NCBI GenBank assembly: GCA_026122225.1
Contig: JANEZZ010002239.1
Span: 868,001-932,000, forward strand
Reading direction: 5' to 3'
Length of the DNA: 64,000 nt
Source of the DNA: Heloderma charlesbogerti
Taxonomy: Eukaryota > Chordata > Lepidosauria > Squamata > Helodermatidae
This document shows positions 1 to 64,000 of the stretch, piece after piece. How positions within the stretch are numbered: the first letter of the stretch is position 1; each line of letters starts with the position of its first letter. The notes beneath the pieces are model-generated. The model was not told where the DNA came from and did not search any database. It worked only from the letters and a program-made list of their open reading frames with translations. Position numbers and translations under genes: made by a program.

Positions 1-172
1 CAAAAGTAGAAGGGGACGGCAGAGGAGGAGATGGCTAGATAGCATCACCGATGCAATGAATATGAACTTGAGCACGCTCCAGAAGAGAGCGGAGGACAGG
101 AAGGTCTGGCATGCTATGGTCCATGGGGTCACGAAGAGTCAGGCACGACTTAACGACTGAACAACAACAAAT
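1..172 (+). mobile_element. BovB (RTE) LINE 3' end, truncated by window edge
   Basis: The sequence matches the last part of the complete BovB at 26290-26473 with few differences: gatggctagatagcatcacc, then gcatgctatggtccatgggg, then the terminal cgacttaacgactgaacaac followed by a short (CAA)n tail. The element reads left to right and its 5' part lies outside the window. Confidence 0.9.
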
Positions 173-2160
173 TCTATCTTTAGACAGCTTTTCTCTAGGA
201 GAAGTTCGAGAAATTTGAACCTCTCTTTTAAGTTTCAGTTTCACATCTGACATGGGAGCCTTAAACTGTGTCCCATATATTTTACCTTTGGTGAATTTAT
301 ACCAGATGAGCCAACTTTTCATAAACTTTATTTGAGTGCATTTTTATTATGTCTTAATGGATACACAAAATGCTATACATTACAATTAATAAGCCCGGCC
401 AGAAAAAAAGCAAGTCTCAAAAGGCACCTTGTAGATGCAGGCTATTATCAATCAGCATTTTAATGAACCATAATTACATCAGTTTATGGTTCCCATCAGG
501 TAAGGCCATAATTATAGGTGCAACCAAATAAACAGAAAATAATGAGCTGCTTCTTAGAGCTAATATTAATTGAACATCACTAACTTGGTAGGCCAAAACT
601 TCCCACCTGCAAGGTCATAACTATAACTGTACTAGTTAAAATCTAAGAGAAACTATCCAGTGTGCACTAGAAGAAAGTCAATTAACAGGGCAGAAACCAG
701 TTTAGGTGAGATAAAGCCACCCATTGTTGGTTCAGTTAAATTAACTCATTTTAGCACAGCCGGTATCTTTAGAACACATAATGGCTCATTATTTTTCCAC
801 TTAAAAAAAATCTGGTGACCAGCCACCCGGCTACTGCATGTTTACCTAGGGTTTTCTCTTTCGTTCAACTGTATCAGCTCAACGCATTTGCTTTTCCCTG
901 CTAGATCTAACAGACCTGAAGAATAGCAGGGCCAGCATAGGTAGCCTAGTACTATGTAGAGGGATGCTGTGCTTCTTCCACTGCTATTTAGTGCTAAAAT
1001 ATTGAACAAGCAGTCCTATGTGGACATGGACTTAAGGGCATTATGAGGAACCAATTCAGATACCTTCTTCCCAGCTGAAATTAGAAGGGGACATGGAAAC
1101 ACACACACACACACACGTATAAGACCTGTTGCCACCATCAAGTAAAGGGTGGGGGAGAGAATGGGGAGGGAGAACAATTAGATGGCAGGGAAGTAATGGG
1201 TTGGTCCCCTTTTCTTTCTTTTAAAGAATCTTTTTACAGAAGTTGTCGGGCTGCTTAGCACACCAGATGACTTCTTCAAAAAACACTTTTTTTCCTGCCA
1301 CCTGGTGGCGGCGGGGGGGGGGGGGAGACAACAAGTGACCAGAGGAGGTGAGGGAAAGTGAAGCACGGGAGTGCTCAGAATGGTGGTGGTGGTGATGTCC
1401 CAGAGGTCATTTTGACCAGGACCCCCGCAACCCTGGCTGTGCCACTGACTATAGCAAGTTAAGCAGAGATGGCCTAGAAATGAGGATATTCTAGCTAACT
1501 ATTTTTATTTATACCTTGCTTTAACTGTACAATGATACCAAGTTTCTTACTACATTAAGGATAGTGGGTAGTAGCCAGTGGGGCAGACCACTAATGTAAA
1601 CTACATTGCACTAGCATAAACTACTCTGCTGCAAAGCCAATAGCCTTACCTTGCACACTAGCTACCGCTATCAGCATTGTGCTAGAGCAGTTTACACTAG
1701 CACAGTGTAACTGAGGCTAGAGCTTGCAGCCTGTTGGATACAGCCTTCTGTGTCCCAAACTTGCCTCTGGTGGCTAATTAGGCCTGTTGCTGTGCAAAGT
1801 CAGACTCATACCATGTACATTCACACAAACCACAAAGCAAACAGAGGAAATATGGGGCAGGACAGAAGGTTCATGTATCTGATCCAGGCTTTTCACCCAA
1901 ACTATCCATCACCCACTAACAATCTTGGCATGCAATGTTTGCATGCTGTCTTACTTAACATGACACAAATTCTAGGGACAGTTTTAAAAGTGTGAAATAA
2001 GTTACACTTTCCTCGCAATATACTTGTTCTCCAGTGTGAAAGAAGAAAAAAATAAAATAATAATATCACTGATGCTTAGCTCAGTTCCATTTCTGCTAAA
2101 TATTGATGGCCTTATGAGTTCAATAGGGGCTATATATTGTTAATGGACAAAACAGGAGAG
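173..2160. other. Intronic sequence without recognised gene
   Basis: AT-rich non-coding DNA. It has a short (CA)n run at 1100-1117, a G-run near 1312-1325, and an imperfect hairpin of ctagca/tgctag-type units at about 1590-1740 that resembles the hairpin-rich stretch at 21265-21535. I see no open frame with recognisable protein similarity. Confidence 0.5.
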
Positions 2161-2163
2161 TGG

Positions 2164-2405
2164 GTGTAGAACAGTGGCTACGAGACTACAAATCAGGAAG
2201 TCCCTGGTTTGAATCTTGTCTCTGCCATGAACTCACTAGGTGGCCTTAGGGAAGGCATTTTCTCTCAGCCCTTCTCTCTGTAATATGGGAGATAATAATA
2301 CAGACATACCTTACAAGATGCTTCTATGGATTACAACTAAATTATGCATGTGAAATGCTGTGAGCACTTGAAAGCACTATGAAAAAGTATTAGGTATTAT
2401 TATTA
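2164..2405 (+). mobile_element. MIR-like tRNA-derived SINE
   Basis: The order of motifs follows MIR: agtggctacgagactacaaa near the start, a B-box-like ggtttgaatc, tctctgccatgaactcacta, then a ggccttaggg-like core, ctctctgtaatatgggagat, aataataata, and a 3' part ending taggtattattattaag. It is diverged, as expected of an old amniote SINE. Confidence 0.75.
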
Positions 2406-2724
2406 AGGTCAATCAGCGGTTCCACCACAGGTCATTCTTAACCATGCGTTCCTTATGCATATTGTTACAGTAACAGTGGTTCTACCACAGAATCACCTCT
2501 TAGATCATCCCAGGGCTATAGTAGTGAAGCTGGTGTTGTATGATACCGGTCTCACTCATACACCTTGATAAAATCCAACTTTGGTTTTTGTTTTTGTTTT
2601 TTAGATCATGGTACAGTATAGAGAACAAAGTGGACCAAAGGCTTTTGTACCACAACGAAAGCTTCAAATAGATCCAACTGGGTTTCTGAACATATATTAG
2701 TTCCTAATATGCAATACTATACAT

Positions 2725-2803
2725 GTCTACTCAGAAGTAATCTCTGTTGAGTTCCATAGGATGTATTCCCAATAAGTGTGTATAGGATTGCAGCCTATGT
2801 TTT
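2725..2803 (+). repeat. Interspersed repeat fragment (ACTCAGAAGTAA ... AGGATTGCAGCC type)
   Basis: Contains ctactcagaagtaatctctg, ttgagttccataggatgtat and ataggattgcagcctatg. This string of motifs recurs widely in squamate genomes in my recollection. A piece of the same repeat (tttactcagaagtaag) is seen at about 16956-16971. The exact family is not certain. Confidence 0.45.
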
Positions 2804-3550
2804 TGTTCTCTGACAATGAGAGTTAGAAATGAGTTCTTCTTTTATATATCCCCCCCCCGCCCCAATAAATAAAAGAAAAGAAAAATTGAGGTTCTTTGAA
2901 TTCTGCATCTATACCAGAATCTCTGGCAGATATATAGATCTGCAAGGCACTATTATTATTAGGAACTCATATATTTCTAGACCAACATACTTATGGCGTG
3001 ACACTTCATTCAGAAAAGTCAGGATTAACACATTATAGAACGGACTAAATTTCCTCTTTTGTTTGTGGAATAAAGAAAGAAAAAAAGGGATGACCTTAAA
3101 AATGATATAGAAATAATGGTTAAAATGCAATAAAGTGGTAGAAAACCCAGCTGAGTGATTACCCTCATAGTTCATTTAATGACACTGAGGATATTAGTTT
3201 GGTGATATTACACATATAACAGGACAGGAACTGAAGACTAGTACAGCCAAGGAAAACATGGATACCCCTCAACACTACACATAGTCTTTATGATTGGTTT
3301 ATAAGGACAAGAGAGTCTTCATTGACAGGGAAGTTGGAAAACGCTCTTATTGACTTTGGCATAACAAGCAGAAATCCTGATCTTTCAAGCTGCTATGCAT
3401 TGGAGAGAAGTTTCTTTATAATTAGACGCTGGCCCATACAGGAGCATTGAACTGAAATTCATCAAAGCCTTGTCTCAGGAGTAATAGAAAGCATAGAACA
3501 TTATTATGTATGAAAGGGTTACAGAGATATTGTAAATGTTATTGCCCCAT

Positions 3551-3574
3551 TGATTGATTGATTGATTGATTGCT
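3551..3574. repeat. (TTGA)n microsatellite
   Basis: About six tandem copies of the tetranucleotide ttga/attg. Confidence 0.9.
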
Positions 3575-3807
3575 CAAAGGAGAAAAAAAAATTACATTTG
3601 CCATTGCAATAGATAGCATTTTGAAGAAAGCCAAAGGCTTTTATTAAATTCTTCATAGCTCTTGTTCATCATATTCATCATGCGCTCATTGCATGTATGG
3701 GGTGAGGGTAGCAGGATTGTACCCTACCCCTGATATATTCAGCCAAAGGTCTGAACAGAGCCTGTATGAATAATCTGGGGAGGCTGCCTTTTGCAAAAGA
3801 AGACTAT

Positions 3808-4112
3808 GGATAGGGTCCAACAGTGCCCTACCATTGGTGGCCAACACCGCTGATCACGGTGCTGATCATGGCCAAACCTGGTGGTGGCGGTGGTGATGTA
3901 GTGCTTCCTGGGGCAAGCTGCCAAATGACTGGAAACACCAGTTTCTGGAAGGTGGAATCTGCCCCTTCCAGAAACTTGAGTTTCTGGTCATTTGGGGGCT
4001 TGCTCCAGGAAGCGCTACATTGCTGCTGCCAGCAGGGTCAGCCACACACACACCAGGAATCGGTGGTGCTGGCTGCCAGTGATAGGGCACCATTGGATAC
4101 TACCCTATGTAC
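3808..4112. repeat. Long imperfect palindrome (foldback/MITE-like)
   Basis: The left half (atagggtccaacagtgccct ... agtgcttcctggggcaagct ... tttctggaagg) is the reverse complement of the right half (ccttccagaaac ... agcgctacattgctgctgcc ... agggcaccattggatac). Arms are about 145 bases and the centre is near 3960. The outer ends read TAGGGT and ACCCTA, reminiscent of hAT termini, but I could not identify a convincing 8-bp target duplication. Confidence 0.65.
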
Positions 4113-4117
4113 AGAAG

Positions 4118-4262
4118 AAACCCAATTGGTTGGATTCAGATTTAGTCATACTTAGAGCAGACCCATTTGAAATCAAAGCAATCTTAGTCATGACTAACTT
4201 AAACCCCACTCATTTCAGTGGACCTACTCTAAGCATGACTAAATCTTCATCCAACCCAATGC
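4118..4262. repeat. Palindromic MITE-like repeat
   Basis: The left arm (ttggttggattcagatttag, tcatacttagagcagaccca) pairs with the right arm (tggacctactctaagcatga, ctaaatcttcatccaaccca) over about 50 bases, with a short unique centre around tagtcatgactaac. A related but more diverged copy lies near 44545-44690. Confidence 0.65.
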
Positions 4263-4834
4263 ATTTGAGCATGTGTAAGTGTATGACTAAAGGGATGGGC
4301 TCAGTAGCAGAGACAGAATTTGACACATAGACTAGATGTAATGCTTTTCAAGACTGGCCTGTGGATAATGAGTCCAACTAGACTTCCAGATGAAATACTG
4401 AAAATTTGAAATAAGATCTGATGTTCTCCCTCTCCCATACCCCTTTGACTTTTGTGGGATCTGGGTATCACTTCTGTATCTAAAATGTTACTATCTCCTC
4501 TTGAGTCCAAGAGATCATCAGGGCTAAGCACACTAGTAAAAAATAATAATAATAATACACGATTTTCTATTGGACATTCCTCCTCCAGCTTATGCTTTTT
4601 AACAGCTGGAATGGTGCTTCTCTTTCTTTTACCAAGGGAAGGAGCAGAATTTAACCAACTATAACGGGCCCACTCAACTTGTATAGTCTACCTTTCTATA
4701 GTATGCAAATTCCTTCTGTTCCTTTTTAAGGGCATTGATTCTCAGAGCAATAGTGATGGACAGGCCCGATCTCATTTTGAAGAGACTACGGATGTCATGA
4801 ACATCCTAATGCAAGTCTGTGGCAAAGACAAGCT

Positions 4835-5060
4835 TCAGTGCTAGCCTATGTTATCCTAACTATGGCTTTATGTGCAGTCCCACACATTTTTGTTAAAGTA
4901 TACACAACGCCTGTCCACAGTTATCCATGCGCTGGCAATGTTTTATGGTGGGATTTTATTCTACTCTGCTGTGATCTGCTTTTATTGTTTTACCTTATAA
5001 GCCACTCTGAGATCTTAAGCTGAACCACAACGAATAAGTACTTTAAATAAAAAGAAATAA
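4835..5060 (+). repeat. Possible LINE (L2/CR1-type) 3' end
   Basis: The stretch ends with taagccactctgagatctta followed by an A-rich (aataaa)n-like tail. This resembles the better LINE 3' ends at 13700-13850 and 28790-28912. The match is short, so the call is tentative. Confidence 0.4.
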
Positions 5061-5348
5061 AAGGACCTATTCTTTCAGACACTTTCCTTTAATCTTGGGG
5101 CCAGTACTTTTCTCTCTCAGCACTGTACTTCTGTTAAACATACCTCTGTCTCCATGTAATGGAAAGAGGCAGGGAAAATCCTTGCTGTATGAGAATAGCT
5201 TTGTTGAGGGAGAATTGTTTTTGTTTTGTTTTTAATGCAGTACGCATGTGCTCAAGTATTGGAAAGGGTGAATGCACAGCATGTGAAGGTGAAAAGGAGA
5301 AAAACAGTAGGGAGTTGATGGGCCATTCAAAATTGTGTGTGTACTGTG

Positions 5349-6103
5349 TAGGGATGGTGGAGAATTCCACCACAGATCTCAGTGAGGCCGAATGCCAGTG
5401 CATTCGGCCACCTGAAATCTGTGGCGGAACGAATCCCCCCCGCCCCACTACCCTGCGAAAGGCGCGTGAAACGGAGCACCTACCTTCACGATTTTTCACC
5501 GTGATAGGCTACATAAATACTTACATAGCCTATCACGGCTAACGCAGGGACGCCATTTGCATCCCTGTGGAGGCCATGATAGGCTACGTAAATATTTACG
5601 TAGCCTATCACGGGAAAAAAAAGGGAACACAAATGGCGGCCACTGTAGCTGCCATTTGTGTTCCCTCTTATTTGCTGTGATAGGCTACGCAAATATTTAT
5701 GTAGCCTATCACAGCAAAAAAAGGGAACGCAAATGGTGGCCGCCGTAGCCGCCGTAAATATTTACGTAGCCTATCACGGCAAAAAAAGGGAACGCAAATG
5801 GTGGCTGCCATAGCCGCCATTTGCATTCCCTTTTTTTGCCGCGATAGGCTACGTCAATATTTACGTAGCCTATCACAACAAAAAAAAGGGACGCAAATGG
5901 CAGCAGCTACGGCAGCTGCCATTTGCATTCCTGCGCAGCCCAGCAGCGGCCAGATGTCACTGCGGGCAGCCCTGGCCGGCGGCTCCGTGGAGTTGCTGTG
6001 GAATGGAGCTGGCCGGTGAGGATTTCGGGGGGAGGGTCGGAGTGCCTCCCCCCCACTGTGGATGTCACGAAACGAAACAGGTAAGTCATTTCGTACATCC
6101 CTA
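5349..6103 (+). mobile_element. Foldback hAT-like element, copy A (5 palindrome modules)
   Basis: Starts TAGGGATGG and ends CGTACATCCCTA. It is flanked by a perfect 8-bp target duplication, gtactgtg, at 5341-5348 and 6104-6111. The left arm is itself a hairpin (ccgaatgc/gcattcgg inside ccacagat/atctgtgg). The interior chains about five palindromes built on gataggctacgtaaa and tttacgtagcctatc (near 5499, 5577, 5678, 5841, with a half-copy at 5750), alternating with gcaaatggcggc-type stems. GTAAGT occurs at 6081 on the plus strand and a GTAGGT-type donor match at about 5479-5484 on the minus strand, both pointing outward. There is no transposase reading frame, so it is non-autonomous. hAT membership is inferred from the duplication length and termini. 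Confidence 0.88.
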
Positions 6104-6369
6104 GTACTGTGTAGATATGTCTGTTGGGGTGGTTGTGTATGTGTAATTGTGATGGATAAGGCAGTTATGACATGACCACTGTCCCAAAAGTGTCCCTGGT
6201 GACACTCGCAACACTTCCATCCTCACAGAAAAACATGTGAGAGTTACCTGGGCTGGAGAAGGAATGGCTATTTCCTAGCAACTGCATTTCATGTTTTGGG
6301 TGTAGGGAAACAATGACCTGGTTTGCACAATCACTGGAGCCCACTGTGGCTTAAATAAGCCATGGTGGC

Positions 6370-6440
6370 TTTATTTATTTATTTCATCACCGCCCAATAG
6401 CCGAAGCTATTGCAGCCCCCACGGGTGCCAAGTTGCTGAC
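6370..6440 (-). repeat. LINE 3'-end fragment (minus strand)
   Basis: tttatttatttatttcatca followed by ccgcccaatagccgaagcta is the reverse complement of a LINE 3' end like the longer copy at 55873-56350. Only about 70 bases are recognisable. Confidence 0.4.
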
Positions 6441-6749
6441 TCAAGTCCCTCCCCCCATCATCTTCTCATGTTGTCCAAACCTGGGAAAGGTGGCTTGTTG
6501 GGGTGGTTAACAAACAACCCCACAACCCTACAACTGGCCATGGATTCTGGGTGATTTGTTAACCACCCCCAACAGGCCATCCTTGCCAGGTTCCGATGAC
6601 ACGAGAAGCTATGCCTGGAGAATGTAATTATGTAAATCAGGCAGGCACACAACAGGCACACACAGGGTGATTAACATGCCACCATGGCTTATTAACCACC
6701 CTTGTGTCTTACAGACCATGGAAATAGCTGCCGGTGGCATCCCCCCTCC

Positions 6750-7079
6750 CCGCTTTATTACATTTTTATCTCACCCTTCCTCATAGAATAGTAGGGTTGG
6801 AAGGGGCCTCTATAAGACCATTGAGTCCAACCCCCTGCTCAATGCAGGAATCTAAGTTAAAGCATCCCTGACAAATGGCTGTCCAGCTGTCCAACTCCTC
6901 AAAAGAGTTCAGGGTGACATAGATGGTTTACCTACCAGCACCACCATTTTATCCTCCCAACAACCTGTTAGGTACATTACATTAGACATTGTTCCATGGT
7001 CAGCTGTGCAGGGCTCAAATCCAGATAACCCCAAGTCTAAAACCAAGACTCTGGCCACTATACCACACATAGCTACACA
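6750..7079 (-). mobile_element. tRNA-derived SINE (minus), interrupted by a CR1 fragment
   Basis: Read on the minus strand, the right part (7079 downward) begins with a tRNA-like head: tgtggtatagtggccagagt, then the B-box-like ggatttgagccc. It continues with aacaggttgttgggaggata (about 6966-6947) and, left of the insertion, ends gaagggtgagataaaaatgt. The CR1 piece at 6783-6899 splits the SINE near its 3' end. Confidence 0.65.
6783..6899 (-). mobile_element. CR1 LINE 3' end fragment (minus strand)
   Basis: catagaatagtagggttgga, aggggcctctataagaccat and tgagtccaaccccctgctca are the reverse complement of the CR1 3' end seen on the plus strand at 42050-42130 (ggactcgatggtcttatagg, ccccttccaaccctactatt). 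It is inserted in the SINE around it. Confidence 0.85.
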
Positions 7080-7129
7080 ATTTGGTTTGGAAAAGGACAG
7101 TGCTTAGAAAAGCCAAAATACCCCATAAT

Positions 7130-7743
7130 TAGGTATGGCGGAGAATTCCGCTACAGGCTACAATGAGGCTGGATTCTTTAGAATCCGGCCCCCCAGAGTC
7201 CATGGTGGAATGAAACACTTACCTCTGCCTCGCCGTGGAATCCTCTTCGGCCGGATCCTCTGGCTCCGGATTGCCAGCGATATGGCCGCCATGCCATATC
7301 GCTGGCTGAAGGGGACTGACTGGATGCAAATGGTGTCCCGGATGTCATTTGTGAGTGTAAAGGTCTTAGTTTAAGGTAAATGCAGCTGTAAATGCATCCT
7401 GGATGCCATTTGCGGCCCTGTTTTTTCATGCGATAGGCTACACAAATATTTGTGTAGCCTATCGCGTGAATGAAAAGCATGGACTTAAATGGCGGCCATT
7501 TGTGGCCATAAAGGTCTTAGTTTAAGCTAAATGCAGCCAATGCAGCTAAATGCAGTTAAGTCCCCTTCAGCCAGTGATACGGCATGGCGGCCGTATTGCT
7601 GGCGCTTTAGACCCTGCTGGCGGCTCCGCGGAATCGCCGCAGTGTGGAGCCAGCCAAAGAGGATTCCGGAGGATGGACGAGTTGCCTCTCCCCTATGGGT
7701 GGATTCCCCACGGACCAGCAGGTAGGGAATCCACCCATCCCTA
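7130..7743 (+). mobile_element. Foldback hAT-like element, copy B (1 central palindrome)
   Basis: Starts TAGGTATGG, ends CCATCCCTA, and has a perfect 8-bp duplication cccataat at 7122-7129 and 7744-7751. The left-arm hairpin is present in diverged form (ggattcttta/gaatccgg). A single central palindrome, gcgataggctacacaaa with its mirror, lies at 7428-7467. Much of the interior is mirrored around it: ggtcttagtttaagg at about 7361 and ggtcttagtttaagc at about 7511 are a direct repeat, while ccagcgatatggcc (about 7274) and ggccgtattgctgg (about 7589) are inverted. An outward ACTTACCT match is at 7217-7222; the right-end donor is the weaker GTAGGG at 7722. Confidence 0.85.
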
Positions 7744-8034
7744 CCCATAATCATGTATATACTGTACCCTAATGTCTGCTAAAACAAAAGCCTATGATTG
7801 TTGCTGTCTGTTGTTATTTCTCTCCGGACCTATCAGCAGAAGACCTTGAGCTCATATGCTCCCTCAGCTTTCTGGCTCCTTTTATCAACCATAGGGAGAA
7901 CTGAGCAACCAAACGAATAGTTCTTGGAACATGGGAACTTCCATGGGAGATTAAACCATTGAGGCCCACTCATGATCCTTCCCTGGGAACAATCCTGGAG
8001 GAATGGGGGGAACGAAGTCTGAACATGTGGTTTA

Positions 8035-8260
8035 CACCACCACCACAAACATGGTTGAATACATAAGGATTCAAACCCAGATGCTGAAGAGCTAAACTCT
8101 CAAAGCCCTGGGCTTGGATGGACAATCTGTTATTTTTGGTTTCTCCCACAGTCAAGTGTTTTGAATTTCAGGTTCTTTTTGTCCTGATTATGGAGAGCTT
8201 TACAAATTTTGGTGAATTGTAATCAAAACTGAAATGAAATTGAATTCTCACCCATCCCTA
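8035..8260 (+). repeat. Unnamed interspersed repeat, related to 14340-14570
   Basis: Shares ordered motifs with 14340-14570: ccacaaacatgg, ttgaatac versus ctgaatac, aaacccag, aagagcta, ctcaaa, tggatggacaa versus tggacgacaa, then ttttggt near the end and a final ttctcacccatcccta versus a diverged counterpart. The end resembles an hAT terminus, but the other end was not defined. Confidence 0.5.
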
Positions 8261-8268
8261 CTTGCTGC

Positions 8269-9094
8269 TAGGGATGGATGAAAGTCACTTACCTGATCCC
8301 GAAGCTTGCTTCGCGGTGGTGGGGAGGCGCCTCGTCCCTCCCTGCCGAAATTCTGGCCGGGGGGGAGGCGCCTCGTCCCTCCGGCCGCAAAACCTCTCCT
8401 GCCGGGACGCAAATGGCGGCGGCCGTAGCCGCTGCCGTTTGCATCCCTGCAGTCAGCCGTGATAGGCTACGTAAATGTTTACGTAGCCTATCACGGCTGA
8501 CTTTGAAAAAAAAAACCGCGTATGCAGATGGGCGCCGCCATTTGCATTCCTTATTTGGGCACGTGTAGTCTATGAAAACATTTATGTAGACTACGGCGAA
8601 AATAAGGGCAACGCTATTTGCGTTGCCCTTATTTTCGCCGTAGTCTACATAAATGTTTACGTAGACTACACGTGCCAAAATAAGGAATGCTAATGGCGGC
8701 GCCCATAGGCGCTGCTATTTGCATACGCGCGTTTTTTTTCAAAGTCAGCTGTGATAGGCTACATAAACATTTACGTAGCCTATCACAGTGTTTTTTTTAA
8801 AATCTAGCCGTGATAGGCTACGTAAATCTTTATGTAGCCTATCACGTTTGTTTTTGTTTTGTTTTTTTTACTTGGAAATGGTGGTGGTGGCAGCCGGTCG
8901 GAAGACCGGCCGCTGCAGCCGCTGCCACCACCGAACTGCCGCTGGAGCTGCCGCCGCCGCCAGGGACATTTGAGCAAGGTAAGTCCCGTCCCGGGGGGGC
9001 GGGGGGCAGACCGTTTCTCCACCAATTTCGGGGGGCCGAATGCGCTGGCATTTGGCCTCCTCGAGATTTGTGGAGAAATTCTCTGACATCCCTA
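8269..9094 (-). mobile_element. Foldback hAT-like element, copy C (inverted; giant nested palindrome)
   Basis: Orientation is reversed: it begins with the right arm (TAGGGATGGATGAAAGTCAC) and ends with the left-arm hairpin (ctctgacatcccta). Ttgctgc flanks both sides, but the left copy abuts the element (8262-8268) and the right copy is four bases away, so the duplication is imperfect. The interior 8451-8786 is one large palindrome with arms of about 165 bases centred near 8619, itself made of smaller palindromes. The one at 8451-8502 has perfect 25-base arms. A second module type, gtagtctacgtaaa-like, occurs at about 8560 and 8637. Outward donor matches: ACTTAC at 8287-8292 and GTAAGT at 8979-8984. 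Confidence 0.82.
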
Positions 9095-10654
9095 CAAGTT
9101 GCTGCAGCTTTCAGGACTCTGGATGTGGACCACACCAGCATTAGGCTAGAGGCCATGGGACCACCACAACACACTGCAGCAATGAGGCAGGAAAGGTTGG
9201 ATTTATTGTATGATTCCCTTCCATAGAACCATTAAGGAAAGGGGAAAAAAGCTTCTTTATGAGGTGGGTATGATGAATACCCCCTGGATTTTCTTTTTCA
9301 CCAGAGAGATTCATATGAAGCCGGCTGGCTTTTAGGCACCTCAGACCCCCCTTGGGGAACTTCTGAAGCAATAACTATTAATATGTTACTTGCCATTTGT
9401 CTGATGCAATTCCTTGCTCCACATCCATCTTTGGAGAACTGACTTTCATTAACACTTCAAAAATAATTTAAGGTTTTCGCTGTGAAGGTTAGAAACTTTT
9501 CACAGCTCAGAGCTAATAGCTCTGCTGTTTATATGCTATAATGTCTTGATAACCTTTTCAAACCCACAGTGGCCAGCAGCTGGGACCTGTTCTTGCAATT
9601 TTTGTTCCCGGAAAGTAACACCAGAAATGCTGTGACTTTCTGCCCCTCAAATGGGCGTTTCTTCTCTTCAGGCTTTTCTTTCATATTCACGTTAACAGAA
9701 AGGCATCACCTTTTCTCGTGTACTGAAAGGCAACCAAGCCTGTCTTTTGAACTAGTCCAACTGAATCATGGAAAACCCAGCTACAAATCAGAGCAATAAT
9801 TCTAGTGAAGAGCTGGGGACGGGGAGTGAAGAGAAACATCTTAGGGCCTCTCCCCCAAATGCAGATAATTTTTGATATATAGAGAGGTAAAGAGATAGAG
9901 ATGCTATAGCTATAGCTATAGATGAATCTTGCAGTCTATAATCTTAGATCTATGTATCTGGCTACTATTGGAAGTGCCCCCTCCCCCAAGTGCAAGCCCG
10001 AAGAAGACAAGGAAGCCCCACAGTCCAATGATTGATTTGATATGTACCTTCGCTTGCTCTATTCCTGTATTTTACAACAAGCTTTATATCCCATTTCTTA
10101 CATGCAGAAATATATTTTCAGTACATTGTGGGCCAGACATAAGTCAAAGTTCTGTTTTCTTTATGCCCCAAAAGTCACTTAACTGTTTGGGGATAACTAC
10201 TTGACTTTGCCTTTCTAGTTCTCATGTTCTCTGGCTTCAGTCCCCTCTCTGACTCAGAGGAGGACTCAGAGGCTTCATTCAGTGAGCCATTATCTGCTAC
10301 TTTCCAGGCCAGAGGATGCAGTTTTACCAGATTCCACAGATTCATAGGGTATCCTTCCTGTGCAGGCCTCGCTGTCTCCAAGCTGTAGGATTCAGCAGCT
10401 ACAGAATAGGGTAGTAGCCCTTTAAGAAACACAGAAGCTCCTTAGAGGGACCTGGATTAACAGCAAGTGCAAGCCAGCCAGATTGCATAAGATCTCAGAA
10501 GGCCTCTGCCTGTTGCTGAGACAACTACTCTTTGTGGGTTAATTTCAGGCTCGGCCAGCATTGCCTATTTCAGGCTCAGGCTCAGCCTTACCTATTGGGA
10601 ACCTATGTTGCCTAACCTGATCTTGCCTTACCAGATGATACCTTGCCTCCTTGG
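9095..10654. other. Non-coding stretch, no gene recognised
   Basis: Includes a short (TATAGC)n-like run at about 9905-9920. I see nothing else identifiable. A moderately GC-rich part at about 10200-10650 could be an old LTR or other repeat, but I could not support that. Confidence 0.4.
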
Positions 10655-11182
10655 TAGGGATGTCAGAGAATTCCGCCACAGACCCCCGGAGTCCGTGGCG
10701 GAACGGCCTCCCCCGCTCGCCACCCCCTGGAATCCCCCCGGGATGGACCTACCTGGTGGCGGATGCGGTGGTGGCGGATGAGGTGGTGGCGGATGGAGTG
10801 GCGGTGGCAGCGGCTACAGCCGCTGCTGGGCTGCTGTGGCCGCAAGTAGCGGCTGCCATTTTCATCCCTACGTTTGCCCATGATAGGCTACGTATATATT
10901 TACGTAGCCTATCACGGCTAAAGCAGGGATGCAAATGGCGTCCCCTACGCAGGACGCCATTTGCGTCCGCAGCAGCCCGGCAGTGGGTAGAGGCCCTGCT
11001 GTGGATTGGCCTGGCCGGCAGCTCTGCGGACTGGCTGCAGAGCAGAGCCAGCCAGGCAGGATTCCAGGGGGAAGGAACGGATCACCTCCCCCCCGTTGAG
11101 GATTCCGGAGGGAGGAACGGATCGCCTCCCCCTACCTGCAGACCCCAGTGGAACCAGGTAAGTGGGGTTTCGTACACCCCTA
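10655..11182 (+). mobile_element. Foldback hAT-like element, copy D (1 palindrome)
   Basis: Starts TAGGGATGTCAGAGAATTCC and ends TTTCGTACACCCCTA, with a perfect 8-bp duplication ctccttgg at 10647-10654 and 11183-11190. The left arm lacks the inner ccgaatgc hairpin. One palindrome lies at 10878-10919, flanked by cgccattt-type stems. The left interior has an unusual run of ggtggcggatg repeats (about 10752-10800). Outward donor matches: a GTAGGT type on the minus strand at about 10749 and GTAAGT at 11158-11163. Confidence 0.88.
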
Positions 11183-11190
11183 CTCCTTGG

Positions 11191-13690
11191 ACATAATCTT
11201 GCTTCCAGGCAGGATTATTTCCAGGTAGGATTACAGTAGTGCTTCTAGGCAGGACTACTGCCTGGAAAATCAGTGTTCTAAATTGCATTAGGGTCATTCA
11301 TGGATACAGGAGCTCTCCTCTTCAAAAAGTCACCCTCCACAAGTAGAGGACAATGGAAACACCCAAGGAAGGGGATGGGGCTTGTGCTCTCCCCTCCTCT
11401 AGTCAGATATAGAATGCTTGAATAGGGCTTGAGCGAACACAGAATGTGTGTTCAAGTGTTCACTGAACACTGTGGCATGGGACCACGCTGAACCACAACC
11501 CTGATGTCAGTGTTCTGCTCTTTTGAATCACATGGACGCCCTACACACATACAATTGTACATGCATAGAGGCCTCTTTCACATATTCAACTGAATGCACA
11601 GATGTCAGGGTGTGACCAGAGTGGTGTATACATGGCAGGCGTGTGGCTATCTGATATGGCACCACCCTCCCACATGTTCACTGAATGTGTGGCTGTGTGT
11701 GTGTGTGGGGGGAGAGAGAGTGTGAGTGCAGGGCTTTTGAGTCCTTTTCCCATTTTCAATTTTCCTTCTCCCTGGTGTCCAAAGTGTCTTGCACCAGATT
11801 TGTAAAAAATTTCAGGGGTTTGCCTTATTGGGAACTACCCTAACAATTTTGATTTCCCATGAGTGAATGAATGAGTAAAGTGACTTTATAGACTATGTAA
11901 GTTGGCTATCTTGATCACTGTGAACAAGTGGTCAAGGACGTGCTGAAAGGACATTGATGCTTTCTTAATGACTTTGGACATTTCCTGAAAGGGCAGTTCA
12001 ACTGCACGGTTGAGACAGTGACCAATACCCAGATGAGTGTAAGTGAAATAGCAATTTCTGCAGTTGCAAATGGGGGGTGGGCAGGAGCGAAAGTGGTTGG
12101 AGAGAAAGAAATGAGACTATCTAGTTAAAGCTAGTGAAACTGGGGGTGCAAGACTATCCAGGATGTTCCCGGTGAAAGCTTCCACCTGAAGTACGAGTGC
12201 TGTTTTGCCTCTATTTATGCTCTATTTGTATATGTGTAAGTAAAGCAAATATTACAAAAATGCCATAGGTGCTCTCTCTCATCCAAGGGAAACTAAGCCT
12301 GGTAGCATTTGTGCCTGGAAATGCCCCTTGTTCAAGGAAGTGGGGCATTAGAAACAACAGCATGTTCCATAAATATAACAGACACTAGTCAGGAACATCT
12401 ATGTAAATAAAGCTTCATAAAAGTGGGTGAATTAAAAGGAGAAGCTGGTGTTCCCACATGATGAAACAGGAGCCCACATTTCTCTTGGCAGTCCTGTGGT
12501 GATAAGGGGATCAAACCCTGGCCCACCTTAAGAGTTCTTTGCTCTGCTGGCACATTATGCAGTGCACATCTTTTCTGACTGTGGCAAAAAAGCAGTTGTC
12601 TCGAGCAAGGGGGTAGATGTGCAATAATCCTCTCTTGCAGGCAGCGTTCATATGAGTGGATTTGACAAGTCTTAAGATTCTGCAGTCCTATAACAAAAGT
12701 CTAAATTCCATTCAAAACAGTACTGTTTCCTCTTTTGTGGGCAGGTTTTGTACATGGCTTTACTAAATTCCCCTGAGGAAGTGACAAATTTAGTGGAAAG
12801 CAGCAATGAATCAGGGTGGCAAAATAAGAATGGCTACAGAACAGGGAAAGGAGACACAGAAAGCCGATGAAATGACCAAAGTTGCTAAATTAGCTCAGTG
12901 AATATGACTTTCCTGCTGCCATTTTAGGTTATGCAAATGACCTTGGGAGACAGAATGTTTACGCTGCTCAAATTTGCCAGCAGGGTCGAGAAAACACAGC
13001 CAAAAAGCAACCAACAGTTTACAGCTACTCGAGAATTGGGACAACATACGGCAATGTGAAAATTAAAGTCAACAAATGCAAAGTAATGTTCATTGCTGTG
13101 TGATCCTGGGAGCCCCTGCTAGGCCTAATTTGTATAAATGGCTCTGAGAAGCTGACTGCAGACTGGTTAAGTCTGCTGACAACAAGGAATTGGGCATCAG
13201 AGCGGATGCAGGAAGGAAGAAGGGAAAACAAAGAAGAAAGAAAAGCCAGCAAAGACATTTTACAGTCTCGTTCGCCCAGCCATGTTGTTTGTCTGATGCA
13301 CAGCAAATGAGGCTTAATGTTGACAAATGCAAAAGCAATGCATTTTTATTTTTTTACAAAAGCAGAAGACAGAGTAGGACTTGCGTAGGATCTCAGCAGG
13401 AGTCATTTTGTGACATTCATAGAAGATAAAGGAGGAGGAGGAGGCTCTTTCATGGCACAACCAGGAAATGCATTTTCACATATAGAATATGAAAGCAAAG
13501 TTGCAGAAATAATTTACCCGTTATCCTTTTTTCCCCAAATAAAGACAATAAATGGGAAAAGAGATTCCCCCCCCCCACACACACAAAGACTTTTATATAT
13601 GCCTTGTTGGTTTGAAGACTAGACATTCCATTATCACCTAGCCTAAAGAATGAGGAAATGTGGTACTTCTAATGCATGTACAGATGCGTG
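11191..13690. other. Non-coding stretch, no gene recognised
   Basis: Mostly AT-rich sequence with short homopolymer and purine runs. No frame encodes a protein I recognise and no repeat family was identified with confidence. Confidence 0.4.
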
Positions 13691-13694
13691 TTTT

Positions 13695-13850
13695 AAATAA
13701 ATAAATATTTTCAGCGGGTATTAGTTTGTTTAAATTATTTATTGTTTTATACTGTTTAAATTGATTTTATCTGTACGCTGCCCTGAGATCTTAACGATAT
13801 AGGGCGTGATAGAAATGTTTTCAATAAATAATAAATACAAATAAAATCCT
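13695..13850 (+). mobile_element. L2/CR1-type LINE 3' end
   Basis: ttattgttttatactgttta, then gtacgctgccctgagatctt, then atagggcgtgatagaaatg and an (aataaata)n tail. This is the typical order at the 3' end of L2-like LINEs. Similar ends occur at 28790-28912 and 62284-62490. Confidence 0.65.
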
Positions 13851-14078
13851 GAGCTCTTGGTTCAACACTTGTGCACTAAATGGGAAGCAAACAAAGCTGG
13901 GAAAGATACAGGTCCATTTTATGGCTGTATTACAACGTGCTTCCTGCTGTGGACTGCACTGCCTATGCTGGTTCTGTCCTCAGTGCCCCAAGTAGCATGA
14001 ATGGGCAAGGATTGGTAGGAAACTACCTTGGGAGTGGGGCTTGTCACACATGCTTACTGATAGATACGCACAGAACAG

Positions 14079-14580
14079 CAGGGATGGATGAATCCGTCAA
14101 TTTCAGTTTGCTCTCACATTCACTTAAAAAACAAACAAGCCTCAAGTACTTTCCATCCTATTTATGATGACTTTTGATAAGTTCTGATCAAACAATGAAG
14201 TGAATTAAATTCTCACCTATCTACAACGGCCAAATTCAATAGGTACAGCTTTTCCTAAAATGGAGATGAACATGTTGTGCCTGCCTGCTATACAGCTCTT
14301 AAGGATAAGGAACCTGTCAGAAAAAAGAGGTGGCAGCTCTAATTCAGTACCACAAACATGGCTGAATACAGAGGAGTTAAACCCAGGCATTTAAGAGCTA
14401 AGCACTCAAAACCCTAGACCTGGACGACAAATTTGTCAGTTTCAGTTTCTACCAAGTTCAAACAAACTTAATCTCCATTTCTTTCCATCCTGTTTGTGGA
14501 GAAATCTGCAAATTTTGGTAAGTTCTTATTCAAAAATGAACCACACAAAATTTTCATCCTCCCTTCTGAATACACATCTG
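14079..14580 (+). repeat. hAT-like or related interspersed repeat segments
   Basis: Begins cagggatggatgaatccgtc. Two similar blocks (about 14098-14224 and 14440-14570) share ttttgataagttct or ttttggtaagttct, and end aaattctcacc or aaattttcatcc. The second block matches 8035-8260. The boundaries and class are uncertain. Confidence 0.45.
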
Positions 14581-16280
14581 TTCTCTTGAAATACTAGAGC
14601 CCTCGACATGCCTATATTTATAGGCCTTGATGGTCTGTCACTGTTCCAATCTGCTTCTTTTGTTCCTACATGCACACAGACCTACCTTCATTTTCACCTT
14701 CTCTCCCAAACTACTATGGCTTTCACATTCCAGAAATTCCAGAGTGGTCTCCCATTCAAAACACAAAATAATAAAGATCTCCAACATGTCCTAACCATTG
14801 TTTCCCATTGGGAAAACATCTACCAGGCATTATGGGCCATTAACAAGCAATTTGCTCTGACAATTGCTTGTTTATATATAGATTATATAGATATTGTAAA
14901 GCACTGGGTATACTAAAAAAGAGTAAATAGTTGCATCTAAAATATAAGAAACATACAATCTGAAACTACTGAAAAAGAACAATATGAGAAATAAAAACTG
15001 GCCATACTTTGCTCAGTTAATACTTCAATAAAGGATGTCTCCATTAAAAATCCACCAGTTCTATTATTCCTAGTAAAGCCAGAAACATCTGTCTATAGCA
15101 GTATTAAAGAATTATTAAAGAAAAAAATCCTAAGCCATTGTAAAGATGTGCCATAAGGGCTGGAAGCAGGTTTACCGTCTGTATCAGAAAGAAACCTAGT
15201 GCTTGACCCTCTAAAAAAACAAATCAACTCAGGCTTTCAGAACTTAACTGCGCATTAAACCACTTGAAACACAAGTCAAACAGTACAGAGATCTCTGGAA
15301 GACCACCTTTAATTCAGTGTCAAATCCTGATTTTTCCAGTGATCCTATACCAAGGACAATATGCTATTTGCAGAACACCTCAATATTAGAGAAAGAAGCA
15401 CCTAGAAGGGAGCAGGTGGTGAGTTACCAACTGAAAACTTAATGGGAAAATATCTATATAGCATAGAATAGATGAGTCCCTAACTGGTGTAGGAAAAGCT
15501 AATTTAATCAGCTTTATACAAATTATACAGGGAAATTTAAAGGTAATTAAAACTAGGTATGTATGAAACCTTCCCATTTTGTTCTGTGAATATTTCCACC
15601 TTGCTGAACAATGACACTGCGTGTTTGTGACAATTATATTCATCAAGGTAGAATTTTTCATGCTGTTAATATCGTATCCTTGCTGCAAATGTTCTTTGTA
15701 TCTTGGATTAAATATTCTGCATGCAAAAGCACAATCCTGGCAATTGTATATTCTTGCCTATTCTGTACAGTTCTTCAATACCTTGTGCAAGTCATCACTT
15801 TTTGAGTGTGTGTGAATCTGCAAAAGAAACTTACTTCTTTATTCTGCACATTTATCTGCAGCTACAAATACGGAATTTTCACATTGGGAAGCAAGCATCA
15901 CGGCCCTTTTCAGTGCCCATAATCATAACGAATAAGAAGGCATTAAGGAAATAATTTTCATCACTATATTATGAAAGTTTGATAGCTACTGATAACTGAA
16001 CAAGGCAGAGAGGTAGGAAATCTATTATTGTCTCACAGAATAAATAAGTAACTGAACTGTCAATGACCCTGAAATTCAACACATCATTCATTGCATATTA
16101 ACTGCAGAGTGTATTTAACCTTTAGGAAAGAAATGCCACATGACGCACACAAGATCAAAATATTGGGTTGTATCCAATGTTAGTCTAACTTAAGAGCTGT
16201 GAATCTTGCGTATAAGGCTATGGGCACATCCTGCCGATCACCATTTTTAAAAGACTTATACACAAGATTCATGGCTCTAT
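14581..16280. other. Non-coding AT-rich stretch, no gene recognised
   Basis: No recognisable coding frame or repeat. Short overlapping frames in 15386-15954 have AT-rich, low-complexity translations and no conserved motif. Confidence 0.4.
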
Positions 16281-16299
16281 TTTGTATATAAGTCTATGG

Positions 16300-16466
16300 G
16301 CACATCCTGCCAATCGCCATTCTTTTAAGCAACATGGTTATCAGCATGGAGGCGAATGGGCCCAGGTAAGTGGCCCTCAAGCTGGGTGGCTCCGCAGAAT
16401 CCTCGCGCCTCCCCCCCCGGGCAGATTCCCCACCGGAACGGACGGTGGGGAATCCGTACATCCCTA
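16300..16466 (+). mobile_element. Foldback hAT-like element, right-end fragment (copy E)
   Basis: Ends ccgtacatcccta and contains cccaggtaagtggccctc and a stem of gattccccacc with ggtggggaatc just before the end, as in the right end of copy B. The left end and the gatagg palindromes are missing, so the start is approximate. Upstream, two direct repeats carry ctatgggcacatcctgcc (about 16219 and 16294). Confidence 0.55.
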
Positions 16467-16717
16467 ATTATATCCTATCTATCACTCGTAATTTAAGGCC
16501 TTTCCAGACAGCTCTGTTCCAGGGGGTGTCTTCACAAGCGATTTAGTGTGAAGTTAGAGCAGTTTGGGTTCCTTCGCAACAGATGACCAGTCCACTGCCA
16601 ACCAGCCACTTCCCTCCCGAAAAGCCGCATTTTCTGAAACTCCCTTTACTCTGACTTTTTTTTTTACTGAAAGCAGCTCCCTAGTGGTTTTACCACAGCG
16701 TGTCATGTCCCCCCGGC

Positions 16718-16718
<1 letters not shown>

Positions 16719-16744
<26 letters not shown>
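16719..16744. repeat. (CA)n microsatellite
   Basis: About twelve CA dinucleotides at the left edge of the repeat that follows. Confidence 0.95.
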
Positions 16745-16748
<4 letters not shown>

Positions 16749-17595
16749 TCCTGGGCCTCTGTGACCTGGGTTGAGGTGGTCAAGGGGGTAGGACACCCCA
16801 TTCCCTCTTGTTTCCCGAATGGAAGTAGTTTTTTCTTGTTGAGAAAATCCCCAAGAACATAGCAGAAACCCCTCACATTACCGCAGTAGTGGGGACACTC
16901 ATTCACCTTAGCTAGCCTGCTTTTAATCTTTAACGTATCCTCCCTTCTGTGCATGTTTACTCAGAAGTAAGAAATAAATCTCCCCTGCAATGAAAGGGTT
17001 AAAGGCTAACTGTAATAACTTGCCCTAAAGTGCTCTTTCGCTTCTCCATTGCCCTCTTAAATTGTTATTTTGATGTTGTGTTTCTTTGATGTTCTGTAGT
17101 TCCTCTGTTGTTATGTAAAGACCCTTGTCTACTTTATTGTTTTATTGCAGTAACAATCTTTCAGGTTTACAGGAGCTTCTCACTGTGAGCAGGGAGAAGG
17201 AGAAAGGGAGAAATGGGGGGTTGGAAGCAATAGGCAAAAGTGCACACATGGGGAAAAATAGGATGGAAGCAATAACTCCATGGCAGATTGCTAGAATGTG
17301 GGGAAATTGGGGTGGGGGGAAGCTCTCAGGAGGAGCCTTCAGATGCTGCACTGGAGAACTGGGGACTTTGGCTTCTTCAGGGAAATCTGCACACATGGGG
17401 AAAATATGTTGCTCTCCATTCATAATAACGTAGTAGCAGGGAGAAGCCTGGACAGGGCTGGGAAACAGCCTCCCTCATTGGTTGAGCAGATCCTGCCAGT
17501 TTGATGATGTTCCGTTCTACTTCCCCCACCCCACCTGGAAGTATGTTCTTTTCAAGCCCTGTGTGACCCCTGAAAACTGGATTTTAAAGGTACAG
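16745..17595 (+). repeat. Unnamed long interspersed repeat X, copy 1
   Basis: Closely similar to 20449-21165 over its whole length: gcctctgtgacctgg, ccccattccctcttgtttcc, ctcacattaccgcagtagtg, gggacactcattcacctta, gcagggagaaggagaaagg, gatgctgcactggagaactg and gattttaaag occur in the same order. Copy 1 carries about 110 extra bases at 16939-17050 that include tttactcagaagtaag. No terminal repeats or protein similarity were recognised, so the class is unknown. Confidence 0.7.
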
Positions 17596-18599
17596 TACAC
17601 TCAGCTTATCTTGCTTCATGTGTCCCTGACGGACCAAAGCTGATTCCAAGAAAATCTGGGTAATACTCCACTGCACTACTCATTCCATTGTCATGAAGAT
17701 CCCACCCCCAAGACTCTAGAAAGGCAGTCAAAGTAGTCAGTACTTGTAGAGTTGGACTATTGGTCTGACTTAGTATAAAGCAATTCTGTATATCCTTTCC
17801 ATAATCCCATCTGAGAGTTGTAGGACTACCCATGAAGGAAGGTGAGAAACTGACCTTTGGATGAGCCTTTAGACTCAGGGTCAATTTCTTACCAGCATTG
17901 TTGTCACATACTATACTAACTGCATCTGTTCCATGATGTTGTGAAACAGACATCACATAACCATGAGGGATAGACCTTGATGGGTACTGTGTTCATAAGA
18001 AAGGTCTATTCTCATGGTTATGTGATATTATATAAGATGAGAATTCTTAACTCCTATTCATATGTGCATATGAATTGGGTTTCAGCATCTAAACATAGTA
18101 ATACATTAACATGTATCCCATGGGAACATCGAGTTGCATTTTCCCCATTCTGGTGGTGGAAGGAGCACATGAACCACGAGTCTGGCTTCACAGTGATTCT
18201 CTTAATCAGGGCAGCTCCAAAAACGGCTGCCGTAATCACAGGAATAATTGCAACTGAACATAGATCATGTACACCTATAACTCTAGTTCACAATCACACA
18301 TTCCTAGGTGCAAACATGAGTCAGAGAAGACTCATGGGGTAGGCATGTGAACTGGGTTTTTTGGTTCCGATAAAGGTCTAAATTCTTAGTGATCACTTCA
18401 GATTGCTTAGTTCACTACCACCCTCTTTATTTTGGGGCACCAAGAAGTAAAGTCTCTGCATGTTATTCATACAAAGCAATCTAATAGATAAGGAGTTTTG
18501 GAGAAATAAATGATGAAGGCCGGATCACTCCAATGGATGAGGCAGAGGATGCTGGAGTGGCCAAAGGCCAACTGGTCTGATCATTCTGATTACTTCAAG
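17596..18599. other. Non-coding stretch, no gene recognised
   Basis: Includes a small inverted pair (gaatgaga-type motifs near 18000) and otherwise nothing I can name. Confidence 0.35.
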
Positions 18600-19272
18600 T
18601 AGGGATGTTAGAGAATTCCGCGACAGATCTCGGTGAGGCTGAATGCCAGTGCATTCAGCCCCCCAAAATCTGTCGTGGAACGAAGCCCCTGCCCCCCCAA
18701 CCCACGAAAGGCGCGCGGGGCGAAGTCCCCGCCATCCCCAACCCACAAAAAGCATGCGAAACGGAGCACTTACCTGCTCCTGTCCGCGCTGCTTTGCGAA
18801 TGACGGCCGTCCTGCGGCCGCCATTCGCTTCCTCCTCTTCATAGCCGTGATAGGCTATGTAAGTATTTACGTAGCCTATCATGGCAGGGGGGAAAAAACC
18901 CAGCATACGCAAATGGCAGTAGCTGCTACCATTTGTGTATGCTGGGTTTTTTCCCCCCTGCCATGATAGGCTATGTAAATATTTACATAGCCTATCACGG
19001 CTAAATACAGGGACGCAAATGGCGGCGGCTACGACAGCCACCATTTGCGTCCCTGCAGGGATGCCCAGCAGCCGGATGTTCGGTTGCGGGTGGCTGGAAC
19101 CAGCCGGCGGCTCCGTGGCTTGGCCGCGGAGCGGAGCCGGCCGGGCAGGATTCCAGGGGGGAGGACAGGATCGCCTCCCCCCCCATCGAGGATTCCGGGG
19201 GGAGGGATGGAGCGCCTCCCCCCCACCACGGAAACAGAATGAAATAGAAGGTAAGTGTTCTGTCCATCCCTA
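18600..19272 (+). mobile_element. Foldback hAT-like element, copy F (2 palindromes)
   Basis: Starts TAGGGATGTTAGAGAATTCC and ends CTGTCCATCCCTA, with an 8-bp duplication acttcaag / aattcaag (7 of 8) at 18592-18599 and 19273-19280. The left-arm hairpin is intact. Two palindromes (18842-18886 and 18958-19002) face each other across a longer palindrome containing acccagcatacgcaaatgg and its mirror. Outward donor matches: ACTTAC at 18768-18773 and GTAAGT at 19251-19256. Confidence 0.87.
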
Positions 19273-19382
19273 AATTCAAGTCTGTGTGCTTAAAAGACAC
19301 TGCTTCCTGGGAAGATTTTCAGGTGTATCACTGTGAAGGAAAACTGATTGACAGTTTCATTGCTTTTTCTGGTCTATTTCTT

Positions 19383-19470
19383 TTATTCATTCATTCAACA
19401 TATGAGTTGCCCGATAGCCAAAGCTCTCAAGGTGACTAACATAACAAAATGGTCTAAAATTGACATCATG
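19383..19470 (-). repeat. LINE 3'-end fragment (minus strand)
   Basis: attcattcattcaacatatg then gttgcccgatagccaaagct matches the reversed LINE 3' end at 55873-56350 (ctgcccaatagccaaagct). Short and diverged. Confidence 0.45.
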
Positions 19471-19980
19471 GTCAAAGTATAGAATATTGTGCCTTGGAAA
19501 CTTGTAGAAACTTGTGTTGGTTTCACTATTGCAGGTGGATTACAAGAGTCTGTATATTGACAATTAGACTAACGAAGAGGTATGAAATGAAAAAAGCTAA
19601 AATAAGGAAAAGTTCACTGATGTAAGTAAGGCTGCAGCTGGATCTGTCAGCAATGCATAAACATAATTGAGGCAGGCCACAAATTGACCTGGAAGATTGA
19701 TTTCATGGCCTCAGAGAAGGAACATTAACTGTCTATGACTTCAGTCTGGAGGTGTACTTTGCTCTGGGCCTTCATTGCTCTTTAGATCCAGAGTCTTTGC
19801 ATCAAAGGTCATCAGGTTCAGCCAGTAGTATATGATCCATGTTAGGGGCCTGTCAGAGGAAAACTTCAGAAACAAATCACCCTGCAGCAGCAGCATTAGT
19901 TCCAGGTAGTTTAACAGGCCTGGGGTGCTTTGAAACAAGAGCTGCTCTTCATGTTTTGGGGAGGTATGATGAGATGCCAC

Positions 19981-20448
19981 TAGGGATGTTAGAGAATTCT
20001 GCCACGGATCCCAGGGAGGCCTAATTCCAGTGAATTCGGCCCCCCGGAATCTGTGGCGGAATGGACCAACCCGCCCCACCACCCCGCAAAAGCCCAGCAA
20101 AACGGAGCCTACCTGGCTGCGGCTCCGGTGGCAGATAAAGCAGTGGTGGCAGCATTTGTGTCCTTGCTTTAGCCATGATAGGCTACGTAAATATATACGT
20201 AGCCTATCATGGGCCAGTGTAGGGACGCAGATGGACTCACATTTGCATCCGCAGCAGCCTGGCAGCGGCTGGAGGCCCCACTGCGGGTTGGCCTGGCCGG
20301 CGGCTCCGCGGACTGGCTGCGGAGCGGAGCCGGCCGGGCAGGATTCCAGGAGGGAGGAACAAATCGCCTCCCCCCCCCATCGAGGATTCCGGGGGGAGGA
20401 ACGGATCGCCTCCCCCCACCTGTGGACCCCAGCGGAGCCAGGTAAGCG
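19981..20448 (+). mobile_element. Foldback hAT-like element, copy G, right end missing
   Basis: Starts TAGGGATGTTAGAGAATTCT with the usual left-arm hairpin (ctaattccagtgaattcggc), one palindrome at 20172-20213, and the usual right arm up to ccaggtaagcggggc. There the element stops and repeat X copy 2 begins, so the CATCCCTA end and the target duplication are absent. Outward donor matches: a GTAGGC type on the minus strand at about 20107 and GTAAGC at 20442-20447. Confidence 0.8.
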
Positions 20449-21165
20449 GGGCATGCCTCTGTGACCTGGCAGTGATGTGGTCAAGGGAGTGGGATGCCCC
20501 ATTCCCTCTTGTTTCCCCAAGAGAAGTAGTTTTTCCCATTGAGAAAATCCCCAGGAGCGCAGCAGTGATCCCTCACATTACCGCAGTAGTGGGGACACTC
20601 ATTCACCTTAGCTAGCCTGCTTTCAATCTTTAACGTATCCTTTCTTGCTCTTTTAAATCGCTATTATGATGTTGTGCTTCTTTGATGTTCTCTAGTTTCT
20701 CTGTTGTTATGTTAAGTCCCTTCTCCGCTTTATCGCTTTATTGCAGTAACGATCTTTCGGGTTTATGGGAGTTTCTTATTGCGAGCAGGGAGAAGGAGAA
20801 AGGGGGGTTGGAAGAAATAGGCAAAAGTGTACACCTGGGGAAAATGGTGTGGCAGCAATAATTCTGCAACAGATTGCTGGGATGCAGCAAAATTGTGGTG
20901 GGGGCGAGCTCTCAGGAGCATTCAGATGCTGCACTGGAGAACTGGGGATTTTGTTTTTTTCAGGGAAATCTGCACACACAGGAAAAATTAGTCGCTCTCC
21001 ATTCATGATGTAGTAGCAGGGGGGAGCCTGGACAGGGACAAGAAACAAACCTCTTTCATTGGTTGAACAGCCCCTGCCAGCTTGAGGACGTTCAGTTCTA
21101 CACCCCCCCCCACATCACATGTATGTTCCTTTCAAGCACTGAAAACCAGATTTTAAAGATACACT
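20449..21165 (+). repeat. Unnamed long interspersed repeat X, copy 2
   Basis: Homologous to 16745-17595 (see there), lacking its 110-base internal block. It abuts the truncated end of foldback copy G with no intervening sequence. Confidence 0.7.
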
Positions 21166-21264
21166 AGCTGATTCCATAAAAATCTGAGTAATACTTGAAC
21201 ATGCTTCTCATTCCATTGTTGTAAAGCCCCCCCCCCACATCACAGTCTTCCACTCCGTCAGCTG

Positions 21265-21535
21265 AATCCAACTGTGTCATTCTGCTAGTGTAAATGACAT
21301 TGCACTAGTGGAAACTAGGTTCTGAACTATGAACAAGAGGCGAATGCAACTAAAGTTACATTTGCACAAGTGGTTGTGCAACTGGTTTTGCATTATGCTT
21401 GGGCAACCAGTTGTGCAACCAGACGTGCAAAATGCTTGCACAACTCACTTGCACTAGCATAATGCACAAATGCTTGTATGATGAAAAGATTCAGTGGAGC
21501 TCAGCTAATGCTATTTGTGTTTGCAGAATGATACC
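21265..21535. repeat. Hairpin-rich repeat (gcac/gtgc units)
   Basis: Contains repeated, mutually inverted units such as ttgcacaag, ggttgtgcaac, ccagttgtgcaaccag, tgcttgcacaac and cactagcataatgc. It looks like a palindromic MITE that has diverged; the ends are not defined. Confidence 0.4.
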
Positions 21536-22076
21536 ATTAGATACTGCCTTATGGTAAGTTCTATTTTTATTTAAATTATAACGATTAGTAATTCGTATTT
21601 CTATTTAAATTATAATAATTTCTAAATCTGTGCGTGCACATACACACATATTTCTATGCATATGCAAATTTTATGCAAATCAGTGCCCTCTTTTGTCCTT
21701 TTTTTTTTGGTGATGCATTTCCTCTTTCTTGGCAATTCATAAGTGGCCACCATAGATATCATCCATGTGTTTCTATGATTTTAAGCAGCAATATGGCTGT
21801 GCATTAAGTACTTTGCAGCATGGACTAGAGATAACACCTCTTAGAAACAAGGGAAGTCCAGAAGGAAACCAGTCCCAGAAGAAAGGGGAAAGAGGATGCA
21901 CAAAGCTTTGGCAGGCTGTGATAAGTAGAACAAGGATTTTTTTACACTCTGATCCTACTTGAGTACCACCATCTCACAGATTTTTAGTTTCTTAAGAAAC
22001 AAACACTGCAGCCATGTAACACAGATCCAGATTCATGCTCTGTATTTGTTTTTTTTCATTCCAGTTTCTAAAGTGT

Positions 22077-22088
22077 AGAGGAGTTTGC
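22077..22088. repeat. BovB target-site duplication, left copy
   Basis: agaggagtttgc here is repeated exactly at 26474-26485 immediately after the (CAA)-type tail of the BovB. Confidence 0.9.
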
Positions 22089-22462
22089 CCCCGTCATGGA
22101 TCACTGCCTAGTTGTGGCAATGGGGCTTGCATAACTCAGTGAAGCCATAAGCTATGCCGTGCAGGGCCACCCAAGACGGACAGGTCATGGCGGGGAGTTC
22201 TGACAAAATGTGGTCCACTGCAGAAGGAAATGGCAACCCACTCCAGTATTCTTGCCAAGAAAACCCCATGGAACATATCACAAGGCTAAAAGATATGACG
22301 CCAGAAGATGAGCCCCTCAGGTCGGTAGGTATCCAATATACTACTGGGGAAAAGCAGAGGGAATTTCCAAGTAGCACCAGAAAGAGTAAAACGACTGGGC
22401 CAAAGCCAAAAGGACACTCAGCTGTGGATGTGTCTGGTGGTGAAAAGAAAGTCCGATGCTGT

Positions 22463-23518
22463 AAAGAACAATATTGTTTAGGAACCTGGAATGTAAGATC
22501 AATGAATCAAGGTAAAGCTGGAGGTGGTTAAACATGAGATGGCAAGACTGAACATCGACATCTTGGGAATCAGTGACTAAAATGGACAAGCATGGGCGAA
22601 TTTAATTCAGGTGACCACCATATCTACTACTGTGGGCAAGAATCCCTTAGAAGAAATGGAGTAGCACTCATAGTCAATAAAAGGGTGGGAAAAGCAGTAC
22701 TGGGCACAATCTCAAAAATGATAGAATGATCTCAGTGCAAATCCAAGGCAAACCATTCAACATCACAGTAATTCAAGTCTATGCCCCAACCACGGAGGCC
22801 GAAGAAGCTGAGGTTGATCGGTTCTATGAAGACCTACAACACCTTCTAGAACTAACACCAAAAAAAGATGTCCTCTTCATCATAGAGGATTGGAATGCTA
22901 AAGTAGGAAGTCAAGAAATCACCGGGATAACAGGCAAGCATGGCCTTGGTGTACAAAATGAAGTAGGGCAAAGGCTAATAGAGTTTTGCCAAGAGAACAC
23001 GCTGATCATAGCAAACACTCTTTTCCAACAGCACAACAGGCGACCCTACACATGGACATCACCAGATGGTCAATATCGAACTCAGATTGATTCTGTCCTT
23101 TGCAGCCAAAGATGGATAAACTCTATACAGTCAGTAAAAACAAGACCAGGAGCTGACTGTGGTTCAGATCATGAGCTTCTTGTTGCAAAATTTCAGCTTA
23201 AATTGAAGAACGTAGGGAAAACCACTAAACCTTTCAGGGATGACCTAAATTATATCCCTTATGAATATACAGTGGAGGTGAGGAATAGATTTAAGGGATT
23301 AGACCTGATAGACAGAGTGCCTGAGGAACTATGGATGGAGGTCTGTAACATTGTTCAGGAGGCAGCAACTAAATCCATCTCAAAGAAAAAGAAATGCAAG
23401 AAAGCCAAGTGGCTGTCTGATGAGGCTTTACAAGTAGCTGAGGAAAGAAGGGAAGCAAAAAGCAAGGGAGAAAGGGGAAGATATATCCAACTGTATGCAG
23501 AGTTCCAGAGAATAGCAA
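22463..23518 (+). pseudogene. BovB endonuclease region, broken
   Basis: The region encodes an APE-type endonuclease. A first piece reads QYCLGTWNVRSMNQGK, then shifts frame and meets stops between about 22515 and 22725. A long clean frame runs from 22726, with VIQVYAPTTEAEEAEVDRFY, then DWNAKVGS, YTWTSPDGQYRTQIDSVLC, and the catalytic-loop motif GSDHELLVAKF. Residues KKKKCKKAKWLSDEALQ follow as the linker. A Glu stands before DWNAKVG where RTE elements normally have Gly. The frame is cut at 23518 by foldback copy H. The enzyme would nick the target DNA for retrotransposition; this copy cannot make it. Confidence 0.88.
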
Positions 23519-24229
23519 TAGGGATGTCAAAGAATTTCACCACGAATCTCAGGGAGGCCGAATGCCAGCGCATTCGGCCCCCCGAAATCTGTGGTGAAAT
23601 GGTCTGCTGCCCCCTTCCCCCCCTCCCGGGACAGGACTTACCTTGGGCAAATCTTCCTGGCGGTGGCGGCTCCGGCGGCGGCCAGTCTTCCGACCGGCTG
23701 TCACCGCCGCCATTTCCAGTAAAAACAAACAAACAAACAAACAAAAAGTGATAGGCTATGTAAAGATTTACGTAGCCTATCACGGCTAGATTTTTAAAAA
23801 ATACCGTGATAGGCTACATAAATATTTATGTAGCCTATCATGGCTGAATAAAAAAAGACAAAAAACGCTATTTGCGTTCCCCTTATTTTCGCAGTAGTCT
23901 ACAGAAATGTTTACGTAGACTAGACATGCCAAAATAAGGAACACAAATGGCGGTGCCCATGGGCGCCGCCATTTGCGTACGCATGTTTTGTTTTTTACTC
24001 AGCCGTGATCGGCTACGTAAACATTTACGTAGCCTATCACGGCTGACTGCAGGGACGCAAACGGCAGCGGCTACGTCTGCTGCCGTTTGCGGACCCGGCT
24101 GGCCAGGTTTCGGGGGGGGAGGGACGGAGTGCCTCCCCCCCGGCCAGTATTTCGCGGGGAGGGACGGAGCGCCTCCCCCCCACCTCGAATCACATTTCGT
24201 TAAAAGGTAAGTGACATTCGTACATCCCT
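23519..24229 (+). mobile_element. Foldback hAT-like element, copy H (4 palindromes), inside BovB
   Basis: Starts TAGGGATGTCAAAGAATTTC and ends ATTCGTACATCCCT(A). The duplication aatagcaa (23511-23518 and 24230-24237) shares the element's last A, and removing it restores the BovB frame aatagcaagtaggg. It has an intact left-arm hairpin (ccgaatgccagcgcattcgg), palindromes at about 23748, 23804 and 24002, and the second module type at about 23890. Outward donor matches: ACTTAC at 23636-23641 and GTAAGT at 24207-24212. No reading frame of its own. Confidence 0.92.
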
Positions 24230-24514
24230 AATAGCAAGTAGGGACAAGAAGGCCTTCTTAAATGAACAATGCAAAGAAATCGAGGAAAACAGAATGGGAA
24301 AGACTAGAGATGTTTTCAAGAAAATCTGAGATATCAAGGGAACGTTTTGTGCAAAGACGGGCATGATAAAGGACAAAGAAGGCAGGGACCTAACAGAAGC
24401 AGATGAGATTAAGAAGAGGTGGAAAGAATACACAGAGGAACTGTACAGGAAAGATCTGAATGTCCCTGATAGCCAGGAATAGTGCGGTCACTGAACTTGA
24501 GCCGGACATCCTAG

Positions 24515-24957
24515 TAGGGGTGCACGAAAGTCACTTACCTGATCTCGCAGCTTTTCGCGGTGGGGGGGAGGCGCTTCGCTGCTCCCCCCGCGAAGTTCAG
24601 GCCGGGGGGGAGGCTTCCCGCCTCGCCCGGCCGAAATTCAGGCCGGGGAGGAGGCGCCTCGCCCGGCCGCGAAATTAAAAGTAAAAAAAAAACAACAAAA
24701 AACGCCCCCGTGATAGGCTATTGGAATGGCGGCGGCGGCAGCCGGTCGAAAGACCGGCTGCCGCTCCCGCCCCGGACGAAGACCGGACGAACCGCCGGCC
24801 GGACCCACCGCCGGGAGGGACATTCGCCAAAGGTAAGTCCCGTCCCAGGGGGGGTGCGGGGGGTGCAGAGAATTTCTCCCCGAAACTTGTTCGGGGGGCC
24901 GAACACATTGGCGCTTGGCCCCCCGAAGTTTCGGGGAGAAATTCTCCGCCAACCCTA
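24515..24957 (-). mobile_element. Foldback hAT-like element, copy I (palindromes deleted), inside BovB
   Basis: Reversed orientation: starts TAGGGGTGCACGAAAGTCAC and ends ATTCTCCGCCAACCCTA. It has a perfect 8-bp duplication catcctag at 24507-24514 and 24958-24965. The only palindrome remnant is a half copy, cgtgataggcta at 24708-24720, joined directly to ttggaatggcggcggc. This is the shortest copy (443 bases). Outward donor matches: ACTTAC at 24533-24538 and GTAAGT at 24833-24838. Confidence 0.92.
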
Positions 24958-24965
24958 CATCCTAG

Positions 24966-26460
24966 AGAATGAAGTCAAGTGGGCCTTAGGAAGCATTACT
25001 AACAACAAAGCTAGCAGAGATGGCAGTATTCCAGCTGAGCTATTTAAAATCCTAAAAGATGATGCTGTTAAAGTGCTGCACTCAATATGCCAACACATTT
25101 GGAACACTCAACAGTGGCCACAAGACTGGAAAAGGTCAGTTTACATTCCAATTCCAAAGAAGGGCAATGCCAAAGAGTGTTCAAACTACCGCACAATTGC
25201 GCTCATTTCACATGCCAGCAAGGTTATGCTCAAAATCCTACAAGCTAGGCTTCAGCAGCATGTGAACCGAGAACTACCGGAAGTACAAGCTGGGTTTCGA
25301 AGAGGCAGAGGAACTAGAGATCAAATCGCCAACATTCGCTGGATCATGGAGAAAGCAAGAGAATTCCAGAAAAACGTCTATTTCTGCTTCATTGACTATG
25401 CTAAAGCCTTTGATTGTGTGAATCACAACAAACTGTGGCAAATTCTTAAAGAGATGGGAGTACCAGACCACCTTACCTGTCTCCTGAGAAACCTGTACGA
25501 GGGTCAAGAAGCAACAGTAAGAACCAGACATGGAACAACCGATTGGTTCAAAATTGGGAAAGGAGTATGACAAGGCTGTATATTGTCGCCCTGCTTATTT
25601 AATTTATATGCAGAGTACATAGTGAGAAATGCCGGGTTGGATGAATCAGAGGTCGGAATTAAGATTGCCGGGAGAATGATCAACAACCTCAGATACACAG
25701 ACGATACCACCCTAATGGCAGAAAGCGAAGAGGATCTAAAGAGCCTCTTGTTGAGGGTGAAAGTGGAGAGTGCAAAAGCTGGTTTGAAAGTCAACATTAA
25801 AAAAACTAAGATCATGGCATTTGGCCCTATCACTTCCTGGCATACAGAAGGGGAAGAAATGGAAGCAGTGACAGATTTTATTTTCTTGGGCTCCAAGATC
25901 ACCGCAGACGGTGACTGTAGCCATTAAATTAAAAGACGCTTGCTCCTTGGGAGGAAAGCTATGGCATACCTAGACAGCGTAGTAAGAAGCAGAGACATCA
26001 CCTTGCCGACAAAGGTCCGTCTAATCAAAGCTATGGTTTTCCCAGTAGTAATGTATGGCTGTGAGAGCTGGACTATAAGGAAGGCTGAGTGCCGAAGAAT
26101 TGATGCTTTCAAACTGTGGTGCTGGAGAAGACTCTTATGAGTCCCCTGGACTGCAAGGAGGTCAAATCAGTCCATCCTAAAGGAAATCAACCCTGAGTGC
26201 TCATTGGAAGGACAGATACTGAAGCTGAAGCACAAATATTTTGGCCACCTAATGCAACGAGAAAACTATCTGGAAAAGACCCTGATGCTGGGAAAGACTG
26301 AAGGCAAAAGGAGAAGGGGATGGCAGAGGATGAGATGGCTAGATAGCATCACCGATGCAATGAATATGAACTTCAGCACACTCCAGAAGAGGACAGGGGA
26401 CAAGAACGCCTGGCATGCTATAGTCCATTGGGTCACAAAGAGTCGGACACGACTTAACGA
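24966..26460 (+). pseudogene. BovB reverse transcriptase region, broken
   Basis: After copy I the frame resumes with EVKWALGSIT, then ELFKILKDDAVKVLHSICQ, IPIPKKGNAKECSNYRTIAL, VQAGFRRGRGTRDQIANIRW and CFIDYAKAFDCVNHNKLW. These are the RT motifs of RTE-clade LINEs. The active site reads YTDD (25691-25702), with Thr where Ala is usual. Frame-breaking stops include tga at 25567 (after KIGKGV), taa at 25925 (after GDCSH) and tga at about 26138 (after RRLL). A further frame at 26204-26464 encodes the conserved C-terminal MRWLDSITDAM and SRTRLND. All the pieces are in the right order, so only point changes inactivate it. Confidence 0.92.
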
Positions 26461-26473
26461 CTGAAGAACAACA

Positions 26474-26485
26474 AGAGGAGTTTGC
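26474..26485. repeat. BovB target-site duplication, right copy
   Basis: agaggagtttgc, identical to 22077-22088. Confidence 0.9.
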
Positions 26486-27299
26486 AAATTGTATAACGCT
26501 GTTTTCTGTTACACAGCTCTGGTTGTTGTTTTTTCAAGGTGGATAGGGAGCCTATTAGATTTGCTAGGGAACTGTTTTGGCTTCTGTAATGTTTTCCCTC
26601 CTTACCTAGCTCATTTTCAGTTGACACTTCTAACCTGGCTTTCTGGTTCCTGGCAGGGTTAATTGGCAGGCCCAGCAGGGGAAAAGGAATGTCTCCACTC
26701 CCTGACCGTTTTCCTTTCATTCTTGCTTGCTGTCCAGTTTGCAATGAGCTTTGGCTCCTCATGGGGTTATATTACCAGCTCAACATGCATGTGATTCATT
26801 ATAATATACAATGAGGCCTAGTTTAGGCTCTCATTGTGGCCTTGAGAGTTACAACTCAGTCACAAAGGTGTAAGCTGCAGCTGAAGAAGCGTTCTTGCCC
26901 TAAGAGAGCATGGGCAGCTCAATGAAGCAGCACTATTTAGGATCCCACAGAGCAGAGCACGGTTGCTCTAAATCTCAGAAAAGTGGAAATTCTTGATCTA
27001 GTCATCCTGGTTTAAGCAGCTATAACTGAAAAAAGACCTTGGGAACTGCTTTCAGGGCCTAAATGTACGTTATGTTATTTATTAGCATGGCTTACAGCCA
27101 TGCTAACCCCATGCCCCACGCTCCCCATTTAAGCCTGGGAACAAAGGGTAACCACTAACACATCACCAAAAAAGAGGACACTGATATATAGATGCAAATT
27201 TAGAAATCATGATGATAATTTAAATAGAAATACATCACTTCTCACCATAGTGGGGATGACTGTGACCTGGTGGTCTTTGTGTGCCCGATGGTTGTTCAC
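26486..27299. other. Non-coding stretch, no gene recognised
   Basis: Contains a small perfect hairpin, ttagcatggc with gccatgctaa, at about 27082-27107. Nothing else was identified. Confidence 0.35.
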
Positions 27300-28555
27300 A
27301 GGCACATCCCAGGGAGGCTGTGGAACTCTCAAACCAGTGTGTGGAGGCTGTTTTGCGATGGATGACAGTGAATAAGCTGAAACTTAATCCAGACAAGACG
27401 GAGGTACTGTGGGTTGGGAAACCAACTACTTCGGATGGAGGTTTACAGCTGGTCTTAGATGGGGTTGCACTCCCCCTGAAAGACCAAGTGTGCAGTCTGG
27501 GAGTCCTCCTGGACCCTGAGCTAACTGGGGAAGCCCAGGTGGCTGCAGTGTCCAGGAGTGCTTTTTACCAGCTTAGGCTGGTACGCCAACTGCGGCCCTA
27601 TCTGGAGAGGACGGACCTTGCCTCAGGTATCTACGCACTAGTAGGGATGTCAGAGAATTTCGCCACGAATCTTGGGGAGGCCGAATGCCAGCACATTCGG
27701 CCCCCCGAAATCGGTGGCGGAATGGTCTGCCACCCCCCCCCCGCCACCCCCCTGGGACGGGACTTACCTTGGGCGGATCTTCCTGGCGGTCGCAGCTCCG
27801 GCGGCGGTTCGGCAGCGGCGGCCGGTCTTCCGACCAGCTGCCGCTGCCGCCATTTCCAGTTAAAACAAACAAACAAAAAAACGTGATAGGCTACGTAAAG
27901 ATTTACATAGCCTATCACGGCTAGATTTTTAAAAAACACCGTGATAGGCTACGTAAATGTTTACCTAGCCTATCACGGCTGATTTAAAAGAAAAAAAACA
28001 CACGCGTGTACGCAAATGGTGGTGCCCATTGGCGCCGCCATTTGTGTTTCTTATTTTGGCACGTCGTAGTCTACGTAAACATTTACGTAGACTAAGATGG
28101 CGAAAATAAGGGGAACGCAAATAGCGTAGACGTGCTATTTGTGTACGTGCGTTTTTTTTTCTTTTAAATCAGCCATGATAGGCTACGTAAATATTTACGT
28201 AGCCTATCATGGCTGAGTGCAGGGACACAAACGGCGGCGGCTACAGCCGCCACCATTTGCGTCCCTGCTAGCCAGCGGCCGGATGTCCGGCCACTGGCGG
28301 AGCCGGCCGGCGGCTCCGCAGAATCCCTGTGGAGTGGAGCTGGCCGGCCAGAATTTTGGGGGGGAGGGACGGAGCTCCTCCCCCCCGCCAGAATTTCGGG
28401 GGGAGAGATGGAGCGCCTCCCCCCCACCACGAATGTCACCCTTCGAAGAGGTAAGTGACTTTCGTACATCCCTATGCACTAGTCACATCCAGGATGGACT
28501 ACTGTAATGCTCTACATGTGGGGCTGCCTTTGAAGATGGTTCAGAAACTCCACCT
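27300..28555 (+). pseudogene. L2-type LINE reverse-transcriptase fragment, split by foldback copy J
   Basis: 27344-27641 encodes WMTVNKLKLNPDKTEVLWVG, then SLGVLLDPELTGEAQVAAV, SRSAFYQLRLVRQLRPYLER and TDLAS. This is the thumb-side part of the L2/CR1-group reverse transcriptase. After the insertion at 27642-28474 the same frame continues with LVTSRMDYCNAL and GLPLKMVQKL until about 28555, where a (CA)n tract starts. The fragment has neither 5' nor 3' end of the LINE and cannot be functional. Confidence 0.82.
27642..28474 (+). mobile_element. Foldback hAT-like element, copy J (4 palindromes), inside L2
   Basis: Starts TAGGGATGTCAGAGAATTTC and ends ACTTTCGTACATCCCTA, with duplication cgcactag / tgcactag (7 of 8) at 27634-27641 and 28475-28482. 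It has the left-arm hairpin ccgaatgccagcacattcgg, palindromes at about 27882, 27938 and 28170, and a second-type module at about 28062. Outward donor matches: ACTTAC at 27762-27767 and GTAAGT at 28451-28456. Module order is the same as copies H, C and K. Confidence 0.92.
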
Positions 28556-28592
28556 TCACCCCCCCCCCACACACACACAGACACACACACAT
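28556..28592. repeat. C-run and (CA)n simple repeat
   Basis: A run of C followed by cacacacaca-type sequence at the end of the L2 fragment. Confidence 0.85.
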
Positions 28593-28789
28593 ACTGCAAT
28601 TAGCGATGAAGAAGAAAGATCCCAGTAGCACCATTGGGAGCTTTTTCCCTATCACCTAATTGTAGGGGGGAAGAGGAATTTTGTTGGGATCGTAGCTGGA
28701 AATCACATCCCCCCACATACACCCACCTAGGATTAAAGGGAGAATACTCTGGTGTGGCTGCAAGCGACGCTAGTAAAGCAATGTTTGGT

Positions 28790-28912
28790 TTTATTTGATG
28801 AGTTTTAATGTTTTAATTATAATGTAATTATTTTATCTATATTTTATTGTTAGCTACCTTGAGCACAATTTTTAGTGGAAAGGTGGATTATAAATGTAAT
28901 AAATAAATAACC
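28790..28912 (+). mobile_element. L2/CR1-type LINE 3' end
   Basis: ttttattgttagctaccttg, then agtggaaaggtggattataa and a (taaataaa) tail follow the usual order at such LINE 3' ends (compare 62430-62490, where gccactttggg and gaaaggtggctaagaaatg occur). Confidence 0.6.
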
Positions 28913-30264
28913 CAAACATTTAGTTGGAGCCCCCTTTTCCTTATTAGGGACCACTTTGTTTCCTACCAGGGGGTCTGTTTTGTATTTATCACACTAGATA
29001 ACTAGATAATTTCAAGAAACACAACTGGCTATTAACTAAGATGGTCAGAGCAAAAATCAGCCTGTTGTAGATATCCATAAAGTTGAAAGTGAATCATAAT
29101 GTAATGAGACATAACAAAAGCGATTGCATAAAACAGAAGCTGTAAATTGCAGGAAACAGTTTAAGATGCACAGAGCACTGTGCAGCTTAAGACTGATATC
29201 CGCTAACTTTGTTCTTCAGCCTGTCCCCCACTTTTTTCTTTTTTTTTAGTTGATATGATTGCATTTGGCATACTGGAGCACAAAACCATTTAGCACTTAA
29301 ACCATTTTAAGAGGGTGACAGAAAGATGTTTTCCCAATTTGGAAAAGCTGAAGCTATTATATGCCCCTCTGGGCATGCTAGGTTTAGATTAGTCCTGCTG
29401 ACCTCCAAACCCATGTGAGCATTATGCATCCACACAATGTGATGCCACAATTGGGGAAGACCCCATTAATTCTCGAGTCATTGCATGCATATGTATACAT
29501 TTAGGCACAATTTGGGAAAGGCAGCTGTACCAGTATTGACAAAGTTCTATCCGCAAGAGGAACAAATGTATTCTACATGAATGTAAATATTAACCCCCTT
29601 CCCTCAATGTAGTTTTTAAGTTTTCATACTGTAAGCTGGGTCAGGGACTGGTGATTGGCTTTAAGAGGCTCAGAGAATAGGACATTAGAAAAGCAGAGTA
29701 CTCAGATTCCCCAGTTACCTTCCTTGGCTGGGGCTTGCTTTGTACTGCCTTAGATCAGTAGTTGCTTGGCCCTTTTTATGGGACACATACTGTTTTAGAT
29801 AGAAGTGGTGCTATTATAGCCTCACAAAAACAACATGCTCTCAGCACTCTTAAAATGTTGGTCTGAGTTCTGCCTTTTTTTATTACTACATTTCTACAGT
29901 ATTCTCTGGCTTTCTCTTTTGGGAAACACCAAATCTATACTGTCTTGTTGTTTTCCTGATATTGGATAGCAGCATTTTGTTTGTATTTATTTTTAATTTA
30001 CAAGCAGGTGTTTGAGGAGAGCCATCCCAGTAAGCGACACATTGATTTATGTTCTATTTCAGCAAGTTTCCTTTATTAAAAATCACATCAGCTGGAGCAG
30101 CTTATAAAAAAAGGACTCCTATTGCTTTGAAAATATGCTTGTATAGTTCACCTGGTCTCATCTCACACAGCTTATTTTGTATACATGCCCAAAATAGCCA
30201 CTGCTAGAATAGATGGCACGCAAGACATTCAACTCTAGTTCATACATTTGCATGTGGACAGTAT
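28913..30264. other. Non-coding stretch, no gene recognised
   Basis: AT-rich sequence. The part at about 29630-29770 has a different, GC-richer texture and may be an old repeat. No coding frame was recognised. Confidence 0.35.
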
Positions 30265-30900
30265 GAAATGGCATTGAATTTGCTACCTCAGGATATAGTG
30301 ATATGGCCACCAATTTGGATGGCTTTAAAAGAAGATTAGACAAATTCATTGACAATAAGGCTATGAATGGCTACTAGTCCTGATGGCTATATGCTACCTG
30401 CAGTAACACAGGCAATATGCCTCTATATAGCAGTTGCTGCATACCAGTGAGATGTGTTATTGCACTCATGGCCTACTTGTGGGTTCCCTACAAGCAGCTG
30501 CTTGGTGCTGTGTGAACAGAATGCTGAAATCAATCAGGTAGACAACATGGTACCCATGGGCACCACTGTGGCCCAAGACACTTTCCTGAGTGCCCACCTG
30601 GACACCCTGCTCCTACCAATTTTTATTTTTAAAATACTTTTATATTTTCTTACTGACAGTGGGGATGGCTTCAAAGTGAAGTGGGAGCTCTAGCTGTTGT
30701 CATCTTAATTTCCCATCAAGGCCTCTGGGCAGGTTACTTGTGCTTTGTGACTAGCCACGCCCACCCATGACAGCCATTGTATGGTTGTGCCCAGGACAGT
30801 TTCTCCAATTTCTACATGTACCCTGTCCCACAGGCCCCTACTCCCTGACTAGATAGACCCTTGATCTGATCCAGCATGGCTCTTTTTATGATCTAGTATG
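30265..30900 (+). mobile_element. CR1 LINE 3' end, split by an hAT-type insertion
   Basis: The left part has tatggccaccaatttggatg, gctttaaaagaagattagac, aaattcattgacaataaggc and ttgtgggttccctacaagca. The right part (30848-30900) has agatagacccttgatctgat and ccagcatggctctttttatg. This is the well-known squamate CR1 3' sequence. The two parts join logically once 30535-30847 is removed. Confidence 0.82.
30535..30847 (+). mobile_element. hAT-type non-autonomous element inside CR1
   Basis: Starts CAGGTAGACAACATGG and ends CTACTCCCTG. It interrupts the CR1 3' end and shares ordered motifs with 42146-42502: tggtacccatgggcaccact versus tggtgcccataggcaccagt, gggcaggttacttgtgcttt versus gggcagtttacttgtccttt, and catgtaccctgtccc versus catgtcccc. 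The target duplication is too diverged to state exactly. hAT class is inferred. Confidence 0.65.
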
Positions 30901-33900
30901 GTGTAGGGCAGGGGTGAGGGGAAGGTAGATCTCCTGGTGTAGCAGGTGCCATGGACTCCTTCCTCTGTCATGCTAATAACCTGTCAGAGTTAGGCCCTCT
31001 GTGTGAATACCTGATAGTGCAAAGGCCTGATTCTCAGGGGGAAGATCTTTGAATTGGGCCCCATGATGGTTTGGCTCACTCAAGATGTCCTCTGTGTGGT
31101 GGAGAGGAGAGGTCCATGCTGCTCTCCCAACATGCTCTTTCATCAATCCTGAAGGGAATATACTGTATGTACTGGAGCTCACTGTTGGAGACATGGCAAA
31201 CATGCTTTCAGCATGTCTATCACAGTGAACACATTAACGTTTAAAGGGGAGATGCATATCTGTGAACTCATTGAATGCACATTTGATGTGCAACAGGTGA
31301 AGTGGTCCTAAACGGAAAAGACAAACAAGAGGTAAGAAAAGGTGAAATCAATTGCCTATCAACATAAAGCAGGACAGTAGCAGAAAATGCCTTTGCCATT
31401 GAAATGAGTGCAGCTATGTAGCAATGAAAATAAAGTATTTTAATTATGCTGATCCTGGCTTGCACTTTGGCTAATTAACATTGTCCCACTGGCATAAAAG
31501 CAACCACAAAGGGCAGCAGAACCAGTCTCAGGTGAATTAATCTGTTTAATTGTAGTAGAACTCATTGCTGCAAATTAGTTGCAAATTAGTGATTGTAAAT
31601 AATATTGGGTCATCTTTCACTCTACTTTCAGTTTAAAGACTGTAAAGGTGTGTTTGTGTGTGGGGTGGGGATCAGCATTCTCTCAATGCCATCCTTCATT
31701 CATTTAGGTTTCTTTTACACCCTATTTTCAAGCATGACGGCAGGTTGCAATAAATCCTTATTAGTTTCATCTCTCAACCTAGTAACAACAGATTTGGAAG
31801 TACTGGAATTTGAGTATCCCATGTCCAAATTCAACAGTGGTGAATTGAGGGCAGGACTTTGGGGCAGACTTCCAGAGGCCTACTCAGTGGCATGAACAGG
31901 AGGACTCCCAAACACAGCAGGCCTGGCTCGCCATATTTTAAAGTAAGTGAAGTAATACATATTACCATCTAAAGAGCCTCTCCCCTCCATAAGATCAGAA
32001 GTCCAGAGTCTGAAATGACCTAATGGCACCACTGCTTACAACATTGCTGCAGTGTTTCAGATGCACCACTGCAACACAATGACTTGTCAGCACAGCTCCC
32101 ATCACTTAATGATCGTGGGTACCAAATCCACATTTAATATTCACAATTTTACATGATAGTGGCTACTTCATGGCCTGCATATAAATATAGCTGTCTGAGG
32201 TCTGTCTGGGAACTAAGAGTGTCCAATAATTGATAGCTATAATTTCACACAATAAAGCTGGCTATATGTTTACAGATTTTTTTTTTTACCTTGCTTCCTC
32301 CTACTGCATGGCAATGCCCATTGGCATCCATGTGTTTGCTCCTGGTGGGGAGGACTCAGTCACACTTCCAGTTTCTGGACCCATAGACAAAATTCTCAAC
32401 AACTCTCACAATATTAGAAGGAGGAGTCCTGAACAACAGCTGTGGATTAATAGGTGACATCAGTGAACACCATGGGGTGATTTACAACAGCTTTGGTATC
32501 AAACAAATGTGGTGCCTGGAAACTATCCTAAAGGGGATGCCAAGAGAGTTTTTGAGTCTGTTTAAAAACTCTGTGTTGATTGCTGTTTTGACAATAAATA
32601 ATCCCAGAAGGGAGTTACTGAACAGATTGCAGCACGGGAGGATTTTAAAAATGAGAAAACAAAAGGGTGGAGCATTCCCACAAGGGAGTAACAGACAGTA
32701 TGTCCATTACATGTATGCTGCAGTGAGTGACAAAGTATATATATGCCATTCTGGCTAAAGGGCAACAAATATCCATGCTACATAAAGGCTCAGCATTTCT
32801 TTAAAGAATTAAGATTCAGAGGTTGTCATCTCAGAGTGGTTATCCTTTAATGAAGGTTCTTTGGTTAAAAATCCCTAGATTATTCACAGGTCACTGTATT
32901 TCTCTATAGAACTGTTGGGCAGTGTGACTAGTCAGCAGACCCACATGTGCACAGTGTTGATCCAGTGTTGATCCTCTGCCTTCACTGCCATTTTGCAATG
33001 CCTGTCAAGAAGCGTGCAGAGCTCCCTCCTCCTACATGTACTGTACAGGGAACTTTGGTTATTGGGCACTTTAAAAGTACAGCAAATAAAATAAATAGAT
33101 CACTGCGGAGAGATGAAAACTAATATCTACATGCTACATCTGCTAACAAGTCGCCATTAGATGAAATGTCAAGGTCAAGACACCCTGCTCATGTCATGAG
33201 TTGCTGACCATACACCTCTGATTCACATCTAGACAACTTGTAAACTAGTCTGAATTGTATTCAAGGGTAGTTGCAGGACAGCTGTAAGGTGGAATCTATT
33301 TAGATTGACCAAATAGTATCTCTGGGAATACAAACTAATGCAGCTGACATTCAATGTGAGATTTTTAACATTTGTCAGGAGTTATACTGTCTAGTTATAC
33401 TGTCCAATTATACAAAGAAGAGAGATGTTCCTCTCTTTAGACATTGGTATGATGCCTGTTCTCCAAGGAGGAAAATTAATAGGAACTTGACTGCACTAAG
33501 AAATCCTTTGCTTAAATTGTTTTATGTATCTGGAATGAAGCTGAGACCATACCCACCTCCCAGAGTAGGGACTGGATCCAGTTTTACCTCAACATGCTGA
33601 CTTGAAAGAAGCAGTCGTTTTTGAGATTCTGATGTGCCAAGAGCTGGTTTGGATTTGGGGCTGATTAACAAATTAATATTTTGCTGCCTATGTGCTTGCT
33701 TCTCCACACTCACATGTACAGCTGGTTGGCCATCATGGACATTTATAAACAAACAGTTTATATTGAAGATGGGATGTGGCCCCAGTATGTCCTACAAAGG
33801 AAACCTGCCCTGTAAAGTTGTCCTTGAACTTTACACTGTAATGGGAAGGGGAAGCTGAAAGCAATATTGCACAAGATAGGCAGAGAAAGTATTTATTGCA

Positions 33901-35507
33901 AAGCTATCTTTTGAACATGCCCTCTTGCAATATAAAAAAATCCAAATGGAAACCAAACTTGCCCTCCTACAACAAAATAATGTCCAGATCAACTATTTCC
34001 TGCTTTGTAACTCAACTCATAATCTCAGCTATAATCAATTACACTGTGAAATGTTCCTTAAATATTGAGAGAACGCAAAAGCACCTGCGACAGCAAGCAA
34101 TGAGATGAAGATGGTGAGAACAACTCCTTCCTTTTATTAAATGCTAATTTAAATCCCTCTGCGTACTTATGCAGTTGCTGCTAACCTTGAATTCACATTG
34201 GCAAGTGTGTCTTGCTGATCACTTTTTTGGTAATGTTTATACTGATGTCTGTTTGGTCTTCAGACTCCTCTTTCCTAGCCAATAATTGTGAGCCGTCTGA
34301 AATCATGGGTAAACTTCCCCTTGATGTTCATGGGGGATTGTTTGCCATCGCATGCTGCAGTACGGGGATGGTACTAAAACAAAGGTTTATTAATGCGGGC
34401 TGATCGTAGCATAGTCTGATAGGTTACTGATCCAGTTTATGCTTGATGATGTAGCCCAAAGAGGAGAATGGAGCAGAGACAAATGTCTTTCATCTGTTTA
34501 TAGCAATGTGTGTAATCTGAAACAAGATTATTTGTTGTCTTCAGTGCACAAGAAAAGGAAGAGCCTCAATTTATTAAAGCTATAATATGGACAGTTCCTT
34601 TTCTCTAGCTGTTGGAAAAATTCCTGGATTGTTATGATTATCACTGACCATCATCACTACCTCCCAAGTGAAAGTGAAGCTATAAAGACAGAAATCAAAG
34701 AGAGACTTGACTTGACTTCACAGCAACAAAACAAACATCCAAATATTGCTCCTATGAGTGCCTTAAGAGGACTGAAGAAAATCTCCTTCGTGCCACAAGA
34801 GGGCACTTTAACTACAGATAAATGCAATCTATGCTGTTTAGGAATGACCCTGCCTGGAGTGAAGGTGATGGAGGAAGAGGAAAACTGCTTACTTATCTCC
34901 TGGATTATGATGATGAGGATTGACTATAGGGATACAGAAAGATGCATCAAGCCAGCAGTTCACAAAAGGATTCCCTATTTGCCCATTCACTTAAAAATGT
35001 CACACAAAATTCTTATTTTTATACACGGAAAAATATGGGATGGGAGAGAAACGTGCACTTTCTGGACCAATCCATGAACCAAAACGCAGTTATTTGCCAT
35101 GCAGTTCTTTCTGCAATCAAAAAATGTGTACCAAATGTGTTTATTAGGGGAAAGTGTACACACAAAAATCTGAATATGATTGAAAATAATAAACAAAAGT
35201 GCATTATTTTAAGGAAATTGGCTTGCAAAAATCTGTATATTAGAAAAGCTTAAAACTTAAAAAAAACTTTAAAAATCACAAACTATGTGGAGAGAGACTG
35301 AGAAGGTTAGAAAAATAAGAAACTGAGAAAAACTGAAATTAGCAGATATGTCCAGCCAGTAATATACAAAAACGTTTTTAGGAAGGAGACATAAGATAAA
35401 ATGGTGCTCATACTGGCCAGATGTATCACATTGTGTTGCATTTCAAGTAAAAAGTTTGGACCATAGGGAATTCAGTGTCCTTGGGTACAAGTCTAAATCT
35501 CCTAGAT
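30901..35507. other. Non-coding stretch, no gene recognised
   Basis: Largely AT-rich, without recognisable LINE or SINE. Frames of 60-150 codons occur (for example 34634-35077) but show no conserved motif and AT-driven composition. The part 34980-35350 is A-rich and may be an old repeat. Confidence 0.4.
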
Positions 35508-35586
35508 CAGGCCTGCACAATTTACAATCCACCAACTCAAATGCAGATTGCTAGCCTTGTATGGCAAGTCACCAGGTGTTTGTTAA

Positions 35587-35620
<34 letters not shown>

Positions 35621-35742
35621 GGGAAGAGGCTGTTGCAGCTTGTCTGGAATTGCCAAAATGGGGTTGCCAAGGATGTGGCAGGCCACAATATATGACTCGT
35701 GCACTACATTTGGTTTGGTAGTTTGCAACTTGGGCAGGCCTG
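35508..35742 (+). mobile_element. hAT-type MITE with 8-bp duplication
   Basis: Terminal repeats CAGGCCTGCACAA and TTGGGCAGGCCTG. The flanking 8 bases are tcctagat (35500-35507) and tcctagca (35743-35750), 6 of 8 identical. A (TG)n tract at 35590-35618 lies inside. No coding capacity. Confidence 0.78.
35590..35618. repeat. (TG)n microsatellite
   Basis: About fourteen TG units inside the hAT-type MITE. Confidence 0.95.
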
Positions 35743-38700
35743 TCCTAGCAGATGTTCCTAAACTCCTTCATTAATTCTCACATCCTTACCAGGTAACTCT
35801 TTCCTCTTACTTGCACTCTCCCTGGAGGGAAAAGACTTTAGGGAACCCTTGCAGGTAAGTTGACAAACTTTACTAGCTCAACACTTTTCCATACCTGTAT
35901 TAGCCATTTGAGACTTGAAAGAATCTCCCTCCTCCCGAATAAATCCCCAATTTACAGCAGCGTCCCTGTCTCATTGCCTGCTTTCACGTAGCTCCATGTG
36001 AACATTAGAGCTTGTATGTATGTACCGGAGCCACTAGAACTTTGGGACCCTATCTACCTCATGCACAACTACAATTGCAGTTTTTGAAATAACTCAGAAG
36101 GCTGTATAAATTTGTTCAGTTTAAGTGTTTAAAGGTAGCAGGCACATAAATAAGCCAGGCACGGACAAACTGGGGCTGAAGGTGCATTTCTCAGACAGAG
36201 CTGCCAGCTGCCTTGGCTTATTGGCAGGCCATTTATCATCTCAAGAAAAATATTGATGGTTCACAAGATTCACACTTGCCCTGGCCCTGGGCTGAAGAAA
36301 TGCTGTCTTCCACGAAGTCTTTGAAAATGGAACCAAGCCAGGGAACTATGCCTCAAAAGGAAGGGAAGGCATAATCTTAAGGAACAAGAGAAAAGTGGGA
36401 AGAGTCTTGGAATAAAATGCTGGCCACAAAGGGAAGTCAGTCATTGCAACATCCCTGATCTTGGACATAGGTTTCTAACAGCTGCATTTGGTAAAAGTTG
36501 CCTCAGCTGATTGGTGAGTTATTGGTTCTTGTCTTGCTTCGCTCATGTAAATGTAGGTGTGTACTAGATGAACATGTCCAAAGACTTGGCCAATGTCACT
36601 CCTGGCTGATAGACCTATTGTTCAGGAATAAGTTATAAGAGCCTGAAGAGGCATTTTGATTTTTACCAGTGTTGGTTCAGCCCATCTTAAGCCAATGACT
36701 TAAGGGCGTGGGCCGAGGACACACTGTAACGCACAGCGCATTACTGCAGGGTGGAGCTGCACAAGTGACAGACTTTCCAAGGAGTTCTCCATTGGGGCTT
36801 ACTGCAAACAACTTATCCCAGCTGGGGTTAAGGTTCCCACTTCAGCATAAAGTCCTGTAACCCTGAGCAGTGCAGCCCCTGTGGGATGCTTGGCGCAAAG
36901 CCCCTTTAGCCCTCAGGGGCTGCCATAAGGTACTGACGGATTTGTTTTGAGCCAAACTATACGTTTCGCAATCGTGTAATGTGTAGCTGAAGGTTACCTT
37001 TTTTTTTTTACTCTAGTGTAAGCATGTGCAGCTCTAATTCAAATCAGGACCACTGTGCACTGAGAGGGGAGGATTAAACCTTCCCCCTCCACCAACATTT
37101 TCCTCCTGAAATTCCCCTTTCCATGGGGGGGGGTTAAAAAAAGAGGGGGAAAGCCTCCATTGATACAAATGGAGACTTTGTTTTTCTTTTCTAACTTTGT
37201 TTTTCTTTTGTAATTTTGAAGTGCAGGAACTCATCATGACAGATCCTATAATCACATCCCCAGGAAAGTCCAAACTTTCAGGCAGCTATGTTGATCCATA
37301 TCAACGAACCAGTTCTAGCAGGTTTCATTGCCACTAGGATCAGGTCTTTTGTAAAGCTTATGGATTTTACTTGCCCACTCAATACCAAGCCACCCCAAAA
37401 TACTTTGCTTTACAACAGGGAACAATATATTGTTCCTGGAAGAATTCATTTCCCTTCAGCTACTGTGAGGATTGCCCTAAACTCTGAAGAACAGGGAAGT
37501 CTGAGGGAGATGACAGATGGTGTCAGCAACCCTGGTAATAAAAAAATGCTAGCACTGCGTCCTAGTGAGCCCTGGCTCCACTATACCCCTGCTGAAGAGA
37601 AAAGAGCAATAGCCGTCTTCTAGCCTCATACAGCAGCATTTTATAGCAGCGGCTCCACCCCCAGGTGTGTGACAGAGTCTGAAGACCATACCTGCATCCC
37701 AGGACTGTGTAGCCAGAGGCAGGGCCAAGAGCCCCTGAATGCTCACCTTTGCCCAACTCCGTTATTGGACTTCTATCCAGTCCTATTTTGTTAGTAGCCA
37801 AATTGTGGAAAGCTCTATCGAGAAGTGTGGGTTGTTTTTCGAAAGCATAGGAGAGTGGTTGATATATGAAGGAGAATCAAAGCAAGAACTATAGTAAGCC
37901 TAGGATTTGTGATTCTGCTGAAAGGCAGGGATTTCTGGGGAGCCTAAGAGATCTGTCTGTGTCTCCACAGGATTTAGGTACCTTACTGTTGCATGCTCCC
38001 TGGGTCAGCGTCTAAATCCTATGGCCAGAGACTTGAGGAGTAAGAGAGCAAAATATACAATTATGAGGATACAGTCTTCTGGTTAATGATAAGTACACAG
38101 GATGGGGCACAGATGGACATATCCTGCATGTATGTTAACTGCCACGAATAGTTAACAGCCATGGATACCAGGTCCACTTAAATGGAAGACTGGTGAAATG
38201 ATTAACATTCCCTTATAAAAGCAGCAGCAACATAAACAATACTGTGTTCAGTGACAGCTCCTGGCCCCATCTCAATTCAGAATGGGCTCATCTAAAACAC
38301 ATTATTTTACATACACACACACTGTCTTGAAAAATAAGTTGCATTATTTCCAAGTTGGTTCCAAACTTCAGACTTTGTCATGGTCCTCGTGACATCCTCA
38401 GAAGTGTGATTGGGCCCAAGCTTCTCCTAGGGCACCACACACCCTACCTTTTCCCTTTCTGCCAAACATAACTGGTGGTGGCGATGAAACCACAGCAGCT
38501 CGAGAAGTGAAGGGCTGGCATTGGGGCCTTCATTATACCTGTGAATGCTACTGCATCAATGTCCCAAATACAAGGACTTTTGAGAAAAGTATTCTTCCCA
38601 GTCTTGTGACTCTCAGGATAGGGCTGAACTCATCCCCCTCACACACACAAATGCTCATTCTATCAAACTTGGGGGGCATTTTGGTACCCTCCAACACAAG

Positions 38701-38770
38701 GTGTTGGTGCAGTTTCAGAGGAATCAAGGCCCCAAAATGTTGTAGAGGAGGGGCTGCTTACCGTGCTGGT
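35743..38770. other. Non-coding stretch, no gene recognised
   Basis: Contains GC-richer patches around 36700-36930 and 37030-37260 that may be old repeats, and no frame with recognisable protein similarity. Confidence 0.35.
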
Positions 38771-38774
38771 TTCC

Positions 38775-38828
<54 letters not shown>

Positions 38829-38870
38829 CTTCCTTCCTTCCTTCCTTCCTTCCTTCCTTCCTTCCTTCCC
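38775..38870. repeat. (TTTC)n followed by (TTCC)n microsatellite
   Basis: About twelve tttc units, a tct break, then about ten ttcc units. Frames across it encode only low-complexity peptides. Confidence 0.95.
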
Positions 38871-39374
38871 TCCTCTTTCTTTCCCAGCTAGCATCATTCC
38901 AAAGGCACTTGAGGGAGTGCGGGAGTGTGGTAGCAGCCAGAGTTCCACTTACAATTTAAAAACAAAGAGGAGCAGGGGGAGGGAAGAATGGAAGCCAGCA
39001 TGGTAGGTCCCCCCTCCCTCCTGAAACATTTTGGGAGTCTAGCATGAAAGGAAATAGGTAGTTGTGGGAAGGGTTCATTCTGATGTTGGTGCCTAGCCCA
39101 TCACAAGCTGGGCCCTAAATCTGTAAGGGTTTGGGCTTGGTTCATAGCGGCCTGGGAATATACCCAAATTGCAAGATTTGCCACCATTACTATTCAAAAC
39201 CTGTTTTAGAATCTGCTAAACTGGGATTTCAAGACTGGATGTTTAGTATGAATAGGGAGAGACAGATTTCATTTCATCTGAGAAACCATGACATTTAGTG
39301 CACTGTGCTCAAGTTAAAGGACTAATTACATACATTTGACTAAAAGGCACAGAAGCAAAAGTACCAGTAAGTCT

Positions 39375-40397
39375 TGTTGTTGTTGTTCAGTTGTTAAGTC
39401 ATGTCCGACTCTTCTTGACCCCATGGACCAGAGCATGCCAGGCCTTCCTGTCCTCCACTCTCTCCTGGAGTGTGCTCAAGTTAGGGATGGCGGAGAATTT
39501 CTCCACGAATCTCCGGGAGGCCGAATGCCAATGCATTCAGCCCCCCGAAATTAGTGGTGAAATTCTCCGCCGGCCCCCTGCCCCCCCCGCCCGGGATGGG
39601 ACTTACCTCATGCAAATGTCCCTCTCCGCAGCGGGTCCTGGTGGCGGTTCGGCGGTGGTTTGGTGGGGGCGGTGGCAGCGGCCGGTCTTCTGACCGGCTG
39701 CCGCCGCCGCCATTGCAAAATAAAAAAGGAAAGGGAAAAAAAAAACACCCACACCCGTGATAGGCTACGTAACGATTTACGTAGCCTATCACGGCTAGAT
39801 TTCCAAAGTCAGCCGTGATAGGCTACGTAAATCGTCACGTAGCCTATCACGGGTGACTTTGAAAAAAAAAAAAAGTGCGTACGCAAATGGCGGTGCCCAT
39901 GGGGCGCCGCCATTTGCGTTCCTTAGTTTGGCACGTCTAGTCTACGTAAAGATTTACGTAGACTACGGCGAAAATAAGGGCAACGCAAATAGCCCATGGG
40001 CACCGCCATTTGCGTATGCACTTTTTTTTTCTTTCAAAGTCACCCGTGATACGCTACGTGACGATTTACGTAACCTATCACGGCTGACTTTGGAAATCTA
40101 GCCGTGATAGGCTACGTAAATTGTTACGTAGCCTATCATGGGTATGTGTTGTTGTTTTTTTTACTTTACTTTTTTTTTGCGGCCGGGTAGACGGGGCGCT
40201 CCTCCCCGGCCTGAATTTCGGCAGCGAGGGATGGGGCGCCTCCCCCCCAGCCTGAATTTCGGCCGGGCGAGGCGGGGCTCCTCCCCCCCTCACCTGAACT
40301 TCGGGGGGAGAACCGAAGCACCTCCCCCCTGCCGCGAAGCAAGCTGCGGGACCAGGTAAGTCCCTTTCATCCATCCCTAGCTCAAGTTCATATTCAT
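39375..40397 (-). mobile_element. BovB 3' end (minus strand), 5'-truncated, split by foldback copy K
   Basis: Read on the minus strand it is a BovB end: tattcat and ctcaag at the right, gagagtggaggacaggaagg in the middle, and the (CAA)n tail at the left (39375). A 12-bp target duplication accagtaagtct flanks it at 39363-39374 and 40398-40409. Only about 120 bases of BovB are present once copy K is removed. Confidence 0.88.
39482..40379 (+). mobile_element. Foldback hAT-like element, copy K (5 palindromes)
   Basis: Starts TAGGGATGGCGGAGAATTTC and ends CTTTCATCCATCCCTA, with a perfect 8-bp duplication gctcaagt at 39474-39481 and 40380-40387. It is the longest copy (898 bases). It has the left-arm hairpin (ccgaatgccaatgcattcag), palindromes at about 39755, 39812, 40044 and 40100, and the second module type at about 39936. 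The interior is mirrored around about 39975. Outward donor matches: ACTTAC at 39601-39606 and GTAAGT at 40356-40361. Confidence 0.93.
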
Positions 40398-40854
40398 ACC
40401 AGTAAGTCTACTTCTGCTCATTGTGCTATTTATGAGTAGGAAAGTGTGCCAAATATGCTGAATTCACAAGAACTTTGTTTGCTAAACTAAAGGTGAACTC
40501 AATTTGTTTCTTAACTTCTCAGATCACTTTCTAAAAAATGTAGGGCAGGAAGAAAAAGTTTCATACCTAGAAAGATGCTGTGTGTTGTCATTAATTAAAG
40601 TCTCTGGAGAATACACAGGCAAAACCAAAAAATGAGAGCATTATTGCTAAATTAAATCAATACTGGCTGCATTCTCTTGTGACATATACAAAAATAAGAA
40701 TGCAGTTTCCTATAGTCTTTGGATTTTGGATGACAGAAGTTATAGTTATATTAGCTCCAAATGTAGAAGCTCTGCTATTATCACAAATAGCTCCACTGAA
40801 ACTCTAAACCTGGCTAGAAAAGGAACTGCTCAGAGCCATGTCTGTGACAGATAT

Positions 40855-40947
40855 ACAGTTAACTTGTAAGATTATTGTAAGCAATACAGTTAACTTGTAA
40901 GATTATTGTAAGCAATACAGTTAACTTGTAAGATTATTGTAAGCAAA
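40855..40947. repeat. 31-bp tandem repeat, three copies
   Basis: The unit begins acagttaacttgtaagatta and ends ttgtaagcaat. Three almost identical copies start at 40855, 40886 and 40917; the last differs only at its final bases. Confidence 0.95.
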
Positions 40948-41715
40948 CAGGAACTTATATTAAGAAAATATTTGTAGAAAAATAGTTTTAGTATGACTAT
41001 AAGGCAATAATTCTCAGATAGTAATCAGGAGTAGGTCCCTGGGATCTTTACTAATGGCTTGCTAGGCTGGTACTGTTATAAACCTAGTAAATGGAACATG
41101 TGGACGCCAACAGTGTGTGTAGCATTTGCTTTGGCTGCAATTAATTGATAACTAGATTCATGATGACACATCCTTTTTCCAGAACAGAAGAAAACTGGCT
41201 GAAGATATGCAACTAGCTTTTCATTTTTCCAGTGCAAAGGGAAAATACTTTTGTTAAAAATCTCACTTGTGATACCATTCACATTTGGATTTGGGGAGAA
41301 AGAGGTTTGTGCATGTGTGTGTGGCCAGAACTCTGAGGTTGGAGATGAATGAATCCTGGATTAAAATAAATGCTGTTAATGGAGAAGCCTAGCAAAATGG
41401 GTATACTAATGCATGAAAGAACAACAGAATCATGTCTTAACTGGTCCCATAAATTGTGCGGAACTTGTAAGTGGTGCATGTAAGCCCAGAGCTCAGTAAT
41501 GTACAATCCTTAGCCCTAGGTGTGTGGTAAAGACCAGGTGTGTGTGCAAGATGCATATTATGTCCTCCAGGAGGGGAAAGCTGGATGAGATCCAATATTT
41601 TTAGTGTACTCATTGTGCTGTATGTCTGAATATGTTTTAAGAGCAAGGTGTGTGCATTTAAAAAAAATTAAAAATGCATTCAGTTTTAAGTCTGACTATA
41701 TAATGATCTTCCAAG

Positions 41716-42145
41716 GCTCTTCCAGCAAAGATGATCAGGGGACTGGAAACAAAGTCCTATGAGGAGAGACTGAAAGTACTGGGCATGTTTAGCATTGAGA
41801 AGAGAAGACTGAGGGGAGATAGGATAGCACTGTTCAAGTACTTGAAAGGTTGTCACAGAGAAGAAGGCCAGGATCTGTTCTCGATCATCCCAGAGTGCAG
41901 GACACAGAATAATGGGCTCAAGTTACAGGAAGAAAAACTTCCTGACTGTTAGAGCAATATGACAATGGAACCAATTACCTTGGGAGGTGGTGGGCTCCCC
42001 CCACACTGGAGGCATTCAAGATGAAGCTGGACAGCTGCTTGTCAGGCATGCTTTAACTTGGATTCCTGCATTCAGCAGGGGGTGGACTCGATGGTCTTAT
42101 AGGCCCCTTCCAACCCTACTATTCTATGATTCTATGATTCTAAAA
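41716..42145 (+). mobile_element. CR1 LINE 3' end with (ATTCTATG)n tail
   Basis: Ordered CR1 motifs: gaggagagactgaaagtact, gagaagactgaggggagata, ttcaagtacttgaaaggttg, ttacaggaagaaaaacttcc, ggaggcattcaagatgaagc, ggtggactcgatggtcttat, then cccttccaaccctactattc and tandem attctatg. Plus orientation; the 5' end is truncated as usual for CR1. Confidence 0.93.
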
Positions 42146-42502
42146 CAGAGGTAGGCAATGTGGTGCCCATAGGCACCAGTGCCTCCCCAGACACCTTTCT
42201 TGGTGGCCACCAAGGTGCCCAACCCTCCCACTTCCTAAAAAGATTAACACTTTTTTTCTACCTGCAGCTGAGATTGCTGTGAAATAAATTTTGTTTGGTA
42301 CTGAAAACCATGGGTTCAAATGAGTTGTTTAATGTTGTTGGGGCTCAGACCCCACCTCTGCCTTTTACTCAGTCTTTTGGGCAGTTTACTTGTCCTTTCT
42401 TTGCCACGTCTCCCATGGAGGCATGATGAAGTCATTTTGTGAAGATCCCCACGACAGTTTTTCAAATTGCCAAATGTGCCCATGTCCCCAAAAGGTTCCC
42501 TG
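42146..42502 (+). mobile_element. hAT-type non-autonomous element next to the CR1 tail
   Basis: Starts CAGAGGTAGGCAATG and ends GGTTCCCTG. The flanks ttctaaaa (42138-42145) and ctctagag (42503-42510) agree at 5 of 8 positions and differ only by transitions, consistent with an old 8-bp duplication. Same family as 30535-30847. Confidence 0.6.
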
Positions 42503-45500
42503 CTCTAGAGAGGGCTTTCCAGAATTTCCATTCATATAACAGAAATCCAATTCTGAATTTATCAAAATATATGTTATTTGTATCTGTTTTGTATCCATAC
42601 TATCTTTTAATCTGTACGATACACACTCATCTGCTGCATTAAGACTTTCATAGAGATGTAACATCGCGTAACATCCAGAAAAAGCAGTGATGCACAGATT
42701 GTTGTTATTAACATATTATATCCCATACGTCATTCAAAGTGCTCATCCACTGCTTTTATCTGAACTTCAGAGAGTTTCAAAAGGACAGGTTCTCCTTCAG
42801 CCAGTTGCCAAGCTAAATCTCCAATCTGACATGGCTGCCTGTCACTGTTATTACCTTTGCTCCTCTCAGACAATGTCTTCTGTAGACCGTTAATATCTTT
42901 TAAACCCTGCACTCCATCCATTGCCTTTCAGCTTAGTATTGCCCTTTCCCTTGCACTTAAGTTTAGCAAGTGTTACTAACAGGAATTTAACATTTACCAA
43001 AGAATTATTTTAACTATAGGTTTAATAGCACTTTTATGGTTCCCTGAACACCCAAGAGTTTACTTATCAGTTCCATCTGCTTAGTTTCTCCCCAGTCTGC
43101 TTACATATAAGAGAAAGGATTTTTTTTTTACAGAATTATAGAAAGGAAAAAAGAATTGTTGTGTTCCTTAAAACAAAAGTCCAGCACTTTCACAAAGTTC
43201 CTTCTTATCATTTTTCCACTTCTCACAAAAGCAAATTAAAAAACATAACAATTGTCCATTTATATATCCATTTCCTATCCAAGCAAAGGTATGATTACCC
43301 ACTGATTTGCTGTGAACTGTCCTCAACTTGTCTTATTTTATAAAGCCCTCAATTTAGTCTATTTTAAAACTAGCCAAGGGGCAGCTTACTCTCTTTGGAA
43401 GTCACTAATGCAAAAAAGAACACACACACCCCTCAAAAAGAACAAAAGAAAAAGGGTACCTCTTAAGATTGTGGTAAAGGAGGGTAAGATTCCCAGGAGA
43501 ACTTAAAGGCCAGCCACTGTTGAAGTATTTGCTTTAATTTTAATGTTAAAACAAACCATCTAATAAACATAACCCTAGAACAGTCCTTGCATAACCCTGG
43601 AACAGGCCATGGGTTGTTGTTTAATCTTCACATAACCTCTGGCAGCCAGATTATCACAACACAGTAGCCCATGGTCAGGGGTTGAATATTCAGGATGGTG
43701 CCCACAGGTGCCGCAGCTCATTGTGGCTTGAATAAGCCATGACAAACTACAACATTGTGCAAACCCAGTGAATATGTAAAAAAGTTGAAGAGGACTAGTA
43801 CTGTTAAAACAGGTCAGCAGCGGTAAGGAGCACCTGAAGAGTGCCAGTGAGTTTCCCTCCTCTGACTCTTGAAATGCAAGAGATGGAAGGCATTTTCATT
43901 CCCTCTTTTGCATGGTGATCCCCCCTTATTTGGGCTGAACTTTCATCCTGGCAAGTCTTCAGCCCAATACTAGAGAAAACCCTTTGCTATTTTTGAAATC
44001 AGCCCTTGGGTAGCTCAAAGATAACATATGCATTAATTTTAGGGCTCAACCAAAAGGGTGGCTCATTTTTTGCAACATTTTCACCAGCAACAAAATGCCC
44101 CTACCCCATTTTGTGAATTTTCAGGGATTGCATCAAAGCGGGGAGAAATTATTCATCCATAGAGAGTGAAGGCAATCAATGATCCAACTGACCAGGATCA
44201 CCCATGTGACTGATGCAGCAAGTATTAACCTCATTTTCAATTGGCTTTGTTTGTCCTAAGTGATGTCATCATGATTTGTTTCCAGATCTGATTGGCTACA
44301 CTATGATGTCACCACACCTACTACATGCATTTTGATGGACTGGGATCACTTTAAGAAGGTGAAAGAAGCTCTAACTAGGAAAAATTGCGCTGAAGCAGTA
44401 GCAGAGAAAGGAAAGCTATTTTCATCCTGAACACTGAAATGGGCCAACAATCATCGATAGCACAGTCTTGTCTTGTAGCATATAGTTCAGTGCTACCAGA
44501 GATTGCTACTTCTCCTTCTTTCCACATCTTCACTAAGATACATTCCACTGGGTTGGACCCAAACCATATTAGTAACTTTTACATCCCACTGAAATCAATG
44601 GGGCTGCTGTTAGTCATGACTAACATTTCATATTGGAATGGAACCTAAGTGCAACTAACGTGGTCTGGATCCAGTCCATTGGTTTTACTGTGGACCTATA
44701 TCACATCCCATAAATAAAATTAAAAGGTCAAATATTGTTTGAGCTAACACAAATTATAACTTTTACTATCATTTTAAAGTGTACGATTAGTTATGAAAGT
44801 CACCTGAGTTCAATGAGAAATGTTCCTTCCACCCCAAGGTCATTTAAAATCCCAGCAATGTCACATTAATTACCCATTTGGAAACAGGCTGTTGAAGAGC
44901 AGCTGCAGCCTAACTAGCATAGTTCCCTTTTAGTCACAAATCCTTTGGTTACCAGGACACATCTTCTTTGCTTTAAAAGGTGCGGATTTCAGTGTTGACA
45001 AGTTGTCTGCTTGACCGGTTATATCATGTGGAGTGATGTTTTTCTAATTGACATTAAACAATTCTACTTTGTCCTTTAATTAAGAAATGCGGCTAACTAG
45101 AAAGCACAATCACAGCCAGAGACTTTAAAGGGTCTCCCTTGGTAAATTAGAATGATTTGATAATGATTTTTTTAGATAAAAAGCTAATGTTTTGAATATA
45201 CTTCCTGACCCACAGGGGAACTCTCATCCCTATTTCCATGATAAGGCTGACTTTTTTTATGCCTTCCTATCAACAGTTCCCTAACTTAAAGAGCTAGTGT
45301 ACCTTCAGCAAATTTATTTGCTACCCACAGATGGGCACTCTGGAAGGTCATGGAATTTATACAGAATCAGTATTCTTGCTCCAATTAATTTGCCTTCTAC
45401 AGAGATGATTTGGAAGCATCTTGTCAGCAGCATTCCCAGTCCCATTCATTCTTGGCCAGGGTGATGGGAGGTGGAATATAAGATCAGAATTTGGCAGGGA

Positions 45501-46601
45501 ATGATGACTTGCTGTAATGTCAATCAGGAAAAGGGCTTTTCTACTTTGGCAGAAGAAAGGAGAGGAAGGTACATGCAAACAGGCTAAGGTTTTTCAGCAT
45601 TAACGGAAGGAATAGGCCAATATTTTCCATGTTCGCTTGTTCAAACCAGCTTGTGCTACTCTTAGCACAGCAGGGTCAGCCATGCTTATAGAAATCAAAC
45701 TGCAGCCTCAGCCTTGTACCTCATCACCGAAGATAATCGCTGCTATCTACAACTTATTTTCTGCTCTGGCTGGCTGATGGCAATGATGTATGAATCACGA
45801 GTGATATAGCTCCATCTGCAAAAGACCTTTATGATCCTATACAGACATAAAGAGGCCCACCCTCACCTACCCCAAAAAGACGAAATAAGAGGAAGGATGA
45901 CTTTTAACGGGATTGAGCAAGCATGAGAAGTAAATCATAGAGGGAATATATAGTCAAAAGAAGCAAAGACTAATTTGAATGGTGACTGGCATTTTCTCAC
46001 CCAGGCTAAACACCAAAATTGTTTTTGACAACTTAGACCAAGGCTCAGCAGAGGTTTAAGACAGAACAAATTTCCCACTTGCCATTACATGCAAACCCTA
46101 ACAGTAGCTTTCTGGGATATTCTTAGAATATTATATACCTACGTGTATGAACAGAGGGTTTGTTTGTGGTTCTACAACATATAGTCCTAAAAGGTATAAG
46201 AACAGGGAGATATACATATACATATATGATCCTAAGATAAGTTAACATAAGGAAGATCATGGAAGGAAAGTTCGCTGTTGCCACCTCTCCTCCTGCACTC
46301 CCTAAAAAGCCTTTCTGGGGGCAGGGGATATCACCCAAAGTCAGGCAGAGGTCCACCCAAGTTTGAGTGATTCCTCCCTCCTCCAGCAGCCCCCTGTCCC
46401 CCATCCCACATTGTTCAGGAGGGGCCCTCCAGAGAGGCTTTTCATGGGGCACCAGTGGCTGCACAAGAGACAAGGGGATGGAAAGCTTTCTTCTGTGAAC
46501 TTCCTTAATGATTCAAGCCATATTCACTAAAAAAAGAAGTCATTCATTACCTTAGATTCCCAGGTCATATTGGAGCAAAGAGGACACTCTTTAAAGGATA
46601 C
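42503..46601. other. Intronic sequence, no further exon seen
   Basis: Mostly AT-rich unique-looking sequence. A diverged palindromic repeat at about 44545-44690 (tgggttggacccaaaccata ... ctggatccagtccattgg) resembles 4118-4262. No frame matching the expected AGBL4 C-terminus was found. Confidence 0.4.
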
Positions 46602-46764
46602 ATGTTTCTTCTGTATACGGGACTGTAGAAGCCATTCCTCCAACTATGTAGCTGTAGAAGGAGACTTCCAGTGTGTAGCAGTAAGAGGTGTCATCCAGTA
46701 ACCCGCCAAGGAAGCGACGTCCTGTCCCTGCCTTAACAGCATCTCGATTGAAGGAGGTGCTTGA
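46602..46764 (-). CDS. AGBL4: AGBL4 (cytosolic carboxypeptidase 6) exon with catalytic Glu
   Basis: Read on the minus strand, this 163-base exon encodes SSTSFNRDAVKAGTGRRF, then GGLLDDTSYCYTLEVSFYSY, and ends VPYTEET plus one base. It directly continues the reading frame of the exon at 63267-63419 and matches the end of the CCP6 catalytic domain. The Glu in YTLEVSF corresponds to the catalytic glutamate of M14 carboxypeptidases. The acceptor is clear (pyrimidine tract, then cttccttacag, just above 46764). The donor is gtatcc at 46601-46596, weaker than consensus but placed so that one base (T) is left over for a phase 1 junction with the next exon. The next exon should begin with the rest of a Tyr codon and the C-terminal tail of the protein. 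I did not find it between 1 and 46601, although I could not scan exhaustively. Confidence 0.93.
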
Positions 46765-46977
46765 CTGTAAGGAAGAAGATGAGAAAGCAGATGAAGCAGG
46801 GTTTCTGCCATGAGACGAAAACAACAACAACAGGATGGGAAAGGTATTTGATTAGAAAAAAACCCATACAAAACTTACACTTCCAACAACTGGGGAATTA
46901 GCCAAGTGTCAACAGTTCTGCGAACGGTTGTGCCGGAGCTCCCTCTCCCCTTACGGTAGGTACATTATGAAAAAGAC

Positions 46978-47216
46978 CTATTTATTTATTATTATCTTTG
47001 TATCCCACTGTTTTTCCTCCAAGGAAGCCAAGGTGGCTTACATAATCCTCCTTCTCTCCATTTTATCCTCACATCAATCCTGTGAGGTAGGTTAGGTTGA
47101 GAGTCAGTGACTGACCCAAAGTCACACAGTGAGCTTTATGGGCAATGGGGACCAGAGCCCAGATCTCCCGGCTCCCAGTCCAACATGGTAAGCACTACAC
47201 CACACTGGCTGTCCTA
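46978..47216 (-). mobile_element. tRNA-derived SINE (minus strand)
   Basis: Read on the minus strand: gacagccagtgtggtgtagt (tRNA-like A-box region), gactgggagccgggagatct, ctcactgtgtgactttgggt, cctacctcacaggattgatg, then a tail with taagccaccttggcttcctt and (aataat)n. It is better preserved than the MIR-like copy at 2164-2405. Confidence 0.75.
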
Positions 47217-49622
47217 GGATGAAGCAAGTTGAAGGCTCTATGTATGAGTGCTCTCTATGTATACTGCTTGTCTTGTACTATTCTCTGCTCCTTTTCATAA
47301 ACTCTAAATGACACACAGAGTTCTGCAATGCAATCCTCAGCCTATTTGGGTCCAATCCCTATACATTGCCCCTCCCCCCAGCCCCAGATTATGTGCTGCA
47401 TCTGAAAAACACACCACCAATTGTGCTCGAAAGAATGTAGAAGGTGCTATTGCATGTATGTTTTTCCCTAACAGGGCAAATAAATAACACTTTTCAGGAA
47501 GAGAGATTTTCATTGGGAATACAGCACTTGAAGAAAAGGTTAACCTCCCCACCCCTGCAGCACTGCAGTTCCAGTCCAAATCCCACTCACCCCCTCTGGC
47601 TGCTACTTGCTAAACTTTAAAGAAGCAGGAGATTCAATCACATATTCCCATCATTTCCTCTAGTTAGGTCCTAAGATCTGGATCGAAGAAGAGAATTCAC
47701 TAAAATGTAAATAAAATCCACTTAAAGCACAATTTTATTGACACATTCTGTATAGTCAAAATATGGTGAAAAGATAGGCTTCTGAAAAGTGCTGGAGTTG
47801 AACTTTCCAGACACCCCCCCCCCCATATATATATACACAGAAGCAAGTATATCACATTGGTCAAGATGATTAGTTTGCCTTAGGTAAGCCCCTACAGCTC
47901 TCAGCATTGCCCCCCCCACCATCCAGTAATTAATAGGGGAATTATACATATAATAATTTCCTACATTTTAACCATGTTTTCAATGGAGAAAGAGGATAAA
48001 TGGCTTTAGGAAGCTGTTTACTGTGTTGTATTTCTGAATTCTAAACTGGTATTTTATTGCTTACAGTTTTGTGATTTTTGATGGTAGCTTGCACACTTTT
48101 CAATGGAAAGATAGAATATAAAAATGTTAAACAAATATATAAAGCTGGGTTGGGTTTCGTAAGGCTTTGTCTTGTTCTGGTCTGAAAAAAAGCCCACAAG
48201 GCTCAGTACAAGGCAGCAGCCACATTAGTCAAAGTGGAAGACAAGTCAGACCGGTACTTTCAGCACCCAGGAGAGCTCCTAGTGAGCAAGTCCTTCCAAC
48301 ATGAGCCCTGTTCAGTTGTTCTAAGTTGGCATCACAAGTTCTTTGGAGTCAGCTTCCTTGCCACTCCGGGACTCCTGGGTCATGACAGGATTACCAGGAT
48401 AAAACATGACAACTGCTTTAGCACTCAAAGCACCATGTAAATACCTAATGTTAAAGAAATATTATTGTTATGCCTTGAAGGAACTCTAAAGGCATAGTCC
48501 TGCTCAGTATATGTGGATGGATGCACTACTCTAAGATCTGTTATATATAATCAGGTTTGTCCCTGTCCCAGTGCTGCCATAGTCTTCTTGCCCTTCCTTC
48601 CTTTTCCTGCTGTACCTATGGGGCTCCATAGTCTACAGGGGGATGAGGACACTTTATTTTATGACTAGAGTTCAGAAGACTCATTAAACTACGTTTGTTT
48701 TCTAATCTGTATACTTATTAAAAGACACTGTAGGTTTTCTGGTCACTGAACGTGTGCAATACCTTAGCCTTCTGTTCTGCATCCAACCCAGGGCAATGCA
48801 GTTTTCTATCACAAAATAGGGAATGAATTTGTATCATACTGTGAGGCTGTAACAGCAACTAGGTGGAGTGAACTCTTTGCCTGGACTGCAGGTAATCTAC
48901 TGACAAAGCAATAAAATACTTCCCAGGCCCATCACAACCCCCTGAAGCCAGCTGTCTTTTCAGGCTGGAACATATGCTTGTTCACCCCATGCAATACCAT
49001 GATTGCCAGGAATCAGAACCTGAGAAAATAAGGATATAACAGTGATTTTTTAAAAAATACAGACAAATCCTTCTGCTTGCAACTAGGACTTGACAGATCA
49101 GAGATGCATATACACTCATGGCAGCCCTTGATAAATGAGGTATACAGGGAGGCTGTAGTTCAAAGATTCTTGCTGCTTTATTACCTTCAATAAGTTCTAA
49201 AGCTTCTCATGTCATTAAAAAAGCTATGTTTTGCAGGTTAATGAGAAGCAGGTGGAATTCTGTTCCCTATTAGCAAGCAGCATGTTTCATATGTTTCCCT
49301 TAAGTTTTAGGCTACATTCCTATCCCTTTGTGCTAAGGGGAACTCCAAAGCATCCTTTCCAATACCATCTAAAGTACAGCAGAATGTACAGTTTTGTTAG
49401 GGAAGGAGAGAAAATGAGTGAAACCCAAAAAAAGGGTAGGTAGGACAGGACAAGGTGAGGAAATGATAAAAGAACAGGGCAAAGAACAGCAGAGAGAGGA
49501 ATTGTGGGACAGGGAGCCCTTACTGTATCACATCTCAGAACAACTTTCACTAGCAACATTTCAGGTACACATTGCCATCTTGCAACCCCTTAGCACAGTG
49601 GAGCCTGGCAGCTTCAATGTCA
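47217..49622. other. Intronic stretch, no gene recognised
   Basis: Nothing nameable apart from C-runs at about 47812-47825 and 47910-47920 and a short (TA)n. No coding frame was recognised. Confidence 0.35.
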
Positions 49623-49762
49623 CTGTGAATCCATGCTGGGTTTCAGTCAGAACCAGTCAGAACTATAAAGGAGCTATCCAAGGTGCTGAACCCATTTGGG
49701 GGAGGAGATATCTTCTTTAGAGTTCTGACTGGTTCTGACTGAAACCCAGAATAGATTCACAG
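49623..49762. repeat. Near-perfect inverted repeat (hairpin)
   Basis: The left arm 49636-49670 (ctgggtttcagtcagaacca, gtcagaactataaag) is the reverse complement of the right arm 49715-49749 with one mismatch. Weaker pairing extends out to 49623 and 49762 (ctgtgaatc). The loop is 44 bases. Confidence 0.9.
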
Positions 49763-51330
49763 CCCTACTGACATCACAGCCGCCAGCCTCCACTGCCATA
49801 GCGGTCGATCCTACAGCTTGCCTGTTTAAAAAAAAAATCTGTCTCAGGTTTTCCAGTGAAAAAAGCCCAAGTGATCAGTTCTAGGCCTGGCATCAGCAAT
49901 CTGACATGGTGGGGCCAATGCTGCGGGTAGACTTATACACCAACATCAACCAGCCCTGTAAAAAAAAAGTCATTTTTTTGTTGTTGCTTTTAATGAGCCA
50001 GCACTTCTCTTTGTAGTGTGCCAGGCCAAATAGCTGCAGCCACCACCTTCAATATCCATACTGCCCATCCCCCTCCACAATCTACATGTTGATCAAGGGG
50101 TTCAGAGGCATTTGGGATGGCCCCGTGCTGCAAAGACGTGCCGAGCCATGTGGTAGCCTCCACCACCAACATAATCTTCTTCTTTATCACCAGTGCTTCT
50201 GGTCCCCATTGGGGCACTGAGGATAAGAAAGATGATGGCATGGGCTGGAGCTGCTCTGCTCTCAGCATGCCACCACCCATCCACCCTGCAGCCCAGCACG
50301 GCCTGTATCCATCACAGACACAGAACGTATGCTTCTTTTTGGAGAAAGTTGGTGGTGCCAGCCAAAGTAAGTCACAGGCAAATCGATTAGAGAGCTACTC
50401 TACTCTTCTTCTGTTTTCTTGAAAGAGTCTATTACTTTTGAGCTCAAGTCACCTTTAGGCAAGCACACTGAGTGCATACTTTAGGAAAACAGCAAAGCAA
50501 CTGCATCCTCAGTCAGACTTTTCATAGATAATCATGTTATCAAATAAAAGAGTGTAGTAATGGCCTGGTCTGACCAGGAGCAGGTGCCCACAGGGTTGCT
50601 TGAGAGCAGTGAGTTTACCAGGTAAGACCAGAGTTGCAAGATCTCAGAAAACTCCAAGTGAGAAACTTGTTTCAGCAAGATCTAAACTCCAAATAAGCCA
50701 TTTTATGCTTCTCAGCCCAGACTACCCTTCTCAGGCCCTTCCTCTTTCCTGGAGAGTTGTAAGCTTAAAGGGCCAGTCTCATGGCTTGGAACCTAGCACC
50801 TAGTAGTGTGTCTCATCTGTATTTGTGCCCTCTTTATTCAGTGCTTTTCTTGGTCATCCAACAATAGGGAGGGTGAGGCCCAGGCAGGGAGGTGGTTGGT
50901 TCCTTGGTAACCTCAGGCTCAGCAGTTGCAGTCTTTAGGGATCCCTTTTCAAGGGTATCTCTGCTGACAGGCATGAGCTCAGGCCCAAAGTCAGGGGCTG
51001 TGTCTGGGTCTAGGTTCTCCATGGCCCCTGCTGTTGAAAACCTTGTTCTGGCTGACCTCTCCCTATCTAGGTCAGAGTCCAGGCTACTGCAGGAAGTGGG
51101 TATGATGCTGTTTTCTTAATACTCTGAATGTCTATTTGATTCCTGTTGGCCATTTGTGGAAGCAAAATTACAATTTTATATGCCACAAGTGACTGAATAA
51201 GAATGTTCTACGGCATTTTCTAGTTCTTTGTGACAGACTTCTGTCTAACTAGTCTCATGCTATGGAAGTTTATGCCCTCAACCTCTACAACTATGAGCAT
51301 CTTAAAGATGTAGCAGAGGAAAGTAATGGT
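49763..51330. other. Intronic stretch, no gene recognised
   Basis: The region 50550-51110 is GC-richer, with short frames on both strands that lack conserved motifs. It may be an old LTR or other repeat but cannot be assigned. Confidence 0.35.
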
Positions 51331-51525
51331 AAAATTGACCCTAAGCCAGACAAAACTGGACAACATCCAAAATAACCTGATGGAAAAGACAGAACAAATC
51401 TTAGGATGTAGGAATATAAAGTTTTATTCTTCAAAGTAGCCCAAGAATACTTTGAAGAATAAAACTTTATTTTCCTACATCCTGAGACTTGTTCTCTCTT
51501 TTCCAAGAAAATTGAACCTAAGCCA
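51331..51525. repeat. Near-perfect hairpin flanked by 18-bp direct repeats
   Basis: The arms 51403-51438 and 51448-51483 (aggatgtaggaatataaagt, tttattcttcaaagta and mirror) match at 35 of 36 positions around a 9-base loop. Weaker pairing extends to 51381 and 51505. Direct repeats aaaattgaccctaagcca (51331-51348) and aaaattgaacctaagcca (51508-51525) flank the structure. Confidence 0.9.
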
Positions 51526-54089
51526 TTTCTACCTACATCTCACTGTATTCATAAATTCCCTAGATAAAATAGAAACTTTGATATACAACCTTTGATAGCC
51601 TATCACTTCTTTACCAATGCTGGTTAGCAATATTTAAAACCTATGAAATGCAGTAGGCTTCTCCATAACACAAACATTTTAATTTATTTCTTTTTGTATT
51701 GAATTTTGAGGGACTTGAAACATATCTGGGGGTAGATGTGGGAGAGCTGCTTTTAAGGGTTTTTTGTTTTTTTTTGCTTCATTCTAGAGGTGCAAACAAA
51801 TACCAATAAACCTGTGGGCACACAGCTCTAATTGTTGGTTGGATCACTGACAAAACTCACCACATGCAGTTTTACAACATCTTCAGATGCAAGAGAGATT
51901 CTTATTTAACTTCCAAGCAGCAGTACCATTGAGTATTTTTTTTTAAAAGCTACTCAGGTGTGCTAAGGCTAAGCAAATGAGTGTTTGACACTTTCCCAAA
52001 GATCTATAACAAGGGGTACAAATGTCATAAAGGAGGTACGGTAAAGATCAGAGCACCCTGAATTTGGGAAGCCATTAAGAACATCTAATTTCCTGGGTCT
52101 GATTTAGTGAGTAAATTCAACAACTAGAACTATATCCACGGCCTTCCAATTTGGGTGCATGAAACTGACAATGAGAAGAGCCTTAGATCCCATAACAATA
52201 CTTATTCCATCTCCTTTGATGCCTTCTACCCAGACAGATAAAGAGAAGAGACACTGGGATGGATGCTGCACCTCCATGTGACGTGGCTTTGCTAGATTTG
52301 GATCAAAGGAGTGGAGCAAGATGTTCTGCAGCAGTAGTTCTTCAAGGAGTGGGGCTGGTCCCCTGGATGAAAACCCTGGTGGTGGGGCTTAGTTATCAGT
52401 GTTATTTTACTATGTCTTACCAGAGGTGGGGAGCAGATTGATTGAACTTGATCTTCTGGATATCTCAGTATGAATCTCACCAGGACTAATGGAACGTGGG
52501 CATATGCAGTGAGAGGCCACTTCCATACGTCTCATGTTAAATACCTTTCAAGTAAAGCTGGCTCATATTTATTATGCTAGAAAAAAAAGCTACAACAATA
52601 ACAACTAGAACTTCATGCTCTTTTGTTTAGCCAGCCTATGCTCGTTCTGGGGATAAAAGAACTTTAGTCATTCCTTTTGTATCAATAAAACTGCCAAGAT
52701 GTGTTCCAACTCCAGAATCTTTCGCTATGTATAAATATAACAAACAAAAAACCCTACTGGTGTTTTTTTTAACAAGTGTAACTTTTACTGGTATGCTCTT
52801 TCAGGACAGAAATTGCTTAGAAAATTGGTTTCATCCCTAAACAGATGGGATTTCTTCCTTCCAGGCCTTTTAAACAATTTATGCGTACACAAAGTGGCAA
52901 GAAGGAAACAGGAAGATCCAGTTGTGTGGATATTTCTTCCTTTCTGTTATTTTTGGGGGCTACAAATTAATTTGAAGACAGCCCTGTGGGTAACATGACT
53001 AGATTGGCTTAGTATCATGTGACAAATCGGTTTAATTTAGCCAGAGATATCCAGAGGGCTGTTGTTCCTGAGCAACCAACATTTGCCCACATTCAGTTTA
53101 CCTCCTCTTACTTGTGCCACTAAAACCATTGCCACTGGATCCAAAATCCCTACAGCATGTCCAATGAATAGAAATGTATTGCAAAGAAGCAAAAAAATTG
53201 AAATAATAGCTCCATTTGTCTTGCTAGAAATGTCACTGGTATAAAGGAGACAAGGGTCATTTCTATTGCATTATCATTGTAAGAAATTCCCAGAGGAGAT
53301 CTGGTTATCTTACATGTAAGCAAAATGCAGCAGCAAGTCAGATTTGTGGTGACAAGGAAAACATAGCTGGTTTTAGTCTTAACAATAGAACAAAATGCAG
53401 AAAGCCCATTATCTAATCCCAGCCATCCAATTTCTGTGTCACTAACAAATGTATTATGGCATGAGCTTTCTTAGGTGAGAACCTACAGTGTGAGATGACC
53501 ATATCATGCATCTGGCAAAGTAAGCTCCAATAAAAAGCAATAAATGTGACTATCTCTAAGTGGCCAGAATTCGTCACTCATTTGTGACTTTGTGTATTAT
53601 AATTAACAATTAGTCATTTTATTATTTCTACTTCACAAATTGCAATTATCATTTTATTTTGTTGCAGAAATGATTAATAATAACATGTACTATTGACCTG
53701 AAAGTCTAGTCAATTTAATCATAAGAGAACAAATTATATGGAGCTATGATTGTGTCAGATTGTCAAATGTGCCAGGCATTCAGGAGATGCACTAAATTTG
53801 GACTTTGCTATACATTGCTCTTTCAGCCCTTTGCAGTTGAAAAGGACAGGTAACTTCAACAAATACCTGATGGTCATTCATAACCCAAATGATCGTGAAA
53901 GAAGAGGCTGAGTGAAGAATGAATGAATGGCAAGATCTTATGTCCCATTATTTCAATGGGACAGTATTAAGTATGTGCTTAATTCTCTCCCATTGAAATC
54001 AATGAAACCTTAAAGTCCTTAACTTTGGCTAATTCCAGCGCTGCTTTGAAGCCACGGAAGCTCTGTTCCTCTGAAATGTAGGGAACAAC
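51526..54089. other. Low-repeat intronic stretch
   Basis: AT-rich and free of repeats I recognise, especially 52800-53900 (for example tcattttattatttctactt and atgattaataataacatgta). That texture is common in conserved non-coding regions, but conservation cannot be judged from one sequence. Confidence 0.35.
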
Positions 54090-54250
54090 ATCAGAAGCTG
54101 CCTTATATTGGTCATTGGGCAGTACAGAAAAGTAATAAATAAATAAATATCCAGTCAGATTGCTGGTCCATGTAACTTACTAGTGTCTACACTGACTGGT
54201 GGTGGCTCTTCAAGGGTCTTTCCCAGCCCTACTGAGAGATGCCAGGATTT
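54090..54250. mobile_element. tRNA-SINE-like repeat fragment
   Basis: aacatcagaagctgccttat, ggtccatgtaacttactagt, gtctacactgactggtggtg and gggtctttcccagcccta match a repeat type I associate with squamate SINEs. It is interrupted near 54122-54150 by an (AATA)n-like insertion. Confidence 0.5.
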
Positions 54251-55010
54251 TTTGATTAAAATTTTTGTACATGTTTGAAATAAAAAATGCTGGAGTTTCA
54301 AACTGCTGGTCTTTCAGTGACCTCCTCTAAGAAATAATAAGTGCCCATACAGAGGGTTAATATAAACAGTCAGATCAGCTGTATAAAAAAGGTAATGAAA
54401 CTTTGGATAGCTTTGTAATGCATGGTTCCCATGCTGAATTGTGAAGAATGCAGTACAATAGGCACAGAAAAGGTATTAGGGGAGGCGACCACCCAAAATA
54501 AGCGATGCTGCTGTGAATTTGAGAAGTTATGGGATGGCTAATCAGGGCAAAGTGAAGGTGAGCAAATGTCATTCAGCGGCGGGTAGCACACGTACTTTGT
54601 TAGTACCCACTTACTACGGGAGGTACACTGCCGAGGCTCCAGACTGCTTGAAGGTCTGGCCCCCTGATTTGGACACTCTGTTCGCTAAAGACTGGGTCTG
54701 GTTACATCATTAATGGTGAGAGAAGGACATTTTAAATATGCACAGTGGTGCTCTCTCCCCAAGGTAATGCTTTCCTTTCCTTTGGCTATACTCCTACGGG
54801 AGCTAGCTCTGTCTATTACACATGAATTCCAGATGACTGCCTTTTCAGATTTTAAAGCAGGTGACTAACATGACCCCCATCCCCCACCACTGCTACCCTT
54901 GGCAGGAGTGTGTGGGTGCCCAGGTTCTGGTTGCTCATTATTATTGCTTTGCCTGGAAAACTACAGGATTCTTGGACACACTAGGCCCATTTTGGATGGA
55001 TAGGGTAAAG

Positions 55011-55396
55011 CAGAGGTGTTGGGCTTCTTCTAGTCTGAGGGCCAAATTCCATTTCAGAGACACTGGGGTCATGTTCCAATGGTGGGTGTGGCTGAAGGCA
55101 AAAGGGATGAACCAAAGGTAAAAGGGGGCAGGGCCAAAACTACCAGCATATTTTAGCTTAAAGCTCTCACTGCCAGTGACTAAGCCTTAGGAGAGTCTTC
55201 AAGAGAGGCATTCCAACCATTTAGAATGTGGGGGAAAAAACTGCACAATTGCCGGGAAAACCACCAAATGATCAGAAGTTGAGGAAAAGGGGGGGGGCAA
55301 GGAAAGGGAGCATCACCATCTGGGGAACCCCAGAGGCCCAGACTGGGACCCCAGGCAGGTCAGATTTGCCCCCTGGCCCTGCGTTTCAACACCCTG
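55011..55396 (+). mobile_element. hAT-type non-autonomous element with 8-bp duplication
   Basis: Starts CAGAGGTGTTGGGC and ends CAACACCCTG. The flanks gggtaaag (55003-55010) and gagtaaag (55397-55404) are 7 of 8 identical. The interior has tctagtctgagggccaaatt near the left end. No transposase frame. Confidence 0.8.
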
Positions 55397-55464
55397 GAGT
55401 AAAGGAAAGGGCTACCAATATGTTCAAGACATCTCAGTCTTTACAGCCAGCCCCTAGCATTGAT

Positions 55465-55872
55465 GACTCCTCCTCCTCCTCCTCCACCTCCTCCTCCTCC
55501 ACCTCCTCCTCCTCCGCCTCTGCCTCCTCCTCCTCCGCCTCCTCCACCTCCTCCTCCTCCTCCTCTCCACCTCCTCCTCCTCCGCCTCCTCCTCCTCCTT
55601 CTCCTCCTCCTTCTCCTCCACCTCCTCCTCCACCTCCTCCTCCGCCTCCGCTGCCTCCTCCACCTCCTCCTCCTCCTCCTCCGCCTCCTCCTCCACCTCC
55701 TCCGCCTCCTCCTCCACCTCCTCCGCCTCCTCCTCCACCTCCTCCTCCTCCTCCACCTCCTCCTCCGCCTCCTCCTCCTCCGCCTCCTCCTCCGCCTCCT
55801 CCTCCTCCTCCTCCTCCTCCACCTCCTCCTCTTCCTCCTCCACCACCACCTCCTCCTCCTCCTCCTCCTCCT
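55465..55872. repeat. (CCT)n microsatellite, about 400 bases
   Basis: Uninterrupted trinucleotide array of cct with scattered cca, ccg and ttc variants. It abuts the 3' end of the minus-strand LINE at 55873, so it probably grew from that LINE's (AGG)n tail. Proline- or arginine-rich frames across it are artefacts. Confidence 0.97.
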
Positions 55873-56350
55873 CACATTTCTATACTGCCCAATAGCCAAA
55901 GCTCTCTGGATGCTTTACAAAGATTAACAACATTAAAAATACAGTATACAGAGATTAAAAGCCATTTACATAAAAAACACACAAACAGACAATATACACA
56001 AGAGAACATATATCTAAACTTCAAAGCAATCTCAAAGCAACTGTAACCATGAGACATTCCAGGATCGATTAAAACTTATAATAAGCTGCCAAATGCCTGG
56101 GAGAAGAGAAAGGTCTTAACCTGGTGGCAAAAAGATAACAATGTTGGTGCCAGGTGGGCCTCGTCAGGGAGATCATTCCACAATTTGGGAACAACCACCG
56201 AGAAGGCTGTCTTCCGAGCTTCCCTCGGAGTAGGCCGCTGGAGGAGGGCCTTAGAGGTTGAACATAGTGTACGGGGAGGTTCATGTCGGGAGAGGCACTC
56301 CATCAGGTATTGTGGTCCCAAGCTGTGTAAGGCTTTATAGGTTAAAACCT
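55873..56350 (-). mobile_element. LINE 3' region (L2/CR1 group, minus strand)
   Basis: Left end tttctatactgcccaatagc, caaagctctctggatgcttt is the reversed 3' end. Further in are ctgccaaatgcctgggagaa, ggtcttaacctggtggcaaa, gtgccaggtgggcctcgtca, tcattccacaatttgggaac, and at the right aagctgtgtaaggctttata. I recognise this order from a common squamate LINE 3' region, but cannot fix its exact family. Related short pieces lie at 6370-6440 and 19383-19470. Confidence 0.7.
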
Positions 56351-58437
56351 ATATAGGCTAGGGAAGAAAATGAAGTCACCCCTGACTGATTTTGTTGGTT
56401 TCTTTTTACTGGAAACAGAACAAATAGATTCCTCTACTCCCATCACAAACAGCATACTTAGCCATCCCCAAGCGAATGCTTGGTTCTTGAAATGCTAGGC
56501 TGCTTTTGATGACGAGTCTGCTAACTAAAAGAAGTGATGACTAGTAAAGGAGGATAGTCCAAATCCAGGTTTAACTTCACATTACAAATGATGTCAATGC
56601 ATCAGTTGATAACTATATCAGTGGATACCCCAAAAATCTGATGAATCAGCCTTTTTTCATGGACTTTTGTCCATGAAGGATAATAAATAGATAGGGTAAG
56701 TAAAAACATGTACTGAGCCAATGTATGCTGGTAAAAGCCTTTGGGTTGCAAAGGACATCATCAGACAGAATGGATGAGAACCTAATTCTTGGCTATAAAG
56801 GGAGTAAGACTATGTTCAAACTGGGACTCATGTTACTTGTCACTTCAGTTTCATCCCTCACTCTCTGGTTACTCATTTAACTTGCTTACCCATATATCTA
56901 TAATTTCTTTCCCCACAGCTGCAGGCTTGGTTTATTTTATTTTTCTTAATAAGTACTGAATTTCACTGTGAGGCAACCCCGCTCCAACACTGATGAAAAT
57001 TTATGAAAATTTGATGACAGGGTGGTGGGAGGACATTTTTAGGAGGACATTTTTGGGTAGGATCCTGAATTGATCAGATTGAGTTTCTGTCAGGAAAAAA
57101 AACAAAACCTGGTAGATGTAATTAACAAGAAAATGGTTCAGGGATTTACAAATTGCTCCAAAACTTTCCTAGGGACCCAGCTGTGTGGAGGAAGCAACTT
57201 CTGACCCAGCGCATCCCCAGACAGAACATTCATTTTTCAAGAGCAATTGGTGTGAGTGCAGTGGTTGCAAAATGTGCCACTGTCTTCCTATCAATCACTG
57301 CAGGGCAGCAGCAGCTGAATATGGGGGCACACTCGATCAGACATTGTAAGTGGAGTGGAGCCTTTGCACAACTACATTTTAGAGTATGGGAATAAGCTCC
57401 TCATGCATGAAATACCCATGATATAGTAATGCTAATTTTCCATGATATAGTAATGCTAATTAAAATAAACCATTCAAGTGACCATCTTCAGGATGCTGTT
57501 TTTGAAGCAGAAGGCCAGGATTTGCTTGATCTTTGACTGAGCTCCAATCACGCAGAGTGTTGAAAGAAATCCCTTTGAGTCTAGACTGACTGCCAGCATG
57601 TAAAATCCAGACAAATGACTGCTTCGCCAGTGATTCCCATTCTGCAGCAAAGACGTTATTAGTGTGGGACTCTGTACAAGGAGCCTGCATTCAAAAAGCT
57701 TGTTCATTATTAATGGAATATGAGCTTTTGACATCAAAGGGGATCTCTTATGTATGCTAAACGGTGGTGCAAAAAAAAAAAAAAAAAAGGATCTGCATTT
57801 CAAGTCCTCTCTGCTTTTGTCCCTTGTAAATCAATCAAGCTTGACAGATATTTTAAGGAGAGTAATCTTTTCAATGATACTGTCAATGGATAACATAATG
57901 GAACATTGTCTTGATGCTGTGTGAAGACATGAAGCTAGTCAATTACGGACAACACTTGACGCAGCCGCCAGTTTTCACTTGAAGCAATTCTAGGGAAGTA
58001 TTCTAATCCTTACAAATGGCTGCCGTAGCATACAACATAAATGAGACCTCCTGAAGCTTCAGAAAAATAATTAGCTACAACAGTAACCCATTCCCACATT
58101 CCCACACTTCTCAAATGCCGGCAAGCTAACGTTAACAGCGTAGATTTCCATCCTTCTGGAGCATTCAGTGCCTGCTGTGTATTTATACACACAGCTTTCT
58201 AATTGTCACTGCTTTGTTCCTCACACCCACAAAAGCATATACTGAGAGTGTCATATCTGCACACATCTTTAACAAAGAAATCCTGGTAGCCCAGCCAACT
58301 GTATTCCCTGCTGTTCTTTCCGCTACAGCTCAAAATGCTGGGGCTTGTTTATTTAGAAAGAGCTGATAATTTCACAGTCACACAGATACTCGCAGGATTG
58401 TACAGACCTTGACGCACAGAGTGTTTGTGACACCGAG
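56351..58437. other. Low-repeat intronic stretch
   Basis: No gene. It includes an A-run at about 57771-57788. The part 57450-57770 looks unique and has no repeat motif I know. Confidence 0.35.
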
Positions 58438-59339
58438 ACAGAGCTATATGCAAAGAGGGAGGGGCTACCCTGTAAAATGCCAGAAAATGGCCAAAGATTA
58501 GCCCATGTCATCTGTATTGTACTCGCATGTCACCAACAGAGAGGATGTTAGAGATTATTCTAGGAACTGTTAGCTCACTGCTTCTCACTGATGGAAGGTC
58601 CATCGGTACTGCCTGATGAATAAGAAAGATTTGTAATAAAGTACACCCACTGACCTTGTATCAGGCTAAACAGCTGAAGTTTTTAAAAAAATCAAAGAAA
58701 AAAACATACGTCCAAACTCAGCATAAGAAATGCAAGCTGCAAATTAATCGTATCGATGAAACAGAAAGCATACTATGATATTCAGCAACAGTAGGCATTC
58801 AGCTCTTGGTCCAAGTTAATTCCTCCCTGTACAAGGTGACACATTAGAACTGCTGACTTGAGAAGCAGTGAGCTAACAGTTCCTAGAATAATCTCTAACA
58901 TGTTGGCTGCCAGGATGTGCTGAAGCCTGCCAGTCACCCCTGGATGTGACCCTGCCAATAAGGAGCAGGAGGGAGGGAATTTTTATTTGGTTGTTGTCAT
59001 CCATGCTTTCTCTTCCTAAAAGGCCTCCTTTAGGTGGCAAGTAAGAATCTAGGTGGCAAGTAAATGCACCCTTCTTTTTCAAATAGGGAAAAAGAGTTCT
59101 TCTTTTATCCACTGTGGCAACACGCATTGCAGCAGTTTAAAAATTCAAGCTTAGAATAAACACTGTGGGACAGTGTTGTGGTCAAGACCAACGTTCCCTA
59201 GGCCAAACGGCACCCTGGGCAAGCAGTGTCCCACTCCACTTGTTCAACTTGTGTGTATGGAGACAGAGAAGAGAAACAGCATTTGTAGCCCACTTCACAA
59301 GTTTGGTGCAGGATCTATAAGGAGAATTTATCTTCATCC

Positions 59340-59889
59340 TATAAGACAATTAATTTGTTGCAGCCGGTGCAGAATGTGACGGCCCGCCTAATTAAAAGCA
59401 GCCATCAGCAAGACCACATCACTCCAGTGCTAAAGGAGTTGCACTGGTTACCAGTTGTTTTTCGGGTCCAATTTAAGGTGTTGGCGTTGACCTTTAAAAC
59501 CCTATGTGGTTCCGGCCCAGTCTATATTAAGGAGTGCCTCCAACAGCACCAGGGATGCTGCTCCATGAGATCGGCCTCGGTAGGCCTTCTGTCAGTCCCC
59601 CAGGACAGCTAGGCTGGTGAGGACTAGGGAGAGGGCCTTTTCTGTGGTGACCCCCACTCTATGGAATTCCCTCCCTAGTGACCTCTGCTATGCCACCTCT
59701 TTGATGAGCTTCCACCGGGCTTTAAAAACCTGGCTGTTCAGGCGGGCATTTGGGGTGGGTTAGCGTTTTTTAGAGCAGTGTTGTTTTGTTAATTTTTTTT
59801 GTCCAGTTGATTATGTAAATTTGTTATTAGTACTGTATGCTGCCTAGAGTGGCCAGGTAGCCAGCCAGATGGGTGGCTAATAAATCAAA

Positions 59890-59895
<6 letters not shown>
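59340..59895 (+). pseudogene. L2-type LINE 3' end with RT C-terminal remnant
   Basis: 59355-59560 encodes LQPVQNVTARLIKSSHQQDH, ITPVLKELHWLPVVFRVQFK and VLALTFKTLCGSGPVYIKEC. This is the end of the L2-group reverse transcriptase. Then come tggaattccctccctagtga, gggctttaaaaacctggctg, the 3' untranslated tgctgcctagagtggccagg and the tail. The frame is open to about 59610 but is only the last fifth of a protein. Confidence 0.85.
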
Positions 59896-59937
<42 letters not shown>

Positions 59938-59943
59938 TAAATA
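59896..59943. repeat. (AAGT)n tail microsatellite
   Basis: About ten aagt units then aaataaataag, directly at the 3' end of the L2 fragment. Confidence 0.95.
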
Positions 59944-60013
59944 AGTTTGTATGCATGGCATTTTTTTCTGGCATTTTATAGGGTAGCCCCTCCCTGTTTG
60001 CATATAGCTCTGT

Positions 60014-61132
60014 ACACATCTAAGCCATTAGTAACATCCCGAAGAAGACTGTGAAATGCACAATTAAATGATTAAAATCAGTTTAATTGACACTTTTAAT
60101 CACCTAAGCTTTCTGGAGAGATAAATCTAAGAACGGCAACAAAGCCTACCCTTGTTTTCTGATCAGCTGTGTATCTTACTGCCGCAAAGTAATTTCTGGG
60201 GAATCTTGATTAAGTGAAACCATGAGATGCAAACACTTTCTGCATTACTCTTTGATGAGGGTGGGGGTGGGGGACCTCTATAGACAAATGGGCTTTTTTG
60301 CTGATCACTTTGCTTCCAATATGCAGACTCAGTTGCTTGTGAGACTTCGTTGTTTCTCTGTAGCAAAAGGTAGAGAGGCCCTTTAGCTTCCCCCCCCTTT
60401 CCTAGGCCATCAAAATCTCCAAACATAGGTGCTTATAATGTTGCTTGTTTAGAATAATACAAAATTAAAAACAAATCAACAGCTGGAACATCCACTGGTG
60501 GCATATGGTGGCTGGTCTCACACTGCCAGAAAATAAAGTACTGAGGGGCAACAAATAGCAGGGAAAGGCGGGGGAACTGCATCTGTCCAATATGGTCAGA
60601 AAGAAATACAAGATAACATCCAATTTCTGCACAAAAACAGGTGCTCTTGCATCCAAATGGCTGGGTTTTTTGGTGTATCCTTAGAATAACTGCCTCACTG
60701 GATCAGACCAAATGTCCATCGTGTCCAGCATGCAATTTCCAAATATGTCTACTAGCAATATGACTCTGGAAGCTCACAAACAGGCACAAGGGCAGCCACC
60801 TCACCTTGTCGTTTATCCCAGGCATTTGGCAGTCAAATATAAGATACACTGCTACTGAACATGATGGTTCCTTTCATTTAGCTTACAGAGGAGCTGAAGT
60901 AAGCCCCACTGTACTTAGCAAGACATCCATGGGCCTCTACTTTAAGTCTCAAGGTTTCCTGCTTCATAGGTAGCATAGATAGGAAACCCCACCTGGGATG
61001 GCTCAGGCAAAGTGTGGGAGAGGCATTTCTATCTGGGTCATCTTAGGATTCACAGGAACTGGGCTGGGCAAATACATTGTGCTCCCTGAGGCAAATACCT
61101 CCCCTGCCCCTCCTGCTTCATTTTCCATACCG
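60014..61132. other. Intronic stretch with one repeat fragment
   Basis: 60685-60790 (actgcctcactggatcagac, catcgtgtccagcatgcaat) resembles a squamate repeat whose consensus contains ggatcagacca and gtccagc. No gene was recognised. Confidence 0.4.
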
Positions 61133-61490
61133 CAGGGATGGGAAGCCTCAGGCCCAGGGGCCAAACCTGGCTTTCCTGGGGCCAATATGGCCCTCCAAGG
61201 CTGCCCAGATGGCCACATAACCTTCCTCTGGCCCCATTCCTTTTCCCTGCCCAACAATCACTTGGAGGTCTCCCAACTTTTGTGCAAATTTTTCCTCATT
61301 CTAAAAGGTTGAAACGCCTCTCCTGTGCCTGAGTTACTGGCAGTAACAGCTTTAAGCTTCAGTACACTGGTATTTTTGAAATTCTGCCCTACCCCATTGC
61401 CTTCAGCCCCACCAACCACTGGATTATGGCCTCCAAGAGCTTCTCCAACATTAAATTTGGCTCTCAGGCTGAAAGAGTTTCCCCACCCTG
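61133..61490 (+). mobile_element. hAT-type non-autonomous element
   Basis: Starts CAGGGATGGGAAGCCTCAGG and ends TTTCCCCACCCTG. The flanks ccataccg (61125-61132) and gtatacgg (61491-61498) share 5 of 8 bases. It contains ggcctccaagagcttctcca and ttaaatttggctctcaggct near the right end, typical of such elements. Confidence 0.65.
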
Positions 61491-62283
61491 GTATACGGAA
61501 CGGAGGACTGGCTGTTGAATGTTATGTCAGCACTGATGATGGGACACCATCTTCTCCTGCATGCACCTGAGGGCAGCAGCTAGCTTAGTGGGCACAGGGC
61601 TGGCTGTGTGGTACATAGAGATGGGCTCCATCCTCTAACAACTTGCCATGTCTTGCTCTTGGCCCCACATTATGCCTGCTCATGGCCCACTGCAAGGAGG
61701 CAGCTGTGGCATCTGTGTATGTCAGAGGAGCAGAGCAATGCACATGCCTGCTGTACTGTGTAGCCTGGCCTGGCCAACACACTGCCTTCTCATTCAGTTG
61801 GGGGCCTTTCCCAACAGCACTGTCTTGTGACGTGTTGGGAGAAGGTGACTAGGCTTGCTTGCTGCTGGCCTGGGACAGACAGCCTGACCCAGCAGCAGCA
61901 AGCAAGCAAGCATCAGCCCTGGGGCATCAGACTAGGAGGATGGGAAAAAGCCTTATGGGGATCAGGAGGAATGACCAGGGAGCGGCTGTCACTGCTTGCA
62001 CCCAATCCACAGTAGCTGTCCCAATTCTGCCTAATGGTAGGCCTGGCCCTGCATGGGAAATAATGGCCAAAAAAAAGTTCTTGGGAAATCTGAAGGGCCA
62101 GCTACACTCTGATGAACCTGTGCATATGTTAAGATCATCATCGGAACCCTACTTGCTGGCCCACCATTAAGATCATAAGGCTGGTGGGCCCTAGATAGGG
62201 CCCTATGGAACTCCTGCCCTTGGAGGTCCTTCCCAAGAGATAGATACATCTGGCTCTATTGGTTGTTGTTTCTGAGAGAATTT

Positions 62284-62490
62284 TAAAAATGTATTTGTTT
62301 TCTTTGCTGTTTAATTGAAAATTTTAAAAAATATATATGCTGCTTTTCTTACTGATTTATTTTTAATTTGGTTTTAAAATTAATGTATGATTTAATGTTA
62401 TATTAATATAGAATGGTATGTCTTCTATTGTAAGCCACTTTGGGAAGGCTGCAGGCTAGAAAGGTGGCTAAGAAATGCATTACATCAGCC
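62284..62490 (+). mobile_element. L2/CR1-type LINE 3' end
   Basis: AT-rich leader, then ttgtaagccactttgggaag, gctagaaaggtggctaagaa and atgcatta. Same order as 28790-28912. Confidence 0.6.
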
Positions 62491-62570
62491 TTCTTTAAGC
62501 TGATGCCTTCCAGATGTTTTGGACTACAACTCCCAGCATTCCTCACCACTGACCATGCTTTCACATTTCA
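62488..62570 (+). mobile_element. hAT-type MITE fragment
   Basis: cagccttctttaagctgatg, ccttccagatgttttggact and acaactcccagcattcctca match the left end of a common squamate hAT MITE. The right end is not seen. Confidence 0.6.
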
Positions 62571-62867
62571 GTGCAGACTTTAAACTGGCTGAGCCAGTTG
62601 TGGGAATGCTGTGCCATACCAAACGTGGACCCGCTACACTGAAGCCTTCCCTTTCCCACAAATGCCCCCCCCCATGCTGCAATCAGGCCTGAAAAAAGCC
62701 TCCATTGTCACTAATGGGTTTGTTTAAAAGCCTGGTAGCAATGGGGAATGGGTGACATTTTGGGGATGGCTGCAGTGGTGGGGAGGGCAGAGTTAGTCCT
62801 TCCCTCCCCAGCAGCCACTCTCCCTAAAAATGTTTCTCTTCACTGGAAAACCCTCCTCACAGCAATT

Positions 62868-62946
62868 AGGCTTTTTAAAAGCCTCCATTGGCACTACTGG
62901 AGGTTTTAAAAAGCCTCCATTGGCACTACTGGAGGCTTTTAAAAAG
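62868..62946. repeat. Tandem duplication of a short palindrome
   Basis: The unit aaaaagcctccattggcact plus actggaggttttt occurs twice in tandem. Each unit is itself an inverted repeat (gcctcca / tggaggc). Confidence 0.85.
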
Positions 62947-63266
62947 TCTCAGTGCTGGAGGGAGCAGTGAAACTGTCTTATCTCCAATCAGTTATTGAAG
63001 ATAAGGCAGGGAAGCTGGAGGGCCAGATGGGGACCTCCTGTGTGGTGTCAGGCCCCTAGATTGGAGATTCCCCATCCCTGGACTACAATGAAAGGTGGCA
63101 GCATATGCACAACTGGCTTAACATAGTGTCATGGCTTGCAGTCAACACAGGCTGCCTGAACACTGTGGCTGCCCAGGGCTGAAAGAGTTGTGTGACTAGG
63201 ATCTATTTAATAATATGAAAAACATTTACAAAGAAAACAAAATACAATAGAAGAAGCGTTGCTTAC

Positions 63267-63419
63267 AAAGGAGAAGTCTTCAGCATTCTGGCAGAGTAGC
63301 TTGGGGAAAATAGCCTGTCTCTGAAATCTTTCCTCGTCTTCAAAAATGTTCCCATACATAAAGCCATTCATCATAGTGGAGTGAGCATGGATGTCGATAT
63401 AGAATTCCAGGGTAACTTT
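63267..63419 (-). CDS. AGBL4: AGBL4 (cytosolic carboxypeptidase 6) internal exon with third zinc-ligand His
   Basis: Read on the minus strand, this 153-base exon encodes 51 residues. It starts KVTLEFYIDIHAHS, continues through MMNGFMYGNIFEDEERF, and ends LLCQNAEDFSF. I recognise this as the part of the M14 carboxypeptidase domain of CCP6 (AGBL4) around the IDIHAHS motif, whose histidine is the third zinc ligand in this family. CCP6 is a cytosolic enzyme that shortens polyglutamate side chains on tubulin and other proteins. The exon is bounded by a pyrimidine-rich acceptor ending ctatacag just above 63419 and a gtaagc donor at 63266-63261. Both edges are phase 0, and the frame joins the exon at 46764 without a break. 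There are no stops or frameshifts, so it looks functional. Earlier exons must lie beyond 64000. The assignment is from protein recognition only. Confidence 0.93.
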
Positions 63420-64000
63420 CTGTATAGAAGAAATACATACATACACAAGATAAATTGAAAATGTATTTCAAAAGAGAATCCAGCTATAAAAGCAGCTATG
63501 TCATCCCTGAAAATGAAAACATACAGCAGTAGGGATTGTTGTGCGAGAATGAAGATTAGGGCTGTTTCAGGTCTTTTCCAAAGTAGCATATGCAATCCTA
63601 AAATTGACATTCCTGTGCAGATGTTTCTCTTTGAGATGTTGTTCACACATCCCGCTATTCAGTGGAAATTTGTCAGTCATCCATACTGAAATTACAGGAG
63701 TTACCATAGATCTAAACACTTCTACAGGGGTCAGGAGAAGAATTATTCTGTTTCCATCCCTCTAAGAAACACAGAATAGTACAGTTCATTGATTATCTGT
63801 TCCCTCCACGCCAAGCCATTACAAATAATCTAAGAGATTAGCTTACATCATCTTTGTGTTCAGAGCGATGTCAGTACAGATAATAAATCTTTGTAAATTT
63901 TCTGCAGTTTCTTGTTCTTACAGCTGTTCCCCTGCACAGGGAAGATGTGTAGGAATTTCTCACCTCATGGTGACATTTCCCTGTATGCAGCAGTCAGGCA
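63420..64000. other. AGBL4: AGBL4 intron upstream of the 63267-63419 exon (partial)
   Basis: The branch/pyrimidine region of the acceptor lies at about 63420-63450 (gtatttcttctatacag on the minus strand). Nothing else was recognised to the window edge. Confidence 0.6.

Follow-up and report, generated by a model that had tools for sequence, protein, structure and literature searches.

A foldback family with chained palindromes in Heloderma charlesbogerti and its hAT-coding relative

A 64,000-nt stretch of Heloderma charlesbogerti DNA (contig JANEZZ010002239.1; the window) carries a series of short elements built from chained palindromes, which raises the question of what kind of transposon they are, what moves them and where the palindromes came from.

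Elements, palindromes and target duplications

Ten elements (A–D and F–K) were located where a sequence-only reading of this DNA had placed them (Table 1), and its description of a multicopy family with foldback architecture was upheld. The common ends that it proposed hold as a general pattern, although the ends vary among copies, as in B and D (Table 1) and in I (TAGGGGTG/CAACCCTA). The recurrent palindrome, P1, is the GTGATAGG palindrome with 17-nt arms, counted as complete with at most four mismatches per arm. As that reading had also stated, complete palindromes are present in nine of the ten elements, all but I; we counted 22 P1 in total, and only the one at 8459 in C has two exact arms. 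When up to two mismatches were allowed, the window contained 32 palindromes with 17-nt arms, whereas none arose in any of 20 Markov-1 simulations. On a 34-position palindrome score, 24 window sites reached at least 27, namely the 22 P1, the second-type palindrome of J and a degenerate palindrome at 5742 in A whose right arm, at 5761, is exact, followed by four second-type sites at 22–25 and the remaining window sites at 19 or below. Both P1 of F sit within an inverted repeat with 81-bp arms, and the four P1 of K mirror each other about a second-type palindrome at 39937. Element I is a deletion derivative, with a deletion junction that matches the genome twice, one match being I itself. For the decayed or partial relative E, a left end was looked for and not found, and its left boundary is arbitrary. 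No Rfam family was found in the window at gathering thresholds, a search for tRNA genes returned none, and the 17-nt arm had no match when scanned against viral contigs.

Table 1 Features of the palindromic elements in the window (TSD, target-site duplication, with matching positions out of eight)
Feature	Position	Strand	Details
Element A, 755 bp	5349..6103	+	TSD GTACTGTG 8/8; P1 at 5501, 5576, 5677, 5841
Element B, 614 bp	7130..7743	+	left end TAGGTATG; TSD CCCATAAT 8/8; one P1 at 7430
Element C, 826 bp	8269..9094	-	P1 at 8459, 8751, 8810; second-type at 8565, 8640
Element D, 528 bp	10655..11182	+	TSD CTCCTTGG 8/8; right end CACCCCTA; one P1 at 10880
Element E, decayed or partial relative	16161..16466	+	right end GTACATCCCTA at 16466; AGGTAAGT at 16364
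Element F, 673 bp	18600..19272	+	TSD ACTTCAAG/AATTCAAG 7/8; P1 at 18847, 18963
Element G, right end lost, end approximate	19981..20450	+	one P1 at 20175
Element H, 712 bp	23519..24230	+	P1 at 23748, 23806, 24005; second-type at 23894
Element I, 443 bp	24515..24957	-	TSD CATCCTAG 8/8; lone half arm at 24710
Element J, 833 bp	27642..28474	+	TSD CGCACTAG/TGCACTAG 7/8; P1 at 27883, 27941, 28175; second-type at 28066
Element K, 898 bp	39482..40379	+	TSD GCTCAAGT 8/8; P1 at 39757, 39815, 40046, 40104
Inverted copy of partner right arm in K (K 257-503)	39738..39984	-	alignment, 86% identical
Direct copy of partner right arm to terminus in K (K 439-898)	39920..40379	+	alignment, 80% identical
K right tip, terminal 26 bp	40354..40379	+	contains AGGTAAGT; right-end motif of family

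The direct 8-bp duplications reported earlier were recovered in seven of the nine two-ended window copies (A, B, D, F, I, J and K), a match of at least 7/8 at 8 bp being reached by random window pairs at a rate of 6e-4. The duplication of H, AATAGCAA, is likewise 8/8 when the last A of the element is counted as part of it. The flanks of C, read by eye, are CTTGCTGC and GTTGCTGC and match at 7/8 with three extra bases past the right end; the sequence-only reading gave no duplication for this copy. When H or I was removed together with one duplication, the reading frame of a LINE, which we take to be BovB-type, continued across the junction, and removal of J likewise restored the frame of another LINE (both by eye). 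The 8-bp length also stood up genome-wide, with 7/8 or 8/8 matches at length 8 in 21 of 30 left-end loci, a figure biased upward because the 8-bp match contributed to the score by which the right end of each locus was picked, and from a sample in which L068 and L070 are apparently one locus counted twice. At lengths of 6, 7, 9 and 10, the same 30 loci gave no full match, L049 alone reaching 6/7. Nine of the 30 showed no duplication of at least 7/8 at the chosen right end, among them four truncated or nested copies (L048, L054, L071 and L072).

A transposase-coding partner and the abundance of the family

A coding relative of the small elements was found in the genome. This partner element is 9,387 bp long and has family-type termini, an exact 8-bp duplication (CACAACAC) and P1 palindromes roughly 160–340 bp inward of its right tip. 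Its 879-codon frame contains a BED finger and a hAT dimerisation domain (Dimer_Tnp_hAT, PF05699, E 1.3e-16) and gives a profile match to the Hermes transposase at E 3e-47, with D335, D407, C426xxH429 and E805 aligned with the same letters of Hermes. These positions correspond to the catalytic residues of hAT transposases. The role of the CxxH motif in hAT transposases is treated in passages of PMC4763223. The frame is bounded by stop codons on both sides, and codon 158, its first Met, falls within the BED finger, so that an upstream exon must be assumed.

Further transposase copies carried a right end near the predicted place in 8/8 cases and two P1 palindromes in 7/8. The partner-type left end is TAGGGATG, and the right end is CACCCCAA in C235, CACCCCTA in seven of the eight others and CATCCCTG in one. 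This left end has 139 genome matches; among the 100 listed, 53 are followed 3–16 kb downstream by a same-strand PF05699 match, at a median distance of 5.7 kb, compared to one with any match, whatever its strand, 3–16 kb upstream. Two hAT copies are flanked by duplications of ordinary sequence, one exact and one 7/8, and in C838 the 8/8 duplication is the low-complexity AAAAAAAG. Both ends are present in C1330, with flanks matching at 4/8; the second full-length stretch, C1725, has the right arm and no clear left end or duplication; and the diverged copy C356 (908 codons) has TAGGGATG on the left and showed neither a right end nor P1 within the 2 kb examined. A scan for terminal repeats and duplications in 5.6-kb stretches was unconvincing because the element is longer. 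A CATCCCTA site located some 320 bp past the hAT domain was rejected as the end of the partner and is internal, since its downstream flank, CTACACAC, is common to most copies. L042, half foldback and half transposase, was rejected as the partner in the absence of a duplication.

The sequence-only reading had looked to a relative that encodes a hAT transposase and shares the terminal 30 bases; such a relative exists and nearly reaches that length at the right tip, with a shared 26-bp pattern, although its left end agrees over no more than about 22 bp. Small and large elements have in common the termini TAGGGATGTCAGAGAA and AGGTAAGTGACTTTCG..CAYCCCTA, and the ends of the small elements, TAGGGATG/CATCCCTA, form short inverted repeats of the (C/T)AGGG..TG type. 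No hAT domain was seen by eye in the listed open reading frames of the small elements, which in coding capacity and shared ends correspond to nonautonomous hAT elements of the MITE or Ds kind. With 8-bp duplications, terminal repeats and a partner bearing the dimerisation domain, the D/D/E residues and CxxH, the hAT affinity proposed for the family is sustained, and we rate the small elements as foldback hAT MITEs. P and Merlin elements also produce 8-bp duplications, and small elements lie inside and beside hAT copies at many places, as expected if they belonged to one of those superfamilies or to MULE-type foldbacks and the hAT element were a bystander that shares inserted copies. The transposase encoded by the partner is of the hAT kind, not of the MULE or P type known from Drosophila FB/MULE and Galileo/P foldbacks; hAT copies end in family termini close to where prediction placed them, two of them flanked by duplications of ordinary sequence (one exact, the other 7/8), and partner-type left ends point at hAT domains. 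We regard the bystander reading as refuted and give it next to no credence. Very probably, the small elements are nonautonomous hAT members moved in trans by the transposase of the ~9.4-kb relative, which would cut and paste them by way of the shared ends. Mobilisation by the partner's own transposase is in this sense inferred from the termini.

Pattern matches genome-wide numbered 67,894 for left ends, 118,481 for right ends (26-bp pattern) and 160,794 for exact 17-nt arms, and the small elements are parasitic nonautonomous transposons with tens of thousands of genome copies. The 37 sized copies average 764 bp, which, multiplied by 68,000–118,000 end matches, gives an estimated share of roughly 2–4% of the 2.30-Gb genome. 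Left ends of the small elements outnumber those of the full-length type by about 500 to 1 (67,894 vs 139 matches). The sized set comprises nine window copies, J and K among them, and 28 genome copies, the latter being a 33-row table minus five entries (I fetched again, two L–L pairs, J and K). Three of the 28 were fetched by arm and most others by exact left end or proximity to a hAT domain, which makes this a non-random sample; the table was selected for 7/8 duplications and gives no evidence on duplication length. A very abundant nonautonomous family is thereby linked to a specific coding element that has long open frames.

A mirrored right arm and the conservation of its palindromes

The palindrome chain had been held to lie outside the hAT design, a claim that fails, as the right subterminal arm of the partner has the same palindromes. 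That arm also occurs inverted in many small elements, and the chain thus derives from a hAT end. An inverted right-arm match spanning positions 158–223 was present within 29 of the 37 small elements (A, C, J and K among the nine window copies) and absent from the other 8, compared to 0/8 within full-length elements at their right arms. An earlier mirror count of 23/37 was dropped when a control showed that the arm's own internal palindromes satisfy the loose rule. For C838 and C1122, this control also turned up inverted matches immediately beyond the right end, where they belong to adjacent copies. K runs from its left end through an inverted arm to a direct arm, the two meeting at the second-type palindrome (Table 1), and its arms, 186 nt long and 90% complementary, are the long, internally repetitive inverted repeats of a foldback element. 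Mirroring may have come about by snap-back copying, a template switch at the second-type palindrome during replication or gap repair. The family illustrates a route to a foldback element, the mirroring of one transposon end.

Palindrome arms were better conserved between copies than their surroundings, with a context-matched identity of 0.856 compared to 0.580 for 25-nt flanks, and palindrome units (0.833) exceeded the right 36 bp (0.719) and the left 36 bp (0.771), both sets including some second-type palindromes. Loose palindrome counts likewise include some of the second type; by a separate strict count, 1 to 4 P1 were present in 36 of the 37 sized copies, or 33/34 without the three arm-fetched copies, and eight copies flanked by duplications had a single P1. 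This conservation fits an array recognised by the transposase, and we give about even odds to the reading that the palindromes are putative subterminal recognition sites for the BED transposase and that growth of the array helped the small elements.

The same array may instead be neutral, hairpin-prone right-arm DNA duplicated by slippage or template switching and hitchhiking on functional tips, which we hold to be quite possible though short of probable. Its size varies from 1 to 4 P1, nested palindromes might propagate themselves at replication, arms are about as alike within one palindrome (0.917) as among the different palindromes of an element (0.911), and the eight single-P1 copies with duplications either moved in that state or later lost palindromes. 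Neutrality sits poorly, however, with P1 arms better conserved than tips or flanks, with at least one P1 kept in 36/37 copies, and with the failure of I, the sole copy without palindromes, to multiply (two junction matches).

Gene conversion or cruciform-templated repair within an element, rather than selection, could also have kept the arms alike, an explanation that we consider rather unlikely. Two-sided changes fell in 10 cells compared to 3.5 expected (0 of 500 shuffles), and the P1 of B at 7430 carries three symmetric changes, although relatedness by itself can exceed the shuffled values. No clear support emerged for palindrome-specific correction, as the two arms of a palindrome did not clearly resemble each other more than they did the remaining arms of the element, and conversion by itself would not keep arms alike between loci.

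P1 lacks AAGT, the Hermes BED motif, which the tip motif AAGTGACTT resembles better, and P1 may therefore serve something else. One such role, which we judge improbable, would be to bind, in place of the transposase, a chromatin or DNA-bending factor of the host that helps to draw both ends together. According to PMC10368747, mutation of internal BED sites in Hermes caused no dramatic loss of activity and its authors suggested a host factor.

Returning to recognition by the transposase, a larger array might secure a bigger share of transposase for the small elements, so that they came to outnumber the full-length type. In its strongest form, offered tentatively and held at less than even chance, one hAT end would be a polyvalent array of serial 36–40-bp palindromes, each cooperatively bound by BED domains, and the mirrored "super-end" would outcompete its source. 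If so, array length would act as a dial for parasite fitness, and the super-end would explain why copies run to tens of thousands when left ends of the full-length type number about 139.

Comparison with known transposon systems

No published description of a chained-palindrome hAT family was found in the literature searched, at listing level, and strings of the arm sequence matched only papers unrelated by title. The family mar is a hAT MITE family, its MITEs being without coding capacity as here, and the start of its abstract mentions no palindrome chain (PMC3517528). Tetris/DAIBAM, a foldback of D. virilis, is also nonautonomous and shares terminal portions with a short element; it differs in its internal 220-bp tandem repeats, and its abstract names no autonomous partner (PMC4079207).

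Galileo, a Drosophila foldback, has long ends that are repetitive internally and offer the transposase many binding sites, a multiplicity proposed to confer specificity, according to the abstract of PMC3688188. Unlike the present family, it belongs to the P superfamily, with a THAP rather than a BED domain and tandem repeats rather than alternating palindromes.

Among hAT elements, maize Ac/Ds has termini (C/T)AGGGATGAAA..TTTCATCCCTA that share the first 8 bp with the family, 8-bp duplications, subterminal transposase-binding repeats and abundant short Ds elements with little in common beyond the tips, as given in sections of PMC3260210. In the same sections, the Ds forms are deletion, filler or tip-only derivatives and the Ac binding repeat is a hexamer, in contrast to the 36–40-bp palindromes here, and the string "palindrom" is absent from the main text of that paper.

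The house fly element Hermes resembles the partner in its BED finger and aligned catalytic region. As described in PMC10368747, about 200 bp at each Hermes end are required in cells, and two BED domains cooperatively bind a quasi-palindromic subterminal site at one end only. That site is one small quasi-palindrome near the tip, whereas the present palindromes span 36–40 bp, lie roughly 160–340 bp in from the right tip and are mirrored in many small elements. It is from this one-ended BED binding that the question of array versus success arises, and the family, with copies carrying 1 to 4 P1 and one carrying none, is a natural series in which to ask whether palindromic subterminal arrays pick the winning hAT copies.

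Elements in the window and their insertion

The ten small foldback elements of the window (A-D and F-K; 443-898 bp, G being truncated) together make up 6,752 of its 64,000 bases and share an order of motifs, in which half-units of mostly alternating orientation follow the left tip and the right tip is preceded by an outward AGGTAAGT-type site. Behind the left tip, most elements have a further AGGTAAGT-type site facing outward before the half-units begin, and some palindrome halves are missing from the series, for example in A and I. Complete palindromes with arms close to GTGATAGGCTACGTAAA (P1) number 22 in the elements, and no P1-size palindrome arose across 20 simulated windows; a second type, with GTAGTCTACGTAAA arms, is present in C, H, J and K. 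Inspection by eye of the listed ORFs of the small elements revealed no transposase. Exact AGGTAAGT was counted 17 times in the window on both strands; the ten elements account for 15 of these, with a single site in the partial relative E and another elsewhere, and 16 of the 17 AGGTAAGT/ACTTACCT sites face outward near ends (e.g., 6079, 28449 and 40354). Besides being part of the tip motif, outward AGGTAAGT near both ends is a perfect 5' splice-donor consensus. Such donor-like sites could matter for host transcripts, with > 100,000 right-tip matches genome-wide at ≤ 3 mismatches.

Features of the window and the full-length partner copy, with positions or length
Feature	Position or length	Description
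Ten elements, A-D and F-K	5349-40379	all within this interval
Element E	16161-16466	relative with right end and one AGGTAAGT site only
Repeated blocks, upstream part of E	about 16180-16330	proper to this upstream DNA
LINE split by H and I	22726-26460	H at 23519, I at 24515, about 1 kb between them
31-bp tandem repeat	40853-40950	directly after K
CTC trinucleotide array	55467-55873	407 bp
C235 full-length copy	9,387 bp	TAGGGATGTCAGAGAA... to ...AGGTAAGTGACTTTCATCCACCCCAA, flanked twice by CACAACAC

The 8-bp target duplications claimed in the sequence-only reading were recovered as direct duplications matching at seven or eight positions in seven of nine two-ended window copies, and the duplication was 8 bp at 21 of 30 loci drawn genome-wide. 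In H the duplication shares one base with the element, and in C three extra bases follow the right end. When H, I or J was excised in silico along with one copy of its duplication, a LINE-like coding frame continued over the joint. Since H and I both interrupt one LINE copy, presumably BovB-type, with a frame additionally disrupted by stops and one shift, they were inserted after it. Copies inside or directly adjoining other copies were seen repeatedly at fetched loci (L072 1501-3017, L054 1501-2723, L042), as well as in the right flanks of two transposase-bearing copies, C1122 and C838 (L088 and L086), and some of these loci were chimeric without a duplication.

A search of the 2.30-Gb genome (3,246 contigs) returned 80,660 and 80,134 matches by strand to the exact 17-nt arm (reversed control, 0 and 1), 33,848 and 34,046 to the 32-bp left end (0 and 0), and 59,255 and 59,226 to the 26-bp right end (2 and 0), both ends at ≤ 3 mismatches. 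Because the left-end pattern would recover only 7 of 10 window copies, the family probably exceeds 68,000 copies, minus any duplicated haplotypes in the assembly. Two loci on contigs C11 and C12 (L068 and L070) carry an identical element and duplication, a probable duplicated haplotype, and the genome counts may therefore be somewhat inflated. Exact-arm density in the window is ~ 3 times the genome average (15 vs 4.5 per 64 kb).

A transposase-bearing partner

In a PF05699 search, 150 of 871 candidates were scored, and 17 of these had open frames of at least 850 codons (counted from the table). A single 1,026-bp stretch of transposase is matched by all 30 fetched loci; apart from the source locus, the matching pieces are 85-97% identical to it. 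Two copies were fetched with flanks. C235 carries the frame with family tips on both sides, as expected for the coding hAT relative that had been proposed. On the left, where the small elements have a hairpin, small and large elements are alike over only about 22 bp. C1725 has the right arm, the partner's right subterminal stretch; a clear left end and a duplication were looked for there and neither was found. In eight further transposase copies the right end lay near its predicted place in all eight, with two P1 palindromes in seven and one arm in C810. Duplications were scorable in four of them: C2955 (7/8), C838 (8/8, AAAAAAAG, low complexity), C1330 (4/8) and C2152 (1/8). For C2152 the flank was read from a TAGGGATG unlikely to be the true left end, since a full-length-type left end maps just upstream. 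This left end has 73 + 66 genome matches and is exact in C2152, C3039, C3046 and C1122, just beyond the stretches first fetched. Among the matches listed, 53 of 100 have a same-strand PF05699 match 3-16 kb downstream, a floor because only those 150 hAT candidates were scored, and one of 100 has any PF05699 3-16 kb upstream. The large element's ends are asymmetric, with P1 palindromes seen on the right side only. Its left subterminal DNA contains a GAAAGTGAAATGGGCTC motif (L075 around 3800-3900, L073 near 3520), grown into a tandem repeat in C1725.

The partner frame, which runs stop to stop with its first Met internal, contains a BED finger and a hAT dimerisation domain. Among the 7,990 database candidates sharing most words, the five best proteins are squamate (36-42% identity), one of them named ZBED4-like; these proteins and the LINE types point to a squamate host. 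A 14-row profile matched Hermes (E 3e-47) with catalytic residues in register.

Construction of the small elements

The palindrome chain had been considered foreign to classical hAT design, a view not supported by K, in which the arm of the hAT partner is found both direct and inverted. In the C838 right arm, the terminal 463 bp correspond to K 439 to the end of K (80% identity), and positions 94-334 to K 503-257 reversed (86%), the two copies overlapping at the second-type palindrome as a hinge. C and J follow a K-like plan over long stretches, and the inverted match in H is shorter than theirs. Inverted matches ≥ 100 bp long were present in 31 of 37 sized copies (28 genome, 9 window). Because the right arm contains palindromic stretches of its own (self-matches 224-323 and 21-157), a span over arm 158-223 was required, and this was found in 29 of the 37 (25/28 genome; 4/9 window, A, C, J and K) and inside the element for none of eight full-length right arms, C235 being covered whole and the other seven over the fetched 1.5 kb. 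One locus, L011, has a left end and one direct arm, plausibly an unmirrored form. I is a private deletion with a junction matched twice in the genome.

Palindrome conservation and comparison with known hAT systems

Between-copy identity in the window was 0.882 for P1 units vs 0.794 (left) and 0.775 (right) for the terminal 30 bp. In a larger set it was 0.833 for palindrome units, some of the second type, 0.719 for the right 36 bp, and 0.771 for the left 36 bp (20 copies picked by other than the left end). Context-matched arms reached 0.856 vs 0.580 for flanks, a flank figure biased upward. Such a pattern would be expected of a binding array and runs against the main rival, neutral amplification of the palindromes. 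Hermes BED domains, as described in PMC10368747, bind a quasi-palindrome cooperatively at one end only, which supplies a possible mechanism for such an array. Unlike the Hermes site, P1 has no AAGT core; that core is instead located in the family tip (AAGTGACTT). Strict counting also gives just one P1 in eight copies, and both points count against binding. With conservation on one side and these two points on the other, we put at about an even chance that the palindromes would be bound by the partner transposase.

Every feature tested agreed with the hAT affinity first suggested: the transposase frame, the dimerisation domain, catalytic residues aligned to Hermes, 8-bp duplications and the termini, whose first eight bases are those of Ac (PMC3260210). 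The ranked literature results, a scope outside which lay most subscription papers, Repbase and Dfam, held no description of such elements. The difference from the described kinds compared is a one-ended serial palindrome array, of which many small elements carry a mirrored form.
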